Positions 1-64,000 of a DNA stretch of 64,000 nt are shown here, one piece after another. A model generated the notes under the pieces. It saw only the letters and a list, made by a program, of their open reading frames with translations. It had not been told where the DNA came from and searched no databases. The stretch's first letter is position 1; every line of letters begins with the position of its first letter. Source of the DNA: Winogradskyella aurantia (GTDB lineage Bacteria; Bacteroidota; Bacteroidia; Flavobacteriales; Flavobacteriaceae); contig NZ_NGJN01000002.1 of the NCBI RefSeq assembly GCF_002266855.1, positions 1-64,000 on the forward strand, written 5' to 3'. The position numbers and the translations under genes are program-made.

Positions 1-34
1 TCCCAACCGATGTTGCAATTTGGTTTAGCAGGGC

Positions 35-117
35 GTTGGGACGGATGTCCAAGGGGCGGGAATTGCGCAGCAATGTAGCGACTTGGTAGAAGCCGCAGGC
101 TTTAAATCCGTCCCAAC
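35..117. repeat. Folded intergenic element with 12-bp inverted repeat
   Basis: Positions 35-46 (GTTGGGACGGAT) are a perfect reverse complement of 106-117. A smaller hairpin (TTGC-GCA-GCAA) lies near 63-73. No ORF occupies it. It directly abuts the next palindromic element and looks like part of a cassette-type spacer; the left boundary is cut by the window edge. Seen in sequence; its mobility is inference. Confidence 0.6.
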
Positions 118-241
118 GGGCTAGTGTATGAGCAGTAGCGGATTAAAACCCACTAACTTTTCGGTTAAGCACTTACCTTTATTAATATTCATTTCATTTC
201 AATTTAGCACCAAACCCGCTATTGCTTATACACATTGTTGG
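113..241. repeat. Imperfect palindromic cassette spacer 1
   Basis: The left arm (CCAACGGGCTAGTGTATGAG and on to 141) and the right arm (214-241) are imperfect reverse complements, sharing CCAAC, GTGTAT-A-GCA-TAGCGG in the same order. The same arm sequence recurs at 1378-1505, so this is a repeated structural element flanking the DUF3644 gene on its 3' side. The 1-253 stretch holds no convincing gene. Confidence 0.65.
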
Positions 242-253
242 CATTTCGTTATT

Positions 254-1348
254 TTATCCATTCTCTTCAAATTCAGCAATATCAAAACTTTCTTTAGCTC
301 TAAATTTCGCTTTCCAAATATCTTTTGTCAAAGTTCCTTCGTTTATTCCTCTTATAATTAATTCAGCCCAAGCATCTTGATAAACGTAGTCATCGTGAAC
401 TTCGTCATAGTGACAATAATTTGCATTAGTATCAAATGGGTCATCAATATTATTAGCACTTCCTGGTCTTATTCTAAAACAACAATATAGACACTTATGG
501 TCGTAATGGTAAATTGTAAAATCTATTTCTGAATTCACTTTTGTAATTACATCACTTGGTTTTCTTCTTCCGGGATTAATTGCTTCTTTTTTGATGACCT
601 TGTCCTTTATGATTGCTGTTACTTTTTCATAATTTTCACGGTCTGCCTCAGATATTGAATTCCAATTGACAAATTCTACTGCTAAGTCATTGCGATTAGT
701 ATTTGAAATTTTTGGCACTTGAATAAGCTTAATACTATATTCTTGAGTATTAAAAATTTCATCCGTTAATGAGTTTCTGTAAGTTTCAATAAAGTTTTTC
801 AGTTCTTTAATCTCTTTTGATAATAATTTTTTGCTCGCTTTAAGTTGTGATTTTTTCCTAAGTCTGGAAAACTGAATAGAAAAAGATAAGCTTTCGTTTA
901 AAGCATATTCCTCGCCAAAAAACTCTATCAAAGTATTTTCATAGTTATAAAGTAAAGATTGACATTCTCCAAATATCATTATTCCAACTTCGTCTCTGTC
1001 AATATGGCGATGTTCGATTTTATTTCTTAGTTTAATAAAGAAAGTCAAATTTGATTTTACGGAAGCTGGGATTCCTCCGTGTTTTGTTATACACGTTTTT
1101 AATTCCCAAGATTTTTTTTCTCCATCAATAGTTTGATATCTGCCATTAGAATTTTTGTAATAATATTTACTTCCAATTGTGTTATTAAAATGGGCGTGAA
1201 AGAGTCGAGTCCAAGCCATTATCATTTGAGTAATAAAACCCTCAACTCTAAATGGTGTTCTTGGTTTATTATAAATTTCCACTGCCAAAAGAGCTGATTC
1301 AATTGAGCTTTCAAGAGTCGATTTTGTTTTTCCTTTTCTTAATGTCAT
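254..1348 (-). CDS. DUF3644 family protein, HEPN-like
   Basis: The 364-residue protein matches my recollection of the DUF3644 family over its whole length, for example the N-terminal block ESALLAVEIYNKP and the block LYNYENTLIEFFGEEYALNE. Residues 108-113 (R-NKIE-H) form an R-x4-H motif as in HEPN ribonucleases, inside the sequence LRNKIEHRHI. A Cys-rich patch (HKCLYCCF) lies in the C-terminal third. It is a single-gene unit between two palindromic spacers, which suggests acquisition as an accessory cassette. HEPN proteins are often defence or toxin RNases; that role here is inference, and no partner antitoxin is adjacent. Family call fairly sure, function not. Confidence 0.75.
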   Translation of the reverse strand: MTLRKGKTKSTLESSIESALLAVEIYNKPRTPFRVEGFITQMIMAWTRLFHAHFNNTIGSKYYYKNSNGRYQTIDGEKKSWELKTCITKHGGIPASVKSNLTFFIKLRNKIEHRHIDRDEVGIMIFGECQSLLYNYENTLIEFFGEEYALNESLSFSIQFSRLRKKSQLKASKKLLSKEIKELKNFIETYRNSLTDEIFNTQEYSIKLIQVPKISNTNRNDLAVEFVNWNSISEADRENYEKVTAIIKDKVIKKEAINPGRRKPSDVITKVNSEIDFTIYHYDHKCLYCCFRIRPGSANNIDDPFDTNANYCHYDEVHDDYVYQDAWAELIIRGINEGTLTKDIWKAKFRAKESFDIAEFEENG

Positions 1349-1377
1349 TTAGTTCTCAGCAGTTTTTCATAATGAAT

Positions 1378-1505
1378 GCCAACGGATTTGTGTATGATTA
1401 GTGGCGTGTTCCACGCACTTAATTTAGCAAATAAAAACCGAATAGAAAATCCGAGAGGATTTCGTAAGTAAGCTCGAACCAGCCATTAATTATACACGGT
1501 GTTGT
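1378..1505. repeat. Imperfect palindromic cassette spacer 2
   Basis: The left arm (CCAACGG..TGTGTATGATTAGTGGCG, 1379-1408) pairs imperfectly with the right arm (1481-1505, reading CACAACACCGTGTATAATTAATGGCT on the other strand). A perfect AAATCC-GAGA-GGATTT hairpin lies between them at about 1447-1462. The arms are related to those of spacer 1. It separates the DUF3644 gene from the barstar/membrane-protein unit. Confidence 0.65.
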
Positions 1506-1525
1506 GTGTAGTTTTTTTATTCCGC

Positions 1526-1861
1526 TTATTGTTTTTCAAGGTTTTTCTTGATTCCGAGTTTTATTAAATTCAGAATTCCCAATGCTGGTAAATACATAAA
1601 AATTCCGATTATTAAATATGTGTAAGTTTTTCCTGCAACAAAACTGTCAAATTTAAAGTCCGCTGAATTCCATAACCAAGTCAGAAGTATTAAAATTAGT
1701 CCGATTACTCCTTGAATTATTAAGGTTTTATTAATTGTTTTTATCAGTCCGATAAAGTTGAAGGATTTCCAAAGTCCGTTTTTTCGAGCATTCCAAATTA
1801 TTGGAACTCCGAAAAATATTATGACTAATATTGTTACAATTTCTATATCAGGAACAATCAT
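1526..1861 (-). CDS. Small three-span membrane protein
   Basis: I do not recognise a family for these 111 residues. Hydrophobic segments at about 8-22, 48-66 and 80-100 predict three membrane spans, with a basic C terminus ending in KNLEKQ. It begins three bases after the stop of the barstar-type reading frame, so the two are surely co-transcribed and probably translationally coupled. In this setting it could be a second immunity-type protein, but there is no direct support. Confidence 0.6.
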   Translation of the reverse strand: MIVPDIEIVTILVIIFFGVPIIWNARKNGLWKSFNFIGLIKTINKTLIIQGVIGLILILLTWLWNSADFKFDSFVAGKTYTYLIIGIFMYLPALGILNLIKLGIKKNLEKQ

Positions 1862-1864
1862 TTT

Positions 1865-2155
1865 TTAATCTACTGCAATTATTAAATTCGGTTTTTCTCC
1901 TTGCTCTATTTTTCTATAATTGACAAAAGCTCCACACTCTAAAATAGCATTTAATAATTTAGGTTTATTTTCTTTTAGAAACTTTCCATTCTCAATTTGC
2001 AACAATGTTAGCTTTTCAGTCAATTCATCAACACAGTCAATCCAAGCATCCATATTTTCTCAGTAATAATCTGGAAAATTCAGTTCGGATTTAAATTCAG
2101 AGTGAAAAGAATTCCAATCAGTTAGTTTTTTACCATCGATTTTCAATGTTGTCAT
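1865..2155 (-). pseudogene. Barstar-family gene interrupted by in-frame TGA
   Basis: Reading from ATG at 2155, one frame of 97 codons gives an N-terminal half (FHSEFKSELNFPDYY) and a C-terminal half (ENMDAWIDCVDELT, ending LIIAVD) that together match barstar, the barnase inhibitor, whose hallmark is YYGENLDALWDC. Codon 32, where the conserved Gly should stand, is TGA (2060-2062). A single GGA to TGA change explains it. Both halves keep the same frame with no other lesion, so the mutation looks recent. A reinitiated 62-residue fragment could start at the Met codon at 2053, but it would lack the first strand and helix. No barnase-type nuclease is next to it. Confidence 0.8.
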
Positions 2156-2172
2156 TTCGTTTTTCTCAAATT

Positions 2173-2203
2173 ACACACAACGTGTTATATCAGAACAAAT
2201 ATA
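2173..2203 (-). promoter_or_regulatory. Cassette boundary motif and promoter of barstar unit
   Basis: CAAATATA at 2196-2203 is, on the minus strand, a perfect TAnnTTTG -7 element (TATATTTG) about 40 bases before the barstar start codon. The adjacent ACACAACGTGTTATAT (about 2175-2190) resembles the GTTGTGTG edge of spacer 2, so the promoter appears to sit at the cassette boundary. Confidence 0.5.
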
Positions 2204-2340
2204 TGTGTTTATCGTTTAATATGTAGGGATAACAGAAGTTTTGACCTGTTTTTTTAGGATTTTGTTAGCGCATCTAAAACCTCAATTAATCACTTCATAA
2301 TCTACGAAGACACACCTCAAGCTAAGCCTTTCTTATTTTT

Positions 2341-3402
2341 CTAGAAATTGACTTCTTCAAGTCGGTTGCTGCCCTCTCCAAATTTAAAAAAACGACAGGC
2401 ATTGAAGCCGCTTAAATCGTATCTGGAACCCTTTTTGGCCAACGTCTCTTCTGTTTCGGAATCAGACTCAAAACACACAACCCCGTAAATAGCATCCTGC
2501 CTACTATGGACGAAGGGATGTCTTTGCAAAAACCCTTTACTCGCTTCCCTAAGGCTATTTATCTTAAAAATAAACCCACTTCGGCCCACTGCCGTAAATC
2601 TGGCATTCCATTTCTTTTTGTACTGCAAAACGCCATCAGAGAGAAACGCACGGGACAAGCCCATGTCCATTTCCTTGTAGCCTTGTTCTGCCAAGTACTG
2701 GGCACAGAAAACATAGCTTGCCGAGGCCACGCCCGTTTTCCAATAGTCGGGGTCTGCATTTAGGATGCCTGTAGACCACAGGGTTGGTGTGCTGCCATGC
2801 TTGAGAATGATAGTGCCCGCAATAGCCTGCTCTTCCAAGGCTACCAATAGCAATTGTGCACCGTTAGTGGTGATTTCTGCCATCATTTTATCATAGGCCA
2901 TAATTATAGCACGATCCTCGTGCCGTTGTGCCATACTAGACAAATACATCTGATGATAAAAATGATCGTATTCCGCAACGGTATTGGCCAGGCGGTAGTC
3001 TAGGTTATACTTGCGCATGCGCCGGGTATCATCCTTGGTGGAGCGGTTAGTGACTTTTAGGGGTATGGCTGCCTTAGCACCAAGCCACAAGGGAATGAAA
3101 AAATCGCTAGCACTCTGGTACCACCATTGCTGAAGGTTTTGACCTTCTATGAAGACCAGGTCGTACTGCACTTTGGTTCTGTGTATCAAACGTCGTAATG
3201 CCCAAAAGTTGTAGGTGCCCAAAAGCGTTTCGGAATGTTCACCACTGTAAATAAGATTGGCGATGTAATTTTTATGAACATCACGGCCTGCATAGATGAC
3301 CGTGCAAGTGGTCTTACTTTGGAATTCCAAGCCACTGAGTTCCCACACCTCCGTTTTCCAGAAGGTAGATAAGGCCTTAAAAATAGTCTTCAAAAGCTGC
3401 AT
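2341..3402 (-). CDS. GNAT/FemAB-like N-acetyltransferase
   Basis: The 353-residue protein has the layout of the FemAB/CelD-type (Acetyltransf_6) GNAT proteins. An N-terminal unassigned half is followed at about 125-300 by an acetyltransferase fold: TKDDTRRMRKY, FYHQMY, LLLVALEEQAIAGTIIL, then GYKEMDMGLSRAFLSDGVLQYKKKW, where such enzymes place the substrate-binding strand and helix. No signal peptide is visible, so it is cytoplasmic. The substrate cannot be told; relatives act on sugars or peptide precursors of the envelope. It stands alone, convergent with the barstar cassette and divergent from the TPR gene. Confidence 0.65.
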   Translation of the reverse strand: MQLLKTIFKALSTFWKTEVWELSGLEFQSKTTCTVIYAGRDVHKNYIANLIYSGEHSETLLGTYNFWALRRLIHRTKVQYDLVFIEGQNLQQWWYQSASDFFIPLWLGAKAAIPLKVTNRSTKDDTRRMRKYNLDYRLANTVAEYDHFYHQMYLSSMAQRHEDRAIIMAYDKMMAEITTNGAQLLLVALEEQAIAGTIILKHGSTPTLWSTGILNADPDYWKTGVASASYVFCAQYLAEQGYKEMDMGLSRAFLSDGVLQYKKKWNARFTAVGRSGFIFKINSLREASKGFLQRHPFVHSRQDAIYGVVCFESDSETEETLAKKGSRYDLSGFNACRFFKFGEGSNRLEEVNF

Positions 3403-3675
3403 ACGTCTAGCTTAGCATTTAAAAACGGATCTATCCGTTATTCTAACCGCTTAAAACTACATATAATCACTGCATTTTCTCCATTTTATTCGCCTAATAA
3501 CGTCCTAATGAGGTTAAATTGTTTAGCGTTTATGATTTGATTGTATTTCAGAAATCAACTCTTTTTAATAATAAACCGATATGCTCAATTCAGGTTTTCG
3601 CAGCTGCGTGTAGTTTATGCGCAATATTAGTATCTTTAAGCCGGTTATTGTAAGCTAATCATATTCAGGCGACCT

Positions 3676-5406
3676 ATGGAGGATACATTTTTTGAAAAGT
3701 TAAAGAAGCGAAGGGTATGGAAGACCATAGTGGCCTATCCTGCAGCATCATTTGTTATTCTTCAAGCGGTTGATTTCTTTATTTCCAAGTATGGCCTCAA
3801 TCCCAAAGCCTTAACCTTCACCTTGATTCTATTATGCGGTGGCTTTTTTGTGGCTTTAATTTGGAATTGGCTGCACGGTGAGGTGGGTCATCAAAACTAT
3901 ACCAGGAAGGAAGGTTTGTCTTATGGTATAATTACCGTCTTTACCTTGGTTATGGCCTTTTATATTAACAGTAAGACGCCGACTACGGATTTGGTGTTGA
4001 ATTCCATAAACCAAGAAAAGGCCTACCGTTTGGCGGTATTACCCTTTGAAGGGATTGCCGGGGATGCTACCCTAGACTACCTTGCGGAAGGTATCCCTGA
4101 AAACCTTATCAACCGTTTGGCCCAGAATACAAAGCTGCAATTGGTCTCCAGAGCCTCCTCTTTTATCTTGGATGCAAAGTTGCGAAGTGCTCAAGGAGTC
4201 TTGGAGCATTTAAAAGCCAACCTTATGCTCACTGGGCAGATTGAGCGTTTCAATGGCTCCCTTGTAGTGAATTGCCAGTTGATAGATACCGAAAACAATT
4301 CCCAGATTTGGGGTGAAAAGGTGGCCTACAACAGTGAGGATATTCTCGAGGTAGAAGAAAATATGGTAAACTCCCTCATTAGTACACTTCCTGAAAAATT
4401 TAAGAAAGCAGATGTCACATCTAAAGCTTGGAGCGATAATCCAGAGGCACAGGCACATTATATGAAAGGCAGAGCTTTAAGCTACGGATCTACGAGGGAA
4501 GAAGTTGAATCGGCCTTGGATCACTTTAGGGAAGCCATTAAACTAGACCCTAAATTTGTAGCGGCTTATGTGGCTATCGCCAATGAGCAACAGGTACAGG
4601 CCATGTTTGCGACCGACACGCGGTCAGAAATATTTAACGAGGCCCGCTTAGCCGTGCAAACCGCTTTGAGCTTAGACCCAAATTATGCGGAGGCCCATAC
4701 GGTGGATGGGTCCATAAAATTTTATTTGGAAAGGGACTGGGAAGCAGCTGAAGCAGCGTATAAAAAAGCCATCCGTCTCGATGAAAATAATGCCACCGCA
4801 TTGATACGCTATACGTTCTTTCTCACCACCTTTAAACGCTATGAGGAAGCTTTGGAGATGGCCCATAGGGCAGTAGTCCTTGATCCAATCTCTATTTCAA
4901 GCTTGCATAATTTAGGTTGGGCCAATCTGCTTGCTGGTAACTTTGCAGAAGCGGAAAAGGCTTTTGGTGACGCCTTGGAAATACATCCCAACTGGATATG
5001 GGGCTACATAAAACGCGGTTATGCACACGTGTATCAGAACAATTGCGAAGCCGCCTATAAGGATGAGGAAAAAGCCCGTGAAATGGTAGGGGATAGGGGC
5101 AGTGAGCTTCTCGAGTCCTGTTTAATATTTATTTTAAATCAGTGCAATTATGACGACTTAGTGGCCTCAGCGACGAAACGCTATTTTGATAAGTACAACA
5201 GCACCAATTATAAGGACCCCATGGCCATGGCCTTCGTTTACGCTGTAAACGAGAATTTTGAAGAAAGTTTACGTTGGCATCAGATAGCTATAGATGAAGA
5301 AACGACGGGTTTTTATCAATTCACCTTAGATTATGCTTATCCTAAGGAAATTCTAGAGGACCCTAGATTTAAGCAGATGAAAAAGGATTTGAAACTACCT
5401 CAATAA
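3676..5406 (+). CDS. Membrane-anchored TolB-like/TPR protein
   Basis: The 576-residue protein begins with three predicted membrane segments (about 15-37, 42-62, 76-95). Next comes a TolB/FlgO-like domain (about 115-215: YRLAVLPFEGIAGD, YLAEGIPENLINRLAQ, LQLVSRASSF), then at least six tetratricopeptide repeats (about 255-500). This is the architecture seen downstream of adenylate cyclase or winged-helix domains in multi-domain regulators. Here the cytoplasmic effector domain is missing and only a short basic N terminus (FFEKLKKRRVWK) precedes the first span. A scaffold or assembly role is inferred from the TPRs; no partner is adjacent. Confidence 0.65.
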   Translation: MEDTFFEKLKKRRVWKTIVAYPAASFVILQAVDFFISKYGLNPKALTFTLILLCGGFFVALIWNWLHGEVGHQNYTRKEGLSYGIITVFTLVMAFYINSKTPTTDLVLNSINQEKAYRLAVLPFEGIAGDATLDYLAEGIPENLINRLAQNTKLQLVSRASSFILDAKLRSAQGVLEHLKANLMLTGQIERFNGSLVVNCQLIDTENNSQIWGEKVAYNSEDILEVEENMVNSLISTLPEKFKKADVTSKAWSDNPEAQAHYMKGRALSYGSTREEVESALDHFREAIKLDPKFVAAYVAIANEQQVQAMFATDTRSEIFNEARLAVQTALSLDPNYAEAHTVDGSIKFYLERDWEAAEAAYKKAIRLDENNATALIRYTFFLTTFKRYEEALEMAHRAVVLDPISISSLHNLGWANLLAGNFAEAEKAFGDALEIHPNWIWGYIKRGYAHVYQNNCEAAYKDEEKAREMVGDRGSELLESCLIFILNQCNYDDLVASATKRYFDKYNSTNYKDPMAMAFVYAVNENFEESLRWHQIAIDEETTGFYQFTLDYAYPKEILEDPRFKQMKKDLKLPQ

Positions 5407-5417
5407 TCCAAACGGTT

Positions 5418-6002
5418 TTAGTCTTTAGTCTGCTGCAAAAATTGAATCAGTTGTTTTACGGCTTTCCCGCGATGCCCAATAGTATTCTTTAAGGTTAAAT
5501 CCATTTCAGCAAAAGTTTGCATGTATCCATCGGGTTTGAAAATGGGGTCATAACCGAAGCCTTTGTCACCCTGCTTTTCTAAAGTAATCTGTCCTTTGCA
5601 AATACCAGTGAATGTTTGGTGCACTCCATCGAGGTGCAGGGCCACTACCGTCTTAAACTGGGCTGCCCTAGAACTTTTGTCCTTAAGCGCGTGCAATAGT
5701 TTATCCATATTGGCATTGGCGTCGCGGCCGGGACCGGCGTATCGGGCGGAATAAACTCCAGGAGCACCGTCTAGGGCTTCTACTTCCAAACCCGTATCAT
5801 CCGCAAAGCAGTCATAGCCGTAATTCGTCTTGATGTAATCGGCTTTCTGTTTGGCATTACCCGCAATGGTCAATTGCGTTTCGGGTATATCCTCATGGCA
5901 ATCGATATCAGCAAGACTCAACAGTTGTATATGCGCTGGCAGTAAGTTCTGTACTTCCTTGATTTTGTTCTTGTTGTTGGTGGCGAAAACGAGTTGCATC
6001 AA
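5418..6002 (-). CDS. rdgB: Non-canonical purine NTP pyrophosphatase
   Basis: This 194-residue protein is RdgB/HAM1, which hydrolyses dITP, ITP and XTP to the monophosphates and pyrophosphate and keeps deaminated purines out of nucleic acids. Family motifs are intact: the N-terminal [14 protein letters not shown] nucleotide-binding loop, [25 protein letters not shown] with the catalytic Asp pair (about residues 67-68), GFGYDPIF and the C-terminal [10 protein letters not shown]. Length is standard. The start is a Met-Met pair; either could be used. It lies 10 bases after the stop of the next gene upstream (7187-6012), so the two are probably co-transcribed. Confidence 0.95.
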
Positions 6003-6011
6003 TACTAGTAT

Positions 6012-7187
6012 CTATAAACGAACTTGTAGGATAATAGATTTTAGCTGTTGCTTCAAGTCTTCTCCAGAGTCAAAAATCATTTGCTCATTGGGTGGAAAGG
6101 GCACAGGTCCCCCTTGGGTTAAAACAACATCCTCATCATTTAAGGCCCTGTCATCGCCCCTAAAGGTGGCATAGATATTTTCAAAAATGAATCCACTTTC
6201 AATAGGAAATTGTTTTATAAGGGCATTGTTATTAACATCTAAAAACACTACCTGCCCTAAAATTTGTGACGATTTAAATTGCTGTACTTCAAATACCCTA
6301 GCACGCGCTTCGATAAACTTATCGATTTTAATGTCGTTGCCTAAACTGTCTTTCATCACATTACCGTTGCGGTCTAGTTGGTACTCCCAACCGTCCTTTA
6401 CGCGTCTTTCCCTGAGGATTTCGCGTTCCTTCACTTGTTCTGGCGATAGGTTGATTTGTTGCAATTGCAATTGCATGGCATAGTCAAACGAGTCTTGAGG
6501 GGAAATTTCGGAATGATAAGCCGTCCAAAACTGATCTAAGCCATAGGTATTAAAATCGAGCAAAGCATCTTCAAGACGTCTCGGTATAACCTGTTCGGTA
6601 TTATTTTCAATAGTCACTATAACATGGGCTATACCGCGCTCATGGGCTTCTGCCATAAGTGCTCGTGTTTGTTCATAGTTAGGATTGACTCGCTCGATAT
6701 AGCTTAAATCTGAATGGGCTTCCCTTATGGCCACTTTATCGTCTAACTCCAACAATGCAATGGCTTTTTCATATAAAAAATCGGAAACGTTTTCCTTGGC
6801 GACTATGATATTGTGGTCGTAATTTTTAAACTTAAACCGCACCTCCTTTTCATCCACGTAAAGCGGGAGTAAGGGTTTAATACTTTCTTGTCGCAAATCA
6901 AGGGCCACGTAGGTTTCGTAGATTCTTTTGTAATATTCAGGATTGTTTGATGCCTTTAACCCTGAAATGGCATCAATGTCCCTGGCATTGGCCTTATCGT
7001 AAGCATCTTTTAGGAGCACAATGATATCTGCCTTGCGCCTAGCATCCTTATTGGTTCTTAATTTATCAACGGCATTGGCTATAGCCTGATTGTAGTTTCC
7101 GGAGTTAAGAGCTTTTTCCACTTGGCGTCTTGTACTGCAAGACAAAATGGAAATTGTTAATAGGGCAAGAAGTAATCGACGTATCAT
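6012..7187 (-). CDS. Conserved flavobacterial lipoprotein, function unknown
   Basis: From ATG at 7187 the protein has a clean lipoprotein signal (IRRLLLALLTISILSC, lipobox ILSC), so I prefer it to the in-frame ATG at 7238, which would bury the signal behind 17 residues. The mature part (about 370 residues) starts with helical repeats that look TPR-like (NSGNYNQAIANAVDKL) and continues as a mixed fold without motifs I recognise. It ends next to rdgB. Likely anchored to the inner face of the outer membrane or the periplasmic face of the inner membrane; no function is claimed. Confidence 0.7.
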   Translation of the reverse strand: MIRRLLLALLTISILSCSTRRQVEKALNSGNYNQAIANAVDKLRTNKDARRKADIIVLLKDAYDKANARDIDAISGLKASNNPEYYKRIYETYVALDLRQESIKPLLPLYVDEKEVRFKFKNYDHNIIVAKENVSDFLYEKAIALLELDDKVAIREAHSDLSYIERVNPNYEQTRALMAEAHERGIAHVIVTIENNTEQVIPRRLEDALLDFNTYGLDQFWTAYHSEISPQDSFDYAMQLQLQQINLSPEQVKEREILRERRVKDGWEYQLDRNGNVMKDSLGNDIKIDKFIEARARVFEVQQFKSSQILGQVVFLDVNNNALIKQFPIESGFIFENIYATFRGDDRALNDEDVVLTQGGPVPFPPNEQMIFDSGEDLKQQLKSIILQVRL

Positions 7188-7548
7188 AAGCGTAGGTTTT
7201 AGGGTTGCAAAATAAGTTTTTTTCAGAAATCGTGCCAAAACCCAAGGATTTTAAATGAACCTATTTTTAATAGAGTCTTCTAAACCCCATGGAATTGGCC
7301 TCAAAATGAAATATAACAGCTAAGCTACTACTCCGTAACAAAGTTAGTATGGCTCATAAAACAGGATAAAACTTAGTTATTTAGGGTTGGTTGTAAGCTG
7401 CTCGTTTAGATGTGAATAGACGGATGTGGTTTTTGAAATGATTTTAAACCTATAGTTTTAGAATATATTTATGATAATTATCAGTTATAAGATTTAATGA
7501 AAGGCGTATATTAGAGGTAGAAATTAGTAATTAAAAATAAGATAGACT
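7188..7548. other. Divergent intergenic region, lipoprotein/hpf
   Basis: This 361-base gap contains the hpf control region (7472-7514, listed separately). I see no ORF, no tRNA and no strong hairpin in the rest. Confidence 0.6.
7472..7514 (+). promoter_or_regulatory. Crp/Fnr-type operator and -7 box of hpf
   Basis: The perfect palindrome TGAT-AATT-ATCA (7472-7483) matches the FNR core TGAT-N4-ATCA. Exactly 23 bases downstream stands TATATTAG (7507-7514), one mismatch from TAnnTTTG. Expected start site is about 7519, 30 bases before the hpf ATG. The geometry equals that of the other members of the set described in the findings. Confidence 0.75.
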
Positions 7549-7848
7549 ATGACGGTAAATTTTCAGTATGTCAATACGGACGTTAGTGAAGCCTTATCAG
7601 CTTTTACAACAGAACGACTAGAAAAATTGGCAAATAAATTTGAATTTATCATTTCTGCGCAAGTGTACATTAAGCATGATGACAATAAGCACGATGCAGG
7701 TAAAATTTGTAATATAGAGTTGAGTTTACCGGGCCCACGGATCTTTGCGACGTCCAATGAGCGCACCTATGAACTTGCGGTAACGGAAACCATTAACGAT
7801 TTAACAAGACAATTAAAAAAGCGCAAGCAGACTTATAAAACACACTAA
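7549..7848 (+). CDS. hpf: Short-form ribosome hibernation promoting factor
   Basis: The 99-residue protein matches HPF/YfiA (raiA): beta-alpha-beta-beta-beta-alpha fold with the start VNFQYVNTDVSEALSAFTTERLEKLANKF and the segment NDLTRQLKKRKQTYK, whose basic helix binds the 30S decoding site. It has only the single S30AE domain and lacks the C-terminal dimerisation domain of long HPF, so it would act like E. coli HPF/YfiA on stalled or resting ribosomes. It is monocistronic, with its own Fnr-type promoter just upstream and a small hairpin downstream, so hibernation here is probably induced by the same signal that controls the stress cluster. Confidence 0.9.
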   Translation: MTVNFQYVNTDVSEALSAFTTERLEKLANKFEFIISAQVYIKHDDNKHDAGKICNIELSLPGPRIFATSNERTYELAVTETINDLTRQLKKRKQTYKTH

Positions 7849-7857
7849 CATACATAA

Positions 7858-7875
7858 AAAACGTTCCGACGTTTT
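7858..7875 (+). terminator. Weak hairpin after hpf
   Basis: AAAACGT-TCCG-ACGTTTT forms a 7-bp stem followed by ATA. It lies 10 bases past the hpf stop and just before the convergent rlmH end. A modest terminator. Confidence 0.4.
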
Positions 7876-7897
7876 ATACCAGAGGGTTTACTGTTTT

Positions 7898-8371
7898 TCA
7901 TCCGTGATGATAGGGTTCATTTCTTAAAATAGTAAACCCCCTGTATAACTGTTCTACAAAGAACAATCGTACCATCTGGTGGGAAAATGTCATTTTAGAA
8001 AGGCTTAGTTTTCCATTGGCTCTTTGGTAAATCGCATCCGAAAAGCCGTATGGGCCGCCAATAACAAACACCAACGATTTAATTCCTGAATTCATATACT
8101 TCTGTAAGTCATTGGCAAAAGCAACAGAGGTCAATGCTTTACCACGTTCATCTAAAAGCACAAGCACCTCTGGGTTTTGTACCTTTGAAAGAATAAGCTC
8201 GCCTTCCTTCTCCTTTTGTTGTGCTTCAGAAAGGTGTTTGGCCTTTTTTATGTCTGGTAAAACCTCAAATTCAAATTTAATATAATGGCCCAAGCGCTTT
8301 TCATAATCTTCTATAAGCGTTTGAAGGTTAGTATTGTCGGTTTTGCCTATGGCGAGGAGTTTAATCGTCAT
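7898..8371 (-). CDS. rlmH: 23S rRNA pseudouridine-1915 N3-methyltransferase
   Basis: The 157-residue SPOUT methyltransferase RlmH methylates pseudouridine 1915 in helix 69 of 23S rRNA on assembled ribosomes. Diagnostic parts are present: N-terminal IKLLAIGKTD, LDERGKALTS, the SAM-knot segment FVIGGPYGFSDAIYQRAN, and C-terminal LSKMTFSHQMVRLFFVEQLYRGFTILRNEPYHHG. Length is normal. A TAnnTTTG element (CAAAGTTA at 8377-8384 on the plus strand) lies so close that the message could be nearly leaderless. It is divergent from nadC. Confidence 0.96.
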   Translation of the reverse strand: MTIKLLAIGKTDNTNLQTLIEDYEKRLGHYIKFEFEVLPDIKKAKHLSEAQQKEKEGELILSKVQNPEVLVLLDERGKALTSVAFANDLQKYMNSGIKSLVFVIGGPYGFSDAIYQRANGKLSLSKMTFSHQMVRLFFVEQLYRGFTILRNEPYHHG

Positions 8372-8461
8372 AATTTCAAAGTTATGTTTTTTTAGAAATT
8401 GACACTTGGATTTTCAAATATTTATCCTTCAATTCCTATTTTTACCTTAAATATCCAATCT

Positions 8462-9319
8462 ATGATTTCCCAGGAGCAATTCAATCATGAAATAGAATTA
8501 ATTATTGCCAATGCCATACGTGAGGACGTTGGTGATGGTGATCATAGCTCCTTGGCCTGCATCCCAGCTTCGGCCCAAGGAAGAGCTAAACTTTTGGTCA
8601 AGGATAAGGGTATTATAGCAGGTGTAGAATTTGCAAAGCAGGTATTTGCGCATGTGGACCCCACTCTGAAGGTTGAAACTTTAATTGAAGAGGGGAGCGC
8701 AGTAAAACATGGCGATGTCGTATTTTACGTTGAAGGAGCGTCGCAGTCTATACTCAAATCGGAACGTTTGGTGTTAAATGCCATGCAACGTATGAGCGCT
8801 ATTGCTACCAAGACCAAAAAATTTGTGGATTTACTGGAGGGAACGGGTACTAAAATATTGGATACTAGAAAAACCACACCAGGTATTAGAGCTCTGGAAA
8901 AATGGGCGGTGAAGATTGGTGGCGGCGAGAATCATAGATTTGCCCTCTATGATATGATCATGTTAAAGGATAATCACATCGATTTTGCAGGTGGAGTAAC
9001 CAAGGCCATTGAAAAAACAAAGCAGTATTTGAAGGATACAAATAGAGATCTAAAAATTATTGTTGAAGCGCGCGATCTTAATGAGATTCAGGAAATTTTG
9101 AACTGTGGTGGCGTGTATCGTATTTTGATAGATAATTTTAATTACGAACAAACGAGAAAGGCTGTAGAGCTCATAGGTGACCAATGTTTAACCGAATCTT
9201 CAGGAGGTATAAACGAGCATACGCTGCGCAAGTATGCTGAATGTGGCGTGGATTATATTTCATCCGGTGCCTTAACGCATTCGGTGTATAATATGGATTT
9301 AAGTCTGAAAGCCGTATAG
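8462..9319 (+). CDS. nadC: Nicotinate-nucleotide diphosphorylase (carboxylating)
   Basis: NadC converts quinolinate and PRPP to nicotinate mononucleotide in de novo NAD synthesis. Seen: EDVGDGDHSS near the N terminus, the N-terminal barrel segment with KDKGIIAGVEF, then ATKTKKFVDLL, ILDTRKTTPGIRALEKWAVKIGGGENHR (PRPP/quinolinate-binding Arg and Lys) and LKDNHIDF. The C-terminal ESSGGINEHTLRKYAECGVDYISSGALTHS is typical. I use ATG at 8462 (285 residues) rather than the upstream in-frame codon at 8399, because the added 21 residues (FSNIYPSIPIFTLNIQS) are not family-like and overlap the rlmH promoter region. Confidence 0.95.
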   Translation: MISQEQFNHEIELIIANAIREDVGDGDHSSLACIPASAQGRAKLLVKDKGIIAGVEFAKQVFAHVDPTLKVETLIEEGSAVKHGDVVFYVEGASQSILKSERLVLNAMQRMSAIATKTKKFVDLLEGTGTKILDTRKTTPGIRALEKWAVKIGGGENHRFALYDMIMLKDNHIDFAGGVTKAIEKTKQYLKDTNRDLKIIVEARDLNEIQEILNCGGVYRILIDNFNYEQTRKAVELIGDQCLTESSGGINEHTLRKYAECGVDYISSGALTHSVYNMDLSLKAV

Positions 9320-10258
9320 ATGTCAAAACCCATAGAAGATAAATTAGATAAAATCCCCATCCTCAATTTGGTGGTGCGTTTCTTTAAGCGCATCCGATTA
9401 CCAGGGTTTGAAGGCTTGTCCATTTACGATTTGCTTGAATTGTATGTTATGGGAATTGTAAAAGGTGCCTTAACTACGCGCGCTAGTGCCATAGCCTTTA
9501 GCTTTTTTACGGCTATTTTTCCGTTTTTGTTGTTTGTGATCATTCTTATGCCTCATATACCTATTGAAGGTTTTGAAAAGGAATTTTTAGAGTTTTTAAA
9601 TTCGTTTTTACCACCACAGACCTCGGATTTTTTCTTCTCAAATATTTTTGAAAACATAAGTAAAGGCGGAGAGGCAGGTTTGATTTCATCGGTATTCGTA
9701 TTGTCCATGATACTTATGGCAAACGGTGTTAATGCGGTGTTTTCGGGTTTTGAATATTCCTACCATGAGCAGCTCAGCAGAAATGTATTTCAACAATATT
9801 TATACGCTCTTGGGGTGGCATTGATTCTCGCTATTTTGGTGTTGCTGACCGTTGCCGTATTTGGGTATTTTCAAATTTATATTATCCAACCGGTCTACGA
9901 AGGTATAACAGGAGACGTCCTGGAGATTAATTCTGATTACATTTGGATTCTCATTGCCAAGTACATGTTTTTTGTTTTAATGGTCTATTTGGCAACAGCC
10001 ACCTTGTACTACTTTGGGACCAAGGAGGGAAGGCAAACCCGTTTTTTTTCAGTGGGAGCACTCCTCACCACCTTATTAATTATATTAACCTCTTATTTAT
10101 TTGGAGTGTATATTGACAATTTTTCACAGTATAATGAGCTCTATGGATCCATTGGTGCATTGCTGATTTTGTTATTGTATCTTTGGTTAAACTCCAATAT
10201 CTTATTGCTGGGTTATGAATTAAACGCCACGCTAAGGCAGTTAAAAAATCAAATTTAA
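9320..10258 (+). CDS. YihY/BrkB family inner-membrane protein
   Basis: The ATG follows the nadC stop codon with no gap. The 312-residue protein shows about six membrane spans and the family features GALTTRASAIAFSFFTAIFPFLLF near the N terminus and YGSIGALLILLLYLWLNSNILLLGYELNA near the C terminus. Members were once called ribonuclease BN in error; the real role (possibly a transporter) is unsettled. A cytoplasmic tail precedes the first span. Co-transcribed with nadC and the next two genes. Confidence 0.85.
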   Translation: MSKPIEDKLDKIPILNLVVRFFKRIRLPGFEGLSIYDLLELYVMGIVKGALTTRASAIAFSFFTAIFPFLLFVIILMPHIPIEGFEKEFLEFLNSFLPPQTSDFFFSNIFENISKGGEAGLISSVFVLSMILMANGVNAVFSGFEYSYHEQLSRNVFQQYLYALGVALILAILVLLTVAVFGYFQIYIIQPVYEGITGDVLEINSDYIWILIAKYMFFVLMVYLATATLYYFGTKEGRQTRFFSVGALLTTLLIILTSYLFGVYIDNFSQYNELYGSIGALLILLLYLWLNSNILLLGYELNATLRQLKNQI

Positions 10259-10261
10259 GTG

Positions 10262-10687
10262 ATGACAAAGTTTAGCTATACTCTTATATTTATGTTGGCC
10301 ACATCCTTGCTAAGGGCACAGGATATTACGGGCAAATGGAAAACCATCGATGACGAAACCGGAGAAGAAAAGTCCATTGTTGAGATTTATGAATCTGATG
10401 GTAAGATTTACGGTAAAATTGTTGAGGTTTTAAACCCTAAAAAGAAAAATCCCGTATGTGATAAATGTGAGGGTGAAAACAAAGGAAAGCCTATTGTGGG
10501 CTTGCAGATTATTGATGGGCTTAAAAAAGATGATGACGTGTATAACGACGGTAATATATTAAACCCAAGCAATGGCAAGGTCTACAACTGCCGCTTAAAA
10601 ATCGATGAAGACCCAAACACCTTGCAGGTGAGGGGCTACATAGCGTTTTTCTACAAGACCCAATATTGGAAACGGGTTAAAGAGTGA
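10262..10687 (+). CDS. DUF2147 family secreted protein
   Basis: A signal peptide (KFSYTLIFMLATSLLRAQ) leads into ITGKWKTIDDETGEEKSIVEIYE, the opening of DUF2147 proteins, and the family ending VRGYIAFFYKTQYWKRV. About 120 mature residues form a small predicted beta-barrel. Two Cys (PVCDKCEG) form a possible CxxC site. The ATG at 10262 follows an overlapping GTG at 10259; either would work. The stop overlaps the priA start by four bases. Periplasmic; function unknown in the family. Confidence 0.8.
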   Translation: MTKFSYTLIFMLATSLLRAQDITGKWKTIDDETGEEKSIVEIYESDGKIYGKIVEVLNPKKKNPVCDKCEGENKGKPIVGLQIIDGLKKDDDVYNDGNILNPSNGKVYNCRLKIDEDPNTLQVRGYIAFFYKTQYWKRVKE

Positions 10688-13134
10688 CGCACTACCTCGA
10701 TGTCATATTGCCTATACCGCTACAAAAGGCCTTTACCTATCATATAACCGAGGCTGAAGCAGATTTTATAACCACCGGTATACGTGTGGCAGTACCCTTT
10801 GGGAAAAGCAAGATTTATACGGCACTCGCCTATAAAGTGCATAATAAGGCCCCAACAGCCTATGAGCCTAAGACCATTCATCAAATCTTGGATGAAAAAC
10901 CCATTGTTACGGAAAAACAACTGAAACATTGGGAGTGGATTGCCGAGTATTACATGTGCAGTCTTGGCGAGGTATTGCGCGCTGCTATGCCAAATGCCTT
11001 CATCTTGGAAAGTGAGACCGTGCTTAGTAAAAATGAAGGTATTGATATTGCGGATACCAGCTTAAAGGATGATGAGTTTCTCATTTATGATGCCCTACAA
11101 TACCAATCGTCCTTAAAGATTGAAGACGTAATTTCCATTTTAGATAGAAAACGGGTATTGCCCGTTATTAATAGCCTGGTTGAAAAAGGTGTGCTCCAAT
11201 TGCAAGAGGAGCTCTATGAAAAATATCAGCCTAAATTAGTGCGCTATGTAAAATTACGAGAGGAGTACAGGTCGGAAAATCAGTTACAAGAACTTTTGGC
11301 AGACTTAAATCGCGCCCCAAAACAGCGTGATGTTATTATGACATTGTTCGCCATAGAGACCGCGTTACATAAACCAATAAAAGTGTCAGAGCTGGTAGAG
11401 CGAAGTGGAGCGTCAACGGCTATTGTAAAGGCCTTGATAGATAAGGAGGTGTTAGATGAGTATTACATCCAGACCGACCGGACCCAATATGAAGGAAAAG
11501 AGGCGTTGCGTCTAGAATTAAGTACGGAACAAAAACAGGCTTTAAAAGCTATTGAAGATTGTTTCTTAGAAAAATCGGTCACTCTATTGCACGGTGTAAC
11601 CTCCTCTGGCAAAACGGAAATTTATGTTAAGCTTATTGAAGCGCAATTGGCATTAGGCAAGCAAACACTCTATTTATTGCCTGAAATTGCCTTGACCACC
11701 CAATTGGTTCAACGATTGCAAGCTTATTTTGGAGAAAAAGTGGCTGTGTTTCATTCGCGATACTCTGGGAATGAACGGGTAGAGGTGTGGAGAAATTTAC
11801 TCGAAAAGGCTGATAAGGCCCAGATTGTAATCGGTGCCCGATCGGCCCTGCTTTTGCCATTCTCTAACCTCGGTCTAATTATTGTTGATGAGGAACATGA
11901 GCAGTCGTACAAACAATTTGATCCCGCACCGCGCTATCACGCCAGAGATGCTGCCATAGTCTTAGCCAATTACCACAAAGCCAAGACGCTTTTGGGGTCG
12001 GCTACGCCGAGTTTAGAGTCTTATTTTAATGCGAGTGAAGGCAAATATGGACTTGTTGAATTGAATATTCGCTATAACAATGTGTTGCTTCCAGATATTG
12101 AGCTTATTGACCTAGCGGATAAATACAAGCGCAAACGTATGAAGGGTCATTTTAGTGACCGATTGATAGAGGAAATGCAAGAGGCCTTGGATGATGGCTT
12201 TCAGATTATCTTATTTCAAAATAGAAGAGGCTTTTCGCCCATAGTGGAGTGCCTTACCTGCGGTACTTCACCACAGTGCCCAAATTGCGATGTCAGCCTT
12301 ACCTATCACCAATATAGGGACCAACTCCGATGTCATTATTGTGGCTATAACACGGTAATGATAAAGAATTGCCAGGCTTGTGGTAACGCTACTATGGATA
12401 CCAAAGGTTTTGGTACGGAACAGATTGAATCGGAAGCTAAGGTGCTTTTCCCAGATGCAAATGTAGCACGGATGGATTTGGATACCACACGCGGTAAATT
12501 TGGTTTTGAAAGGCTCATTTCAAAATTTGAACAACGAGACATTGATATTTTGGTGGGTACCCAAATGTTAACTAAAGGATTGGACTTTAGATTTGTAAAA
12601 TTAGTTGGTATCATGAATGCGGATAACCTTCTCAATTTTCCTGATTTTAGAGCCCACGAAAGGAGTTACCAATTGATGTCGCAAGTGTCGGGTAGGGCAG
12701 GTAGAACGGATATTAGAGGTAAAGTACTGATTCAAACCTATAATCCACACCACAAAATACTGCAACAAGTTTCTACCAATGCCTATAAGGAGATGTATAT
12801 GGAGCAACTAAACGAGCGCTATAACTATAGATATCCTCCTATCTTTAGGTTGATTAGGATTACGCTAAAACATAAGGACTACAATAGGGTGAATATGGCC
12901 TCGGATTGGTTTGCTAAATCCTTGCGCCAAGTGTTTAAGACCCATGTTCTAGGGCCGGAGTTTCCCCCGGTTTCAAGAATTAGAAATCGTTTTATTAAAA
13001 ATATTTTGGTAAAGATTCCACCAGGTCAGTCCTTGGGAAAAACAAAAGAGGCCATCGCTAAAATAGACAGCAGCTTCAATGCTGTAAAGGATTTTAGGGC
13101 TGTTCGGGTAATTATCAACGTAGATAATTATTAA
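10684..13134 (+). CDS. priA: Primosomal protein N' (replication restart helicase)
   Basis: This 816-residue protein is PriA, the DEAH helicase that recognises stalled forks and reloads the replisome. It has the N-terminal 3'-DNA-binding domain (HYLDVILPIPLQKAFTYH), Walker A GVTSSGKTE, the DEEH box (IIVDEEHEQSYKQFDP), a Cys-rich zinc-binding insert (CLTCGTSPQCPNCD, then CHYCGY and CQACG) and motif V/VI segments (GTQMLTKGLDF, QVSGRAGR). All Cys needed for two zinc sites are present. It starts with GTG in a GTGA overlap with the DUF2147 stop, so translation is likely coupled. Confidence 0.97.
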   Translation: MTHYLDVILPIPLQKAFTYHITEAEADFITTGIRVAVPFGKSKIYTALAYKVHNKAPTAYEPKTIHQILDEKPIVTEKQLKHWEWIAEYYMCSLGEVLRAAMPNAFILESETVLSKNEGIDIADTSLKDDEFLIYDALQYQSSLKIEDVISILDRKRVLPVINSLVEKGVLQLQEELYEKYQPKLVRYVKLREEYRSENQLQELLADLNRAPKQRDVIMTLFAIETALHKPIKVSELVERSGASTAIVKALIDKEVLDEYYIQTDRTQYEGKEALRLELSTEQKQALKAIEDCFLEKSVTLLHGVTSSGKTEIYVKLIEAQLALGKQTLYLLPEIALTTQLVQRLQAYFGEKVAVFHSRYSGNERVEVWRNLLEKADKAQIVIGARSALLLPFSNLGLIIVDEEHEQSYKQFDPAPRYHARDAAIVLANYHKAKTLLGSATPSLESYFNASEGKYGLVELNIRYNNVLLPDIELIDLADKYKRKRMKGHFSDRLIEEMQEALDDGFQIILFQNRRGFSPIVECLTCGTSPQCPNCDVSLTYHQYRDQLRCHYCGYNTVMIKNCQACGNATMDTKGFGTEQIESEAKVLFPDANVARMDLDTTRGKFGFERLISKFEQRDIDILVGTQMLTKGLDFRFVKLVGIMNADNLLNFPDFRAHERSYQLMSQVSGRAGRTDIRGKVLIQTYNPHHKILQQVSTNAYKEMYMEQLNERYNYRYPPIFRLIRITLKHKDYNRVNMASDWFAKSLRQVFKTHVLGPEFPPVSRIRNRFIKNILVKIPPGQSLGKTKEAIAKIDSSFNAVKDFRAVRVIINVDNY

Positions 13135-13138
13135 AAAA

Positions 13139-13173
13139 GTATCCCGTTAGAGGAACGGGATACCTAAATTTTT
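13139..13173. terminator. Bidirectional terminator, priA / LytTR gene
   Basis: GTATCCCGTT (13139-13148) and AACGGGATAC (13154-13163) form a perfect 10-bp stem with a 5-base loop. A T-rich tract follows on the plus strand and six T's follow on the minus strand, so it can end both priA and the convergent regulator. Confidence 0.85.
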
Positions 13174-13217
13174 GTGAGTTGGTATAATTCTGCCGAGATA
13201 TATAAAGTTTGGGGATT

Positions 13218-13913
13218 TTACATATTATTTAAGGCATCCACCAATTGTGTCTTTTTATTTCGACTTAGTGGAATCTCATAAGCACCAACTTCAACATTTT
13301 TACTGTTAAAGCGATCTATTTTATCTAAATTCACAATATATGATTTGTGAATCCTTAAAAACTTACCTTCAGGTAATTCCTTTTCAAACGCCTTCATCGT
13401 TGATAATACAACCAGGCTGTTTTCTTCTGTTACGACCTTGACGTAATCGCCCAAAGCCTCAATCCATTTTATATCCTTAATGTAAACTTTACGTTTTTTA
13501 AGGTTACTTTTAACGAAGATGTGCTCGCCATCAGTTTCGTTAAAATCTAGTTTCAATTTGTGCTGTTCAATAGCTTTTTCGACAGCGGTATTGAAACGTT
13601 CCTTTGTGATTGGTTTTTGGAGGTAGTCCGTAGCATCGTAGTTAAATGCTTTAAAGGCGTATTCGGTTTTACCGGTAACAAAAATAATTTGGGGTTTGTT
13701 GTTGAGGACATCTAGGAGTTCAAACCCATTTAAAACAGGCATTTCTATATCTAAAAAGATAAGATCAACCTTATGGGTATTGAGGCCGTTTTTTGTCTCT
13801 AATGCACTGCTGTACTCCGCAATAAGGTTAAGTGAAGAATGATTCTCAATTAACTTTACTATAGAGAGGCGCTGAATCGCAGAATCATCAACAACTACAC
13901 AGTTTAAAGTCAT
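13218..13913 (-). CDS. LytTR-family response regulator
   Basis: Residues 1-120 form a receiver domain with acidic pair D9/D10, phospho-acceptor D55 (LIFLDIEMP) and conserved K100 (YLQKPI). Residues 130-231 form a LytTR DNA-binding domain (FVKSNLKKRKVYIKDIKWIEALGDYVKVVT, FLRIHKSYIVNLDKID). Such regulators are usually activated by LytS/7TM-type histidine kinases; none is adjacent, so this is an orphan regulator. It is transcribed away from the ribosomal protein operon. Its targets cannot be told. Confidence 0.9.
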   Translation of the reverse strand: MTLNCVVVDDSAIQRLSIVKLIENHSSLNLIAEYSSALETKNGLNTHKVDLIFLDIEMPVLNGFELLDVLNNKPQIIFVTGKTEYAFKAFNYDATDYLQKPITKERFNTAVEKAIEQHKLKLDFNETDGEHIFVKSNLKKRKVYIKDIKWIEALGDYVKVVTEENSLVVLSTMKAFEKELPEGKFLRIHKSYIVNLDKIDRFNSKNVEVGAYEIPLSRNKKTQLVDALNNM

Positions 13914-14050
13914 AACATTACATATTTATTAGGTTAAGATATCGACAATAGTACAATATTTTCGGTTAAAAAACAAATTTTACCGACCAACTGTAAAATT
14001 TAACAAAATATTTAGTGAATAACCTGTATAAAACTTTACATATCAAAACA

Positions 14051-14081
14051 TTGCCAGAAATATATTTAATATGTATTTTTG
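14051..14081 (+). promoter_or_regulatory. Promoter of rpsF-rpsR-rplI
   Basis: TTG at 14051-14053 and TATTTTTG at 14074-14081 are separated by 20 bases, the standard Bacteroidota promoter. The expected start is about 14090, leaving a leader of roughly 25 bases. Confidence 0.7.
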
Positions 14082-14114
14082 CAGCCGTTTTAACATTAAA
14101 CAATAGTACACATT

Positions 14115-14465
14115 ATGAATCATTATGAAACTGTTTTCATCTTAAATCCCGTTTTATCTGAAGACCAGATAAAGGAGACAGTTAAGAAATATGAGGATTT
14201 TCTCGTTTCTAAAGGAGCTAAGATGATCGCCAAGGAAGATTGGGGCTTGAAAAAGTTGGCGTACCCAATCCAAAACAAAAAAAGTGGTTTTTACCACTTA
14301 TTTGAGTACCAGGTTGCTGGTGAAGTTATTGAACCTTTAGAGTTAGAGTTTAGACGCGATGAGCGTTTTATGCGTTATTTAACTGTAAAACTAGACAAGC
14401 ATGCTATTGCTTGGGCTGAGAGAAGACGAGAAAAACTGAAAGTTAAAGCAAAAGCAAAAGCGTAA
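14115..14465 (+). CDS. rpsF: 30S ribosomal protein S6
   Basis: The 116-residue protein has the S6 signature ([69 protein letters not shown]) and a Lys/Ala-rich tail. S6 binds S18 in the 30S platform. First gene of the conserved rpsF-rpsR-rplI operon. Confidence 0.97.
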
Positions 14466-14467
14466 TT

Positions 14468-14764
14468 ATGTCATCAATAGAACAACAAGCAAAAGGAAAA
14501 AAAGACGGAGAGATAAGATATCTTACACCGTTAAATATAGAGACAACCAAGGCTAAGAAATATTGTCGTTTCAAAAAATCTGGAATCAAGTATGTAGATT
14601 ATAAAGATGCAGATTGGTTGTTAGGTTTTGTAAACGAGCAAGGCAAACTACTTCCAAGACGTTTAACAGGAACGTCCTTAAAGTATCAAAGAAAAGTATC
14701 TGTGGCCGTTAAGAGAGCTAGACATTTAGCCCTTATGCCATATGTTGCTGATTTATTAAAATAA
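14468..14764 (+). CDS. rpsR: 30S ribosomal protein S18
   Basis: The 98-residue protein contains the S18 core ([63 protein letters not shown]). The N-terminal extension and the single Cys (no zinc ribbon) fit a C- form. It starts 3 bases after rpsF. Confidence 0.97.
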
Positions 14765-14776
14765 AATATCATAACA

Positions 14777-15238
14777 ATGGAACTTATATTAAAACAAGAC
14801 GTTGAGAATTTAGGATTTAAAGACGATATTGTATCTGTAAAGAACGGTTATGGTAGAAACTTTTTAATTCCTCAAGGCCAAGCGGTCATGGCAACCCCAT
14901 CTGCAAAGAAGGTGTTAGCTGAAACCTTAAAGCAAAGAGCCCACAAGGAAAAGTCAATTATTGAAAATGCAGAAAAAACAGCTGAAGCAATTAAGGTTTT
15001 AGATATAAAAATCACAGCTAAGGCTGGTACTGGTGCTACTGCTGGAGATAAATTATTTGGTTCTATAACCACTATGGACCTTGCAAACGCATTGCGAAAT
15101 GAAGGACATGAGGTGGACAAGAAATTTATTTCTATTGGTGGAGGTAATATTAAGCGTTTAGGTCAATACGAGGCTGCAATCAGGTTACACCGCTCTGTTA
15201 CTGTAGATTTGACTTTCGAGGTAATAGCAGACAAATAA
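14777..15238 (+). CDS. rplI: 50S ribosomal protein L9
   Basis: The 153-residue protein has the L9 N-terminal domain (MELILKQDVENLGFKDDIVSVKNGYGRNFLIPQGQAVMAT), the long connecting helix, and the C-terminal domain (GDKLFGSITTMDLANALRNEGHEVDKKFI). It is the last gene of the operon and is followed by a strong terminator. Confidence 0.97.
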   Translation: MELILKQDVENLGFKDDIVSVKNGYGRNFLIPQGQAVMATPSAKKVLAETLKQRAHKEKSIIENAEKTAEAIKVLDIKITAKAGTGATAGDKLFGSITTMDLANALRNEGHEVDKKFISIGGGNIKRLGQYEAAIRLHRSVTVDLTFEVIADK

Positions 15239-15256
15239 TCTAGTATATACTAGTAG

Positions 15257-15287
15257 AAAAACCACCTGATCAAGGTGGTTTTTTTTT
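15257..15287 (+). terminator. Strong terminator after rplI
   Basis: AAAAACCACCT and AGGTGGTTTTT pair around a GATCA loop, followed by an unbroken T run. It ends the ribosomal protein operon. Confidence 0.92.
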
Positions 15288-15357
15288 ATTAATTACTTTG
15301 AAGTTATTGGTATCCTCCATCTTGTCTTTCTAAATTTATATCCTTAAAACATTACCG

Positions 15358-16137
15358 TTGAAAATTAGTATTCTTAGTATAACGACTTTGGTTATTGTGT
15401 TGGTGCACATGGTATCATATACACAGGAAATACCAGATAAAGTGGTTAACGAGAATGCCCAATTTTGGATATCTACAAATAATGTATTCAGGGTTGCGGA
15501 TCGTTGGGCCATATTAAACGATATTCATGTTAGGCGTACTAATTTTATGGCTGATCCAAATTTTTATTTTCTTCGAGTAGGTGGGCAGTATTACTTAAAT
15601 TCTAATGTAAGATTAGCAGGAGGCTATGCGCATCTATGGTTAACTACCACTGGAGATTGGGATGCTTATCAAAATGAAAATAGAATTTACCAACAATTGA
15701 GTATCTCCAAACGTTACGAGAAGATGAATGCTTTGTTTAGAATACGTATGGAACAGCGATTTTTCAACAATGTACAAGATGGACAGTCACTAAACAATGA
15801 TTTTTTTGTGAATAGATTTAGGTTTCTTGTAAGTGCAGGCTTTCCATTTAAACAAGGCGGTTCCACGGAACTCATAGTGGCCAATGAAATTCATTTAAAT
15901 TTCGGTAAAGAAGTGGTCTTTAATACCTTTAATCAAAATAGATTCACAATTGGGATAAAGCATAAAATCAATAATAATTGGAAAGTAGATTGTGGCTACA
16001 TGATGGTGTACCAACAATTGGCGGCAGGTAACGTATATAATTTAAATCATACGTTACGTTTATTTTTCTATGGAAGTTTTGACTTTAGAAAGAATAAAAA
16101 CCTTCCATTTAATGAGGTGAGGCATGGAGAAGAATAA
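15358..16137 (+). CDS. DUF2490 family outer-membrane-type protein
   Basis: A signal peptide (ILSITTLVIVLVHMVSYTQ) precedes a 240-residue beta-rich region with DUF2490 traits: NENAQFWISTNNVFRVADRWAILNDIHVRR, then alternating aromatic strands and the ending FFYGSFDF. A TTG start at 15358 fits the signal peptide; no ATG is available upstream. Probably an outer-membrane barrel of unknown function. It leads a three-gene unit with the GDPD lipoprotein. Confidence 0.75.
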   Translation: MKISILSITTLVIVLVHMVSYTQEIPDKVVNENAQFWISTNNVFRVADRWAILNDIHVRRTNFMADPNFYFLRVGGQYYLNSNVRLAGGYAHLWLTTTGDWDAYQNENRIYQQLSISKRYEKMNALFRIRMEQRFFNNVQDGQSLNNDFFVNRFRFLVSAGFPFKQGGSTELIVANEIHLNFGKEVVFNTFNQNRFTIGIKHKINNNWKVDCGYMMVYQQLAAGNVYNLNHTLRLFFYGSFDFRKNKNLPFNEVRHGEE

Positions 16138-16152
16138 TATTTGAATCGCGAA

Positions 16153-17034
16153 ATGAAAAGTTTAAGAGTCCAATCCATTGTTCTGTTAGCAGTTCTGTTT
16201 CTAGGATTTGCCGTTTCGTGTAGAAAATCTAAAACGGCGGTTTATCTTAATAACTTCTCCTATACCAATGCTGAAAATATACCTGCTATAAGTGCGCACA
16301 GAGGGGGTAAGGGTATTTTTGGATATCCCGAAAATTGCCTTGAAACCATGATGTATGTCAACGATAAAATAAACGCTATTTTTGAAATTGATGTGGCACA
16401 GACTAAAGATGGAAAATTAGTATTGATGCATGATAACGCCATTAATAGAACGACAACGGGGGATGGGTTATTAAGAAAGTTGACCTATAAAGAATTATCT
16501 AGATATAATTTAGTGGATGATTATGGTACGGTAACTGATTTTAAAGTACCTCTATTTTCAGATGTTGTTAAATGGAGCATGGCTAATAATGTCATATTAA
16601 CTGTAGACGTAAAACGCGGTGTGAGTCAGCATTCAGTTATAAAAGCTATCCAAGGATTGCACGCTCAAAGTACCTGCATTTTAATCACCTATGATTTAGA
16701 ACAAGCTAAATCTGCCCATGAACTGGCGCCAGAATTAATGCTATCGGTTTCTGCCAGAAATGAAGAGGAGTTTAATCGGTTGTTAGGATCCAGAATACCA
16801 ACTCAGAATATGGTGGCATTTACAGGTACTCGATTATCGCCCACTGAGCATTACAAATCAATTCACAATGAAGGTGTATTGTGTATCCTTGGAACTTTAG
16901 GTAACTTGGACAAGCACGCCCAAGCTCGTGGTGATCAGCTATATCTGTCTTGGGTCAATAAAGGTATTGACATCCTAGCAACGGATCGGCCAATAGAAGC
17001 CTATAATGCTATTTATAATACGATTGAAAAATGA
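16153..17034 (+). CDS. Glycerophosphodiester phosphodiesterase family lipoprotein
   Basis: ATG at 16153 gives a lipoprotein signal (VLLAVLFLGFAVSC). The mature protein has the GDPD TIM-barrel motifs SAHRGGKGIFGYPENCLETM and IFEIDVAQTKDGKLVLMHDNAINRTTTGDG, with the catalytic His pair and metal-binding Glu/Asp. It would cleave glycerophosphodiesters or related esters in the periplasm to supply glycerol phosphate. A TTG at 16141 is an alternative start. The stop overlaps the next gene (ATGA). Confidence 0.85.
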   Translation: MKSLRVQSIVLLAVLFLGFAVSCRKSKTAVYLNNFSYTNAENIPAISAHRGGKGIFGYPENCLETMMYVNDKINAIFEIDVAQTKDGKLVLMHDNAINRTTTGDGLLRKLTYKELSRYNLVDDYGTVTDFKVPLFSDVVKWSMANNVILTVDVKRGVSQHSVIKAIQGLHAQSTCILITYDLEQAKSAHELAPELMLSVSARNEEEFNRLLGSRIPTQNMVAFTGTRLSPTEHYKSIHNEGVLCILGTLGNLDKHAQARGDQLYLSWVNKGIDILATDRPIEAYNAIYNTIEK

Positions 17035-17501
17035 AATTTGAGAGATTAACAAAGGAGCAGTTTGAAGAATTACATCAAGAATTTATTAATTTTTTGGCTA
17101 CACAATCCATAACAGCCGATGAATGGAAGGCTATTAAACAAAATAAGCCTGAAGTCGCAGAGCAAGAGCTAGACGTATTTAGTGATTTGGTGTGGTATGG
17201 CGTCCTTGATAAAGTAGAATATCTCGAGCACATTTCACCACAGCACATTCACCTATTCAAATGCAAAAAAAACCATATGCTTTTGATTGCCCTTAAGCTA
17301 AAGCACGATAAGGTGGACTTTACAAGCAAAGAGGGGTTTCAGTGGCTTCGGGAGAACTTACTGTCAGACGATGTAGAATTTTTCACTTCCAAAAAAGCGT
17401 ATTCGGAAGATAGGCATCAAGACCTATTCAAATTAATACAACAAGGCGCTAATATCACTAAAGGACAGTTGTTTAACTATTTTGAATCCTTAATAAGCTA
17501 A
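17031..17501 (+). CDS. DUF6495-like conserved cytoplasmic protein
   Basis: The 156-residue acidic-to-neutral protein starts MKFERLTKEQFEELHQEFINFLATQ and matches what I remember of the flavobacterial DUF6495 family; that assignment is from memory. No membrane segment, metal site or nucleotide motif is visible. It overlaps the GDPD stop by four bases, so it is translationally coupled. Function unknown. Confidence 0.6.
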   Translation: MKFERLTKEQFEELHQEFINFLATQSITADEWKAIKQNKPEVAEQELDVFSDLVWYGVLDKVEYLEHISPQHIHLFKCKKNHMLLIALKLKHDKVDFTSKEGFQWLRENLLSDDVEFFTSKKAYSEDRHQDLFKLIQQGANITKGQLFNYFESLIS

Positions 17502-17513
17502 AGTCATTTAGCC

Positions 17514-18761
17514 TTATTCGTGTCTTAAGGCCTCTATGGGATCTAATTTCGCCGCTTTATTAGCCGGATAGACACCAGATATCAAGGCCACCACAAAAGC
17601 GATGCTTGTAGCCCAAATCATGGCTAACCATGGCGTGGAAAAGCTCAGGTCAAAGGCTTTTGATATGCCCCAGCCAATGGCCACCCCCAAAATTATGCCT
17701 AAAAGGCCGCCTAGTTGTCCTATAATCATGGTTTCTATAAAGAACTGGAAGGCAATGGTCTTGCGTTTGGCGCCCATAGCTTTTCGCACGCCTATTTCTC
17801 GGGTGCGTTCCGTGACAGACACGAGCATAATATTCATCAAGGCAATGGTTGAGCCAAAAATGGTAATGATACTTATAATCCATGCAGCGACGTAGAGATA
17901 ACCGGAAATTGAAGAGATACGGTTTATAAGGTCGTCACTTCGGGTGATGCCAAAATTGTTCTCTTCTAAAGGCTTTAATCGTCTTACATTTCTAAAGGTT
18001 ACCATAGCATCGTCCTGCGCGCCCTCTAGCATATCTTTTTTTGCTACTTTTATGCCTATACGGTAATCAGAACTGGATTCAGTATAAATAGTTCGTGCTT
18101 TTTGAATGGGTAGGTATAAAATCATATTTTGATTACTCCCAAAGGCTGAACTTTGTTCTTCAACGACCCCAATCACCTTGAGTTTCGCACCTCGTATACT
18201 TACCGTTCTGTTTATAGGATACTCATCTGGAAATAGGGCTTTTTTAAGATCACTACCTATGACGCACACAGCATTGTTGTTTTGAATATCAAAAACATTG
18301 AGTCCTCGACCTAGTTCAATATCGCGACCTTCTGTTTCCAAGAAATATTCATTACAGCCAAGAACACCAACCTCTGGTTCGGTTTTTCTGTTTTCGTACT
18401 TTACTTCTGTATCGCCTCTACCGGCAGGAAAGCCTAATGAAACCATTGTAAAGGGGTAGTTGTAACGGTCAATAAATTCTTGAGCCTCCGTATAGGTAAT
18501 TTCTGGATTTATTTTTTTGCGTTGTCGCCTGCTACTTTGTTGCATAATGGAGAATTCATAACGCTGAATGCGAAATGTATTGGCACCCATGGATGAAAAA
18601 TTGCCGGAAATGGTATTTTCTAAGGCTGCAATACCACTTAAGATACCAACTAAGGCCATAATGCCGATAGCAATTATAATCACGGTCAAAATGGTCCTGA
18701 GCAATTGACTCCTTATCGAAGTGATGGCAATCTTAACATTCTCGCGAAATAATGAAAACAT
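17514..18761 (-). CDS. MacB-like ABC transporter permease
   Basis: The 415-residue protein has the MacB/FtsX-type topology: one N-terminal span (IRSQLLRTILTVIIIAIGIMALVGILSGI), a periplasmic MacB_PCD domain of about 220 residues, and three C-terminal spans with the coupling helix VTERTREIGVRKAMGAKRKTIAFQFFIETM, ending in KLDPIEALRHE. It belongs to export or lipoprotein-release systems. The matching ATPase is not adjacent. It is convergent with the preceding gene. Confidence 0.85.
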   Translation of the reverse strand: MFSLFRENVKIAITSIRSQLLRTILTVIIIAIGIMALVGILSGIAALENTISGNFSSMGANTFRIQRYEFSIMQQSSRRQRKKINPEITYTEAQEFIDRYNYPFTMVSLGFPAGRGDTEVKYENRKTEPEVGVLGCNEYFLETEGRDIELGRGLNVFDIQNNNAVCVIGSDLKKALFPDEYPINRTVSIRGAKLKVIGVVEEQSSAFGSNQNMILYLPIQKARTIYTESSSDYRIGIKVAKKDMLEGAQDDAMVTFRNVRRLKPLEENNFGITRSDDLINRISSISGYLYVAAWIISIITIFGSTIALMNIMLVSVTERTREIGVRKAMGAKRKTIAFQFFIETMIIGQLGGLLGIILGVAIGWGISKAFDLSFSTPWLAMIWATSIAFVVALISGVYPANKAAKLDPIEALRHE

Positions 18762-18848
18762 ATCCTATAATTAAGAAAGATTTGAGCGTTTTATCTATAT
18801 GACTGTGCAACGGGTATAAAGTTACTATAAAAACGAAATAACTTTGTT

Positions 18849-18875
18849 TTGACTCTATATTTTATGATATTTTTG
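18849..18875 (+). promoter_or_regulatory. Promoter of hisS
   Basis: TATTTTTG at 18868-18875 is a perfect -7 element, with TTTG at 18843-18846 (21-base spacer) or TTG at 18849-18851 (16-base spacer) as the -33 element. A leader of about 115 bases would follow; I see no T-box or riboswitch in it. Confidence 0.6.
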
Positions 18876-18996
18876 CAATTCCTGGTTATATTGGAACTAT
18901 TGAGAATAGCGCACAAGTTTTAGTGGTATTTCTCAGTGCAACCAGATTATAGATTAATTTAAAATAAAGAGATTCTTAGATATAGAGGCGGTTATT

Positions 18997-20367
18997 ATGG
19001 CACAAAAACCAACAATTCCTAAAGGCACCAGAGATTTTAATGCAGAAGAAGTCGCTAAACGCTCTTATATTGTTGAAACCATAAAGCGTCAATTTAAGCT
19101 TTTTGGATTCCAGCCAATTGAAACCCCCAGTTTTGAAAATTCTGATACCTTGATGGGGAAGTATGGCGATGAGGGTGACCGTCTTATTTTTAAGATCCTC
19201 AACTCAGGAGCATATCTGAATAAAGTGGACGATGCCGATTACCAGTCGAAATCTGAAACGCTTATAACACCAAAAATTTCAGAAAAAGCACTTCGCTACG
19301 ATCTTACCGTTCCTTTTGCGCGCTACGTGGTGCAACATCAAAATGATATAGAATTTCCCTTTAAGCGCTATCAAATCCAACCTGTTTGGCGCGCAGATCG
19401 CCCACAGAAAGGACGTTTCAGGGAATTTTACCAATGCGATGCCGACGTGGTGGGCTCTACCTCACTATTTCAGGAAGTGGAGTTCATTCAACTCTATGAC
19501 GCTGTTTTCACCGAATTACAACTTAAGGGGGTCACCATAAAAATAAATAATCGCAAAATTCTTTCTGGCATCGCTGAGGTTATCGGTGCGCAAGATAAGC
19601 TCATAGACTTTACGGTAGCTTTAGATAAACTTGATAAAATAGGCGAAGCTAAGGTCAAGGAAGAAATGCGATCAAAGGCTATTTCAGAGGAAGGTATTTC
19701 TAAACTTCAACCCCTGTTCGACTTAAAAGGGGATTTTGGGTCTCAAATAAAAACCTTAAAATCTATTTTAAGCAGCTCTGCAATAGGCATTAAGGGCATT
19801 GAGGAATTGGAATTCATAAACGAAATGATATCAAATCTAGGCCTTAAAACAGCCCATCTGGAATTAAGTGTTACCTTGGCTAGAGGTCTCAACTATTATA
19901 CGGGAGCCATTTTTGAGGTAGCTGCGCCAGATGGTGTAGACATGGGTTCTATAGGAGGCGGTGGTCGTTATGATGATCTTACTGGGATATTTGGTTTAAC
20001 GAATGTCAGTGGTGTGGGTATAAGTTTTGGGCTAGATCGTATCTATTTGGTTCTCGAAGCACTGGGTTTATTCCCTGAGGCCATAACTGAGTCTACAAAG
20101 GTTTTATTTATCAATTTCGGGGAAACCGAAGCTAGCGCCTGTTTGTCGGCAATAACCAAGTTGAGACAACACGGAGTGGTTGCAGAACTTTATCCGGACT
20201 CCGCAAAGATGAAAAAACAAATGACCTATGCCAATAGACGTAATATACCCTATGTGGTCCTAGTTGGTGAAAAGGAATTGCAGGCCAAACAATTTACCTT
20301 GAAAACCATGAGTACCGGTGAGCAGCTAACCCTAAATTTTGATGCTTTGCTAGCGGCATTAATATAA
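18997..20367 (+). CDS. hisS: Histidine--tRNA ligase
   Basis: The 456-residue class II synthetase charges tRNA-His. Motifs: [19 protein letters not shown] at the N terminus, motif 1 near [11 protein letters not shown], motif 2 [32 protein letters not shown], the His-specific [15 protein letters not shown], motif 3 [10 protein letters not shown] and a C-terminal anticodon-binding domain. Monocistronic. Confidence 0.97.
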
Positions 20368-20400
20368 AAAGCCCCAGCAACATGGAGACTGGGACCTTTT
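20366..20400. terminator. Probable bidirectional terminator
   Basis: CCCAG (20373-20377) pairs with CTGGG (20389-20393) around an 11-base loop. CTTTT follows on the plus strand and GCTTTTTAT on the minus strand. It lies between hisS and the convergent LamG gene. Confidence 0.5.
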
Positions 20401-20423
20401 AAACACTAACTAAAAAACTAACT

Positions 20424-23102
20424 CTAATTAATTATAATCTTCTTGGTTATTTCTCTATTTGGGGTTTTGAGTTTTATGATATAGGCACCCATACTTAAAT
20501 CACCGACACTGTAGGTGTTGTAGGAACTCGTGATAATAGAGTCTATGGTCAATATGGATTGACCCATGATATTAAAGAGTTCTATGGATTCAATGTCAAT
20601 ACCTTTAGGGTTTACTAGGACGAGTTGTTCAATGTCATTTGAAAATAAGATATCCACATGGTTTACCCTGTTATCCTCAAGACCCAATGAGGAATCAGCA
20701 TTTGAAAAGGTGATTTTAAATCGGTTTAAATATTCCCCTGCATTGAGAAAAATAGAATAACTCTCGGCTCTTAAATCATGATAGATATCGAGTTCTGCAT
20801 CGTACAAATAGATATCCAAATCGTCGTCTATATTCTCCAAGGCATCAATACCTATGGTGTTGATACCATCGGTGTCTGTTCTAACGCCTAAGTCATAGAT
20901 ACTGTCTTCATTGACCTCGTTACTGGCTTGAATGACATAGGTTTCATCATTAATCAACCAAAACATATCATCCATTTGAACGTCTTTCATTTTAGCGTCG
21001 TAGGCCAAATCAATATTTGGCGTCGCGTTTTCATCAATAGTCAAGAGTAGCTGACGGTGAATGGTATTTACAGAGTTAAAGCCTATTCTAAATTTCATAC
21101 GGTCATCGCCCTCGTAGTCATCTAAAAAAGCCTGGGTAGAATTGGCAAAATCGTTTCTCATAAATACAGATGACGAATTGCCTTCGGTGACAAAAACACG
21201 CTGACCGTTGTTAAAATTGATTTCTCCTGTACTTTTTCCGACAACAAAAAAGCCTTGTCCAACAGGGATATACCTACCGGGACGTTGGGTAGGTCGTCCT
21301 CCCGTAGCAATATTGGGGTCATTTGTGCCATAGGATGCTTCTGCAACGGCACCAGAGAAATTATAAGTGGCATAGCCGCCTTCATAGTCCGCTAGAACGT
21401 GAGACCCGCCTCCCCAATGTTTCCAGAAGTAGAGGGTACCATCAATTAAGGGGTTTTGACCTGAAGCATCATTACTAGGCCCAATATTATCTAGGATAAA
21501 CTGGTTGGCATCAATAGCCGAAGGGTAGGGGTTCCCAATTAAATAATCGTTTTGTGCATGTATATTTAGGCTAATAGGTCCATTATTAGGCTTGCCACGG
21601 AAGACATAATTTTGTTTGCTGAAAATAGGTCCTGTCCCAGGTCCTTTCATCGTAAAACCTTCACCGGCGAATATGGTTCCGGTGCGTCTAACATGTTGCC
21701 AAGATGAATAGCTGTTATTGGGTTGATTGGCATATTTCCATATCCAATAATCGGCGATGCGGATAGGATCTGTAGCGGCCCCATTGTAGCCTGTAGATGA
21801 AAAATTGACAGGATTCGCTCCGTCATACATCACATCCCGGACCGAATAACTGTAATTATTTTTATCAATATCTATTGCGCCAACTGGAGATGACCAATAA
21901 TTGTACGTAAACGTATCGGCAGTGCCCTGTTGATCTTTTTCAAGCTGGCCGCTGGATTCTACATCTAAATCACTGTGTAATTCTTGTACAAGCTGCGATT
22001 CGCCTTCTAGGTTTAGTTTACCTGTTAAGCGCAAATAATGCGATACGGTAAGACCGTTTCCTGTCCCAGCATCATTGTCACCATTAACCCTAAGTTCATT
22101 GGCATCAACGTAAAGTGCTAGAATCGTTCTGTTGCCCAATGTGCTCGATGGCAAGGAAGCGTTGTCCATATTGACGGCATGGGATGTCCTTACTATAGTC
22201 CAATCTATGGTTTTATTAGCATCGACAATGGAGACTGCTCCTGGGATATATTGCATAGTGCCATTTACCCATGTGTTGGGACTGTCCCAATCACCATCTT
22301 GAAAAGTTTTATAAGGTAGAGGTGCACTTTGATCGTCTAAAGTGGCTAAATATATAGTGCCCAGATTGCCGTTTCCGGAAACGTCCTCTAGATTATTGTT
22401 GGAATCAACAGACATGGGGAAATAGCCTACCAAATCTGACCACAGCAAGGATTCAATATCATTCTTGCTAAGTGGCATTGGTAATTCGGTGCCCCTAACC
22501 TGACCGTTGCTATTGATGATTTCTTGGTTCATCATAAACCTTAACTGCTTATAGGATAATGCTTTTCTCCACAGGCGCACTTCATCTAAATGACCTTTAA
22601 AATGTTGAAAGGGGGCATCAGTTCCCGCGGCACCAATAATAAAGGACTCCGTTGTTGGTATAGGCGGTGTTTTGGTGTCGGAGGTATCGAGAATTCCATC
22701 AACATAAATCGATACAAGGGTTCCGTTATAGACCACCGCAATATGGTGCCACTCGTTGTCAGGAAGTTTAGACCGTGATATTAAGACCTCAGAAGAACCA
22801 TTTTTCCAAATAATTTGAATGCGATTGTCCGCTAGTAATCTCAGGTCATAACCGCGTTGAAAAGCTACATCGCGCTTGGATAAAATAGAAGTAATACCTG
22901 AACCAGAGGCCTCTGTTTTTACCCATACTGAGAGTGTAAAGCCAACTGAATTTAAATCGAGGTGGTCACCCATGTCTATAAAACCTTCGGTACCATCAAA
23001 ATAAACGGACCTATCTGCAGAGGTTTGAGCCGTTATGGCTGCAACACTGAGGATAATGCACATAAATACCAATCCCTTCAGATGGAGGGTAAGACATTTC
23101 AT
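20424..23102 (-). CDS. LamG-domain surface protein with T9SS sorting tail
   Basis: The 892-residue precursor has a signal peptide ending near ITAQ. A LamG/concanavalin-like domain follows at about 30-190 (SVYFDGTEGFIDMGDHLDLNSVGFTLSVWVKTE, WHHIAVVYNGTLVSIYVDG, LDEVRLWRKALS). A long beta-rich middle follows, then a C-terminal type A sorting tail (about 815-892: IESIELFNIMGQSILTID, SMGAYIIKLKTPNREITKKIIIN). Type IX secretion moves such proteins across the outer membrane and anchors or releases them. It probably binds polysaccharide or matrix. No catalytic domain is recognisable. Monocistronic. Confidence 0.85.
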   Translation of the reverse strand: MKCLTLHLKGLVFMCIILSVAAITAQTSADRSVYFDGTEGFIDMGDHLDLNSVGFTLSVWVKTEASGSGITSILSKRDVAFQRGYDLRLLADNRIQIIWKNGSSEVLISRSKLPDNEWHHIAVVYNGTLVSIYVDGILDTSDTKTPPIPTTESFIIGAAGTDAPFQHFKGHLDEVRLWRKALSYKQLRFMMNQEIINSNGQVRGTELPMPLSKNDIESLLWSDLVGYFPMSVDSNNNLEDVSGNGNLGTIYLATLDDQSAPLPYKTFQDGDWDSPNTWVNGTMQYIPGAVSIVDANKTIDWTIVRTSHAVNMDNASLPSSTLGNRTILALYVDANELRVNGDNDAGTGNGLTVSHYLRLTGKLNLEGESQLVQELHSDLDVESSGQLEKDQQGTADTFTYNYWSSPVGAIDIDKNNYSYSVRDVMYDGANPVNFSSTGYNGAATDPIRIADYWIWKYANQPNNSYSSWQHVRRTGTIFAGEGFTMKGPGTGPIFSKQNYVFRGKPNNGPISLNIHAQNDYLIGNPYPSAIDANQFILDNIGPSNDASGQNPLIDGTLYFWKHWGGGSHVLADYEGGYATYNFSGAVAEASYGTNDPNIATGGRPTQRPGRYIPVGQGFFVVGKSTGEINFNNGQRVFVTEGNSSSVFMRNDFANSTQAFLDDYEGDDRMKFRIGFNSVNTIHRQLLLTIDENATPNIDLAYDAKMKDVQMDDMFWLINDETYVIQASNEVNEDSIYDLGVRTDTDGINTIGIDALENIDDDLDIYLYDAELDIYHDLRAESYSIFLNAGEYLNRFKITFSNADSSLGLEDNRVNHVDILFSNDIEQLVLVNPKGIDIESIELFNIMGQSILTIDSIITSSYNTYSVGDLSMGAYIIKLKTPNREITKKIIIN

Positions 23103-23284
23103 AAGCGGTTAAATTTAGTTTGGGACTAAATATCGTTCAAATATATAAAAATATCTATGAAATGCAAAAAAATACGATAAAATGTAAATTAAGTGTAAGT
23201 TGTTATTTCAAATATGTGGTAAAATCATAGGGCATTTATAGCCTCGGATAATGACTTTGAGGTATCACCGTGTTAGGCTTCAAT

Positions 23285-23689
23285 TCAATCGGTTTTATGC
23301 CAAATGCCGTCAGCACTTAAATAAAAGCTCCCTATATGGTTAAAATCACATTCTTCAGGTGCTATGATGGATAAAAATGTAGAATCGTTAGCTCTTTTAT
23401 ACAAGTGATAGGTATGGCCAACAACCGGTTCAAAATTAAAATGAGCGCTATAAACCAGATTGTTGTATTCGTATTGCGCCATCATTTCATCATAAGCCGA
23501 TTTAAGCTCATTGTATTTGGCTTGAATATGCTTGTTAACCTTGTTGATATTTCTGTTTTTCCAAGCTAAGGTATCAGTTGTAGTAATCACCGGAGCTGAT
23601 ACATCCGTAGCATAAGGCTTCAGCGATGCGTCGTAGCGTTCGGTTTCCGTATTGTAGACCACCTGGTCTGGTTTCTTTTTCTTTTTCAT
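23285..23689 (-). CDS. DUF2452 family protein
   Basis: The 134-residue protein fits DUF2452: KPDQVVYNTETERYDASLKPYATDVSAPVI, then AWKNRNINKVNKHIQAKYNEL and FNFEPVVGHTYHLYKRANDSTFLSII. A basic stretch (KKKKKPDQ) opens the protein; no signal peptide. Cytoplasmic, function unknown. A perfect TAnnTTTG element (CAAAGTTA on plus, 23717-23724) lies about 30 bases upstream. Confidence 0.8.
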   Translation of the reverse strand: MKKKKKPDQVVYNTETERYDASLKPYATDVSAPVITTTDTLAWKNRNINKVNKHIQAKYNELKSAYDEMMAQYEYNNLVYSAHFNFEPVVGHTYHLYKRANDSTFLSIIAPEECDFNHIGSFYLSADGIWHKTD

Positions 23690-23985
23690 TCTAAATATCT
23701 AGCAAAGTATTCTCTGCAAAGTTACACAGAAGTTCCGCCTTTAAAAAACAATAGCCCACACGAACCATGAATTTATATGTAATTGAAGTATGGACAAACC
23801 CTAAACCAAGGACATAGAAAACATAGAGGATTTAAAAAATAAGGCTTCTACTTCAAGTGTTCAATGCTTCTTGATTTTTAAGCTGTGAAGACCTAGTATT
23901 TATTATCCTTCATTCTGATTAATATCATTTACTATGTGCCATCTTATTCTTAGATTTAGCTGTGTTCTAATTAATCGCGGCTATC
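23690..23985. other. Divergent intergenic region, DUF2452/ldh
   Basis: The gap of 296 bases holds the DUF2452 promoter (23717-23724) and the Fnr-type ldh promoter (23916-23958). Nothing else is evident. Confidence 0.6.
23916..23958 (+). promoter_or_regulatory. Fnr-type operator and -7 box of D-lactate dehydrogenase
   Basis: TGAT-TAAT-ATCA (23916-23927) is followed after exactly 23 bases by TAGATTTA (23951-23958). Expected start is about 23963, 23 bases before the ATG. Control of a fermentative dehydrogenase by an FNR-like activator fits oxygen limitation. Confidence 0.8.
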
Positions 23986-24990
23986 ATGAAAGTCCTTATT
24001 TACAGTGCAAAAGGGTTTGAAATACCCTATTTAAAAAAAGCCAATAGTGGAAAGCATAAGCTCACCTTTATTGAAGAAGCCTTATCATCTCAAACTGCTG
24101 AAAAGGCCGTTGGCTTTGACGCTGTATCTATCTTTTCTGCTGATGAAGCTTGTTTTATAACTGTAGAAAAACTAAAGGATTTTGGCGTCAAGTACATTAC
24201 CTTAAGATCTGTGGGTCATGATAATGTTAACCTCAGGGCCGCTTCAAGAGTGAATATTAGAGTGGCCAATGTACCAGCATATTCCCCATTCGCTATTGCC
24301 GAGCACGCAGCAGCTCTTTTGTTGGCTTTAAATAGAAAGCTGATCGAATCTAATTACAGGGTAAGTCATTATAATTTTAACCTGGATAATTTGGTGGGGA
24401 TGGATCTCAATCATAAAACGGTGGGTATTGTCGGTACAGGTAAGATCGGTAGTGTCATGACGAAAATTATGCACGGTTTTGGTTGTAAGGTGTTAGGTTA
24501 CGATATCAAGGAAGATGCCCAGTTAAAAGAGCAATTTCAAATAGACTATGTCCCACTCCTTGAACTGTGTCAAAAATCAGATATTATTTCCTTACATATT
24601 CCTTTAAATAGCGATACCCATCAATTGATCAATAAGGATGTGATTTCCGAAATGAAAGATGGTGTTATTCTTATTAATACGGCAAGAGGCTCCATCATAG
24701 AAACGAGTGATGTCATTGCAGCTCTAAGGTCGGGAAAGATTGGGGCCCTAGGTATGGATGTCTATGAAAATGAAAAAGCTATTTTTTTTAAAGATCGCTC
24801 CCAAAACGTGCCGGATGATAATTTATTCATTAAATTAAATGCCATGCCAAATGTGCTTATCACCGGACACCACGCTTACCTCACAAATGAGGCCCTCACC
24901 AATATTGCAGAGACCACTATTTACAATTTAGATTGCTGGGATTCTGGTAAGGAAACCGAAAACGAATTAACGGATTTGAGTGGTTCGTAA
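23986..24990 (+). CDS. D-lactate dehydrogenase-type 2-hydroxyacid dehydrogenase
   Basis: The 334-residue NAD-dependent enzyme matches fermentative D-LDH (LdhA type). N-terminal catalytic lobe with ITLRSVGHDNVNLRAA and VPAYSPFAIAEHAAALLLALNRKL; Rossmann motif VGIVGTGKIGSVM (about 146-158); catalytic Arg in INTARGSI, Glu in MDVYENE, and His in ITGHHAYLTNEA. It would reduce pyruvate to D-lactate and regenerate NAD+ when respiration is limited. Other 2-hydroxyacids cannot be excluded. The Fnr-type site directly upstream supports a fermentative role. Confidence 0.88.
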   Translation: MKVLIYSAKGFEIPYLKKANSGKHKLTFIEEALSSQTAEKAVGFDAVSIFSADEACFITVEKLKDFGVKYITLRSVGHDNVNLRAASRVNIRVANVPAYSPFAIAEHAAALLLALNRKLIESNYRVSHYNFNLDNLVGMDLNHKTVGIVGTGKIGSVMTKIMHGFGCKVLGYDIKEDAQLKEQFQIDYVPLLELCQKSDIISLHIPLNSDTHQLINKDVISEMKDGVILINTARGSIIETSDVIAALRSGKIGALGMDVYENEKAIFFKDRSQNVPDDNLFIKLNAMPNVLITGHHAYLTNEALTNIAETTIYNLDCWDSGKETENELTDLSGS

Positions 24991-25058
24991 ATTAAACCCC
25001 GTATAAGCGAGTAATATTAGAAAATGGTATTTGACCAGCTTCTCAGTTCACGGCCAAT

Positions 25059-25691
25059 TCATTCAATATCCTCATTTTTTTTCTTGCCCTCAAATTTCTT
25101 AAACTTATGAGGTCTTGTGGCCCGTTTGTCGCTCAAGGCCATGTAAATGCCCTTGACATCAGATACCCAATAGTCATACATAAAGATCAGTATAATTTCC
25201 TCAATGGTTTCAAGTATGCCTAGGGCAATCATAAAATAAAATAGGTTTGTATTTGGTGCAAAAAAAAGGGCATGTAAAATAAAAACAGATTGCACCACTG
25301 CGGAGCCCTTCGCTAAATAGGTATGAAATGCCGTGGCCTTACCGTATTTAAAATAGGCAATAAACATCTGTATAAGGTAAGGTACAAAGGCAATGCCAAT
25401 GACGGCCAAATAGGATTTTATAAATTCCGTCTCAAAGTAATAAAGGCCAACAATACCAACAATTAAGGTAAATTGGTCTCCGAAAGAGTCGAGTTGCGAG
25501 CCTCGCGGACTGGTAATTTTAAGCTTTCGGGCCAAAAACCCATCAATAGCATCTGTAGAATAGCTCACAAGTAAAAACCAACTGAACAGCACTCTTGCGT
25601 CTAGCCAAATGAGCAGCAGCAAAAAAGGGGCAGCTGCAATCCTGTAGAATGAGAACCAATCGGCAATGTTATAGTTTCTAAAGGTTAGCAT
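25059..25691 (-). CDS. CDP-alcohol phosphatidyltransferase family protein
   Basis: The 210-residue membrane enzyme carries the complete family signature D-x2-DG-x2-AR-x8-G-x3-D-x3-D (TDAIDGFLARKL through GSQLDSFGD, about residues 46-72) and about five to six spans. It transfers a phosphatidyl group from a CDP-linked lipid to an alcohol in phospholipid synthesis. The alcohol cannot be told; glycerol phosphate and inositol phosphate are both possible. A Fnr-type operator with matching -7 box lies just upstream, which is unexpected for a constitutive lipid enzyme. Confidence 0.85.
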   Translation of the reverse strand: MLTFRNYNIADWFSFYRIAAAPFLLLLIWLDARVLFSWFLLVSYSTDAIDGFLARKLKITSPRGSQLDSFGDQFTLIVGIVGLYYFETEFIKSYLAVIGIAFVPYLIQMFIAYFKYGKATAFHTYLAKGSAVVQSVFILHALFFAPNTNLFYFMIALGILETIEEIILIFMYDYWVSDVKGIYMALSDKRATRPHKFKKFEGKKKNEDIE

Positions 25692-25707
25692 AACGCAACT
25701 ATTTGGA

Positions 25708-25750
25708 TAAATGTAATCTTACAAATAGCATTATGAAATGATTAGTATCA
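25708..25750 (-). promoter_or_regulatory. Fnr-type operator and -7 box of the phosphatidyltransferase
   Basis: TGAT-TAGT-ATCA lies at 25739-25750. On the minus strand TACATTTA (25708-25715) follows after exactly 23 bases. Expected start is about 25703, 12 bases from the ATG. Confidence 0.7.
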
Positions 25751-25764
25751 GTCCTCTGGTAAAA

Positions 25765-25953
25765 TCAATCCTTAACCCCAAATACTTTTTCCAATATAGT
25801 GTCCATAAGACACCATTTCGTCAATGAGGATTGCAATAGGTTAGCACCCACAAATGCGGTGAACCACAACCAATTAATATTTACGGAAATAGCCAGAATT
25901 ATGCTAATTAGGATAAATGTGCCTGCTACACCGCGTACGATTCTGTTTTTCAT
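25765..25953 (-). CDS. DUF2892/YgaP-like membrane protein
   Basis: The 62-residue protein has two spans separated by NINWLWFTAFVGANLLQSSLTKWCLMD, which is the DUF2892 (YgaP transmembrane) pattern with its conserved Cys near residue 48. Family members often sit near rhodanese or respiratory genes. It is the last gene of the RND efflux operon, 16 bases after the PII-like gene. Confidence 0.8.
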   Translation of the reverse strand: MKNRIVRGVAGTFILISIILAISVNINWLWFTAFVGANLLQSSLTKWCLMDTILEKVFGVKD

Positions 25954-25969
25954 CGTGTTTCGATTTTAA

Positions 25970-26275
25970 TTAAATGAATTGTTCTATGGGGACAACAACC
26001 GCTCTAACAGGGTTGTTGCTTTCCAAATTTGAATTGAATACTTTGATCTCTTGAAATAATGCAGCGATGTGCGTCTCCTCTGCAAAGGAGAAAAACATCT
26101 CTGAATTAGCACCACCGTCTCTGGTGGCAAACCATCCAGACATTGAATCGTTTGCCTTTCTTGACTTGTAGCCTGCAATATCTAGCTGGCTAAATGTCGC
26201 TATACCTGCTTTTTTAAAAAGTTTTGAAACTTCTTTGATGTAATCATCTACAACGGTAACAATAACTAATTTCAT
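25970..26275 (-). CDS. PII-like accessory protein of the efflux operon
   Basis: The 101-residue protein starts MKLVIVTVVDDYIKEVSKLFKKAGIATFSQLDIAGYKS, the beta-alpha-beta opening of PII/CutA-like ferredoxin folds. It also has a second copy-like strand pattern (FFSFAEETHIAALFQEI, PVRAVVVPIEQFI). Its start abuts the RND gene stop (26276). PII-like small trimers linked to transporters usually bind a ligand and tune the transporter; that is inference. The canonical T-loop Tyr cannot be placed by eye. Confidence 0.6.
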   Translation of the reverse strand: MKLVIVTVVDDYIKEVSKLFKKAGIATFSQLDIAGYKSRKANDSMSGWFATRDGGANSEMFFSFAEETHIAALFQEIKVFNSNLESNNPVRAVVVPIEQFI

Positions 26276-29200
26276 TTACTTGTAATTTTTACGTTCTATC
26301 ATATAATACACTAATGGGACAACCAATAAGGTTAGGAATGTTGACACTATGGTTCCGCCCATTAGTGAAATAGCCAACCCTTGAAATATAGGGTCGAATA
26401 ATATCACAAAAGCGCCAATCACTACAGTGCCTGCAGTAAGCAATATCGGCGTTGTTCTAACAGCACCAGCCTCTATAACGGCTTGTTTCAAAGGAATACC
26501 ATCTTCCAGTCTTAAGTTCACGAAATCAATGAGCAGCACTGAATTTCTAACCATGATACCTGCTAGGGCAATCATACCGATAAAGGAGGTTGCTGTAAAA
26601 AAGGCACCCATTAACCAGTGGCCTAAAATTATACCAACCAAGGATAGCGGAATAGCCACCATCATAACTATAGGCGCCTTAAAGTTTTGGAACCATCCGA
26701 CAATGAGAATATAGATAATGATAATTACGCCTAAAAAAGCAATTCCCAAATCCCTAAAGACCTCTAAGGTAATTTGCCACTCACCATCCCATTTTACGGT
26801 AAAGTCATCTTCAAATTCAGGTTGATTGATGTAAAGCTCGTTCATCTTATAGCCTTTTGGCAAATCAATACCTTGTAGCTTATCGGTCATTCCTAGAATG
26901 GCATACACAGGACTTTCCAATTCGCCTGCCATATCAGCAAGGACATAGACTACGCGCTTTTGGTTTTTTCTATAAATACTTTTAGGTTTTATATTTTCTG
27001 AAATAGTTACTAAATCCAAAATTGGCACGAGATGTCCCTGACTTGATTTTACTTTAAGGGCTGCAATATCTTGAATGGTTGATTTCTCCTTTTCATCCAA
27101 GGCCAAAACAAGCCCCACTTGATTAGAGGCATTTTCATCATATAGATGGGTAATGGCTCTATTGGAAAGGGCCATATTCATGAGGTAGGCAATTTGCTGT
27201 GGTGCAATTCCATAAAGCATCGCTTTTTCTTTATTGATGATGAAATTGAACTCTTTTTGGTCGGCTTCTACCATCCAATCTATATCCACAACATCATCGG
27301 TATGGTGTAAGATGGTTTTAACCGAATCTGCAATTCGTATTTGCTCATTATACTCAGGTCCGTAAATTTCGGCCACAATGGTAGACAGTACCGGTGGTCC
27401 TGGAGGCACTTCAACAATTTTTACATTAGCATCATATTTTGAAGCGATAGTTTGAATGTCTGGACGCAATAACTTAGCAATATCATGACTTTGAGCACTT
27501 CTGTCGTGCTTATCCGTTAAGTTAACTTGGATATCGGCCACATTACTGCCACCGCGTAAATCGTAATGTCTAACCAAACCGTTAAAGGTAATAGGGGCAG
27601 AGGTACCTACGTAACTTTGATAATTGACCACTTCGGGTTGTGTGGCCAGATATTGCCCTATTTCTTTTGCGACTAATGAAGTACGCTCTAGAGTGGTCCC
27701 TTCTGGCATGTCAATAACCACCTGGAATTCGTTTTTGTTATCAAAGGGTAGCATTTTGACCGCTACTGATTTTGTAAAAAACAACCCAATAGAGCCTATC
27801 AACAAGATAAAGGTGATACCTAGGAAGAGCCAACGTTTGGTTCTATTTTCAATTAATGGGGTCTCAAATTTTGAATATACTTTGTAAATAAAGGAATCTG
27901 AAATCCCTGCGGTTTCATCGTCTTCAAGGGCTTCTGAGCTGCTGTTCTTTTCCCTTAGGAAAATAAAGCCTAAATAGGGGGTTATGGTCAAGGCTACAAA
28001 AAGGGATAATATCATGGCAATGGAAGCGCCAATGGGCATCGGACTCATATAAGGTCCCATCAATCCCGATACAAAAGCCATAGGTAATACTGAGGCTATA
28101 ACCGTAAAAGTAGCTAGAATGGTTGGGTTACCAACTTCATTGATTGCGTATAATGCAGCTTGCCTAAAGGGCAAGCGTTTCATTTTAAAATGCCGGTGCA
28201 TGTTTTCAGCAATAATGATCGAGTCATCTACCACAATTCCTGTAACAAAGACCAAGGCAAATAGGGTGATTCGGTTTAGGGTGTAATCCAACAAATAGTA
28301 GCTCAACAAGGTCAAGGCAAACGTGATAGGTACAGATAAGAACACCACCAAACCACCACGCCATCCCATGGCGAGCATTACGACAATGGTTACTGCAATT
28401 ATCGCTCCAATAAGGTGAAGCAGAAGTTCAGATACTTTTTGCGAAGCGGTTTCACCGTAATTTCGCGTAATTTCTACATGTACATCATCAGGAATTAAGG
28501 TCGTTCTTAACTGTTCTACCTTATTGATGATGACATCTGCAATTTTCATGGCATCGGCACCCTTGCGCTTGGCAATCGATATGGTTACCGCAGGGTATTC
28601 GGACTTGTAGTTTAAGATTTTGTCGCTAGCACCACCAAATCCGAGGCTCACATAGTTCTGTGGAATTTCTGGTCCATCAACTATAGTTGCTATTTGGTTC
28701 AAATAGATAGGTTGATTTTGAAAAACACCTACCACCAAGTGTTCCACATCTTGTTTTGTTTTTAGGAACTCACCTGTTTTAACTAAAAACTCGGTATCAT
28801 TTCTGTCAAAGCTCCCCGAATTGAGTTGCTGATTATTGGCTTTTATCATTTCAGCAACCGACAAAACATCTAATCCGCTACTTGCCAATTTATTTTTGTC
28901 CAATACAATGCGTAATTCCCTGTTTCTTCCTCCAATTTTGTGGGTTTGGGCTACATCGTTTACCTCCTCAATTTCATCGGTTACTTCTTGGGCGATTTGT
29001 TTTAATTGGAAATCATTGTACGTCTCGCTCCATAGGGTTAACCCTAGCATGGGCACATCATCAATAGCTCTTGATTTCACAAGCGGAAGCGTAACACCAT
29101 CTGGCATTTGGTCCATGTGCTTATTGATTTCATTGTATAGCTTCACCAAAGAGCGTTCTATATCTTCTCCAACGTAAAATTGTACAATCACCATACCTTG

Positions 29201-29476
29201 CTCTTGCATGGATGTGGAATACACATACTCGACTCCTTTGATATTGGAAAGGAGTTTTTCTAAGGGTTTTATGACGCGCGATTCTACTTCCGTGGGACTG
29301 GCGCCAGGATAGCCCACAAAAATATCGGCCATGGGCACATCAATTTGTGGTTCTTCTTCGCGTGGAATAAGAAATGAACTATAAACTCCAATAACCATAA
29401 AAACAATCATCAAGAGCACAGTGAGCTTAGAGCTTATGAAGCCTTTGGCGATTTTTCCTGCTAAACCTTCTTTCAT
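26276..29476 (-). CDS. RND efflux pump inner-membrane permease
   Basis: The 1066-residue protein has the AcrB-like twofold architecture with 12 spans and two large periplasmic loops. Transmembrane helix 4 carries VTGIVVDDSIIIAENMHRH, with the double Asp proton-relay typical of HAE (drug, lipid and solvent) pumps. CusA-type metal pumps show a single Asp there. So this is probably not a heavy-metal exporter despite its short length and its neighbours. It lies 24 bases after the adaptor gene in the operon tolC-adaptor-permease-PII-DUF2892. Confidence 0.92.
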   Translation of the reverse strand: MKEGLAGKIAKGFISSKLTVLLMIVFMVIGVYSSFLIPREEEPQIDVPMADIFVGYPGASPTEVESRVIKPLEKLLSNIKGVEYVYSTSMQEQGMVIVQFYVGEDIERSLVKLYNEINKHMDQMPDGVTLPLVKSRAIDDVPMLGLTLWSETYNDFQLKQIAQEVTDEIEEVNDVAQTHKIGGRNRELRIVLDKNKLASSGLDVLSVAEMIKANNQQLNSGSFDRNDTEFLVKTGEFLKTKQDVEHLVVGVFQNQPIYLNQIATIVDGPEIPQNYVSLGFGGASDKILNYKSEYPAVTISIAKRKGADAMKIADVIINKVEQLRTTLIPDDVHVEITRNYGETASQKVSELLLHLIGAIIAVTIVVMLAMGWRGGLVVFLSVPITFALTLLSYYLLDYTLNRITLFALVFVTGIVVDDSIIIAENMHRHFKMKRLPFRQAALYAINEVGNPTILATFTVIASVLPMAFVSGLMGPYMSPMPIGASIAMILSLFVALTITPYLGFIFLREKNSSSEALEDDETAGISDSFIYKVYSKFETPLIENRTKRWLFLGITFILLIGSIGLFFTKSVAVKMLPFDNKNEFQVVIDMPEGTTLERTSLVAKEIGQYLATQPEVVNYQSYVGTSAPITFNGLVRHYDLRGGSNVADIQVNLTDKHDRSAQSHDIAKLLRPDIQTIASKYDANVKIVEVPPGPPVLSTIVAEIYGPEYNEQIRIADSVKTILHHTDDVVDIDWMVEADQKEFNFIINKEKAMLYGIAPQQIAYLMNMALSNRAITHLYDENASNQVGLVLALDEKEKSTIQDIAALKVKSSQGHLVPILDLVTISENIKPKSIYRKNQKRVVYVLADMAGELESPVYAILGMTDKLQGIDLPKGYKMNELYINQPEFEDDFTVKWDGEWQITLEVFRDLGIAFLGVIIIIYILIVGWFQNFKAPIVMMVAIPLSLVGIILGHWLMGAFFTATSFIGMIALAGIMVRNSVLLIDFVNLRLEDGIPLKQAVIEAGAVRTTPILLTAGTVVIGAFVILFDPIFQGLAISLMGGTIVSTFLTLLVVPLVYYMIERKNYK

Positions 29477-29500
29477 TTTTCTAAATGTTTTTGTGTGACC

Positions 29501-30592
29501 TTACTTAATATTGAGTTTGGCACCGTTGTATAGTTTCCCTTGTGATGAGGTAATAATAGTCTCACCTGCCGTTAAGCCCGATAAGACTTCCGTGTTCTCT
29601 CCCATGGACCGGCCAATTCTTATCCATCTCAAGATGGCTGTATTTTGTTGGCTCACTGTATATAAGCCTGTCAGTTGACCTTTATGAACTAATGCTTTTG
29701 TTGGAATAAAAATGCTTTGCGATGCAGAAGCGATGTCGCCTTCTATAGTTGGAAATTCAACAGATGCAAACATGCCTGATCGAATATTTTTAGTGGGTTC
29801 TTTAAGTGTTATTTTAACGAGGTATTGACCTCCGGATAAGGTGGATGAGGCACTTACCTCTTTTACTTTTCCATTAAAACGTGCATTGATAGACGACACA
29901 TTGATGCGAACGTCCATATTGGGTTTAACCTTTGAGATTACATGTTCAGGAACCCTAACCATCACATCAAAATTATCTGGAGATTCTACAGATAGTAAAG
30001 GCATGCCTGGGTTTGCCAAAGTCCCGGCTTCAATATACTTGGCCGCGACGATACCCTTAAACGGTGCCCTGATATTGGTATAGGCAAACTGAGCATCCAC
30101 CTCATTTTTCATTTGCTTAGCTGCTTCAAGTCTGGCCTTAGCCATATTATACCTAGCAGTTATATCATCAAGTTCCTTTTGGGAAGCACTGTTTTCTTCA
30201 AATAAATTCTTGAACCTTTGGTAATCTTTTTCTGCATTTTGAAATGCGGCATTAGCTTCAGTGATACTAGCGGTGACCTGTGCGCTTTTGGCTTTTAAAT
30301 CACTACTATTAATGGATAGTAATAATTGCCCTTTGGTAACCACATCACCGACATCAACATAGATGCGGTCTACATAACCCATAAGACGTGTACTCAAAGT
30401 GGCGTTGTTAGTGGCTTCAATGCTTCCACTAACCGTTAATGCGCTATTGTCACTATTTGATGTCACGGTTTCAACGCTCACAGTGATGGGTGTGGCATCA
30501 TTGAGGGTTATTTTCTTGTCATCCTCCTTACAGCTTACAAGTGATAGGATGACGCTAAGTGCGATGATTTTATATATGTGTTTTGTGTTCAT
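29501..30592 (-). CDS. RND periplasmic adaptor (membrane fusion) lipoprotein
   Basis: The 363-residue protein has a lipobox (ILSLVSCKED). It follows the HlyD/AcrA plan: lipoyl half (STRLMGYVDRIYVDVGDVVTKGQLLLSI), a helical hairpin (about 95-150), the second lipoyl half (FAYTNIRAPFKGIVAAKYIEAGTLANPG), then barrel and membrane-proximal domains (ending GETIITSSQGKLYNGAKLNIK). It joins the permease to the TolC channel. It starts one base from the TolC stop region, so the genes are coupled. Confidence 0.92.
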   Translation of the reverse strand: MNTKHIYKIIALSVILSLVSCKEDDKKITLNDATPITVSVETVTSNSDNSALTVSGSIEATNNATLSTRLMGYVDRIYVDVGDVVTKGQLLLSINSSDLKAKSAQVTASITEANAAFQNAEKDYQRFKNLFEENSASQKELDDITARYNMAKARLEAAKQMKNEVDAQFAYTNIRAPFKGIVAAKYIEAGTLANPGMPLLSVESPDNFDVMVRVPEHVISKVKPNMDVRINVSSINARFNGKVKEVSASSTLSGGQYLVKITLKEPTKNIRSGMFASVEFPTIEGDIASASQSIFIPTKALVHKGQLTGLYTVSQQNTAILRWIRIGRSMGENTEVLSGLTAGETIITSSQGKLYNGAKLNIK

Positions 30593-30593
30593 G

Positions 30594-31907
30594 TTATAAA
30601 GTTGTTAGATAATTTAAATAGGCTTTAGTACTATTATAGTCATATACGGTTTGAAAGTATTCCAGTTGTTTTTGAGCATACTGTGTTTCTGCCATTAATA
30701 CGTCTGTTGTTTTTTCCAAGCCTTCCTTAAAGCGGTTTGTACGAATCCGTAACGCTTCTTCAGATTGCCTTAGGGCCAATGCGGTGAGTTCTAATTTATG
30801 TTCAGCATCGCTTAACAAGCGGTTGGTCTGGTTCAGTTCAAGCTTACTTTTAGAGACGTATTGTTCGTATTCCAGTTTTGATTTCTCATAGGTAGCACGC
30901 GATTTTTGTGACTTGCCAAAACGACTGGTGCCTTTAAGGATATCCCATTTTAGTTCTGCCCCTATGATGTAACCATTAGCACCGAATTGAAATAGATTAT
31001 TATCAAACATTTGATAACTACCAAAGGCATTTAAAGTGGGCAGAAAAGTGGTCTTCTCAGACTTGTACATGGATTTTTGAGCTTCAGTTGCCAAAGCCAT
31101 TGCTTTAATATCTGCGCGTTCCTCAGGTACCATGGCATCCTCTTGCATGTAAGAAACGTTAGGTTGAAGATGATCTACAGGTTTTAGGATGGCTCCAGTC
31201 TCATCATGCATTAAGAAAGACAGATAATTTGAGGCGTTTTTCACATTGCTCCTTGCGCTCCTCAATTGGTTTTTAACCTCTGATACCCTAACTTCCACTT
31301 GGAGTAGGTCCGCTCGCTGCAGCAAGCCTTGTTTAAAACTGTTATCAGCCAATTGGTAATTGGCTTCTGCCGCTTGTAGTGCTTTTTCTAAAACCTCTAC
31401 ACCCTTATAAGCTAATTGTAATTGCATATAGGCCTTATCTACCTCGAAGGCTAAATAATCCTTAACGCGCTCAGTTTGAAGCGCCATGGCCTCCATTTTA
31501 TTCTTGGCTGCTTTGCGCTGGTGGAAGCCATCCATGTTGATCAAGGGTTGTTGAAACTCAAAGATGGTGGCAAAGTTTTGCGTCTGGTCTGGGTTATTTA
31601 AAAGATCAGGATTAAAGTCGGCCTGAGTTAAAATTTCTTGGTTGAGCTTAGACCCAAATGCCATTAAGGGATTTGTGGTGGCAAAACCGGTATGAGACAC
31701 CGAAATATTAGGCAGGAAAACAGCATTAGACTGCTTATAATCACCTTTAGCTTCGTTAAATGCTTCAATGGATATCTTTATACTTTGGTTCTGTTCTAAG
31801 GCTTGGTCTAAAACCTCTGCTCGAGAAACTTCCTTGAGGTCTTGAGCCTGCACGGCAGAAAGAAGACCAAAAACGGTTAAACTGATTTTATATAGAGCTT
31901 TTATCAT
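30594..31907 (-). CDS. TolC-family outer-membrane efflux channel
   Basis: The 437-residue protein has a signal peptide (ISLTVFGLLSAVQAQ) and two OEP repeats of long coiled-coil helices (EVLDQALEQNQSIKISIEAFNEAKGDYKQS; VLEKALQAAEANYQLADNSFKQGLLQRADLLQ; ALRIRTNRFKEGLEKTTDVLMAETQ). First gene of the three-part pump, with a Crp/Fnr-type promoter placed inside the 3' end of the preceding gene. Confidence 0.93.
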   Translation of the reverse strand: MIKALYKISLTVFGLLSAVQAQDLKEVSRAEVLDQALEQNQSIKISIEAFNEAKGDYKQSNAVFLPNISVSHTGFATTNPLMAFGSKLNQEILTQADFNPDLLNNPDQTQNFATIFEFQQPLINMDGFHQRKAAKNKMEAMALQTERVKDYLAFEVDKAYMQLQLAYKGVEVLEKALQAAEANYQLADNSFKQGLLQRADLLQVEVRVSEVKNQLRSARSNVKNASNYLSFLMHDETGAILKPVDHLQPNVSYMQEDAMVPEERADIKAMALATEAQKSMYKSEKTTFLPTLNAFGSYQMFDNNLFQFGANGYIIGAELKWDILKGTSRFGKSQKSRATYEKSKLEYEQYVSKSKLELNQTNRLLSDAEHKLELTALALRQSEEALRIRTNRFKEGLEKTTDVLMAETQYAQKQLEYFQTVYDYNSTKAYLNYLTTL

Positions 31908-31924
31908 TTTTAATTAATTTGAGT

Positions 31925-31967
31925 CAAAATTACATCGCGGTTATAGGAATGTTAGTAACTAATGTTA
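31925..31967 (-). promoter_or_regulatory. TAAC-class operator and -7 box of the efflux operon
   Basis: TAAC-TAAT-GTTA (31956-31967) is followed on the minus strand after 23 bases by TAATTTTG (31925-31932), a perfect -7 element. The operator lies within the last codons of the DUF4405 gene (encoding VTLVTN). Expected start is about 31920, 13 bases before the tolC ATG. Confidence 0.7.
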
Positions 31968-32367
31968 CTTGCCGTCCGCTTCCTTTTTTAATAGGTTCAA
32001 TGTTTGGTTTTATAAAAAATGAGAATATGATCATAACCGTGCAAAGGATTATAAAAACCACCACCAGGGCTTTTTTGATCAGTGGTTCTTTAATTATTTT
32101 GTTATAAACAGCGGTGATGACCTTCCAGTGTACCAGAATATGCAGCACTAACAACCCCAACAGCACAAACCCCAAAATGAGATGTAACATGCCCCATTGA
32201 TGTCTGTCCATACCAAGCCAAAATAGTTCTGTAGGACCACCATAAATGGCCCAGCGTTCTTGTCCCGGAATCAACGTGTATTTGATTAAAAACCCAATAC
32301 CAATAAGCGCAGACATGCAAAAGGCCATAAGTGTGTTTACGGTAAAATTAAAAACGGATTTGCGCAT
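31930..32367 (-). CDS. DUF4405 cytochrome b-like membrane protein
   Basis: The 145-residue protein has about four spans and His pairs in membrane segments (MDRHQWGMLHLILGF and LVLHILVHWKVI), which resemble the haem ligands of small b-type cytochromes of the DUF4405 group. I choose ATG at 32367. The alternative ATG at 32418 would lie upstream of the start site predicted from the Fnr-type promoter (about 32411), and its 17 extra residues are basic and unrelated to the family. It precedes tolC by 22 bases. It may carry electrons or sense redox state; inference. Confidence 0.72.
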   Translation of the reverse strand: MRKSVFNFTVNTLMAFCMSALIGIGFLIKYTLIPGQERWAIYGGPTELFWLGMDRHQWGMLHLILGFVLLGLLVLHILVHWKVITAVYNKIIKEPLIKKALVVVFIILCTVMIIFSFFIKPNIEPIKKGSGRQVTLVTNIPITAM

Positions 32368-32415
32368 GGCTTTTTCGGACTTTTTCACGGTATTCACTAC
32401 TATTCTAATGACAAG

Positions 32416-32458
32416 CAAAAGTATTTACCAACCAGAAATGCTACAATGACATTCATCA
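32416..32458 (-). promoter_or_regulatory. Fnr-type operator and -7 box of the DUF4405 gene
   Basis: TGAC-ATTC-ATCA (32447-32458; one half TGAC, the other TGAT) is followed on the minus strand after 23 bases by TACTTTTG (32416-32423), a perfect -7 element. Its position decides the DUF4405 start codon. Confidence 0.7.
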
Positions 32459-32477
32459 TATTGGAACTTATAAAACC

Positions 32478-32508
32478 ACAAAAAAAGCACCCTAAATAAT
32501 GAGTGCTT
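32478..32508 (-). terminator. Terminator of the 298-residue OM protein gene
   Basis: On the minus strand AGCACTC pairs with GGGTGCT around ATTATTTA, and a run of six T's follows. It lies about 60 bases past the stop at 32565. Confidence 0.8.
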
Positions 32509-32564
32509 ATATGTACCGTTGACTGAAAAATCATATTAAATACGTCCTTACATAACCTTAGCTT

Positions 32565-33461
32565 TTAAAACCTATAATATATACCTGCAATAAAATAGAA
32601 CGAATTATCCAAATCTTCTTTTACTAAGGCATCATCAACACGAAGTACAGCTTCATTTTGAGGAATTACAAAAGTCGGGATAATAACCACATAATATGAT
32701 TTATAGGTGTACCAAATAGGTAAACTAAACTCTACGGACATAAGATTGAATTGATCACTTTCGTTGAGTACAACAGACGAGGATTGTAGAGTGTCTAAAG
32801 GGGTTTGCCCTTGCCCAGAACTTTGGCCTCTACCATTGCCAAATCGATTATTCACAAAGTACTGCTCGTAAAAATTTTGTGTTCCGAAGTAAATTCCGAT
32901 AGTAGGTGAAAATTGAAACTTGTCATTGGTGGTCATAAAATCATGTCTTACCTCTGAGGATAAAAAGAAATCGGTACTGCTATCAGTATTAAAAAAAGAG
33001 CTAGCAGATAATCCCAAGGTAATGATGTCAAAATCATATTCTAAACGTGCCGTTATATCAGACCCAACTTCAGAAATCACATTGTAACTGTCCTCGTTGA
33101 AAAAATAGGCGGTAACGGAAATATCGCCATCCAATTTTCTGATGTTAAAATCGAAACCCACAGTTAACAAAAACAAATCCACTCGACCTTCATTGGCTTT
33201 TGTAAGATAAGACAAGGAGCTACTGGCATAAAACCCAGATTTATGGTGGTACAGAAACGTTGGGTAAATATAGGGTGCCGCAATAGAATCTTTTCGACCC
33301 ATAAATACGGCATCACTTATATAATTAAAACTAAAGTAAACATAAGACGAATCATTGATTTTGCCAGTTTGTTCGTTGACATAAGTCGTTTGACTGTGAA
33401 TGAGATTACAAAATAAAATGGCCAGTATGCCTAATGTCGATTTATAATTTAGAATCTTCAT
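32565..33461 (-). CDS. Predicted outer-membrane beta-barrel protein
   Basis: I do not recognise a family. The 298 residues start with a signal peptide (STLGILAILFCNLIHSQ). They continue as alternating amphipathic strands rich in Tyr/Phe (YIYPTFLYHHKSGFYASSSLSYL; LSASSFFNTDSSTDFFLSSEV), ending in a terminal aromatic (FYFIAGIYYRF), as expected of an outer-membrane barrel. A low-complexity loop rich in Gly/Gln (GNGRGQSSGQGQ) is visible. It lies 68 bases downstream of the DUF6799 gene, separated by a hairpin, and may be expressed by read-through. Confidence 0.65.
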   Translation of the reverse strand: MKILNYKSTLGILAILFCNLIHSQTTYVNEQTGKINDSSYVYFSFNYISDAVFMGRKDSIAAPYIYPTFLYHHKSGFYASSSLSYLTKANEGRVDLFLLTVGFDFNIRKLDGDISVTAYFFNEDSYNVISEVGSDITARLEYDFDIITLGLSASSFFNTDSSTDFFLSSEVRHDFMTTNDKFQFSPTIGIYFGTQNFYEQYFVNNRFGNGRGQSSGQGQTPLDTLQSSSVVLNESDQFNLMSVEFSLPIWYTYKSYYVVIIPTFVIPQNEAVLRVDDALVKEDLDNSFYFIAGIYYRF

Positions 33462-33479
33462 TATATTAAGTTTGAAAAC

Positions 33480-33516
33480 AAAAAAGGGCTTTTAATTTTT
33501 TTAAAAACCCTTTTTT
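33480..33516. terminator. Hairpin after DUF6799 gene
   Basis: AAAAAAGGG (33480-33488) pairs with CCCTTTTTT (33508-33516) and the inner A/T tracts extend the stem. It can act in both directions. Confidence 0.7.
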
Positions 33517-33529
33517 ACATGGACATAAA

Positions 33530-34186
33530 TCATCCTTTTTTATTTATTTTCTTTTGAGCTTTAGGTTTTTTTTGAGCCTTTGGCTTCATGCCCATTTTGT
33601 TCATATTCATTTTACGATGTTGATAGCTGTTTTTAAACATGTCGCCTCCCATATTAAGACATTCACCATCTTTTAATCGTAATTGTTTGCGATCTCTTGT
33701 TTGCAAGGTACCATCAGGATTTACAGTAGTTCCATTGCCAAGTTTGAGATTTTCTTGTAGTCTGTTTTGAAACTGATTTCTAATTTGTAATAGTTCACCA
33801 TCAACCATCATATAATGGACTCTGTTTTGGTTTCTTTTCTGTGCTTGCTCTTTTGATAGACCTTTATTTTCCTGTTGCACTTTAGATCTGTACTGATATT
33901 CATTACGGTACTTTACGCCATCCATATCCAAACATTCACCATTTCGAAGCTTTAATTGCTTACGATCTCTACTTTGGTAAGTTCCATCAGGATTTACTAC
34001 CGTACCATCATTTAAGGTAACCCTATCTCTTAAGCGTACCTGATCACGGTCCCTTATTTGAAGAACACTGCCATCTACTAGCATTAAGCGATCTTGGTCT
34101 TGGACTCTATCTTGATTTTTGTCTTGCGCAATCATAGCGGTTGTTCCCAGAACAACAAATACTATTATTAAAACTGCCTTTTTCAT
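33530..34186 (-). CDS. DUF6799 repeat secreted protein
   Basis: The 218-residue protein has a signal peptide (AVLIIVFVVLGTTAMIAQ). Two copies of a roughly 65-residue unit follow: MLVDGSVLQIRDRDQ through GECLDMDGVKYRN, and MMVDGELLQIRNQFQ through GECLNMGGDMFKN, the pattern I associate with DUF6799. It ends in a very basic tail (KAQKKPKAQKKINKKG). The composition is rich in Asp, Arg and Gln, so the copies may bind metal or anionic polymer; unproven. A strong TAAC-class palindrome lies 93 bases upstream. Confidence 0.7.
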   Translation of the reverse strand: MKKAVLIIVFVVLGTTAMIAQDKNQDRVQDQDRLMLVDGSVLQIRDRDQVRLRDRVTLNDGTVVNPDGTYQSRDRKQLKLRNGECLDMDGVKYRNEYQYRSKVQQENKGLSKEQAQKRNQNRVHYMMVDGELLQIRNQFQNRLQENLKLGNGTTVNPDGTLQTRDRKQLRLKDGECLNMGGDMFKNSYQHRKMNMNKMGMKPKAQKKPKAQKKINKKG

Positions 34187-34253
34187 TTTCTTACATTTAA
34201 GTTAATACTGTTATAAATGTATTGTTATGGTATAGCTTATAAAATGACCTTGA

Positions 34254-34298
34254 TCATTATACCTCATATAAAAAGACATATGTAACAGGTGTTACATA
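34254..34298 (-). promoter_or_regulatory. TAAC-class operator upstream of DUF6799 gene
   Basis: TATGTAACA-GG-TGTTACATA (34279-34298) is the most perfect palindrome of the set. The expected -7 position carries only a poor match (TATAATGA at 34254-34261, shifted by two bases), so this is the one member whose spacing is not exact. Confidence 0.6.
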
Positions 34299-34414
34299 AA
34301 AAAAGCACCCAATTAAACTGAGTGCTTTTTTCTACTAACCAAAAAAATCAACCAAACTACGCTTAGTTTGCTCTTCTAAACTTAATTTATAATTATAACG
34401 TAGAAACGTTTATA
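34298..34414 (-). ncRNA. Candidate small RNA 1, Crp/Fnr-controlled
   Basis: A TAAC-class operator and a perfect -7 box predict a start near 34414. A strong hairpin terminator ends it near 34298, giving about 117 nt with no ATG or GTG start. Two internal hairpins are visible: AACGT..ACGTT (34397-34410) and CAAACTA-CGCT-TAGTTTG (34353-34370, perfect 7 bp). The layout is that of a trans-acting small RNA such as E. coli FnrS. Expression is not shown by sequence alone. Confidence 0.6.
34299..34331. terminator. Bidirectional terminator ending small RNA 1
   Basis: AAAAAAGCAC (34299-34308) pairs with GTGCTTTTTT (34322-34331). T runs exist on both strands. On the minus strand it ends the candidate RNA before the DUF6799 operator. 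Confidence 0.8.
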
Positions 34415-34418
34415 GTAT

Positions 34419-34464
34419 CAAAGTTAAGACAACCTCCGTTTTATGAATGTCACATTTGTTACAT
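34419..34464 (-). promoter_or_regulatory. TAAC-class operator and -7 box of small RNA 1
   Basis: ATGTCACA-TT-TGTTACAT (34447-34464) is followed on the minus strand by TAACTTTG (34419-34426), a perfect -7 element, with 33 bases from centre to centre. No -33 TTG is present, as expected for an activator-dependent promoter. Confidence 0.75.
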
Positions 34465-34494
34465 AAAAAAGAGCACCATATATGATGCTCTTTT
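34465..34494 (-). terminator. Terminator of cydAB
   Basis: AAAAGAGCA (34467-34475) pairs with TGCTCTTTT (34486-34494) around an inner CATATATG. It lies 25 bases past the cydB stop. Confidence 0.8.
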
Positions 34495-34518
34495 CGCAAA
34501 ACAGTTATTGCCCATACC

Positions 34519-35556
34519 TTAATAACTGGTATCGTCTAATTTTACTTTTCCATAAAATGTTTTGTATAAGAAAATAAAGTAACCTGCCAATAATGGTGTG
34601 CCTATGACAACAATTGTGAGCATAATGCCTAGGGATTTCTGAGATGATGCAGCATTATAAATGGTTACACTGTATTTTGGGTCAATCGTAGAGGGTAATA
34701 AAACGGGGTATAGCTGAAATGCCACCAACATTAATAGAAAGGCCATGGTTAACGATGAAAAAACCAAAGCATTAGCGTATTTCTTCTTTGAGACCAATCG
34801 TGGCACATTCGCTACCGCCAAAAAAGCGATTATTGGCAGAATGAAAAATATCGGATTTTCTTTAAACTTATCTGTTACACCCGGAAGAAATATTAAAGTA
34901 TATAGGGATGTTAATGCAAAACTGATAATGAAAAAAATCATCCCTTTTTTTAATAAAAATGTAAGTCTTGTATGCAAACGGCCTTCGGTTTTTAGCAATA
35001 AGAAAATAGCGCCTTGAGTCATGAAAATAGAAAGGGTTGTGAAACCAACTATAAGCGCATAAGGATTAAGAAATGTAAAGAAAATGCCACCTTTATATCT
35101 GAAGTTTTCTTCAAGCTCAAAACCTTGAAGGATATTCCCTAAAACAACACCTAGTAAAAAGGCTATTAAAACATTAGACAAAAAATAGATAATATCCCAT
35201 GTTTTACGCCACCACAGCATTTCTTCTGAACTTCTGAATTTTATGGCTGAAGACCGTAAGACCAAAAGCATTAAGAACAGCATAAAAGGAATATACATAG
35301 CAGACAACATAGTGGCATACATCACTGGAAATCCAGCAAATAACGCACCACCTCCAATGATGAGCCATACTTGGTTAGCGTCCCATATTGGCCCAATAGC
35401 ATTAATGGCTATTCTTCTGCTGAGGTCTTTTCTAAAAAATAGATGCCAAGCACCAGCCCCGTAATCAAAACCTTCTAATATGGCATAGCCTGAAAACAAT
35501 AAACCTACTACCAAGTACCATAACGTTGGATAATCTATACCTAAAAATGTTTCCAT
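34519..35556 (-). CDS. cydB: Cytochrome bd ubiquinol/menaquinol oxidase subunit II
   Basis: The 345-residue protein has eight to nine spans and the CydB opening (YPTLWYLVVGLLFSGYAILEGFDYGAGAWHLFFRKD) with family segments IGPIWDANQVWLIIGGGALFAGFPVMYATMLSAMYIPF. It follows cydA by 10 bases. With CydA it forms the high-affinity quinol oxidase used under low oxygen. Confidence 0.95.
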   Translation of the reverse strand: METFLGIDYPTLWYLVVGLLFSGYAILEGFDYGAGAWHLFFRKDLSRRIAINAIGPIWDANQVWLIIGGGALFAGFPVMYATMLSAMYIPFMLFLMLLVLRSSAIKFRSSEEMLWWRKTWDIIYFLSNVLIAFLLGVVLGNILQGFELEENFRYKGGIFFTFLNPYALIVGFTTLSIFMTQGAIFLLLKTEGRLHTRLTFLLKKGMIFFIISFALTSLYTLIFLPGVTDKFKENPIFFILPIIAFLAVANVPRLVSKKKYANALVFSSLTMAFLLMLVAFQLYPVLLPSTIDPKYSVTIYNAASSQKSLGIMLTIVVIGTPLLAGYFIFLYKTFYGKVKLDDTSY

Positions 35557-35566
35557 GGATGTCTTT

Positions 35567-36913
35567 TTAAATAATTTCTAATGCATTTTCCGCTTCATCG
35601 TATGGGCCATGTTTTATCTTCTTATTCAAGGAATATAAAAACAAGAGAAATAAAATAGAATAGACTACAGCAAACAGAACTAATGAAAATACAATTTGAT
35701 TTGAGGATACTTCTTGCGAAAATCCTTGACTTGTTCTTAAATGGCCATAAACTATCCAAGGCTGCCTGCCCATTTCAGCTGCAAACCAACCAACTTGATT
35801 CGCTATTTGAGGTAAAATGACCGAAAAAGCAAAAATTGTCAACAACCATTTTTTATCAAATAGTTTACCTCGCCACCACAAAAAACTAGCATATAAGGTC
35901 AAGGCAATTAAAAACATACCTATGGAAATCATGATATGATAAAACTGAAAAACCGCATTCACTTGGCCTGGTTGATCCTCTTTTGGAAATGCGTTTAAAC
36001 CAGTGATGGGTGCATCAAAATCTTGATGTACCAAAAAAGATAACCCACCTGGCAAGGCAATACCAGTAACATCTTGGGTGTCGTTATCTACCCAGCCAAA
36101 TAGATATAAATCTGCAGGTGCCGACTCGTCGTAATGCCCTTCCATAGCTGCTAATTTTGCCGGTTGATTTTCGGCTACGCCATCCGCAGAACTATGACCT
36201 GACACTAATTGACCTAAAGAAAAAATAGTGGCTACCACTAAGGCAATCTTAAATGCTTTTTTAGAAATCTCAATATATCTGCCTTTAATAAGATAATAGG
36301 CATGCACGCTTAGCACTAAAAAAGCGCCCGCTAAAAAGGCACCTTGCCAAGTATGTATAATCCTATCTACACTTGATGGATTAAGAACCATGGCCCAAAA
36401 ATCGGTGACCTCAGCTCTAGCGTTTAATCCTTCCCCAACGATATGATAGCCTGCAGGTGTTTGCTGCCAACTATTGGCGACAACAATCCAAACAGCCGAA
36501 AACATTGAACCCAAAAACACACCAAGGGTAGAAATAAAATGAACCTTTGGTGATACGCGATTCCATCCAAAAATGAGGACGCCTAAAAACGTGCTCTCTA
36601 AACCAAAAGCAAATAATCCTTCTGCTGCTAATGCACTGCCAAAAATATCACCTACGTACTTGGAATAGACCGCCCAATTGGTGCCGAATTCGAACTCCAT
36701 GATTATTCCTGTGGCAACTCCGATTCCAAAGGTTATGGCGAATATTTTTAACCAAAAACGGGTTAAGACTTCATATTGTTTATGTCCTGTCTTTAAATAT
36801 AACCCCTCAGTAATGACCATAATTAAACCTATACCGATGCTTAAGGGTGGATATATGTAGTGAAAGGCTATGGTAAAGGCAAATTGGATTCTGGCTAAGA
36901 TTTCGGTATCCAT
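35567..36913 (-). CDS. cydA: Cytochrome bd quinol oxidase subunit I
   Basis: The 448-residue subunit carries haems b558, b595 and d. Seen: the N-terminal haem-ligand region [60 protein letters not shown], the GRQPW motif ([17 protein letters not shown]) and a short Q-loop, giving a length below the 520 of E. coli CydA and typical of short-loop forms. The operator and -7 box immediately upstream put the oxidase in the Crp/Fnr-type set. Confidence 0.96.
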
Positions 36914-36930
36914 AGTTTATTTTTTTTGAA

Positions 36931-36976
36931 TAAAGATAAATACTATTTTAATCGTAAAATGTAACCAATGTCACGC
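36931..36976 (-). promoter_or_regulatory. Crp/Fnr-type operator and -7 box of cydAB
   Basis: TAAC-CAAT-GTCA (36962-36973) joins a TAAC half and a TGAC half. On the minus strand TATCTTTA (36931-36938) follows after exactly 23 bases. Expected start is about 36926, 13 bases before the cydA ATG. Confidence 0.75.
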
Positions 36977-37056
36977 CACCAATAAAAGTCGTTAGGTGCC
37001 ATTATATGAATAAATCCTTCAGCAAAATAACGCGCGTTCCAAAAGTCTGTCATCAT

Positions 37057-37806
37057 TTACTTCGCTCTCACAATAAATTGATATTGCAACAAATCAACAT
37101 TGACATCTAATTCTGTGTATCCTGCTTTTTTCAATTCACTTTTTACCGTCTCCAAATCAATTTTATGATGCGCTGGTGGACCTACAGGAATGTCTTTTTT
37201 GAAGTAATCTATAACGACTAATTCTCCCTCTGGTTTGATTCCTTTTTTGACTCTTGAAAAATAATCAGCCCGGTTTTCAATATGATGGTAGGTATTTACA
37301 ATCAATACCATATCGACTTCATTATCCGCCAAATTTGGACTGTCGTAAGGAATTTTCCGAAGTTCGATATTTTCAAGATTATTGTCCTCAATACGCTTTT
37401 TCAATACTGCTTGAAATTCATCACTAACATCAGCAGCAATAACTTGCGCTCCTTTTTCTGCTAATTTCATTGAAAAATAACCTGAACCAGCTCCAATATC
37501 CATTATTTTCTTTCCTTTTAAATCACCAAGATATTTCAGTACTTTTTCTGGCTTTTGGTAGGCATCACGTTCTGGAGATTCAAACCGTTTTATTAAATCT
37601 TCGGTATTTGATTGGTTCATATAATCATTTGCGGTTTTTGTTGTGTCCGATTTGTGATGTTTTCCATGATGACCGCCATGCTGTTCTGAAGCTTCTTTTG
37701 TTTCGTGGCTAGCGTCGTGCTTACCATTTTTTTCGTTATTTTCTTTACAAGCTGAAAATGCTAGTACCAAAGTCGCTGCAAGGAAAAGATGTTTTGCTGT
37801 TTTCAT
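37057..37806 (-). CDS. Lipoprotein with SAM-dependent methyltransferase fold
   Basis: The 249-residue protein begins with a lipoprotein signal (HLFLAATLVLAFSACKE). A His-rich linker follows (residues about 28-55, HGGHHGKHH). The rest is a full class I methyltransferase domain: KIMDIGAGSGYFSMKLAEKGAQVIAADVS (motif I), YDSPNLADNEVDMVLIVNTYHH (motif II/III) and GELVVIDYF. SAM is not expected outside the cytoplasm, so either the signal is not used or the fold serves another purpose. Last gene of the MBL-rhodanese operon. Confidence 0.75.
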   Translation of the reverse strand: MKTAKHLFLAATLVLAFSACKENNEKNGKHDASHETKEASEQHGGHHGKHHKSDTTKTANDYMNQSNTEDLIKRFESPERDAYQKPEKVLKYLGDLKGKKIMDIGAGSGYFSMKLAEKGAQVIAADVSDEFQAVLKKRIEDNNLENIELRKIPYDSPNLADNEVDMVLIVNTYHHIENRADYFSRVKKGIKPEGELVVIDYFKKDIPVGPPAHHKIDLETVKSELKKAGYTELDVNVDLLQYQFIVRAK

Positions 37807-37849
37807 TGTTAAATACGTGTTTTAATATGTGTTAATTTTTAATGTATTT

Positions 37850-39166
37850 TTATTTTAGTTTTAAGTGGTTAAACTTCAATTTATTGCTCCACCAATAGGT
37901 TATAAATCCTATAAGAATATTACCAAAACCCACGACGACTTCAAACGGACTATTGATAAACGCATAGATAATCATCCATAAGGATAAGAGAATAAATATC
38001 AGTTGAAAAAGTGGAAATAATGGGCTTCTAAATCTATCGGTTTGTTCTTTTTTCTGTTGGTAGCGTAATTTAAAAACACCTGTAACGGTCGCCATAGAAG
38101 ATATGGTTAATAAAATACCACAATAGATTAATATTTGTTCAAAAGTTCCTGTTAAAATCAATAAGGCACTTATGCCAAATTGCAGCCATAGCGCGCTTTG
38201 TGGAATGTTATTTTTTTTAGCCTTAAAGTAATTCCAAAAGCGATGATCTTTCGCAATGCTAGACGTTACCCTAGAGCCTACCCAAACCATGGCGCTTATA
38301 CCGGAAACCAATAATAGAGAAATGGCCAAGCCGAATAAGCGTCCGTAATCGTCTCCAATCATTTTGTTCAAGGCAATGGTACCCACATTCAATTGATCTT
38401 TTAACTCAGGAATTGGCACATGTTTTAAAAACACATATTGTAATAATGCATAAAGTACCGTTACGATTAAGGTGCCGCCAATTAAGGCTATGGGCAAGGC
38501 TTTTTTGGGGTTTTTGAATTCTTCGGTAATATAGGCTGCGGCATTCCAACCGGAATAGGAATAACTCACATAAATCAATGCCACTGCAAATGCTGGTGAA
38601 ATTAAATTGGAATAATCAGAACTCGATAAAAACCCTGTGTTATCAAATGATGGCTCTAACCAAATACCAATAAAAATTAGTATCACAATAATCCCGATTT
38701 TAAACAAGGTGCTGATATTCTGAAATTTGGAGCTTAAAGCTAAATTTTTAGTATGAATGAGTGTAATAATGGCAATTAGAATAATGCTTGTCCATTTAGG
38801 ATTCAAATTAAAATAGGGAAAATAAGCCACAAACGCCATTGCAGATAATGCAATAGGTGCTGCAAAACCAACAGTAATGGAAATCCAACCCGATAAATAA
38901 CCAACAAGTGGATGAAACAACTTTGTTAAGAAAGCATATTCGCCTCCCGAACGTTGGATATGTGTTCCGATTTCAGCATAACTGAATGCGCCTGATAAGG
39001 CAATAAGTCCACCCAAAACCCAAAGAATTAAAATAATAGTCGGATTCTGAAGGTCTTTTAACTGGAACCCTAAACTTGTAAACACACCTGTTCCTATCAT
39101 ATTGGCCACGACCAAGGCAATGCCTGTAAGTGTGCTGATCTTGTGAATTTGAATTTTCTTTGGCAT
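37850..39166 (-). CDS. APC-superfamily amino acid permease
   Basis: The 438-residue protein has 12 predicted spans. The first is the APC signature LTGIALVVANMIGTGVFTSLGF, followed by GGEYAFLTKLFHPLVGYLSGW and SYSGWNAAAYITEEFKNPKKALPIAL. It transports an amino acid or amine by exchange or proton symport; the substrate cannot be told. It lies between the ICMT-like gene and the methyltransferase lipoprotein, about 42 bases from each. Confidence 0.88.
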   Translation of the reverse strand: MPKKIQIHKISTLTGIALVVANMIGTGVFTSLGFQLKDLQNPTIILILWVLGGLIALSGAFSYAEIGTHIQRSGGEYAFLTKLFHPLVGYLSGWISITVGFAAPIALSAMAFVAYFPYFNLNPKWTSIILIAIITLIHTKNLALSSKFQNISTLFKIGIIVILIFIGIWLEPSFDNTGFLSSSDYSNLISPAFAVALIYVSYSYSGWNAAAYITEEFKNPKKALPIALIGGTLIVTVLYALLQYVFLKHVPIPELKDQLNVGTIALNKMIGDDYGRLFGLAISLLLVSGISAMVWVGSRVTSSIAKDHRFWNYFKAKKNNIPQSALWLQFGISALLILTGTFEQILIYCGILLTISSMATVTGVFKLRYQQKKEQTDRFRSPLFPLFQLIFILLSLWMIIYAFINSPFEVVVGFGNILIGFITYWWSNKLKFNHLKLK

Positions 39167-39208
39167 TAAAAATTGATTCTAGAGCTCTAGTGAATTTGAT
39201 TTATAATC

Positions 39209-39649
39209 CTAAATAAACCGTCGCGTTTTCTTTTTATAATCTGAATATTCCAAATATTTTTCAAAAAGTAATTGTTCTTCATACTTAGATTTAAAATAAA
39301 ATAGAATCATCAACCCTAATGTAACCAACACTTTGTAGCAAGATGTTTGATATAAAGCATAACCCAAACCTGAAAGAATTATAGCGGTATAAATAGGGTG
39401 CCTAGATATGTTATAAGCTCCTGTTGTAATCAGCTTACCGTTTGAAACTGGAGTTGGAAATGGTGACAATTTTGTGTTGAGTTGTAACAAAGCTACTATT
39501 CCTAAAAAAATACCTAAAGCTAAAATAAGCAATCCCGAATAGCATAACCATTCGGGAATATTTATTTTGGTTATATTGACAGGAATAATATAGGCTACAA
39601 AAAGTACTACTTGAATGCCTACATATATAAAATCTTTTTTCGACTTCAA
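39209..39649 (-). CDS. ICMT/PEMT-like membrane methyltransferase
   Basis: The 146-residue protein has four spans and the motif LITTGAYNISRHPIYTAIILSGLG with the C-terminal KYEEQLLFEKYLEYSDYKKKTRRFI, typical of isoprenylcysteine carboxyl methyltransferase-like enzymes. The His-Pro of the SAM-binding loop and the terminal Glu-Glu are present. The substrate in bacteria is unknown. It starts 5 bases after the MBL/rhodanese stop. Confidence 0.8.
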   Translation of the reverse strand: MKSKKDFIYVGIQVVLFVAYIIPVNITKINIPEWLCYSGLLILALGIFLGIVALLQLNTKLSPFPTPVSNGKLITTGAYNISRHPIYTAIILSGLGYALYQTSCYKVLVTLGLMILFYFKSKYEEQLLFEKYLEYSDYKKKTRRFI

Positions 39650-39654
39650 AACAA

Positions 39655-40998
39655 TTAATTCTTAAAATGTATTATAGCATCACTTAAGTCGTAAACCTTT
39701 ACTCCTTCTAATGCTTTTTGAAGAATACTAGTTCCTGCCGAACTTCGATAACCACCGGCACAATGTACAACGATGGGTTTATTTTTTGGGATTTCATTAG
39801 CTGTATCTCGTAGCTCATCTAATGGATGGTAAATCGCATTCTCAAAAAACTTCTCTTCCACAACTTCACTTTTATTTCTTATATCCACAATGGTGTAATG
39901 ATCTGGATGCTTTTTGAAGTCTTCTAAATTCAACGTTTCGGAAGTTTCAAATGTTGAATCATCTAAGGTTAACAGGCCTATTACTTGTTTTTCGTATCCA
40001 ATTTTTGCAATACGATGCAAAACGTCAACTTTATCTTCAACTGAATTTAAAACCACATAGAATTTTTCTTCAGGTACAACAATGGAACCTAGCCATGTTT
40101 CAAGCTTATCATCTTCGGTTTTTGCCATAATATTGATACTTCCTTTAATATGATTTTGTTTATATTGCTCAGCACTTCTAACATCAACAATTAAAACATC
40201 TTTTTCTTGAACGCCTTGCGCTTTTAAATGAAATTCTGGTTGTGCAATACTACGTTCAAAATTATCTGCACCAGATTTATTGATATCTACATTAAAACCA
40301 AAGTATGAAGGAATAAAGGGTTGATCTGCTAAGATATGATTTACAAATTCGTCTTCAGATAAATTCTTGAATGCCCAGTTTTCCTTACGTTCTCTTCCTA
40401 AAGTACTAGAAGCATCAGTACTCATATTTTTTCCGCAAAGTGAGCCTGCACCATGAGCAGGATATACAACTGTATGGTCTGGTAAACCATTAAATTTAGT
40501 TTGCATAGTTTGATACATGCTTTTTGCAAGTGCTTCGCGTTTAGCTTTCATATTACCTGCTTTTTCTCTTAAATCCGGACGACCTACATCACCAATAAAT
40601 AAAGTGTCACCAGAGAACATAGCATAGTCTTCTTTGCGTTTTGCAATAATTGTGATACTATCTGGTGAATGTCCTGGTGTGTTTATTGCAAAAAACATTA
40701 CGTCTCCTAAATTAAACGTATCTCCATCATCAAACGTTTTATGTGGATAATTGGCGCCTACCATTTTACTCACATAAATAGTAGCTCCCGTTTCTTTATG
40801 AATTTGCAAATGACTACTCACAAAATCAGCGTGTGGATGCGTTTCAAATACAGCAACTATTTTTGCGTTGTTCTTTTCAGCCAATTTATAATATCGTTTT
40901 GGATCTCTTGAAGGATCTACTAAAACCATTTTATCTTGACTAATTATCGCATAAGAATAATGCGCTAATGGCTTGTCTTCAAATTGTATAATATTCAT
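39655..40998 (-). CDS. MBL-fold hydrolase with two rhodanese domains
   Basis: From ATG at 40998 the protein has 447 residues. An ETHE1/persulfide-dioxygenase-like metallo-beta-lactamase domain (about 1-245: VFETHPHADFVSSHLQIH, MFSGDTLFIGDVGRPD, VVYPAHGAGSLCG) is followed by two rhodanese domains. The second ends with IVVHCAGGYRSSAGTS, giving a catalytic Cys, while the first has no Cys (FYVVLNS) and should be inactive. It probably handles glutathione-like or protein persulfides. The ATG at 41043 adds only a basic leader that would overlap the upstream hairpin. Confidence 0.88.
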   Translation of the reverse strand: MNIIQFEDKPLAHYSYAIISQDKMVLVDPSRDPKRYYKLAEKNNAKIVAVFETHPHADFVSSHLQIHKETGATIYVSKMVGANYPHKTFDDGDTFNLGDVMFFAINTPGHSPDSITIIAKRKEDYAMFSGDTLFIGDVGRPDLREKAGNMKAKREALAKSMYQTMQTKFNGLPDHTVVYPAHGAGSLCGKNMSTDASSTLGRERKENWAFKNLSEDEFVNHILADQPFIPSYFGFNVDINKSGADNFERSIAQPEFHLKAQGVQEKDVLIVDVRSAEQYKQNHIKGSINIMAKTEDDKLETWLGSIVVPEEKFYVVLNSVEDKVDVLHRIAKIGYEKQVIGLLTLDDSTFETSETLNLEDFKKHPDHYTIVDIRNKSEVVEEKFFENAIYHPLDELRDTANEIPKNKPIVVHCAGGYRSSAGTSILQKALEGVKVYDLSDAIIHFKN

Positions 40999-41025
40999 AG
41001 CTTTTCTTTTTTTATGTATTTTAAA

Positions 41026-41061
41026 ATAAAAAAATCGGTCCAAATTTAAGTTTTAGACCGA
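41026..41061 (-). terminator. Terminator upstream of the MBL-rhodanese gene
   Basis: On the minus strand TCGGTC pairs with GACCGA (41035-41040 with 41056-41061), with AAA/TTT inside and a T7 run after it. The loop itself contains a perfect -7 element (CAAATTTA on plus, 41041-41048). It can end the peroxiredoxin transcript while the loop supports the next promoter. Confidence 0.6.
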
Positions 41062-41199
41062 CGTTTTAACATTAATTTTAAATAGATTACTATAAACAAA
41101 TAATCTGCTTTTTTATAGCGTATCAAATATTAGTATAAGCACTGAATAAAAATTAATATTTACTAATAATGCACGTACAAATTATTAATCTTTTAAAAT

Positions 41200-41928
41200 T
41201 TACTTTTTAAGAATTTCGTTTAAAACTAAATCTCTATCTAACTTTTTAGTACAGAAAAACCAATCTTCACATTCTAGCTCATCGCTACTGCTCATTCGTT
41301 CTTCTGCAACACCACAAGATCCTGCGGGTGAAATAATAACATCATCACCGGGGTTCCAATCGGCCGGTGTCGCTACATTGAATTTATCCGATGTTTGCAT
41401 AGCTATTAGAGCTCTGTATATTTCGTCGAAGTTTCTGCCTAAGCTCAAAGGATAATAGATAATGGCTCTAACGGTACTTTCAGGATCTATAAAAAAGACA
41501 GCCCGCACCGCTTGGGTTTTGTGCTCACCTGGTTGAATCATCCCGTATTTCTTGGCGACGTTCATGGTGATATCCTCTATTAATGGAAACTTAACTTCTA
41601 CGTTGTCCATCCCATTAAACTTAATTTTATCTTTTATGGTTCTTAACCAAGCGATATGGCTGTATAGCCCATCAACTGACAGACCAACTAGTTTGCAATT
41701 GGCCTGAGCAAACTTTTCTTCAAGATGGGCAAATGTCATAAACTCAGAGGTACATACAGGGGTGAAATCCGCTGGGTGACTAAATAAAATGACCCATTCA
41801 CCCTTATAGTCTGAAGGAAAATTAATATCACCTTGGGTTGTTACGGCTTTAAACTCTGGTGCTTTATCTCCAATTCTTGGCATTGCAAAATGTGTGTCTT
41901 CCACATGGTTTTCATTCGTATTCATCAT
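41200..41928 (-). CDS. Peroxiredoxin, Prx6/1-Cys type
   Basis: The 242-residue protein has the thioredoxin-fold AhpC-TSA core with peroxidatic Cys in WVILFSHPADFTPVCTSEFMTFAHLEEKF. The long C-terminal domain typical of the Prx6 group contains further Cys (GSCGVAEERM; CEDWFFCTKK). It reduces hydrogen peroxide or organic peroxides. A TAAC-class operator and a perfect -7 box stand directly upstream, so it is controlled with the cyd oxidase. Confidence 0.93.
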   Translation of the reverse strand: MMNTNENHVEDTHFAMPRIGDKAPEFKAVTTQGDINFPSDYKGEWVILFSHPADFTPVCTSEFMTFAHLEEKFAQANCKLVGLSVDGLYSHIAWLRTIKDKIKFNGMDNVEVKFPLIEDITMNVAKKYGMIQPGEHKTQAVRAVFFIDPESTVRAIIYYPLSLGRNFDEIYRALIAMQTSDKFNVATPADWNPGDDVIISPAGSCGVAEERMSSSDELECEDWFFCTKKLDRDLVLNEILKK

Positions 41929-41952
41929 GTATAGTTATTTAAATTAGGTTAA

Positions 41953-41998
41953 CAAAGATACACGCAATTATGACCCATATATGTAACCATTGTTACCT
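41953..41998 (-). promoter_or_regulatory. TAAC-class operator and -7 box of the peroxiredoxin gene
   Basis: ATGTAACC-AT-TGTTACCT (41981-41998) is followed on the minus strand by TATCTTTG (41953-41960), a perfect -7 element, 33 bases centre to centre. Expected start is about 41948. Confidence 0.8.
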
Positions 41999-42078
41999 CA
42001 AAAAAGATTAATTCTTTGGACTTTTGATTTCTATTTTAAAAAGCCACTTCCAAGTAAAATGAGTTCAGGTTTTTTTAC

Positions 42079-42086
42079 TATATTTG
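42079..42086 (+). promoter_or_regulatory. -7 element of the copper-receptor unit
   Basis: TATATTTG is a perfect -7 element 43 bases before the GTG of the 133-residue gene. No Crp/Fnr palindrome lies at the expected distance, so this promoter is outside the set. Confidence 0.5.
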
Positions 42087-42129
42087 ATACGTAAGTATGG
42101 TTGGTGAAGTATAATCGCATAATTGAATT

Positions 42130-42531
42130 GTGAAGGTCGCATCCTATATATTTTCGATAAGTTTCGTGTTTCTAATTCTAGTCAACAGTTTTTGGGCCAC
42201 CTTAACCTTTTCCTATTATGAGCTAGATACTATTGGTTTCATTGAACGCTTATGCGAAAATAAAGATAAGCCAGAGCTTCAATGTAATGGCAAATGCCAA
42301 TTAAAAAAAGTAGCTGAGTCTCAGAACAAAAAGCAAAAAACGCCAGAGAGCATTATTGAATTTAGAGACCTTATTTTATATCAACATTCACCAATAAGAG
42401 TCTCTGAGAATGGAATACTGTGCGCCACAAAAGACCAAAAATCAGTGCCCTATCAAAATCTGTACGCTTACCACATAGTCATTGATTGTTTTCGTCCGCC
42501 ATGGGTTAAGATGAGTTATAGTACGTTGTAG
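42130..42531 (+). CDS. Small anchored protein with CxxxC motif
   Basis: The 133 residues open with a single hydrophobic segment (IFSISFVFLILVNSFWATLTFSYY, signal or anchor), followed by ERLCENKDKPELQCNGKCQLKK. This Cys-rich stretch is common in small Bacteroidota proteins encoded just before TonB receptors. It starts with GTG. The gene lies 48 bases before the copper-type receptor, so it may bind copper in the periplasm. That role is inference. Confidence 0.65.
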   Translation: MKVASYIFSISFVFLILVNSFWATLTFSYYELDTIGFIERLCENKDKPELQCNGKCQLKKVAESQNKKQKTPESIIEFRDLILYQHSPIRVSENGILCATKDQKSVPYQNLYAYHIVIDCFRPPWVKMSYSTL

Positions 42532-42579
42532 TTCATCTACAACCAACAGTCTTATTTCTAAAAATTAAACCCTATAAAA

Positions 42580-44682
42580 ATGAAACTATTTTATGGTGTG
42601 CTTTTTGGCATGCTATTTACACTAGCTTCTTTTGGGCAGGAACAACCTTTAGCCCAAAAAGACAGCTCAAAACAAAAATTAATAGCTCTCAATGAGGTTA
42701 TATTAAGTGGCAAAATAAAGCGAGACCCTGTATTTTCAGTAGTATTTAATAAGTACGCTAAAAAGGTTGTTCAGCCTAAAAATGTGGCAGACCTGTTTAG
42801 TGACTTGAATGGTTTTAGCCTTATTAAACGAGGAAATTATGCCATAGACCCAAGTTTTAGGGCCGCACAATACGAACAACTTAACGTTCAGTACGATGGT
42901 GGAACCAAGGCCATGCACGCTTGTCCTAACCGAATGGATCCTATTACCACACATATTATACCAGAGGAAATATCAAAAATTGAAATCATTAAAGGTCCTT
43001 ACACGGTCCGATATGGTCCTACTTTTGGCGGTATCGTTAACTTGGTTACCCAAAAACCAAATCTTTCAGACCAAGGTCTCAATGTTAAGGTAGCTTCAGG
43101 TTATGAAAGTAATGGTGGAAATATCGTAAACCTCGTTCAATTAGGTCAAACGGAAGAGAAGTATGACGTCTTAGCTACGTTTGGGCAGCGGGATTTTGGG
43201 AACTATAAAGATGGTGACGGCATTGAGATTCCTTCGTCTTTTAGAAGTTTGGATTACGGATTTAAGGCAGGATATAATTTTTCAGATAATGAAAGACTGC
43301 AGATGCAATGGCGACAATCTTTTGGCAGGGACGTTTTACATGCAGGCCTACCTATGGACACCGAATACGACAATAGTTCTATCGCTTCCCTAGATTATAA
43401 AAAATCTGATGTAAATAGTACAATTAACACCCTCACCGGGAAAATGTATTACAGTTATGTAGACCATTTAATGACCAATGCCAATCGACCATCTTTTATG
43501 ATGACCGAAGCTCTAGCTGCTGTAGATGCAACAACCCTTGGTGGCAAGTTTGAAGTGGAGTGGAAGTCAATTGATGGGCTTACCTTTTTTTCAGGCGTAG
43601 ATGCCATGCACGTTGCTAGAGATGGCAGTAGAACAAGATTGGTTAAACTAATGAATGGAACCCCCTTGCCGATGCCTATGGAATTTACAGATAAGGTCTG
43701 GCAAGATTCTTACATCACCGATTTGGGTCTTTTTACGGAAGCAATCTATCTACTAAACACATCCACTAACCTCACTTTTGGATTAAGGTACGATAATGTC
43801 GTTTCGGACATAAAAAATCCTGAAGATGATTTTGCTGATTTGTATGACTTAAAAAAGCGCACAGAGCACAATGTTAGTGGAACGATTTCTGTGAAAAAGG
43901 AAATCTCAGATCAATTTATGGTGCAGGCCGCTTACGGTAGAGGCGTAAGGTCGGCAAATATGATAGAGCGCTTTATTAATCACTTCAATGTTGGTCAGGA
44001 TCCATTTGAATATATCGGTAACCCTGACCTAAAGGCTGAGGTTAATAATCAGTTTGAAATAGGTTTTATCGGGAAAGCACCGTTAACCAAGGGTTTTAAT
44101 AGCTTTAGGTATGAAGCATCTTTTTACTATTCGCTATTTGAAAATTATATAGTGGGTATCATTGATGAAACTAAAACCAGAAAGTTTATGCCCATGCTCC
44201 AACCACAGAATCCTAAAGTATTTAGGAATTTGGATGAGGCTTTTAAAACCGGATTTGAACTTATGGCACAAGTCGATTTTTTAGATGATTTTTACCTTAA
44301 AACTGAACTAGCCTATGTTTACACTGAAAATCGCGATTTAAATGAGTCCTTGCCCTTAACACCGCCTTTAACCTCTAGGTTGTCTTTTGGCTTTGAAAAG
44401 TCTAAGTTTTGGGCCAATGCCGTGTTAAACTTAGTCTCGGAAGCAGTTGAAATTGCACCAAGTTTTGGAGAAATCAATACGGATGCCTACCAAACACTAG
44501 ATATAAGATTTGGGATAACCCCAGTAAAAAACATAAATGTAGGGTTTGCGGCACTTAACGTGTTTGACGAAGCTTATAATAATCATCTTAATTTCTCATT
44601 TGTTAACCAAGCTGACTTTGGCAGAACACCAATAACAGACCCTGGTAGAAATTTTGCGGTATTTTTACAATATCAATTGTAA
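42580..44682 (+). CDS. TonB-dependent receptor, OprC/NosA copper type
   Basis: The 700-residue outer-membrane receptor has a signal peptide (LFGMLFTLASFGQ), a plug domain and a 22-strand barrel ending in FAVFLQYQL. The plug carries HACPNRMDPITTHIIPEEISKIEIIKGPYTVRYGP, which matches the CPNRMDP signature of copper receptors OprC and NosA, and a nearby DGGTKAM. It would import copper at the outer membrane, needed for cytochrome oxidases. A copper substrate is known for the family and inferred here. Confidence 0.85.
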   Translation: MKLFYGVLFGMLFTLASFGQEQPLAQKDSSKQKLIALNEVILSGKIKRDPVFSVVFNKYAKKVVQPKNVADLFSDLNGFSLIKRGNYAIDPSFRAAQYEQLNVQYDGGTKAMHACPNRMDPITTHIIPEEISKIEIIKGPYTVRYGPTFGGIVNLVTQKPNLSDQGLNVKVASGYESNGGNIVNLVQLGQTEEKYDVLATFGQRDFGNYKDGDGIEIPSSFRSLDYGFKAGYNFSDNERLQMQWRQSFGRDVLHAGLPMDTEYDNSSIASLDYKKSDVNSTINTLTGKMYYSYVDHLMTNANRPSFMMTEALAAVDATTLGGKFEVEWKSIDGLTFFSGVDAMHVARDGSRTRLVKLMNGTPLPMPMEFTDKVWQDSYITDLGLFTEAIYLLNTSTNLTFGLRYDNVVSDIKNPEDDFADLYDLKKRTEHNVSGTISVKKEISDQFMVQAAYGRGVRSANMIERFINHFNVGQDPFEYIGNPDLKAEVNNQFEIGFIGKAPLTKGFNSFRYEASFYYSLFENYIVGIIDETKTRKFMPMLQPQNPKVFRNLDEAFKTGFELMAQVDFLDDFYLKTELAYVYTENRDLNESLPLTPPLTSRLSFGFEKSKFWANAVLNLVSEAVEIAPSFGEINTDAYQTLDIRFGITPVKNINVGFAALNVFDEAYNNHLNFSFVNQADFGRTPITDPGRNFAVFLQYQL

Positions 44683-44692
44683 TAGCTGACAT

Positions 44693-44727
44693 AAAAAAAG
44701 AGAGCGCTCCACTAGCGCTCTTTTTTT
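44693..44727. terminator. Strong bidirectional terminator
   Basis: GAGCGCT (44702-44708) pairs with AGCGCTC (44714-44720), flanked by A7 and T7 tracts. It serves the receptor gene and the convergent cytochrome gene. Confidence 0.9.
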
Positions 44728-44760
44728 GTTATAGAAACATCTGTTTTACCTTATGGTATA

Positions 44761-45777
44761 TTATTCGTTTCTTTCAGTAAAGGTTACGTGCCAAATGCCT
44801 CTCACTTCATTTTCAGAATATCCTACGGCCAAATCCTTTGGATATAATTGCTTTATGATCTTATAATCACGGGCTGCTATATTGGTCTTGGGCTTTCCAT
44901 GACATTGCAGGCACATGGTATTCGTAACGATAGGGTAATACACGTGCACCACACCATCTTTTGTTTCTGAAATGGGTTGGGGTTCTTCTTTATTTGCAAT
45001 AACCTGTTTAAAGTTGTTGATATACCTCATCTCCTCAGCATTGGCCATATTATTTTGATTTCTAGGCTTATCCGTGACTCTCTTAATCGAGGCCTTATAT
45101 TCGGTTGCCATACTGTCCGTAAGGTGATACGCGTTTTCGTTACAGAACTCTAGGGCTGCGGCAGTGCCTTCCTTTTGTAGTTTTGTCATAAGGTTCTTCC
45201 CTAAAACAGCTTTGGTGCCCAAGGCATATTGTAACCCAAGGTCTGCATGCGATAGATTGCTCACCGTCTGTTTGCCCTTCTTTTTTCCATTCTGTTTGCC
45301 CTTACCGTTTCCGCGACCCATTCCCTTTTTCTTGCCACGCATCTCGTTGTAATGACTTTCAAACCACTCGGGTTGATCAATATCATAATCATAAATGTAG
45401 TCGGCAATCTTTTCAATGGTTTCCTCTGGGTAGTATGCTTTTGGCATAACACCAAAACGTCTTACGGCGCCAGGCATCTTAGCGTCTGCTTCGTTCGGGT
45501 TTTTAACCCATGCTTGCATAGCTTTAATAAAGGCGTCCTTGGTTGTAGAGTCATTTATATAATGTTTTTTCACCGCTATCATCGGAGGTCCAATGCGGTT
45601 ATCATGGCTCGCCGTAGGGCTATGGCACACATAACAATTGGTTTCCATCAATGTTTTGCCAGGATGCGTCTGCGCTTCTGTGCCCTTGGCTGCCTGAATG
45701 GACTCATATGGATTTTTATGGTCTTTACATCCCACTACACTGAATGAAAGCGCTACTAATATTATAAGGGTTCTCAC
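44761..45777 (-). CDS. c-type cytochrome/DUF3365 fusion lipoprotein
   Basis: The 338-residue lipoprotein (lipobox SVVGC) has an N-terminal mono-haem cytochrome c domain (CYVCHS, about residues 48-52). A Gly/Lys-rich low-complexity linker follows (about 149-175). The C-terminal DUF3365 sensor-like domain has a second haem motif (CLQCHGKP). DUF3365/Tll0287-like domains are redox or haem sensors. It probably passes electrons in the periplasm or signals redox state. Its promoter has a perfect TGAC-N4-GTCA operator. Confidence 0.85.
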   Translation of the reverse strand: MRTLIILVALSFSVVGCKDHKNPYESIQAAKGTEAQTHPGKTLMETNCYVCHSPTASHDNRIGPPMIAVKKHYINDSTTKDAFIKAMQAWVKNPNEADAKMPGAVRRFGVMPKAYYPEETIEKIADYIYDYDIDQPEWFESHYNEMRGKKKGMGRGNGKGKQNGKKKGKQTVSNLSHADLGLQYALGTKAVLGKNLMTKLQKEGTAAALEFCNENAYHLTDSMATEYKASIKRVTDKPRNQNNMANAEEMRYINNFKQVIANKEEPQPISETKDGVVHVYYPIVTNTMCLQCHGKPKTNIAARDYKIIKQLYPKDLAVGYSENEVRGIWHVTFTERNE

Positions 45778-45802
45778 AATTATGGTATTTTTTATGTTAT
45801 TA

Positions 45803-45845
45803 CGAAATTAATAGTTCAAAAATAGTAGTACTATGACAACCGTCA
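45803..45845 (-). promoter_or_regulatory. Crp/Fnr-type operator and -7 box of the cytochrome gene
   Basis: TGAC-AACC-GTCA (45834-45845) is followed on the minus strand after exactly 23 bases by TAATTTCG (45803-45810). Expected start is about 45798. Confidence 0.75.
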
Positions 45846-45923
45846 TAATCAGGGAAATTAATTTCAAAACAGCCCATGGCTAATACTTACGCGTGCACAA
45901 GCTATTCTAATGGATAACTGATG

Positions 45924-46598
45924 CTATGTAATGATGCGTCCATCTTCCATGGTGATGATCCGGTCCGTTTTTTTGGCAAAGTCCTCATCATGGGTCACTA
46001 CCAAAAGCGATAAGTGTTCTAAGTCACTGAGTTCCCTAAAAATAGTAAAGACATTGTCCGCATTGTGACTATCGAGATTTCCAGTGGGTTCATCGCCCAT
46101 AATAATCGACGGACTATTTATGAGTGCCCGAGCTATGGCAACGCGTTGCTTTTCACCGCCAGAAATTTGAGAAGCGCGCTTTTTGGCCAAATGCTCTATG
46201 TTTAAAACCTTTAGCTTTTCAATAGCGTTGTGGGTAATCTCTTCAGGTGATTTTTCGGCAAGTTTTTTTGCCGGAAGCATCACATTTTCTAAAACTGAAA
46301 ACTCAGGAAGCAGGTAATGGAACTGAAACACAAAACCGATATGTTTGTTTCTTATTTGGGAGAGCTCGTTTCTTTCAGCCCCTGTAATCAGTTGGTTATT
46401 TAGATATAATTCACCCTCATAGTCCGTATCCATCGTAGACAGAATATAGAGCAATGTGGATTTGCCACAGCCAGACTTACCCATGATGGAGGTAAATTCA
46501 CCTTTGTGTATTTTAAAACTAATGTCCTTCAGTACATGAAATAATACGGGCTTTTTAAAGGATTTGTTAATATGTCTAGCTTCTAGTATAGGTTCCAT
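45924..46598 (-). CDS. ABC transporter ATPase, MacB/LolD type
   Basis: The 224-residue ATPase has Walker A GKSGCGKST, Q-loop GFVFQFHYLLPEFS, signature ISGGEKQRVAIARAL, Walker B SIIMGDEPTGNLDS and the H-loop VVTHDED. Its start overlaps the permease stop. With the permease and adaptor it makes a MacAB-like exporter. Confidence 0.95.
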   Translation of the reverse strand: MEPILEARHINKSFKKPVLFHVLKDISFKIHKGEFTSIMGKSGCGKSTLLYILSTMDTDYEGELYLNNQLITGAERNELSQIRNKHIGFVFQFHYLLPEFSVLENVMLPAKKLAEKSPEEITHNAIEKLKVLNIEHLAKKRASQISGGEKQRVAIARALINSPSIIMGDEPTGNLDSHNADNVFTIFRELSDLEHLSLLVVTHDEDFAKKTDRIITMEDGRIIT

Positions 46599-47860
46599 TA
46601 TTGTCCTCTAATGATTTTAACAGGGTCTATTTTTTGTGCCTTTTTGGAAGGCAAATAGCCTGCTAAGAAGGTTGAAAGCATGGCAAATGTAAATCCTATC
46701 ACAAAAAATATGGGATTTTGATTTATAGGATAGGTTTCAATGGTTGGCAAGGCTTCTGTTTCAAAGGGAATGGTATCGATTAATCGCGTTAGGCCGTAAC
46801 CAATGAGTAGCCCTAAAACCCCGCCTACAAAACCTATAATTATAGCCTGACTCATAAAAATAAATTGTACATCACGCCCAGAGAATCCTATGGCCTTGAG
46901 TATAGCGATATCGTTCATTTTTTCGTAAATGAGCATATTTAATATGTTGTAGATTCCAAAGCCAGCTACAATAAGTAAGGTGATGGAAACAGCATAAGTG
47001 ATGAGATTTCTAATGGTGGTTCCTGTTTCAAATTGTGCATTGGCGGTTTTGATGTCAATAGCTCTTAAATTAAATTGGTCTTCTATGTCTTGCGCCATGG
47101 GTCTGGCCAATTCTATATCGTATAACTTCACGTTGATATCGGTGATGTAGTTGTTGGCTTTTCCCAGAATACGTTGAATTGTATTGATATTGGTAAAACT
47201 CTGGATGGCATCAATTTCGGCAATACCACTTTGATAGATCCCTACAATCTTTAGCGGAAAAAATCCACCTTCAAGTGGACTTACCTGAACGCGGTCTCCA
47301 ACCTTTAAGGACATCTTTTCGGCTATCCCAGCACCGAGTAGAATACTGTTGTCCGTCTGCTCTAGGGCATCGGCAGAGCCTTCGACAATGTAATCTTTTA
47401 AATTAAAATAGTTGGCCTCTTCAATCGGCCGAATACCTGTTAGGTTTCCGCCAAGTTCAATAGAACCGGCAATGTAAAAAATTTGGGTTTTTATCTGAGG
47501 CAGAACCGCTTTTACATGCCTGTTGCTGCTCAAGTAATCTATAATGGGTAAGGCATTGTGGATTTTCTTTTGCGTGAGCCTGGGTTTAATGGAATGAACG
47601 CTGTTTATACTGTTTTCAAGTTTGTCATATAAGCTAACAGGTTGTTGTTTTGACGGTTTTATTTCATTGTAGATATGAATATGGGGTGTTTGGTTTAAGA
47701 TGAGGTCATCTAGCATGGTGTTTAAACCGGTCATAAAACACACCAAGGTAATATAAGCACCAATACCAAAGGTGACGCCAAGGGCGGCCACACTCGTTTG
47801 CTTTACCTTGGTGAGCAAATGGGTTTTGGCAATGCTTAATATAAGACCCCAGTTCGTCAC
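46598..47860 (-). CDS. MacB/LolC-like ABC permease
   Basis: The 420-residue protein has one N-terminal span (TSVAALGVTFGIGAYITLVCFMTGL), a periplasmic domain and three C-terminal spans with the coupling helix YEKMNDIAILKAIGFSGRDVQFIF, ending in KIDPVKIIRGQ. It overlaps its neighbours by single bases, so the operon is tightly coupled. Confidence 0.9.
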   Translation of the reverse strand: MTNWGLILSIAKTHLLTKVKQTSVAALGVTFGIGAYITLVCFMTGLNTMLDDLILNQTPHIHIYNEIKPSKQQPVSLYDKLENSINSVHSIKPRLTQKKIHNALPIIDYLSSNRHVKAVLPQIKTQIFYIAGSIELGGNLTGIRPIEEANYFNLKDYIVEGSADALEQTDNSILLGAGIAEKMSLKVGDRVQVSPLEGGFFPLKIVGIYQSGIAEIDAIQSFTNINTIQRILGKANNYITDINVKLYDIELARPMAQDIEDQFNLRAIDIKTANAQFETGTTIRNLITYAVSITLLIVAGFGIYNILNMLIYEKMNDIAILKAIGFSGRDVQFIFMSQAIIIGFVGGVLGLLIGYGLTRLIDTIPFETEALPTIETYPINQNPIFFVIGFTFAMLSTFLAGYLPSKKAQKIDPVKIIRGQ

Positions 47861-48951
47861 TATTGCGCTTTATAAATTACAGTATTTTCCGCCAGGCCAG
47901 ACCGTATCTCCACGTATTCCATACTCTCTAAACCAATCTCTATGGTTTTGAGTCCAACATCGGTCAATACCTTAGTATCATCAACGATATAAGCCTTCGG
48001 AATAGTGAGCACGTCCTTGTGTTGGTCAATGATAATGTTGGCTTCTCCAGAAAGTCCGGGATACAGTTTTGGCGGTGGCACGTTAAAAAGGGCTTCTACC
48101 AAAAAGGTCTGGTTTCTTTCATCCTTCTTTGGAAATATTTTTGAGATTTTAGCTTCAAAGACCTGATCTTGATAAGCCTCTAGGGTTACCAATACGTTTT
48201 GCCCCAAAGAGACATTAACAATATCCACTTCGTCCACTAATAATTCAATAACAAAATGGGTGGCACTACCAATGGACGCCAATGGCTCCATGGTGGTAAC
48301 CAATTCACCAGGCTCTTTGTATAAGGCATATAGTTTACCGGACATAGTACTCTTAATGGTAAAATCCTTGGTTGCTATGAGTGAGGATTTATAGTTGTTC
48401 TGTGCTTGTTCTAATGCCGTTTTAAGCTCATTTTCTGTACGTTTTAATTTATCTCTTAGGAGGTTTAAGGAATTGAGCGATAATTGATAGGCCAGTTTTT
48501 TACTGTCGTATTGCGCTTTGGAGCCAATATTCTGTTTCCAAAGGCTAGCTTGTCTAAAAAAATTGATGGAGTCGTTTCGATACCGAAGCTCTGCAGCATC
48601 GATTTCATCGGCGATACCTTTTAAGATAGCGGAGCTGCCCCGGTAATTTTGATAGGCAAGGTCATAGGCCAGTTTAGCGTTTTGGGTGTTGAGTTTTGGT
48701 GTGTTATTCGTAATCTGAATGATGGGTTGGTCCTTTACAATAAGGTCGCCCTCCTCAACAGGGATGTTGTCTATGATACCCGAAACAATGGCGTAGACCT
48801 CATAAATACTATCGGGTTGAACGATGACAGAGGCATAAATAGATTCGGTAATAGAGCGCCGTTGTACTGTAGTTTGCTCCTTGGTTTTAGCACAGGAGTA
48901 AACAACCAATACAAGCAAGGGCAGAGGCCATAATCGTATCCATCTAAACAT
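47860..48951 (-). CDS. HlyD/MacA-type periplasmic adaptor lipoprotein
   Basis: The 363-residue protein has a lipobox (LVVYSCAKT), a lipoyl domain split around a long helical hairpin (about 85-200), and the barrel with FEAKISKIFPKKDERNQTFLVEALFNVPPPKLYPGLSGEANIII. It links the permease to an outer-membrane channel not encoded here. Function: export of an unknown substrate. Adjoins the WG-repeat gene. Confidence 0.88.
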   Translation of the reverse strand: MFRWIRLWPLPLLVLVVYSCAKTKEQTTVQRRSITESIYASVIVQPDSIYEVYAIVSGIIDNIPVEEGDLIVKDQPIIQITNNTPKLNTQNAKLAYDLAYQNYRGSSAILKGIADEIDAAELRYRNDSINFFRQASLWKQNIGSKAQYDSKKLAYQLSLNSLNLLRDKLKRTENELKTALEQAQNNYKSSLIATKDFTIKSTMSGKLYALYKEPGELVTTMEPLASIGSATHFVIELLVDEVDIVNVSLGQNVLVTLEAYQDQVFEAKISKIFPKKDERNQTFLVEALFNVPPPKLYPGLSGEANIIIDQHKDVLTIPKAYIVDDTKVLTDVGLKTIEIGLESMEYVEIRSGLAENTVIYKAQ

Positions 48952-49560
48952 TTAAATTTTTTTAATGGAATAGGTGTTGTTTTTGTCCTTGATAGCAATG
49001 ACCTGTTTGTTTAAAAACTTAGATCTAATTTCCGGTGGTCTGGGCAAAAAATTCTTGGATAATGTAATATGAGTTGGTTTTTTAGATAAATAATGGACGA
49101 TGTCTCCATTGGGGTTTATGGTTAACTCCATATAATTATAGTCAATCATGCGTTTATCCAGAACATCGTTTTGTCCAATAACATCTTTATAGAGTTTAAG
49201 GATAATGGCTAATCCATTATTAAAATTGGTCGCATTTAAAAACTGTGGCTCAATAACGGTTTTACCGCTTGTATCAATGTACCCAAAGTATGATATACCC
49301 TTTTTCTCTTCAACGATCAAACAACGTTCGGAATTAAAAACAGGATAGGCCATATCATCCATTGAAGAGACGACGACATCACTTCTATAGTCGATAACAA
49401 GCTCCCCATTAGTAGTAATGAACGCCCATTCATTTCCCTTTTTAATCGCTGCTAAACCTTCATGAAATGGCGAAATATAGTCAATCCCACTTATATCTTG
49501 AGGGTACATAAATAGGGGAAACATAATTATAGCCGTAAAAAAAAGAATCAAATGTCTCAT
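48952..49560 (-). CDS. Secreted WG-repeat-like protein
   Basis: The 202 residues have a signal peptide (LILFFTAIIMFPLFMYPQ). WG-type repeats follow: YISPFHEGLAAIKKGNEWAFITTNGELVID, and KKGISYFGYIDTSGKTVIEPQFLNATNFNNGLAII. WG (KWG Leptospira) repeats form small beta modules for binding. The gene heads the exporter operon and carries the Crp/Fnr-type promoter. Confidence 0.75.
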   Translation of the reverse strand: MRHLILFFTAIIMFPLFMYPQDISGIDYISPFHEGLAAIKKGNEWAFITTNGELVIDYRSDVVVSSMDDMAYPVFNSERCLIVEEKKGISYFGYIDTSGKTVIEPQFLNATNFNNGLAIILKLYKDVIGQNDVLDKRMIDYNYMELTINPNGDIVHYLSKKPTHITLSKNFLPRPPEIRSKFLNKQVIAIKDKNNTYSIKKI

Positions 49561-49587
49561 GGTAAAAACGCTTTAAAAATTATCCTC

Positions 49588-49630
49588 TAAAACTAAACCC
49601 AATAGTGTAGTAAAACAATGACATTGGTCA
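49588..49630 (-). promoter_or_regulatory. Crp/Fnr-type operator and -7 box of the exporter operon
   Basis: TGAC-ATTG-GTCA (49619-49630, perfectly symmetric core) is followed on the minus strand after exactly 23 bases by TAGTTTTA (49588-49595). Expected start is about 49583, 23 bases before the ATG. Confidence 0.8.
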
Positions 49631-49646
49631 CTGTTGCATCCCCACC

Positions 49647-49946
49647 TTAATTGGAATTTTCAATGACCTTTATAAGGTCTGCTTTTTGTAAGACCCCAGA
49701 CTGGCGCCAAACTTGCTTACCGTTTTTAAATAAAATCATCGTGGGCACACCTCTAACTTGATATTTTGAGGCCAGCAACTGATTTTTGTCTACGTCAATT
49801 TTAACTATCTTAACGCGTTCGCCAAGTTCTTCCTTAACGGCCTTTAAAACCGGTGCGAGCATTTTGCAGGGGCCACACCAATCGGCAAAAAAATCTACCA
49901 AAACGGGTGTGTCGGAATTGATGATAGTACTAAAACTAGATTTCAT
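49647..49946 (-). CDS. trxA: Thioredoxin
   Basis: The 99-residue protein has the active site FFADWCGPCKMLAPVL, the cis-Pro segment VRGVPTMILFKNGK and the GVLQKADL ending. A disulfide reductant. It overlaps the TerB-like gene by four bases and sits next to the stress cluster, so it may be a second, stress-related thioredoxin. Confidence 0.93.
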   Translation of the reverse strand: MKSSFSTIINSDTPVLVDFFADWCGPCKMLAPVLKAVKEELGERVKIVKIDVDKNQLLASKYQVRGVPTMILFKNGKQVWRQSGVLQKADLIKVIENSN

Positions 49947-50317
49947 GTGTTTATTTTTTTAAATTCTAAACTCAATTTTGCTATATAATGTAATTCATTT
50001 TTGCTCATTTTGGCAAAGGCATAGGCTATCTTATTGGCGCTGCGCAATAGCAAGGTCCTCAGCGCTTTGGTAAACTCCTCGGGGTGTTGGTGCACGTAGG
50101 CTATAAATGCATCAAAACAAGATTCAGGAGATCTATTGGCTTTTTGTAATGCATTAAATTGTGTTGTAATCACTTCAATCTGTTCCTCATCCAAGGACGT
50201 CCAGTGCCTTTTCAAAATTTCCGTCAAACTGCGGTACTCATCCATTGACAAGGTGTTATCTGCCTTGGCAATGGCATAGAACAAATAACTGATATGTTGT
50301 AATAAGGCAACGGTCAT
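49943..50317 (-). CDS. TerB-like helical protein
   Basis: The 124-residue all-alpha protein has the TerB-like sequence ISYLFYAIAKADNTLSMDEYRSLTEILKRHW with an acidic Asp/Asn turn, and a second helix pair rich in Phe/Ala. TerB-like domains are linked to tellurite or stress responses and bind metals. It is divergent from the sensor-kinase gene, and a weak TACCTTGT lies at the corresponding distance (50354-50361) from the shared TGAT-N4-ATCA site. Family call moderate. Confidence 0.55.
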   Translation of the reverse strand: MTVALLQHISYLFYAIAKADNTLSMDEYRSLTEILKRHWTSLDEEQIEVITTQFNALQKANRSPESCFDAFIAYVHQHPEEFTKALRTLLLRSANKIAYAFAKMSKNELHYIAKLSLEFKKINT

Positions 50318-50384
50318 AACACCAAATAAAAATAGGGGCTATAGTAATGGCTTACAAGGTATTTAAACCATTACTATTAAAGAA

Positions 50385-50433
50385 TGATAATGATCAGATT
50401 CATCATTTAATAGGCACTAATTTCGTATCTTTA
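50385..50433 (+). promoter_or_regulatory. Overlapping Fnr-type boxes and -7 box of the kinase operon
   Basis: A perfect TGAT-AATG-ATCA (50385-50396) overlaps TGAT-CAGA-TTCA (50391-50402). The second one has the standard 23-base distance to TATCTTTA (50426-50433). Expected start is about 50438. This suggests that the regulator pair controls its own operon. Confidence 0.65.
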
Positions 50434-50460
50434 ATACAGAATTTCTAGACACCTCGATGC

Positions 50461-52344
50461 ATGCTGAGACAAGACCAGGAAATATTCAATATTCTTTTAG
50501 AGACGGTTTCTGAAGCCGTTATAATTGTCGATGAAAAACAGCGCATCATGGAAATCAACAAGGTTGCGGAAGGTGTGTTTGAATACGACAAGGAAGAGAT
50601 TAAAGGCAAGCCCTTAACGATACTCATGCCTTCCAATTACCATGAAAAGCATCAGGAATATGTTGAAAATTTCATTGAGGAATATCAACAGCGCAAAATG
50701 GGTAAAACCACTGATGTTTATGGTCTCAAGAAATCCGGGGAAATTATTCCCATTGAAGTGGCCCTGAATCCGTTTAAGATCTATGATAAGATCTATGTCA
50801 TGGCCTTAATTAAGGATGTCTCTAAGCAAAAGGAAAGTGAGCTCGACCTTATGTTGCGGAGTAAAGCTTTAGAATCCGCGAGTAATGGTATATTAATCAC
50901 CGATGCGCTAAGGCCAGATAACCCCATCATTTATTACAATAGCGCATTCTTAGAGCTCACGGGCTATTCAAAAGAAGAAGTTTTAAATAAGAACTGTCGC
51001 TTTTTGCAGGGTGAGGATAGAGATCAAAAGGGATTGGATAAACTAAGGGAAGCAATAAAGCAAGGTGAGAATTGCTTGGTGACCTTACGTAATTATAAAA
51101 AGGACGGTACCTTATTCTGGAACGATCTGTATGTGACTCCGATTAGAAACGAAAGAGGTACAATTACTAATTTTATAGGTATTCAAAATGACGTTACGGA
51201 GCGCGTTAGGGCAGAAGAGGAGCGCAGCCATTTGGCAACCATCTTTAATGAATCCCTCAACGAGATTTATGTGTTCGACGCAAATACCTTAAAATTTATT
51301 AACGCCAACAGAGGGGCCTTGAAAAATATCGGTTATACCCTGAGCGAACTAAAAACAATGACACCCCTGGACTTAAAGGTGGTGAAAAACGAAAAACAGT
51401 TTAGGACGCGTTTCACAGAACCCCTTATCCATAAAGTGGAAGAGCGTCTGGAATTTGAGACCACCCATAAGCGAAAGGACGGGTCAACCTACCCGGTAAA
51501 TGTGCATTTACAACTCTCCCATTTGAATGAAAGACCTGTTTTTGTGGCTATAATAGTGGATATTTCTGAGCAAAAGGAATATACCACAAAACTAGAGAAA
51601 AAGGTGGAAGAGCGAACCGAACAGCTACAAATGGCCTTGAGCAAGGAAAAGGAGCTCAATGAGTTAAAGACTAAATTCCTGTCCCTGGTCTCTCACGAAT
51701 TTAAGACCCCATTGAGCGGAATCTCAACTTCCGTTATGCTGCTTGAAAAATACAAGCGTACGGAAGAACAGGACCGAAGAAATCGGCACCTGGCCATTAT
51801 AAGGGATAAGGTGCAGTACTTGAATACCATTTTAAATGACTTCCTGTCCATTGAGCGTCTGGAGTCTGGCACCATCTATTATAAGTTCAATGAATTTAAA
51901 TTGAGCAAGGTCATCAATGAAGTGGTCTATAATGCCAACATGTCCCTAAAGGAAGGACAGAACATCAATTACCCCTCAAATATCAATGAGATGAATATGT
52001 TTCAGGATGAGCGTATTATGGAGTTAGCCCTCACTAATATTGTTCAGAATGCCATTAAATATTCAGCAGAACATTCAAAAATCGATATCAGGGTATCACA
52101 GGATGATACATTTACGGTTATCGAGGTGGAGGACCAAGGCATTGGGATACCGGAGAAGGATATTAATAATGTGTTTTCGCGCTACTTCAGGGCCGAGAAT
52201 ACGCTCAATATACAAGGGACAGGCATAGGGCTAAATATCGCCCAGACCCATATTGAGAATTTAGGCGGTACTATCACCATAGCCAGCGAAGAGCATAAAG
52301 GCACCATTGTAACACTTAAAATACCCACGACCAAACATGACTAA
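50461..52344 (+). CDS. PAS-LOV-PAS sensor histidine kinase
   Basis: The 627-residue cytoplasmic kinase has PAS1 (about 8-120), PAS2 (about 135-248), PAS3 (about 258-372), a coiled coil, HisKA with phospho-acceptor H412 (LSLVSHEFKTPLSG) and HATPase_c (about 500-627, DQGIGIPEKDI, GTGIGLNIAQ). PAS2 is a LOV domain: NCRFLQGEDRD with adduct Cys179, Arg180 and Gln183, plus flavin contacts N211, N221 and Q242. PAS1 resembles FixL (ILMPSNYHEKHQEY): His64 aligns with the haem-ligand His, but the distal Arg of FixL is Thr here, so haem binding is uncertain. It overlaps the response-regulator gene by 8 bases. Confidence 0.88.
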   Translation: MLRQDQEIFNILLETVSEAVIIVDEKQRIMEINKVAEGVFEYDKEEIKGKPLTILMPSNYHEKHQEYVENFIEEYQQRKMGKTTDVYGLKKSGEIIPIEVALNPFKIYDKIYVMALIKDVSKQKESELDLMLRSKALESASNGILITDALRPDNPIIYYNSAFLELTGYSKEEVLNKNCRFLQGEDRDQKGLDKLREAIKQGENCLVTLRNYKKDGTLFWNDLYVTPIRNERGTITNFIGIQNDVTERVRAEEERSHLATIFNESLNEIYVFDANTLKFINANRGALKNIGYTLSELKTMTPLDLKVVKNEKQFRTRFTEPLIHKVEERLEFETTHKRKDGSTYPVNVHLQLSHLNERPVFVAIIVDISEQKEYTTKLEKKVEERTEQLQMALSKEKELNELKTKFLSLVSHEFKTPLSGISTSVMLLEKYKRTEEQDRRNRHLAIIRDKVQYLNTILNDFLSIERLESGTIYYKFNEFKLSKVINEVVYNANMSLKEGQNINYPSNINEMNMFQDERIMELALTNIVQNAIKYSAEHSKIDIRVSQDDTFTVIEVEDQGIGIPEKDINNVFSRYFRAENTLNIQGTGIGLNIAQTHIENLGGTITIASEEHKGTIVTLKIPTTKHD

Positions 52345-53386
52345 AGTATTGATTATAGAAGACGATAAGGTATTAAAGGAAAATATAGCGGAACTCTTAG
52401 AGCTTTTGAAATATGATGTCGTAACGGCATCAGACGGAAAGGAAGGCCTAACACTAGCCAAGTCAATCCACCCAGACATTATCGTCTGCGATATCATGAT
52501 GCCCAAAATGGACGGCTACGAGGTGCTGGATAATCTGTCTAAAAACAAACAGACAAAATACATTCCATTTATTTTCCTTTCAGCAAAAACAGAACATCAG
52601 GATATTAGAAAGGGTATGAATATGGGTGCAGATGATTACATCACCAAGCCCTTTACTGAAGACGAACTGGTAAGTGCCATTAAGAGTAGACTGGCCAAAG
52701 CCGCTATCTTGGAAGATCGCCGTAATTTAGGTCATGCGTCCATAGAGGAAGAGGATGAATTACGGTCCTTAAATGACTTAAAGAATTTCTTTGATGACTA
52801 TGGTGAGATATTTAAGTACAAGAAAAATGACATCATTTACCATGAAGGGGATCACTCCAATTACATCTATTTAATTACCCAAGGCGCGGTTAAATCCCAT
52901 AAGCTAGATGAATACGGCAAGGAATTAGTGACAGGCTTGTTTAAGGAAGATGATTTGTTCGGTTATACCTCCTTTACACATAACCTACCCCACAGAGAAA
53001 CGGCCACTGCCATTAAGAAGACCGAATTAAGAGGTGTTTCCATACTTCAATTGTCGCAAATTCTCAGTGACAACCATAAGGTCGCCATAGAACTGCTAGA
53101 CCTTTTGACGGATGATCTGTCAAACATCAAGGAACAACTCTTGCAAATGGCTTATAGTTCGGTAAATAAAAAAACCGCAGACACCATTATACAATTTGCC
53201 GAAAAAATAAACCGAAAACCAGAAGACCCCATAAAAATATCCAGGCACGATTTAGCAAGTGTGGCCGGCGTAGCCACAGAGACTTTTATAAGAACCCTTA
53301 CCAATTTTAAAAAAGAGGGCATCATAAAAACAGAAGGTAGAAATATTGTGGTCATGGATTTAGAGCGTCTCAAGGAAATACAGTAG
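52337..53386 (+). CDS. Receiver-Crp/Fnr fusion response regulator
   Basis: The 349-residue protein has a receiver domain (1-120) with D52 as phospho-acceptor (IIVCDIMMPKMDG) and K104. A cNMP-binding-like domain (about 150-265: KYKKNDIIYHEGDHSNYIYLITQGAVK) and a Crp-type winged helix (about 297-345) follow. The recognition helix reads GVATETFIRTLTNF: Glu315 and Arg319 are placed as in FNR (Glu209, Arg213) and CRP. Such a helix would read a TGA core. No N-terminal Cys cluster for [4Fe-4S] exists (only Cys51), so signal input should come from the kinase. Strongest local candidate for the factor that binds the operators. Confidence 0.88.
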   Translation: MTKVLIIEDDKVLKENIAELLELLKYDVVTASDGKEGLTLAKSIHPDIIVCDIMMPKMDGYEVLDNLSKNKQTKYIPFIFLSAKTEHQDIRKGMNMGADDYITKPFTEDELVSAIKSRLAKAAILEDRRNLGHASIEEEDELRSLNDLKNFFDDYGEIFKYKKNDIIYHEGDHSNYIYLITQGAVKSHKLDEYGKELVTGLFKEDDLFGYTSFTHNLPHRETATAIKKTELRGVSILQLSQILSDNHKVAIELLDLLTDDLSNIKEQLLQMAYSSVNKKTADTIIQFAEKINRKPEDPIKISRHDLASVAGVATETFIRTLTNFKKEGIIKTEGRNIVVMDLERLKEIQ

Positions 53387-53399
53387 AAAAAACGATTAA

Positions 53400-53442
53400 T
53401 GATTCTCGTCATTGTAGAGTTAATTTTAGGCTTATACTTTTA
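53400..53442 (+). promoter_or_regulatory. Fnr-type operator and -7 box of USP gene 1
   Basis: TGAT-TCTC-GTCA (53400-53411) is followed after exactly 23 bases by TACTTTTA (53435-53442). Expected start is about 53447, 17 bases before the ATG. Confidence 0.75.
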
Positions 53443-53463
53443 GATTCGTTAAACTAATGAATT

Positions 53464-54309
53464 ATGAAAAGTGTTTTGCTTCCCACTGATTTTTCCGAGA
53501 ATTCATGGAACGCCATCATATACGCACTCCAATTTTTAAAGGATACACCAGCAGTATTTTATTTACTTCATGTAAATACGGTTAATCATACTATTTTGAG
53601 CGATCCGGCTTATGTAGGTGCTGACAGCGTCATAGAAGAGGTTTATATTAAACCAGCCAAGACTAAACTTTTAAAACTTTTAAAACGTATTTCCAAGGTA
53701 TCACATAATGTAAACCACAGGTTCTATACTATAGTGGACTATGGCTTTTTTATCGATTCCATCAGGAGTCAAGTCCTCGATAAAAATATTGATTTAATTA
53801 TCATGGGCACCAAAGGGGCCTCGGGCCTCAAGCAAATCATCATTGGCAGTAACGCAGGTGATGTGGTGGTTAAGGTAAAATGCACCACCTTGGTAGTGCC
53901 CGAAAATGCCAAATTCCAAATTATTGATGAGCTCGCCTTTCCAACAGATTTTTCGTCGTTCAACAATTTCAGTATGCTTAAACCAGTATTGGAAGTTATG
54001 GAAAACAACAATTCCAAACTGAGCTTTTTGCATGTCCAAAGTAAAAATGAAAGCTTAAGTTTAGAACAAAAAAAGAATAAGGAGCTCTTGGAGGATTTTT
54101 TCAGTGGCTATGACTATGATTTTTATTTTCTCAGCAATAAGCGTTTAGAAGATGCTGTTCAATGCTTCACCGAAAGTAGGGGCGTGGGCATGATCGCCAT
54201 GGTCGCTAAGAACCTCAATTACTTTCAGCAAATCGTATTTAACTCTAGGGTAGAAAACATTACCTATCACACAGATATACCTTTTTTAGTATTACATGAA
54301 ACCACTTAA
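53464..54309 (+). CDS. Universal stress protein, tandem domains (USP 1)
   Basis: The 281-residue protein has two UspA domains. The first (1-145) opens MKSVLLPTDFSENSWNAI and has the ATP-binding loop MGTKGASGLKQIIIGS (G-2x-G-9x-G-S). The second (150-281) starts ELAFPTDFSSFNNF and lacks the loop, so only one nucleotide site per chain is expected. USPs aid survival under energy and oxygen stress. First of five paralogues. A small membrane protein follows 9 bases on. Confidence 0.92.
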   Translation: MKSVLLPTDFSENSWNAIIYALQFLKDTPAVFYLLHVNTVNHTILSDPAYVGADSVIEEVYIKPAKTKLLKLLKRISKVSHNVNHRFYTIVDYGFFIDSIRSQVLDKNIDLIIMGTKGASGLKQIIIGSNAGDVVVKVKCTTLVVPENAKFQIIDELAFPTDFSSFNNFSMLKPVLEVMENNNSKLSFLHVQSKNESLSLEQKKNKELLEDFFSGYDYDFYFLSNKRLEDAVQCFTESRGVGMIAMVAKNLNYFQQIVFNSRVENITYHTDIPFLVLHETT

Positions 54310-54318
54310 TCATCAACT

Positions 54319-54705
54319 ATGGAACTATCGTTATTTTTTGCAAAATTTTGGGGTTGGTATCTAATAATTTTCTTTTTGATTCTCAGCTTAAATCCCAAAC
54401 GGATAAAACAGATTTTTGAAGATTTAAAAGATGAGAAATTTTTAATCCTAATTTCCTTTATTGCTATAATTATCGGTCTTACCAATATTATTTTGCACAA
54501 TATCTGGGAGCTTAATTATAAGATTATCATTACGCTTATAGGGTGGTTCTCACTGTTTATAGGCTTGGCATTGTTTATTTTTCCCAAGTGGACCGTCGAT
54601 TGGCTAAAGGTGACCAATGTAAAATTTGTTCAAGTGATGTACACCCTGCTTTTTTTGGTGGGTCTGTTCTTATTGAACATGGTATATCAAATTATTCCCT
54701 ATTAG
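54319..54705 (+). CDS. Small membrane protein of the USP cluster
   Basis: I do not recognise a family. The 128 residues contain four predicted spans (about 7-22, 40-60, 70-88, 103-124) with no charged motif. It is in the transcription unit of USP 1. A second promoter starts within its last codons and the following gap. Confidence 0.6.
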   Translation: MELSLFFAKFWGWYLIIFFLILSLNPKRIKQIFEDLKDEKFLILISFIAIIIGLTNIILHNIWELNYKIIITLIGWFSLFIGLALFIFPKWTVDWLKVTNVKFVQVMYTLLFLVGLFLLNMVYQIIPY

Positions 54706-54712
54706 GGAAAAC

Positions 54713-54755
54713 TGACCAATATCATTTTTACAGCGGTGTTGGTTTAATACATTTA
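54713..54755 (+). promoter_or_regulatory. Fnr-type operator and -7 box of small RNA 2
   Basis: TGAC-CAAT-ATCA (54713-54724) is followed after exactly 23 bases by TACATTTA (54748-54755). Expected start is about 54760, with no gene before the hairpin at 54810. Confidence 0.65.
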
Positions 54756-54759
54756 CAAT

Positions 54760-54840
54760 CCATTAAGGTAGAGGATTCCTTAATTTTATTTATGTGCTAT
54801 TAATCAATGGGAAAACCAGATTGTTATCTGGTTTTCCTAT
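54760..54840 (+). ncRNA. Candidate small RNA 2, about 80 nt
   Basis: It runs from the predicted start to a perfect 11-bp hairpin (GGAAAACCAGA-TTGTTA-TCTGGTTTTCC). A 5' hairpin ATTAAGG..CCTTAAT (54763-54785) is near the start. The only ATG opens a three-codon frame, so it is noncoding. Evidence is the promoter-hairpin arrangement only. Confidence 0.5.
54810..54837 (+). terminator. Hairpin terminator, USP 1 unit and small RNA 2
   Basis: An 11-bp perfect stem with a 6-base loop. Its 3' side contains TTTT and it is followed by a mixed T-rich stretch. It can end both the USP 1 message and the RNA candidate. Confidence 0.65.
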
Positions 54841-54874
54841 GTTTATAAGGAATCTATAAAAAAATGGTAAAAAC

Positions 54875-54917
54875 TGATTTATATCATTTTATAGGTTGCC
54901 TTTATACACTAAATTAG
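54875..54917 (+). promoter_or_regulatory. Fnr-type operator and -7 box of small RNA 3
   Basis: TGAT-TTAT-ATCA (54875-54886) is followed after exactly 23 bases by TAAATTAG (54910-54917). The operator plus flanks (ACTGATTTATATCATTTT) are identical to the hsp20 operator. Confidence 0.7.
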
Positions 54918-54921
54918 TGCT

Positions 54922-55092
54922 TATTAAAAGGGGGCTTTTAATAAACATAATTAGGGCATTTGAAGCTATGATAGTGTTGTAAGTACTTTCAGTTTTTCTT
55001 AAGATGGAAAGATGTCTTTAAACTGCTACGAAAACAGTATTATAAAATTAAATGTCCCAGGAAACAGGAAGTTTAGGCTTCCTGTTTCTGCT
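54922..55092 (+). ncRNA. Candidate small RNA 3, about 170 nt
   Basis: The predicted start falls on the first base or two of a perfect 10-bp hairpin (TTATTAAAAG-GGGG-CTTTTAATAA, 54921-54944), a typical stabilising 5' structure. A second perfect 10-bp hairpin closes it (55062-55087). No ORF longer than 5 codons starts inside. USP 2 has its own later promoter, so this is not simply its leader. Confidence 0.55.
55061..55088 (+). terminator. Hairpin ending small RNA 3
   Basis: AAACAGGAAG (55062-55071) pairs perfectly with CTTCCTGTTT (55078-55087). A weak T tract (CTGCTTTT) follows. Confidence 0.6.
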
Positions 55093-55140
55093 TTTGGTAC
55101 TTAGGCTAAGTTTTGCACCTGTTCTAACACCCCATATCGC

Positions 55141-55183
55141 TGATATAAATCATTGTAGCCCTTCCCGCAATGCCATAATTTTA
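55141..55183 (+). promoter_or_regulatory. Fnr-type operator and -7 box of USP genes 2-4
   Basis: TGAT-ATAA-ATCA (55141-55152) is followed after exactly 23 bases by TAATTTTA (55176-55183). Expected start is about 55188, 19 bases before the ATG. Confidence 0.8.
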
Positions 55184-55206
55184 ATACGTTAAAAAATGTA
55201 TCCAAC

Positions 55207-56058
55207 ATGAAACGTATACTCATACCTACCGATTTTTCCGAAAACGCCATGAATGCTGTTCGCTATGCCTTAGAATGTTTTAAAAACGACAAGGCTGAAT
55301 TCTATTTGCTGCACGCTTACCAAGATGAGGTCTATAACAATCACGATTTACTCGAGGAGGAACTCTTTGAAGAGGTTCTCGAAATTGCTAAAAATCGCTC
55401 ACAGCTAAAGTTAGACTTGCTACTCAATGAAGTGAAGACCATTGCACCAAACCCAAAATTTAAATTTCATCTCGTATCGGCCTATAATGCGCTTCTAGAT
55501 GAGGTTGATAAATTGGTTATAGGTAAGAACATAGACTTGATCGTGATGGGTACAAAAGGAGAAAGTGCCAATAAGAGCTACGCTTTTGGAAGCAACACGC
55601 TTCAGGTATTAAAATATGTGTCTTGCCCCGTATTGGTTATTCCAGAATATTACGGCTATAAACAACCGAAACACGTCCTTTTCCCAACCAACTTTTTAAT
55701 CCCTTATAAAAAACGAGAAATGGAGTTAGTAGCTGATATGCTATCACCCTTTAAATCAGTGGTAGAGGTACTCTATATTTCAAAGGTGGCCAAATTATCC
55801 AAACGTCAAAAGGATAATCAAGAGTTCATAAAGGACGAACTAGACCAACTAGACCTTAATTTCAAGACCATTCAAAGTAAGAAGGTTTCAAAAGCCATAA
55901 CCGCCTATGCGGCAGACCATAAAATCGATTTATTGATCATGGTCAATACTAGCCAATCCTTTTTAGAGGATATGCTATTTCGGTCTAAGGTAGACGATAT
56001 ATGCCTGCATACCGATATTCCGTTTTTGGCCTTACAAAATATCAGAAGAACCGTTTAA
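55207..56058 (+). CDS. Universal stress protein, tandem domains (USP 2)
   Basis: The 283-residue protein begins MKRILIPTDFSENAMNAVRYALECFKND. The first domain has the ATP loop MGTKGESANKSYAFGS; the second starts KHVLFPTNFLIPYKKREMELV and lacks it. It heads USP 2-3-4, whose coding regions nearly abut. Confidence 0.92.
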   Translation: MKRILIPTDFSENAMNAVRYALECFKNDKAEFYLLHAYQDEVYNNHDLLEEELFEEVLEIAKNRSQLKLDLLLNEVKTIAPNPKFKFHLVSAYNALLDEVDKLVIGKNIDLIVMGTKGESANKSYAFGSNTLQVLKYVSCPVLVIPEYYGYKQPKHVLFPTNFLIPYKKREMELVADMLSPFKSVVEVLYISKVAKLSKRQKDNQEFIKDELDQLDLNFKTIQSKKVSKAITAYAADHKIDLLIMVNTSQSFLEDMLFRSKVDDICLHTDIPFLALQNIRRTV

Positions 56059-56070
56059 ATGACCATAACG

Positions 56071-56913
56071 ATGAAAAAGATCTTATTACCCACCGATTTT
56101 TCAGACAATTCCTGGAATGCCATAAAATATGCCTTACAGTTACTTAAGGATGAGGACTGTAGCTTTACCATCCTGCACACCTATACACCAATTATTTATC
56201 AGGTAGAATTTGTGCTTATTGGTCCGGCTCAAAATGGTTTGGGTGATGCCATTAGGGATGTGGCCGAAGGTAAAATGAAGGCGCTATTGGACAGAATAGA
56301 TACCGAATTCCCCAATAGCAAACACCAATTCGAGGGCCATTGCATATTTAGTACCTTGATTACTGAAATTAAGGAACTTACGGAAAAGAAGCAGTTCGAC
56401 TATGTCATTATGGGCACTAAAGGAGCCACAGGCGCCAAGGAAGTCCTATTTGGGTCTAATACGGTCCAAGTATTTAAACATGTAAAGTGTCCTATTTTGG
56501 CCATTCCAGATGATTTTGAGTTTGAACGACCTCTTGAAATCCTATTCCCTTCAGATTATGAGGTCACCTTTACGGAAAGTCATATCAAACCCCTTTTAGA
56601 TATAGCAAAAGCCTACAACAGTAGAATCAATGTGATGCATGTCTCCTTTGGTTATGAGTTAACGGACACCCAGAAAAAAAACAGAGATCTCCTAGAAATT
56701 TATTTTGGTAGCGTCGCCCATTTATTTCACGACATGCGCCATGAGAATTTAACCGATGCCATTGATGAATTTCAATTAAAGGCCAGGGTTAATTTGTTGG
56801 TGATGCTAAACAATAAGCACTCGTTTTTTGAAAATCTATTTTTCAAGTCTACCCTAAATCAAATAGGGTTCCATCTTAACATACCATTTTTGGTTATCCC
56901 ATCACAATTATAA
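56071..56913 (+). CDS. Universal stress protein, tandem domains (USP 3)
   Basis: I prefer ATG at 56071, because all paralogues start MK(K/R)xLLPTDFS. An ATG at 56059 directly after the USP 2 stop would add four residues. The first domain has the loop MGTKGATGAKEVLFGS. The second (LEILFPSDYEVTFTESH) is degenerate. About 280 residues. Confidence 0.9.
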   Translation: MKKILLPTDFSDNSWNAIKYALQLLKDEDCSFTILHTYTPIIYQVEFVLIGPAQNGLGDAIRDVAEGKMKALLDRIDTEFPNSKHQFEGHCIFSTLITEIKELTEKKQFDYVIMGTKGATGAKEVLFGSNTVQVFKHVKCPILAIPDDFEFERPLEILFPSDYEVTFTESHIKPLLDIAKAYNSRINVMHVSFGYELTDTQKKNRDLLEIYFGSVAHLFHDMRHENLTDAIDEFQLKARVNLLVMLNNKHSFFENLFFKSTLNQIGFHLNIPFLVIPSQL

Positions 56914-56924
56914 AAACAGGACTT

Positions 56925-57755
56925 ATGAAACGCCAGATATTATTACCAACGGATTTTTCAGATAACGCCTGGAGTGCCATTGCTTATGCCATTAAACTTT
57001 TTAAAAATGAGGAATGTACCTTTTACATTTTGAATTCAATAGCCTTAAAGGCATCCACCATGTCCACATCTGCAACTAAGGTGTTAAGGGCTATGGAGGA
57101 TAATGCCAGAAAGGAACTTTACGAATTGAAAAACCAGATAGAAACCTCAGAGACCAATACCGGTCATGAATTTATAACCATTATAAGTACACTAGACCTC
57201 TATGATGCTATTGAGGTAGAGATGGAGAAAAACCATATCGATTTGGTAGTGATGGGCACCAAAGGAGCCACGGGCGCCAAGGAGTTTTTCTTTGGCAGCA
57301 ATACGGTTAAGACCATAAAGAGAATGAATAAAGGCGCCATTCTTGTCGTGCCCGATGAGTATGATTATGTCACCCCAAGACAAATAGCCTTTCCAACCGA
57401 TTTTAATCGAAACTTTAGCGAAGAGGAGTTGCAGCCATTAAAAGTTATGGCGGCCTTGCACAACTCCAAAATCAGGATTTTGCACATCCACGAGGAAGAG
57501 AAATTGAGTCCAAAACAAGAACACCATTTCGATTGCTTAATAAATCATTTCGAAGGTTTTGAGTACAGTTTTCATTGGATGCCAGATTACAGTACCAAGG
57601 AAAGGGAGATCAAGGAATTTGTGGAGGACCTAGAAATTGACATGCTTTGTATGGTCCATACCAAACACAGCTGTATAGCGCGCATAACGCATGAGCCAGT
57701 AATCAATAAAATAGGGTTTAAGCCCATAGTGCCATTTTTGGTGATATCGGTTTAA
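56925..57755 (+). CDS. Universal stress protein, tandem domains (USP 4)
   Basis: The 276-residue protein begins MKRQILLPTDFSDNAWSAIAYAIKLFKN. Loop MGTKGATGAKEFFFGS lies in domain 1, and domain 2 starts RQIAFPTDFNRNFSEEEL. It is closest to USP 3 in its loop, suggesting recent duplication. It begins 11 bases after USP 3. Confidence 0.92.
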   Translation: MKRQILLPTDFSDNAWSAIAYAIKLFKNEECTFYILNSIALKASTMSTSATKVLRAMEDNARKELYELKNQIETSETNTGHEFITIISTLDLYDAIEVEMEKNHIDLVVMGTKGATGAKEFFFGSNTVKTIKRMNKGAILVVPDEYDYVTPRQIAFPTDFNRNFSEEELQPLKVMAALHNSKIRILHIHEEEKLSPKQEHHFDCLINHFEGFEYSFHWMPDYSTKEREIKEFVEDLEIDMLCMVHTKHSCIARITHEPVINKIGFKPIVPFLVISV

Positions 57756-57757
57756 GT

Positions 57758-57800
57758 TGATCGATATCATTGTTACAGGCCTAAGACCAATGTAAATTTA
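57758..57800 (+). promoter_or_regulatory. Fnr-type operator and -7 box of USP gene 5
   Basis: TTGAT-CGAT-ATCAT contains the core TGAT-N4-ATCA (57758-57769) and is the nearest to the textbook FNR box. TAAATTTA (57793-57800) follows after exactly 23 bases. Expected start is about 57805. Confidence 0.82.
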
Positions 57801-57823
57801 AGACCTATCCAAAATCAACAGTG

Positions 57824-58675
57824 ATGAAACGTAAGATATTATTACCCACAGATTTTTCCAAGAATTCATGGCATGCTATTAATTATGCCCTAGAGCTTTT
57901 TGGATCAGAACCATGCCAGTTCTATCTCTTCAACGCTTTCTCCGCGACTAATGATTTAATGCAGAGCCTAATGAATATGATGCCCGGAACAGAGCTTTAC
58001 GAAAAGGCAAAAGCCCACTCAGAAACAGGTTTGGCGCAAATGATGGATATGCTGGTGCTCAATCAGGACACTAAAGCCATCCATAAATTTGAGACCATTT
58101 CCATGTTCAACAGCCCTGTTGAGGGCATTAAAACCCTTGTGGATAAAAAGGATATCGAGATGATCATTATGGGCACCAAGGGCGAAACGGCCTCCATTTC
58201 CATGACTTATGGAAGTACCGCTGTAAATGTTATGGAAAAAGTGCGCCATTGCCCTGTACTGGTCGTGCCAGAAAAAGCCAAACACAGCATCCCTAAGGAA
58301 ATTGTTTTTCCTACGGATTACAAGATTCCTTTTAAAATGAAGGAACTGAAGTACCTCATTGACATTGCAAAAATCACCCATGCCACCATTCAGGTCGTTC
58401 ATATTGATGAAGGTGAGTTAAGTGAGGACCAGTTAAGGAATAAAGCCTTATTGCAAGACTATTTGGGTACGGTTAAGTTTAATTTTAGGTTGATGAGTCG
58501 CATGCACGTACCCACAGCAATCAAGTGCTTTGTAGAAAGCAGGGAGAGCGATATGTTGGCCTTTATCAATAAAAAGCACCTCTTTTTTGGAAGCATCTTA
58601 AATCAGGCATTGGTTAAGGAGATAGGTCACGATGCTAAGGTACCCATATTGGTACTACACGATAAAACTAATTAA
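57824..58675 (+). CDS. Universal stress protein, tandem domains (USP 5)
   Basis: The ATG at 57824 follows an overlapping GTG at 57821. The 283-residue protein starts MKRKILLPTDFSKNSWHAINYALELFG, with loop MGTKGETASISMTYGS in domain 1 and KEIVFPTDYKIPFKMKELKYL opening domain 2. It has its own operator and is followed closely by three genes that may share its transcript. Confidence 0.92.
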   Translation: MKRKILLPTDFSKNSWHAINYALELFGSEPCQFYLFNAFSATNDLMQSLMNMMPGTELYEKAKAHSETGLAQMMDMLVLNQDTKAIHKFETISMFNSPVEGIKTLVDKKDIEMIIMGTKGETASISMTYGSTAVNVMEKVRHCPVLVVPEKAKHSIPKEIVFPTDYKIPFKMKELKYLIDIAKITHATIQVVHIDEGELSEDQLRNKALLQDYLGTVKFNFRLMSRMHVPTAIKCFVESRESDMLAFINKKHLFFGSILNQALVKEIGHDAKVPILVLHDKTN

Positions 58676-58687
58676 AACATAAACATC

Positions 58688-59083
58688 ATGAAAAATAAAC
58701 TCATTTGGATAGATAAGGAAAAGGCGCAGGTCTTAACGGTTTTAAATGATACGGTAGATATGGAGTCTATACCATCTACGCCAGAGACCCCTGCAATTGA
58801 GGATTTGGAAAAACCTGGAGGCGCCACGGAAATTATAAAGGATAGAAAGGTGTTGGAGCGTCAAAAGCAACAGACCAAACAATTTTTTGATACGCTGACT
58901 TCCCATCTTGAGGATACTAAGCGCTTTACGATAATAGGAACAGCAGAAATGGGGCAGCACTTTGCCAGCTATTTAGAAGAGCAGCAACCCGATTTAAGTG
59001 CTAAGCTCACCGAGGTGCTAAAGTCAGATAAACTAACCGAAAACCAACTTAAGGCTAAGGCTAGGGAATTGTACAGCTCGTAA
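58688..59083 (+). CDS. Putative eRF1-like stress-cluster protein
   Basis: The 131-residue protein resembles the bacterial archaeo-eukaryotic release-factor-like (host-attachment-type) proteins: IWIDKEKAQVLTV at the start, a helical middle (ERQKQQTKQFFDTLTSHL), IIGTAEMGQHFASYLEEQ and the basic ending VLKSDKLTENQLKAKARELY. The family call is from pattern memory only. It starts 12 bases after USP 5, so it is probably co-transcribed. A ribosome-linked role would fit the hibernation theme but is not shown. Confidence 0.5.
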   Translation: MKNKLIWIDKEKAQVLTVLNDTVDMESIPSTPETPAIEDLEKPGGATEIIKDRKVLERQKQQTKQFFDTLTSHLEDTKRFTIIGTAEMGQHFASYLEEQQPDLSAKLTEVLKSDKLTENQLKAKARELYSS

Positions 59084-59161
59084 GCGCTAGTAGCATAGCA
59101 TTTGGGCTAATTTAAATAGGCAGCCAGATTTCAAAACCGTACGTTACCTAAGACGTTAATT

Positions 59162-60004
59162 ATGACACATAAATCTATAGAGGTTATCAAATCAAGTGGT
59201 AAGAGGGTCAAGTTTTCATTGAGTAAACTGCGGTCCTCCCTGAAGAGAAGTGGCGCCAGCAAGGAAACGATTGACTCTATCATCGATACGGTACGCGACG
59301 AACTCTATCAAGGTATTTCCACCAATGAAATATACAACAGGGCTTTTGCGCTTCTTAAAAAGAAAAAGAGCTCGCTCGCCTCTAGGTATAAATTAAAAAA
59401 AGCCATTTATGAGCTCGGCCCAACAGGTTTTCCTTTTGAGCGGTTTATCAAAGAGGTATTGAGCTACTCCGGCTATACCGCTGCGGTTGGGGAAATACTT
59501 CAGGGTAAGTGCGTCTCTCACGAAATTGATGTCATCGCCCATAAAGGTAAGGAGACCACAATAGTAGAATGCAAGTTTCACAGGGAACAAGGCTTAAAAT
59601 GCGATGTTAAGGTGCCTCTGTATATCCAATCGCGTTTTAAGGATGTGGAGGCGTATTGGGTGGCCAATAGAAATAACCATACGGTACTTACCCAAGGTTG
59701 GGTGGTAACCAATACCCGGTTTACCGAGGATGCCATTCAATATGGTCGTTGCTGCGGCTTGTATCTCTTAAGCTGGGATTACCCAAAAGGGGAAAGCCTG
59801 CGAGACCGCATAGACCAGTTGGGACTATACCCCATTACCGTCTCTACGTTGCTGACCAACCGGGAAAAGCAGTTCTTGCTCAGTCGTAATGTGGTCCTGT
59901 GCAGGCAATTGATAGGTGATGCCTTTTATTTAGATCATCTCGGAGTTTCGGACACAAGAAAAGAAAAGATACTCAATGAGATCCAAAACCTCTGTAATGC
60001 GTAA
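59162..60004 (+). CDS. ATP-cone/Mrr-like endonuclease protein
   Basis: The 280-residue protein has an N-terminal ATP-cone-like domain (about 1-90: IEVIKSSGKRVKFSLSKLRSSLKRSG, SIIDTVRDELYQGISTNEI), as in ribonucleotide reductase regulators. A PD-(D/E)xK nuclease domain of Mrr type follows (about 95-225), with catalytic EIDVIAHKGKETTIVECKFH (Asp..Glu-x-Lys). A C-terminal helical region ends it. It may cleave nucleic acid in response to nucleotide level. Position downstream of USP 5 and before the beta-CASP gene is unusual for a defence enzyme. Confidence 0.7.
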   Translation: MTHKSIEVIKSSGKRVKFSLSKLRSSLKRSGASKETIDSIIDTVRDELYQGISTNEIYNRAFALLKKKKSSLASRYKLKKAIYELGPTGFPFERFIKEVLSYSGYTAAVGEILQGKCVSHEIDVIAHKGKETTIVECKFHREQGLKCDVKVPLYIQSRFKDVEAYWVANRNNHTVLTQGWVVTNTRFTEDAIQYGRCCGLYLLSWDYPKGESLRDRIDQLGLYPITVSTLLTNREKQFLLSRNVVLCRQLIGDAFYLDHLGVSDTRKEKILNEIQNLCNA

Positions 60005-60013
60005 TACGGAATT

Positions 60014-61387
60014 ATGAAACCAATAGTAACATTACATTTTTTAGGAGGTGCGGGTACCGTAACGGGCTCCAAGTTTGTATTGGAAACCTCTGAGATTAAC
60101 CTTATGGTAGACTGTGGTATGTTTCAGGGCCTTAAGGAATTGCGGCTATTGAATTGGGAGGATTTACCCGTTGATGTGGCAGCCATAGATATGGTCTTGC
60201 TCACTCATGGCCATTTAGACCACGTGGGCTATTTACCGCGATTGGTAAAACAGGGCTTCAAAGGAAAGATCATGGGTACGGCACCCACTCTGGCTATCGC
60301 AGAAATCATTCTTAAGGACAGTGCCAAAATACATGAGGAAGACGCTGAACGGGCCAATAAGGAACACTATACCAAACACCAGCCGGCCCTACCATTTTAC
60401 ACGGTTAAAGAGGCCGAAAATACCCTGAGCTATTTCAAAGTGGCACAGGTCGATGAGTGGTTGCCCTTATCAGAGCACGTTTCGGTGCGATTCCAGTATA
60501 ATGGCCATATCATCGGCGCTACCTTTATTGAGTTAGATATCAATGGTAAACGCTTTGTATTCTCTGGGGATGTGGGTAGAAACAATGACTATCTGCTAGA
60601 CAATCCAAAAAAGCCCGAGTGGGCCGATTATCTTTTTATAGAAAGTACCTATGGCGATCGCAGGCACCCAGAAGAGGATCTAGACACTATTTTTGTCAAT
60701 TTAATTATGGATACCCTTCAAAAAAAGGGCAACCTTATTATCCCAAGTTTTGCGGTGGAGCGCCTGCAGACCCTGATGTATGTGCTTTGGAAACTCTATC
60801 AGTCGCATAAGATTCCCAATATTCCTATTTATATCGATAGTCCCATGGGGCATAATGTACTCCAGGTATTTAAGCGCTTTCCCAATTGGCATAAACTTTC
60901 AGATGCGGAATACAACGCCATGTGCCAACACGTTAACATCGTGAGCTCCTACAAGGAAACTTGGGAGACCATTGATAATAAACGGCCTAAGGTGGTGATT
61001 GCCGGTAGTGGTATGGTTACGGGCGGAAGGGTGCTAACCTATTTGCAACAGTTCATTGATGAGCCCAGTACTACCGTACTGCTAGCGGGTTATCAAGCCG
61101 AGGGTACCCGTGGCCGACAACTTTTGGACGGCGCACACGAACTGAAGTTTTTCGGCAAATATTATCCGGTAAAGGCGAGAATTGAACATATAGAGAGTCT
61201 ATCGGTCCATGCCGATCAAGAGGAGCTCTTGGAGTGGGTGAGTGGTATTAAGAACATCCCCGAACAGGTCTATTTAATACACGGTGAGGCCTGCGCCCTC
61301 AACGCCTTTAGGGTAAAACTTGAAACCACCTTAAAGTGGAGGGTAACGGTACCGAAAATAAATAGTACGGAGCGACTTGTTATTTAG
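60014..61387 (+). CDS. Beta-CASP metallo-beta-lactamase RNA nuclease
   Basis: The 457-residue protein has the MBL motif LTHGHLDHVGYLPRL, a beta-CASP insert and the RMMBL tail (ARIEHIESLSVHADQEELLEW). It contains SGDVGRN, FIESTYGDR and IAGSGMVTGGRVL, the order seen in the CPSF73-like group without a KH domain. Members are predicted RNA endo/exonucleases. It starts 10 bases after the Mrr-like gene. In other genomes this family recurs beside USP genes. Confidence 0.85.
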   Translation: MKPIVTLHFLGGAGTVTGSKFVLETSEINLMVDCGMFQGLKELRLLNWEDLPVDVAAIDMVLLTHGHLDHVGYLPRLVKQGFKGKIMGTAPTLAIAEIILKDSAKIHEEDAERANKEHYTKHQPALPFYTVKEAENTLSYFKVAQVDEWLPLSEHVSVRFQYNGHIIGATFIELDINGKRFVFSGDVGRNNDYLLDNPKKPEWADYLFIESTYGDRRHPEEDLDTIFVNLIMDTLQKKGNLIIPSFAVERLQTLMYVLWKLYQSHKIPNIPIYIDSPMGHNVLQVFKRFPNWHKLSDAEYNAMCQHVNIVSSYKETWETIDNKRPKVVIAGSGMVTGGRVLTYLQQFIDEPSTTVLLAGYQAEGTRGRQLLDGAHELKFFGKYYPVKARIEHIESLSVHADQEELLEWVSGIKNIPEQVYLIHGEACALNAFRVKLETTLKWRVTVPKINSTERLVI

Positions 61388-61395
61388 TAGCAAAC

Positions 61396-61438
61396 TGATT
61401 TATATCATTTTAGGAAATCTATAAGAGCATTACATTTA
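61396..61438 (+). promoter_or_regulatory. Fnr-type operator and -7 box of hsp20
   Basis: TGAT-TTAT-ATCA (61396-61407) is followed after exactly 23 bases by TACATTTA (61431-61438). The operator and flanks equal those at 54872-54890. Expected start is about 61443. Confidence 0.8.
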
Positions 61439-61476
61439 GGTTAGAAATTTTGTTTAACACTTTAAAACTAATTGAT

Positions 61477-61929
61477 ATGTCACTTATTAAATTTAACAAC
61501 CGAAACCGTTTATTCCCTTGGAATAATACCCCACTAAAGGATTTCTTTAGTTCTGATGATTTCTTCTTTAACGATGGCTTCTTGGAAGAAGATTCTTTGA
61601 TGCCCGCAATGAATGTTAAGGAATTAGACGATGAGTTTGAAGTTGAATTCGCAGCGCCTGGATTTAAAAAATCTGATTTCAAGGTTACTTTAGATGATCA
61701 CATACTTAATGTATCTGCTAAAAAGGAAACCGAAAAGAAAGAAGAGGATAAAGATTTTATGCGTAGGGAATTTAGCTACAGCACTTTTGAACGTTCATTA
61801 AGATTACCAGAGACTGTAGATAACAAGGCTGATATCAAAGCTACCTACAAGGATGGTATACTTAAATTAGACCTTCTTAAAAAAGAACCTGTAAAGGAAA
61901 CACCTAAAAAAGTTATAGAGGTTATCTAG
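61477..61929 (+). CDS. Hsp20/alpha-crystallin small heat-shock protein
   Basis: ATG at 61477 gives 150 residues, the usual Bacteroidota length. The alpha-crystallin domain (about 40-140) includes MNVKELDDEFEVEFAAPGFKKSDFKVTLDDHILNVSAKKE and FMRREFSYSTFERSLRLPETVD, with the C-terminal IXV-like tail KVIEVI. It is an ATP-independent holdase. A TTG at 61450 is an unlikely earlier start. It is monocistronic between an Fnr-type promoter and a strong terminator. Confidence 0.93.
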   Translation: MSLIKFNNRNRLFPWNNTPLKDFFSSDDFFFNDGFLEEDSLMPAMNVKELDDEFEVEFAAPGFKKSDFKVTLDDHILNVSAKKETEKKEEDKDFMRREFSYSTFERSLRLPETVDNKADIKATYKDGILKLDLLKKEPVKETPKKVIEVI

Positions 61930-61944
61930 AAATCAAAATCCAAG

Positions 61945-61984
61945 GCAGAGTGTATCTTTAGGTGTTTTACACTCTGCTTTTTTT
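61945..61984 (+). terminator. Strong terminator after hsp20
   Basis: GCAGAGTGTA (61945-61954) pairs with TACACTCTGC (61968-61977), followed by a T7 run. It lies just before the next gene's ATG. Confidence 0.9.
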
Positions 61985-61997
61985 AATACGCACAATC

Positions 61998-62441
61998 ATG
62001 AAAACAATACATACCAAGGCAAGGCATACCGAATGGTTAAGTGCTGAAGAAATGCACGATGCCTCTAAATTATGGTTATCCGAATTGAAGTTCTTCGCTG
62101 AAGAACAGATCTTCTTGGAAGACTTGATCAAATCCCATACCCTGGAGTTGATCGATAAAAAGCACTTCGAGGAAAGTAAGGCTATAATCGATAGGCTTTC
62201 TGTGATGGTGAAGCAAACCAAGACCTTGACAAAAGCCGTGAAAACACACGAGCGCAATTTGTCCATAATGGTGGATGGCAAGGACCAATTAGAGGAAGAG
62301 GCCAATTATAGAAAGGAACACAGAAATCTTATAGAGCTCATAGGCGAGTTCAAGAAACGCTACCAAACCGCAAAAACCGATATATTTAAATTGGTTTCAA
62401 CGGTGATGAAGGAAGGAAAGCAAAAACGACTTTTAACATAA
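61998..62441 (+). CDS. Coiled-coil stress-cluster protein
   Basis: From ATG at 61998 the protein has 147 residues. The ATG at 61962 would put the hsp20 terminator inside the coding region and add a hydrophobic leader derived from it, so I reject it. The sequence is almost entirely helical and charged (MHDASKLWLSELKFFAEEQIFLEDLIKSHTLELI; ETERKEHRNLIELIGEF-like segments), without a recognised family. It is followed by a lipoprotein gene 3 bases on. Confidence 0.6.
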   Translation: MKTIHTKARHTEWLSAEEMHDASKLWLSELKFFAEEQIFLEDLIKSHTLELIDKKHFEESKAIIDRLSVMVKQTKTLTKAVKTHERNLSIMVDGKDQLEEEANYRKEHRNLIELIGEFKKRYQTAKTDIFKLVSTVMKEGKQKRLLT

Positions 62442-62444
62442 ATC

Positions 62445-63116
62445 ATGAGATATATAGCACTCATACTATTAATGGTAATGGCTTGGAGTTGTTCGGAAAC
62501 GCAACTGGTCGATTATTGGAAGAATCCAGATATTGAAACCTACAGTCCGGCTAAGGTGCTGGTAGTGGGCTTATCTTCCAATGCTGCGGCAAGGCTTCAG
62601 TTTGAGGACCAATTAAAAACGGCACTCGAGGAACGGGGCATTATGGCGGCACGGGCCACGGATATGGCCAACCTAAGTTCTGGCTCCAAAACTTTAACCG
62701 AGGAGGCCCTTAACCAACTAGAGGCCGACCTCACTGATCAAAGCTTCGATACTATTTTGTTTTCCAAAGTCATTGGCATTGAGGATAAGGTGGCCTATAA
62801 AACCAATTATGAGGGCTTTGATGAAACCTATGTGCGGTTTAAGGAAGATTTCCTGCGCTATCAAGACATGTATTACAATCCAGATTACTATGATGAATAC
62901 ACCATTTATCATGCTGAAACCTCCATGTACTGTATTTGTCCAACCAAGGACAGGGAACTTATTTGGAAAGGCTATATCGATATTACCGATCCACGGGAAA
63001 TCGATAAGACGGTAAGCAGCTATGTCAATCTGGTGGTGATAGCGCTTGAAGAGCTCAATTTAATCGAACCTGTTGGTATGCATCCACCTATTGAAAGTGA
63101 AACTTTGGTGAACTAG
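62445..63116 (+). CDS. Lipoprotein of unknown function
   Basis: The 223 residues have a lipobox (LLMVMAWSC) and then SETQLVDYWKNPDIETYSPAKVLVVGLSSNAAARLQFEDQLKTALEERG, a pattern seen in outer-membrane-linked lipoproteins that precede stress genes. A beta-alpha start (VLVVGLSS) and a TYR-rich middle (MYYNPDYYDEYTIYHAE) are evident. Family unnamed. Co-transcribed with the coiled-coil gene. Confidence 0.65.
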   Translation: MRYIALILLMVMAWSCSETQLVDYWKNPDIETYSPAKVLVVGLSSNAAARLQFEDQLKTALEERGIMAARATDMANLSSGSKTLTEEALNQLEADLTDQSFDTILFSKVIGIEDKVAYKTNYEGFDETYVRFKEDFLRYQDMYYNPDYYDEYTIYHAETSMYCICPTKDRELIWKGYIDITDPREIDKTVSSYVNLVVIALEELNLIEPVGMHPPIESETLVN

Positions 63117-63211
63117 AACGGGAAGTACCCGTGTAACCAAGGGTGTCGATAGGAGAGGGCCAATGCGGTAGATGCGGATAATACTATCTGATTCTCAGAT
63201 GGCCATAGCAG

Positions 63212-63254
63212 AAAAAAAGGGTTTAGAAACCATAGTGGTATTCTAAACCCTTTT
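63212..63254. terminator. Strong bidirectional terminator
   Basis: AAAAGGGTTTAGAA (63215-63228) pairs perfectly with TTCTAAACCCTTTT (63241-63254). The intervening 12 bases form a small inner stem. It separates the lipoprotein and the convergent DsrE-like gene. Confidence 0.88.
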
Positions 63255-63273
63255 AATTTGAAATTAAAATCCT

Positions 63274-63747
63274 TTAAATAAACAGGAGCTGAGTACCGTC
63301 TTGATCGGCACGTGCATAGAAATCGCCGATGGTCAAAATACCATCCAACTCATCGATAAGGTCGTCTTCAGTAAGATGGAACATATCGATGGCTAATTTA
63401 CAGCCCCATAGTTTACAGCCGCTATCGGAAAGGATTTCTAAAAATTCTCCTATAGGCGGCATATCCAGTTTTTCCATTTCTTTTTTCATCATCTTCGTGG
63501 CCAAGGCCTCAACACCGGGCAAACCACCAAGCATGGTGGGGATATTCATTGCCGGGTTACCCACGGTAGCCACGTGCAGATGCTCCAGTTTTTTCTTTTG
63601 TATGGCCTCTAGGCCAAAAAACGTAAAGAATATTTCGGACTCTATACCTTCCATCCGTGCACCGTTGGCCATCACAAAAGCAGCGTAGGCGTTTTCAATG
63701 GTACCCTTGGAAAGGATGAAGAGCATTTTTTTAACTTTAGTACTCAT
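63274..63747 (-). CDS. DsrE/DsrF-like family protein
   Basis: The 157-residue protein fits the DsrE/DsrF/DrsH-like group: KMLFILSKGTIENAYAAFVMANGARMEGIESEIFFTFFG, then HVATVGNPAMN and SDSGCKLWGCKLAIDMFHLTEDDLID. The two Cys of GCKLWGCK may carry sulfane sulfur. It lies 36 bases from the TusE/DsrC-like gene, which suggests a sulfur-relay pair. Confidence 0.82.
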   Translation of the reverse strand: MSTKVKKMLFILSKGTIENAYAAFVMANGARMEGIESEIFFTFFGLEAIQKKKLEHLHVATVGNPAMNIPTMLGGLPGVEALATKMMKKEMEKLDMPPIGEFLEILSDSGCKLWGCKLAIDMFHLTEDDLIDELDGILTIGDFYARADQDGTQLLFI

Positions 63748-63783
63748 AATAGTATTTTTATTGGATTAATGAATAAAGTTGAT

Positions 63784-64000
63784 TTATATACAGCTTTTTG
63801 GTTTTGGGATACCGGCTATTAAGGTCGATTTTTTCAACGGTCCTCCAGGGAACAGGTCGTAAAACTCCTTAATGTTGATAACTCCACTTTTTTTGATGCC
63901 CCTTATGGACAAGGCTTCATCGTTTTTGTACTTGTCCTGTAGGTAATCAATAACCTCCCAGTGTTTGTCGGTCATGTCAATACCTTGTTCCTTGGCGAGT
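63784..64000 (-). CDS. TusE/DsrC-like sulfur relay protein (5' part outside window)
   Basis: The frame stays open to the window edge, so the start is not seen. The visible residues include GIDMTDKHWEVIDYLQDKY, LFPGGPLKKSTLIAGIPKPKSCI. The penultimate Cys of the DsrC/TusE family is present (KSCI), but the second Cys of DsrC (10 residues upstream) is Thr, so it is a TusE-like single-Cys form. It could relay sulfur with the DsrE-like neighbour. Confidence 0.8.
   Translation of the reverse strand, partial: LAKEQGIDMTDKHWEVIDYLQDKYKNDEALSIRGIKKSGVINIKEFYDLFPGGPLKKSTLIAGIPKPKSCI

Follow-up and report, generated by a model that had tools for sequence, protein, structure and literature searches.

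Genes and promoter modules of the window

The window (the whole 64-kb stretch of DNA that was analysed) encodes a histidine kinase with the domain order PAS-PAS-PAS-HisKA-HATPase (50461..52344, forward strand), a response regulator with receiver, cNMP_binding and HTH_Crp_2 domains (REC-Crp; 52337..53386, forward strand) and several genes of low-oxygen and survival functions preceded by a common promoter module. A scan of the window showed that a 12-nt palindrome was followed after 23 nt by a TANNTTTR box with at most one mismatch at 18 of 18 sites, one more than the 17 for which this geometry had been claimed in the preliminary description. The -7 box of the modules is of the Bacteroidota type. 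Thirteen sites had a perfect TGAY-N4-RTCA core and two a perfect TAAC-N4-GTTA core (31967 and 41995), while one was mixed (cydA, 36973) and two had one core mismatch (34461, RNA 1; 50391, kinase).

On the forward strand, modules were located at 7472..7514 (-7 box TATATTAG, one mismatch) before hpf (7549-7848, Ribosomal_S30AE), at 23916..23958 (exact) before a D-isomer 2-hydroxyacid dehydrogenase gene (23986-24990) and at 50391..50433 before the kinase gene, the last being weak and not conserved. Downstream of REC-Crp, exact modules preceded USP 1 (53400..53442; gene 53464-54309), RNA 2 (54713..54755; RNA about 54762-54842), USP 2-4 (55141..55183; genes 55207-57755), USP 5 (57758..57800; gene 57821-58675) and hsp20 (61396..61438; gene 61450-61929). 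A module with the box TAAATTAG (54875..54917, one mismatch) preceded RNA 3 (54918..55097, forward strand), a putative small RNA which had no match in Rfam and whose terminator hairpin was common to 5 of 23 other loci. The module was kept in 23 of 24 loci for USP 1, in all 13 loci with USP 2 and in all 8 loci having hsp20 (exact box in 3).

On the reverse strand, exact modules were found before a CDP-alcohol phosphatidyltransferase gene (25708..25750; gene 25059-25691), DUF4405 (32416..32458; 31930-32418), DUF6799 (34214..34256; 33530-34186) and a WG-repeat protein with HlyD-ABC exporter genes (49588..49630; 45924-49560). The -7 box of DUF6799 at 34256, TACATTTA, had been called weak but equals the others in quality. 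Exact modules of the TAAC type preceded a tolC-type gene (31925..31967; 30594-31907) and a peroxiredoxin gene (41953..41995; 41200-41928). A module with one box mismatch lay before a cytochrome c / Tll0287-like protein gene (45803..45845; 44761-45777), and mixed modules before cydAB (TGAC..GTTA, 36931..36973; 35567-36913 and 34519-35556) and before RNA 1 (TAAC..GTGA, 34419..34461), which runs from about 34412 to 34300 with a terminator-like end, as judged by eye.

The spacing was evaluated with all 52 oriented perfect cores of the window, which correspond to 26 palindromes because the core pattern is self-complementary. Spacing 23 gave 17 matches (16 distinct palindromes) with at most one box mismatch and 13 exact matches; no other spacing between 0 and 59 gave more than 4 and 2, respectively. 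The module had been regarded as refutable if it were equally common in shuffled sequence; in 200 dinucleotide shuffles the mean at spacing 23 was 0.375 against the 17 real matches (0.045 for exact boxes), and the maxima at any spacing were 5 and 2 (exact). These results support a Crp/Fnr-type activator site of class II-like fixed geometry, as originally proposed. That modules occur in either orientation ahead of low-oxygen and survival genes, and that most lack a TTG at -33, was also confirmed. A relaxed scan of the window additionally returned intragenic matches at a chance-like level.

Distribution of the module in the genome and the family

The genome-wide count suggested in the preliminary description bore out the TGAY class: 47 exact modules were counted for spacings of 18-28 nt together and 39 for 23 nt alone, compared to 3 and 1 for the reversed pattern. 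The TAAC class did not fare as well, with 7 matches over the same spacings, 3 at 23, and 5 for the reversed pattern over the full range; this class is therefore weak in this genome alone. Ten of the 39 modules fell inside the window (binomial p 4e-9). The window and the stretches fetched around the genome matches contained 48 TGAY modules with at most one box mismatch, and for 39 of these an ORF began no more than 70 nt from the box.

The module was present in 137 of 149 genomes of the family. When 45 orthologous USP1, USP2 and Hsp20 promoters were scanned at all spacings between 5 and 45, 44 of 46 cores had a box (one mismatch at most; 36 exact) at 23 nt, and no other spacing held more than 8. 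Similarly, 20 neighbourhoods of REC-Crp (398 kb) contained 86 exact modules at spacing 23 and at most 6 at other spacings from 5 to 44. Genomes with the fused regulator averaged 16-28 copies of the 43-nt pattern, against about 0.5 for its reverse, so that the regulon can be predicted easily in these genera.

Candidate sensor and activators

No regulator had been named previously. REC-Crp, encoded in the kinase operon, is the best candidate for the activator. Both output domains scored above their cut-offs (PF00027, 59 bits; PF13545, 53 bits), giving the cNMP-binding beta-roll and Crp-type winged HTH of the Crp/Fnr family, and the receiver residues D9, D10, D52, S82 and K104 of a response regulator were present in 12 of 12 proteins. 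The recognition helix, ETFIR, is of the E..IR type. In the 12 rows aligned by eye, the cAMP-pocket signature (Gly-Glu ... Arg-Ser/Thr) was not found; the residue after Gly was Tyr in 10 rows and Phe in 2, and the Arg position was occupied by Glu in 10, Asn in one and Thr in one. REC-Crp is therefore not a cAMP-type CRP despite its Crp/Fnr fold. A structure model (pLDDT 81, pTM 0.59) searched with Foldseek gave best hits to CRP proteins (E 1e-15), with FixK2 at rank 18. Superposed whole on CRP crystal structures, it reached TM-scores of only about 0.3-0.5 with an rmsd of 15-18 Å among the 50 matches listed, and thus its domain placement is not trustworthy.

The window kinase contains PAS, HisKA and HATPase domains, and its first PAS domain was matched best in the PDB, by sequence as well as by fold, by the haem-binding PAS domains of DosP and FixL. 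Of 30 kinases compared, 29 have the His of the haem-ligand position (His64) and one lacks it. The combination of a PAS domain carrying the haem-ligand His with HisKA and HATPase is that of a FixL-type kinase, as predicted from sequence. At the position of the distal haem-pocket Arg of FixL (Arg220), the window kinase has Thr, while Arg was read in the alignment for 19 of 30 kinases. Besides the window, 30 loci were read, and 29 of them, all but L077, had a kinase homologue next to REC-Crp, as the window does. The order kinase, REC-Crp, USP1 was constant in the 20 loci read from the family, many of which also had USP2-5 and Hsp20. Autoregulation of the kinase operon is doubtful since the module before the kinase is weak here and only 1 of 24 kinase promoters combines an exact core with a box 23 nt away.

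A second candidate, an Fnr-like protein, is encoded outside the window (C15:134172-134846). It scored 88 bits with the NCBIfam Fnr model, below the cut-off of 228, and, like two relatives compared with it, it has an N-terminal C-x2-C plus further Cys, which are candidates for an Fe-S-binding set.

Assignment of the modules and comparison with known systems

The reading we favour, with a probability of roughly 0.7, is that the TGAY modules are class II-type sites shared by the Fnr-like protein and by REC-Crp, the latter phosphorylated by the PAS kinase at low oxygen. It builds on sequence statistics, namely the modules, their fixed spacing, their conservation in orthologues, their co-occurrence in the family with the two regulators, and the domain architecture. 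In the mechanism we infer, a dimer of the Crp/Fnr fold would bind about 41.5 bp upstream of the transcription start and stand in for the missing -33 contact. When oxygen falls, the adjacent kinase would phosphorylate REC-Crp at Asp52, and REC-Crp would then induce the survival genes (USPs, Hsp20, Hpf, CBS proteins, PEP synthase and small RNAs), while the Fnr-like protein would serve the genes of respiration and fermentation (cbb3 oxidase, HemN-like enzyme and pyruvate formate-lyase). The low-oxygen survival role is suggested by gene content, and activation rather than repression by the geometry alone.

We consider it unlikely that all TGAY modules are activated by the Fnr-like protein by itself and that REC-Crp, though encoded nearby, acts on other genes. 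Such an assignment would suit the recognition helix of the Fnr-like protein (ESAIR), which is of the same E..IR type as in REC-Crp, and the module-bearing genes of classical Fnr type, which included CcoNO, a CcoI-type ATPase, a HemN-like radical SAM protein and PFL. The CcoNO frame as read begins 216 nt downstream of its module, and the box of the CcoI-type ATPase has one mismatch. Among the 149 family genomes, with a regulator called present at E ≤ 1e-40 and related genomes treated as more independent than they are, those with the Fnr-like protein only (n = 55) were also rich in modules (mean 10.7). However, the 30 genomes with REC-Crp and without an Fnr-like match at this cut-off, which could conceal Fnr-like genes in this class, still carried 6-37 modules (mean 16.5). 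Genomes with both regulators (n = 36) had a mean of 27.7 and a minimum of 9, and the reversed pattern gave 0.4-0.7 across the regulator classes. Modules were moreover clustered around REC-Crp in other genera, and the subtype RTCATTKYR made up a mean of 13% of modules in REC-Crp genomes compared to 4% in others (p 1e-8; genomes with at least 5 modules).

Genomes with neither regulator (n = 28) had a mean of 2.7 modules and a median of 1, with at most 3 in 24 of 28; the median was again 1 for the 9 of these that were at least 2.5 Mb and 94% complete. The exceptions were G048, G138 and G147 with 10-29 modules and a fourth genome with 5, and therefore a divergent Fnr or an additional regulator exists or was missed in them. 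In genomes of the same order and class outside the family, module number was not tied to REC-Crp, with a mean of 5.0 in the 27 genomes that have it and 4.4 in the 16 that do not (p 0.49).

The TAAC-N4-GTTA sites probably belong to another Crp-family regulator (L006 type), often encoded beside such a site. That one regulator reads both cores, as in the single 18-site regulon described before, is very unlikely: the 23-nt geometry is identical and half-sites are mixed at cydA and RNA 1, but in other genera a TAAC module lay 1-58 bp downstream of an L006-type Crp gene in 24 of 70 gene rows of a selected set, TAAC modules occurred in genomes without REC-Crp and the Fnr-like protein (e.g., G073, G087 and G039), and the L006 protein of this genome has a different recognition helix (SRVVVSR). 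The single regulon was thus not upheld, and tolC and the peroxiredoxin gene are probably under this different protein with the same geometry, as perhaps are the mixed cydA and RNA 1 sites.

Least probable of all is a role of the palindromes as operators for a repressor at the -33 region, which a dimer bound there would also cover; the geometry by itself is compatible with both modes. Repression does not need a spacing that is exact to the base, and the exact modules, with TTG at -33 (19-21 nt from the box) in only 5 of 39 and absent in 34, and a -7 box ending in TTTA rather than TTTG in 26 of 39, suggest weak promoters in need of help.

The kinase and REC-Crp look like a FixL-FixJ-FixK chain with FixJ and FixK merged. 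A wider and tentative reading, which we would put just short of even odds, is that this chain has collapsed into a haem-PAS kinase and a receiver-Crp activator in much of the Flavobacteriaceae, sharing its module with the Fnr-like protein, so that two oxygen or redox inputs could act on each promoter, and controlling a dormancy regulon, small RNA included, of an origin independent of mycobacterial DosR. If true, a large group of environmental bacteria would gain a defined regulon for survival at low oxygen, for which sensor, activator and promoter code can be named. The fused receiver-Crp would be a test of whether the FixJ and FixK steps can merge, and the common module raises the question of how two Crp paralogues divide one site.

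FixJ is a receiver with a NarL-type output which acts through a separate fixK. The rhizobial FixL-FixJ-FixK system is similar in its kinase (here a FixL-like haem-PAS candidate), receiver, Crp/Fnr-type output and a cbb3 oxidase, which here carries the module. It differs in that receiver and Crp/Fnr output are here in one protein, acting at Bacteroidota -7 promoters; the gene adjoining the kinase encoded receiver-Crp and not a FixJ-type receiver-NarL partner. Mycobacterial DosR/DosS exerts two-component control of USPs under low oxygen, as is proposed here, and its regulon also covers Hsp20, Hpf-like, CBS and P-type ATPase genes. However, DosR has an output of the NarL type and its sensors DosS/T bind haem through GAF domains, whereas the output of REC-Crp is HTH_Crp_2 and the kinase has PAS domains. 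The Fnr/Anr regulons of Proteobacteria share the TGA-N6-TCA core, the E..R recognition helix and the hemN, cbb3 and PFL targets, with a class II site at -41.5 as predicted here; in this genome the -7 box is that of Bacteroidota, and the module appears to be used also by another Crp paralogue, one that carries a receiver. In one study (PMC6127331), a FixK-type regulator under FixLJ was suggested for a low-oxygen locus of Burkholderia with six USPs, 10 USPs were counted among the 48 genes of the DosR regulon, and USPs of P. aeruginosa were placed under Anr. NmpRSTU of Myxococcus xanthus is similar in combining a haem kinase (here a candidate) with two-component control of a cbb3 oxidase and hemN (PMC11841059), and differs in its NtrC-like output regulator and protoglobin sensor.

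Geometry and distribution of the promoter module

The regulon is real, and a scan of the window (64 kb, 38% G+C, contig C11 of a 3.2-Mb genome) recovered all 18 sites of the preliminary description in place. The module consists of a 12-nt palindromic core (TGAY-N4-RTCA or TAAC-N4-GTTA), 23 nt and a -7 box TANNTTTR. A spacing of 23 nt was the sole peak between core and box in the window, with 17 oriented matches at ≤1 box mismatch and 13 exact, and all other spacings gave at most 4 and 2 matches, respectively. The comparison with shuffled sequence proposed in the preliminary description gave means of 0.375 (≤1 mismatch) and 0.045 (exact) over 200 dinucleotide shuffles of the window, with maxima at any spacing of 5 and 2. 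Chance was thus ruled out as the source of the modules by the spacing scan and the shuffles. Perfect cores were also enriched by themselves, with 52 oriented cores in the window against 20.6 in shuffles (standard deviation 5.8).

The genome-wide count, also proposed earlier, showed 47 TGAY-type matches over spacings 18-28 in the same genome, 39 of them at exactly 23, whereas the reversed pattern gave 3 and 1. Of the 39 exact TGAY modules, 10 were in the window (p 4e-9), and the opening 160 kb of contig C11 held 19 (p 5e-15). Across the family (taken as Flavobacteriaceae, 149 genomes), the exact TGAY module was found in 137 genomes, and the total was 2154 exact module copies against 80 reversed-pattern copies. 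These reversed-pattern controls ruled out base composition as the source.

With the box starting at -12 and the core ending 23 nt earlier, the palindrome centre would lie at -41.5, the distance at which Fnr and Crp bind in class II promoters of E. coli. The -33 TTG was missing in 34 of the 39 exact modules, in agreement with its reported absence from most sites, and the last box base was A in 26 of 39. Because of these two features, activation by a Crp/Fnr-type protein is the natural reading predicted for the modules. In kind, the regulon is recognisable as probable Fnr/FixK-like class II control with dormancy-type targets.

Predicted regulators

The window gene at 52337-53386 (+) encodes the proposed activator, a single protein (REC-Crp) in which a receiver is fused to a cNMP-binding domain and a Crp-type HTH. 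No NCBIfam model was above cut-off for it among the best 25 of 105 matches. Receiver residues D9, D10, D52, S82 and K104 were kept in 12 of 12 relatives and the cAMP-pocket positions were changed (12 relatives), so that, judged from sequence, the protein is more likely switched by phosphorylation than by cAMP. REC-Crp was present in 66 of 149 family genomes and in 43 of 296 phylum genomes (E ≤ 1e-40), all 43 inside the class. Contigs of Aquimarina and Salinimicrobium were among those encoding it. A second REC-Crp subgroup with approximately 40% identity occurred alongside the main one in several genomes.

The predicted partner kinase, directly upstream (50461-52344, +), has three PAS domains. 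Against solved structures, the first PAS domain had its best matches with the haem PAS of DosP (1e-11) and FixL (1e-10), and with its predicted fold (pLDDT 84) the FixL and DosP haem domains again ranked first. The His at the haem-ligand position was kept in 29 of 30 kinases adjoining REC-Crp. Three relatives at greater distance, from Mucilaginibacter (L075), Arcticibacter (L082) and Sphingobacterium (L085), carried the motif IIG(I/L)GREV, which we take to be close to FixL. A comparison of kinase promoters across loci at spacing 23 ruled out conserved autoregulation of the kinase gene. The arrangement of sensor and activator looks new. Searches of an open-access collection that included PMC8510549, PMC6127331 and PMC11841059, and from which subscription papers are mostly absent, turned up no pairing of a FixL-like kinase with a receiver-Crp fusion.

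Among the genome's five other small Crp-type proteins, the paralogue nearest to the output domain of REC-Crp was an Fnr-like protein (C15:134172-134846), with 31% identity over 191 residues and an E..IR helix in both. REC-Crp and the Fnr-like protein are named as predicted readers of the TGAY module mainly because module counts rise with each. Among family genomes, which are related and in which regulator presence was called at E ≤ 1e-40, mean counts were 2.7 (median 1) with neither regulator, 10.7 with the Fnr-like protein only, 16.5 with REC-Crp only and 27.7 with both. Three genomes were exceptions, with neither regulator yet 10-29 modules. Outside the family, genomes of the same order and class showed no difference in module counts whether or not they encoded REC-Crp, in a test that covered these taxa; none of the remaining same-phylum genomes had REC-Crp. 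Small genome size as the cause of the low counts in genomes with neither regulator was ruled out by a size- and completeness-filtered subset. The extension RTCATTKYR was rejected as a clean REC-Crp signature, being enriched and not exclusive (at least one copy in 19 of 83 REC-Crp-negative genomes). One genome of another family of the phylum (G413) had 28 modules without a REC-Crp match (E ≤ 1e-40).

The preliminary description had assigned TGAY and TAAC sites to a single regulon under one regulator. This was rejected, as the TAAC motif accompanies a different Crp-family protein, and the 18 sites therefore probably divide into two regulons, separate or overlapping, that share one geometry. TAAC-N4-GTTA-N23-TAnnTTTG is likewise a genuine family-wide motif, present in 106 of 149 genomes, and relatives of this second regulator (L006 type) were found in 124 of 149. 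In 24 of 70 gene rows, a TAAC module lay 1-58 bp downstream of the L006-type gene and on its strand; this rate is biased, since the selected rows (70 of about 150 or more L006-type rows, set against 120 of the TAAC rows listed) came mostly from genomes with both gene and site listed. The member in the same genome as the window (C15:23365-23997; L171, L028) has the helix SRVVVSR and a Cys-rich ligand domain. The site behind it is TAAC..GTCA at spacing 22 and therefore outside the exact pattern; by eye, the reading frame that follows resembles a YeeE-type membrane protein.

Conservation of the locus and genes behind the modules

The order kinase, REC-Crp, USP1 was found in 20 of 20 family neighbourhoods read. 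Downstream of USP1 (the first of five universal stress protein genes), many loci had, whole or in part, USP2-5, an ATP-cone protein, a beta-CASP protein and Hsp20, and in three loci (L155, L162, L165) the Fnr-like gene was directly 3' of USP1. With spacing fixed at 23 and ≤1 box mismatch, USP1 was preceded by the module in 23 of 24 loci, and all 13 loci with USP2 and all 8 with Hsp20 had it in front of those genes. When the spacing was left free (5-45, no preference), the box was at 23 for 44 of 46 cores in 45 USP1, USP2 and Hsp20 promoters, and by eye the 23 bases between core and box vary freely among these orthologues.

A TerB-like gene (49943-50317) is divergent from the kinase, and in several relatives the module between the two faces the TerB-like gene and not the kinase. 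The protein at 59162-60004, which matches ATP-cone and Mrr-type nuclease domains, was kept in the USP operon with 61-74% identity across the compared loci that have it. Also kept there in many loci was the beta-CASP metallo-hydrolase (60014-61387), whose best NCBIfam models were Cas14 of type VII CRISPR (389 of 800 bits, far below cut-off) and aCPSF1 (273 of 580 bits); with both scores below cut-off, it is probably a different type of RNA nuclease.

An ORF, chosen by a simple script, started ≤70 nt from the box in 39 of 48 TGAY modules (≤1 box mismatch; the window and stretches fetched). Targets in the window by Pfam were Hpf, D-isomer 2-hydroxyacid dehydrogenase, CDP-alcohol phosphatidyltransferase, DUF4405, DUF6799, cytochrome c, an exporter operon, universal stress proteins and Hsp20; USP 3 and USP 4 were identified from the preliminary description and homologues in other loci. 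Outside the window, the scan covered 30 of the 34 proteins encoded downstream, and 4 of the 30 had no family. The targets there included a CcoNO-type oxidase protein (frame starting 216 nt from the box), a metal-transporting ATPase read as CcoI type (one box mismatch), a radical SAM protein, presumably HemN judging from its N-terminus, a pyruvate formate-lyase-like protein, formate-tetrahydrofolate ligase, PPK2, triosephosphate isomerase, two PEP-synthase/PPDK-type proteins, two CBS-domain proteins, another USP, two pyridoxamine-oxidase-like proteins, a cation P-type ATPase and others. Behind another module (L013:4927-6867), a protein-isoaspartate methyltransferase-like domain was fused to an erythromycin-esterase-like domain.

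Putative small RNAs

Three modules precede putative small RNAs. No ORF of 80 codons was found at RNA 1 in a scan at that threshold only, and no ORF of at least 50 codons started ≤420 nt from the box of RNA 2. For RNA 3, the first ORF in the 50-codon scan was USP 2, 289 nt from the box. Hairpins with T-rich tails were seen by eye behind all three; a terminator scan of 54600-55250 called the hairpin at RNA 3 but not that at RNA 2. An Rfam scan of the window gave no named RNA at gathering score, leaving RNA 3 without a family.

RNA 3 (54918-55097) lies between two USP operons behind a module promoter, and its terminator hairpin is conserved. Counterparts were found in the same place in 5 of 23 other loci scanned (L152, L154, L156, L159 and L160), the shared hairpin being AACAGGAAG..CTTCCTGTT. 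The box TAAATTAG was found again in L154, L156 and L160, and the body between box and hairpin was poorly conserved (51% mean column identity). Two copies of the hairpin were present in L154, and several variants were seen by eye in L152.
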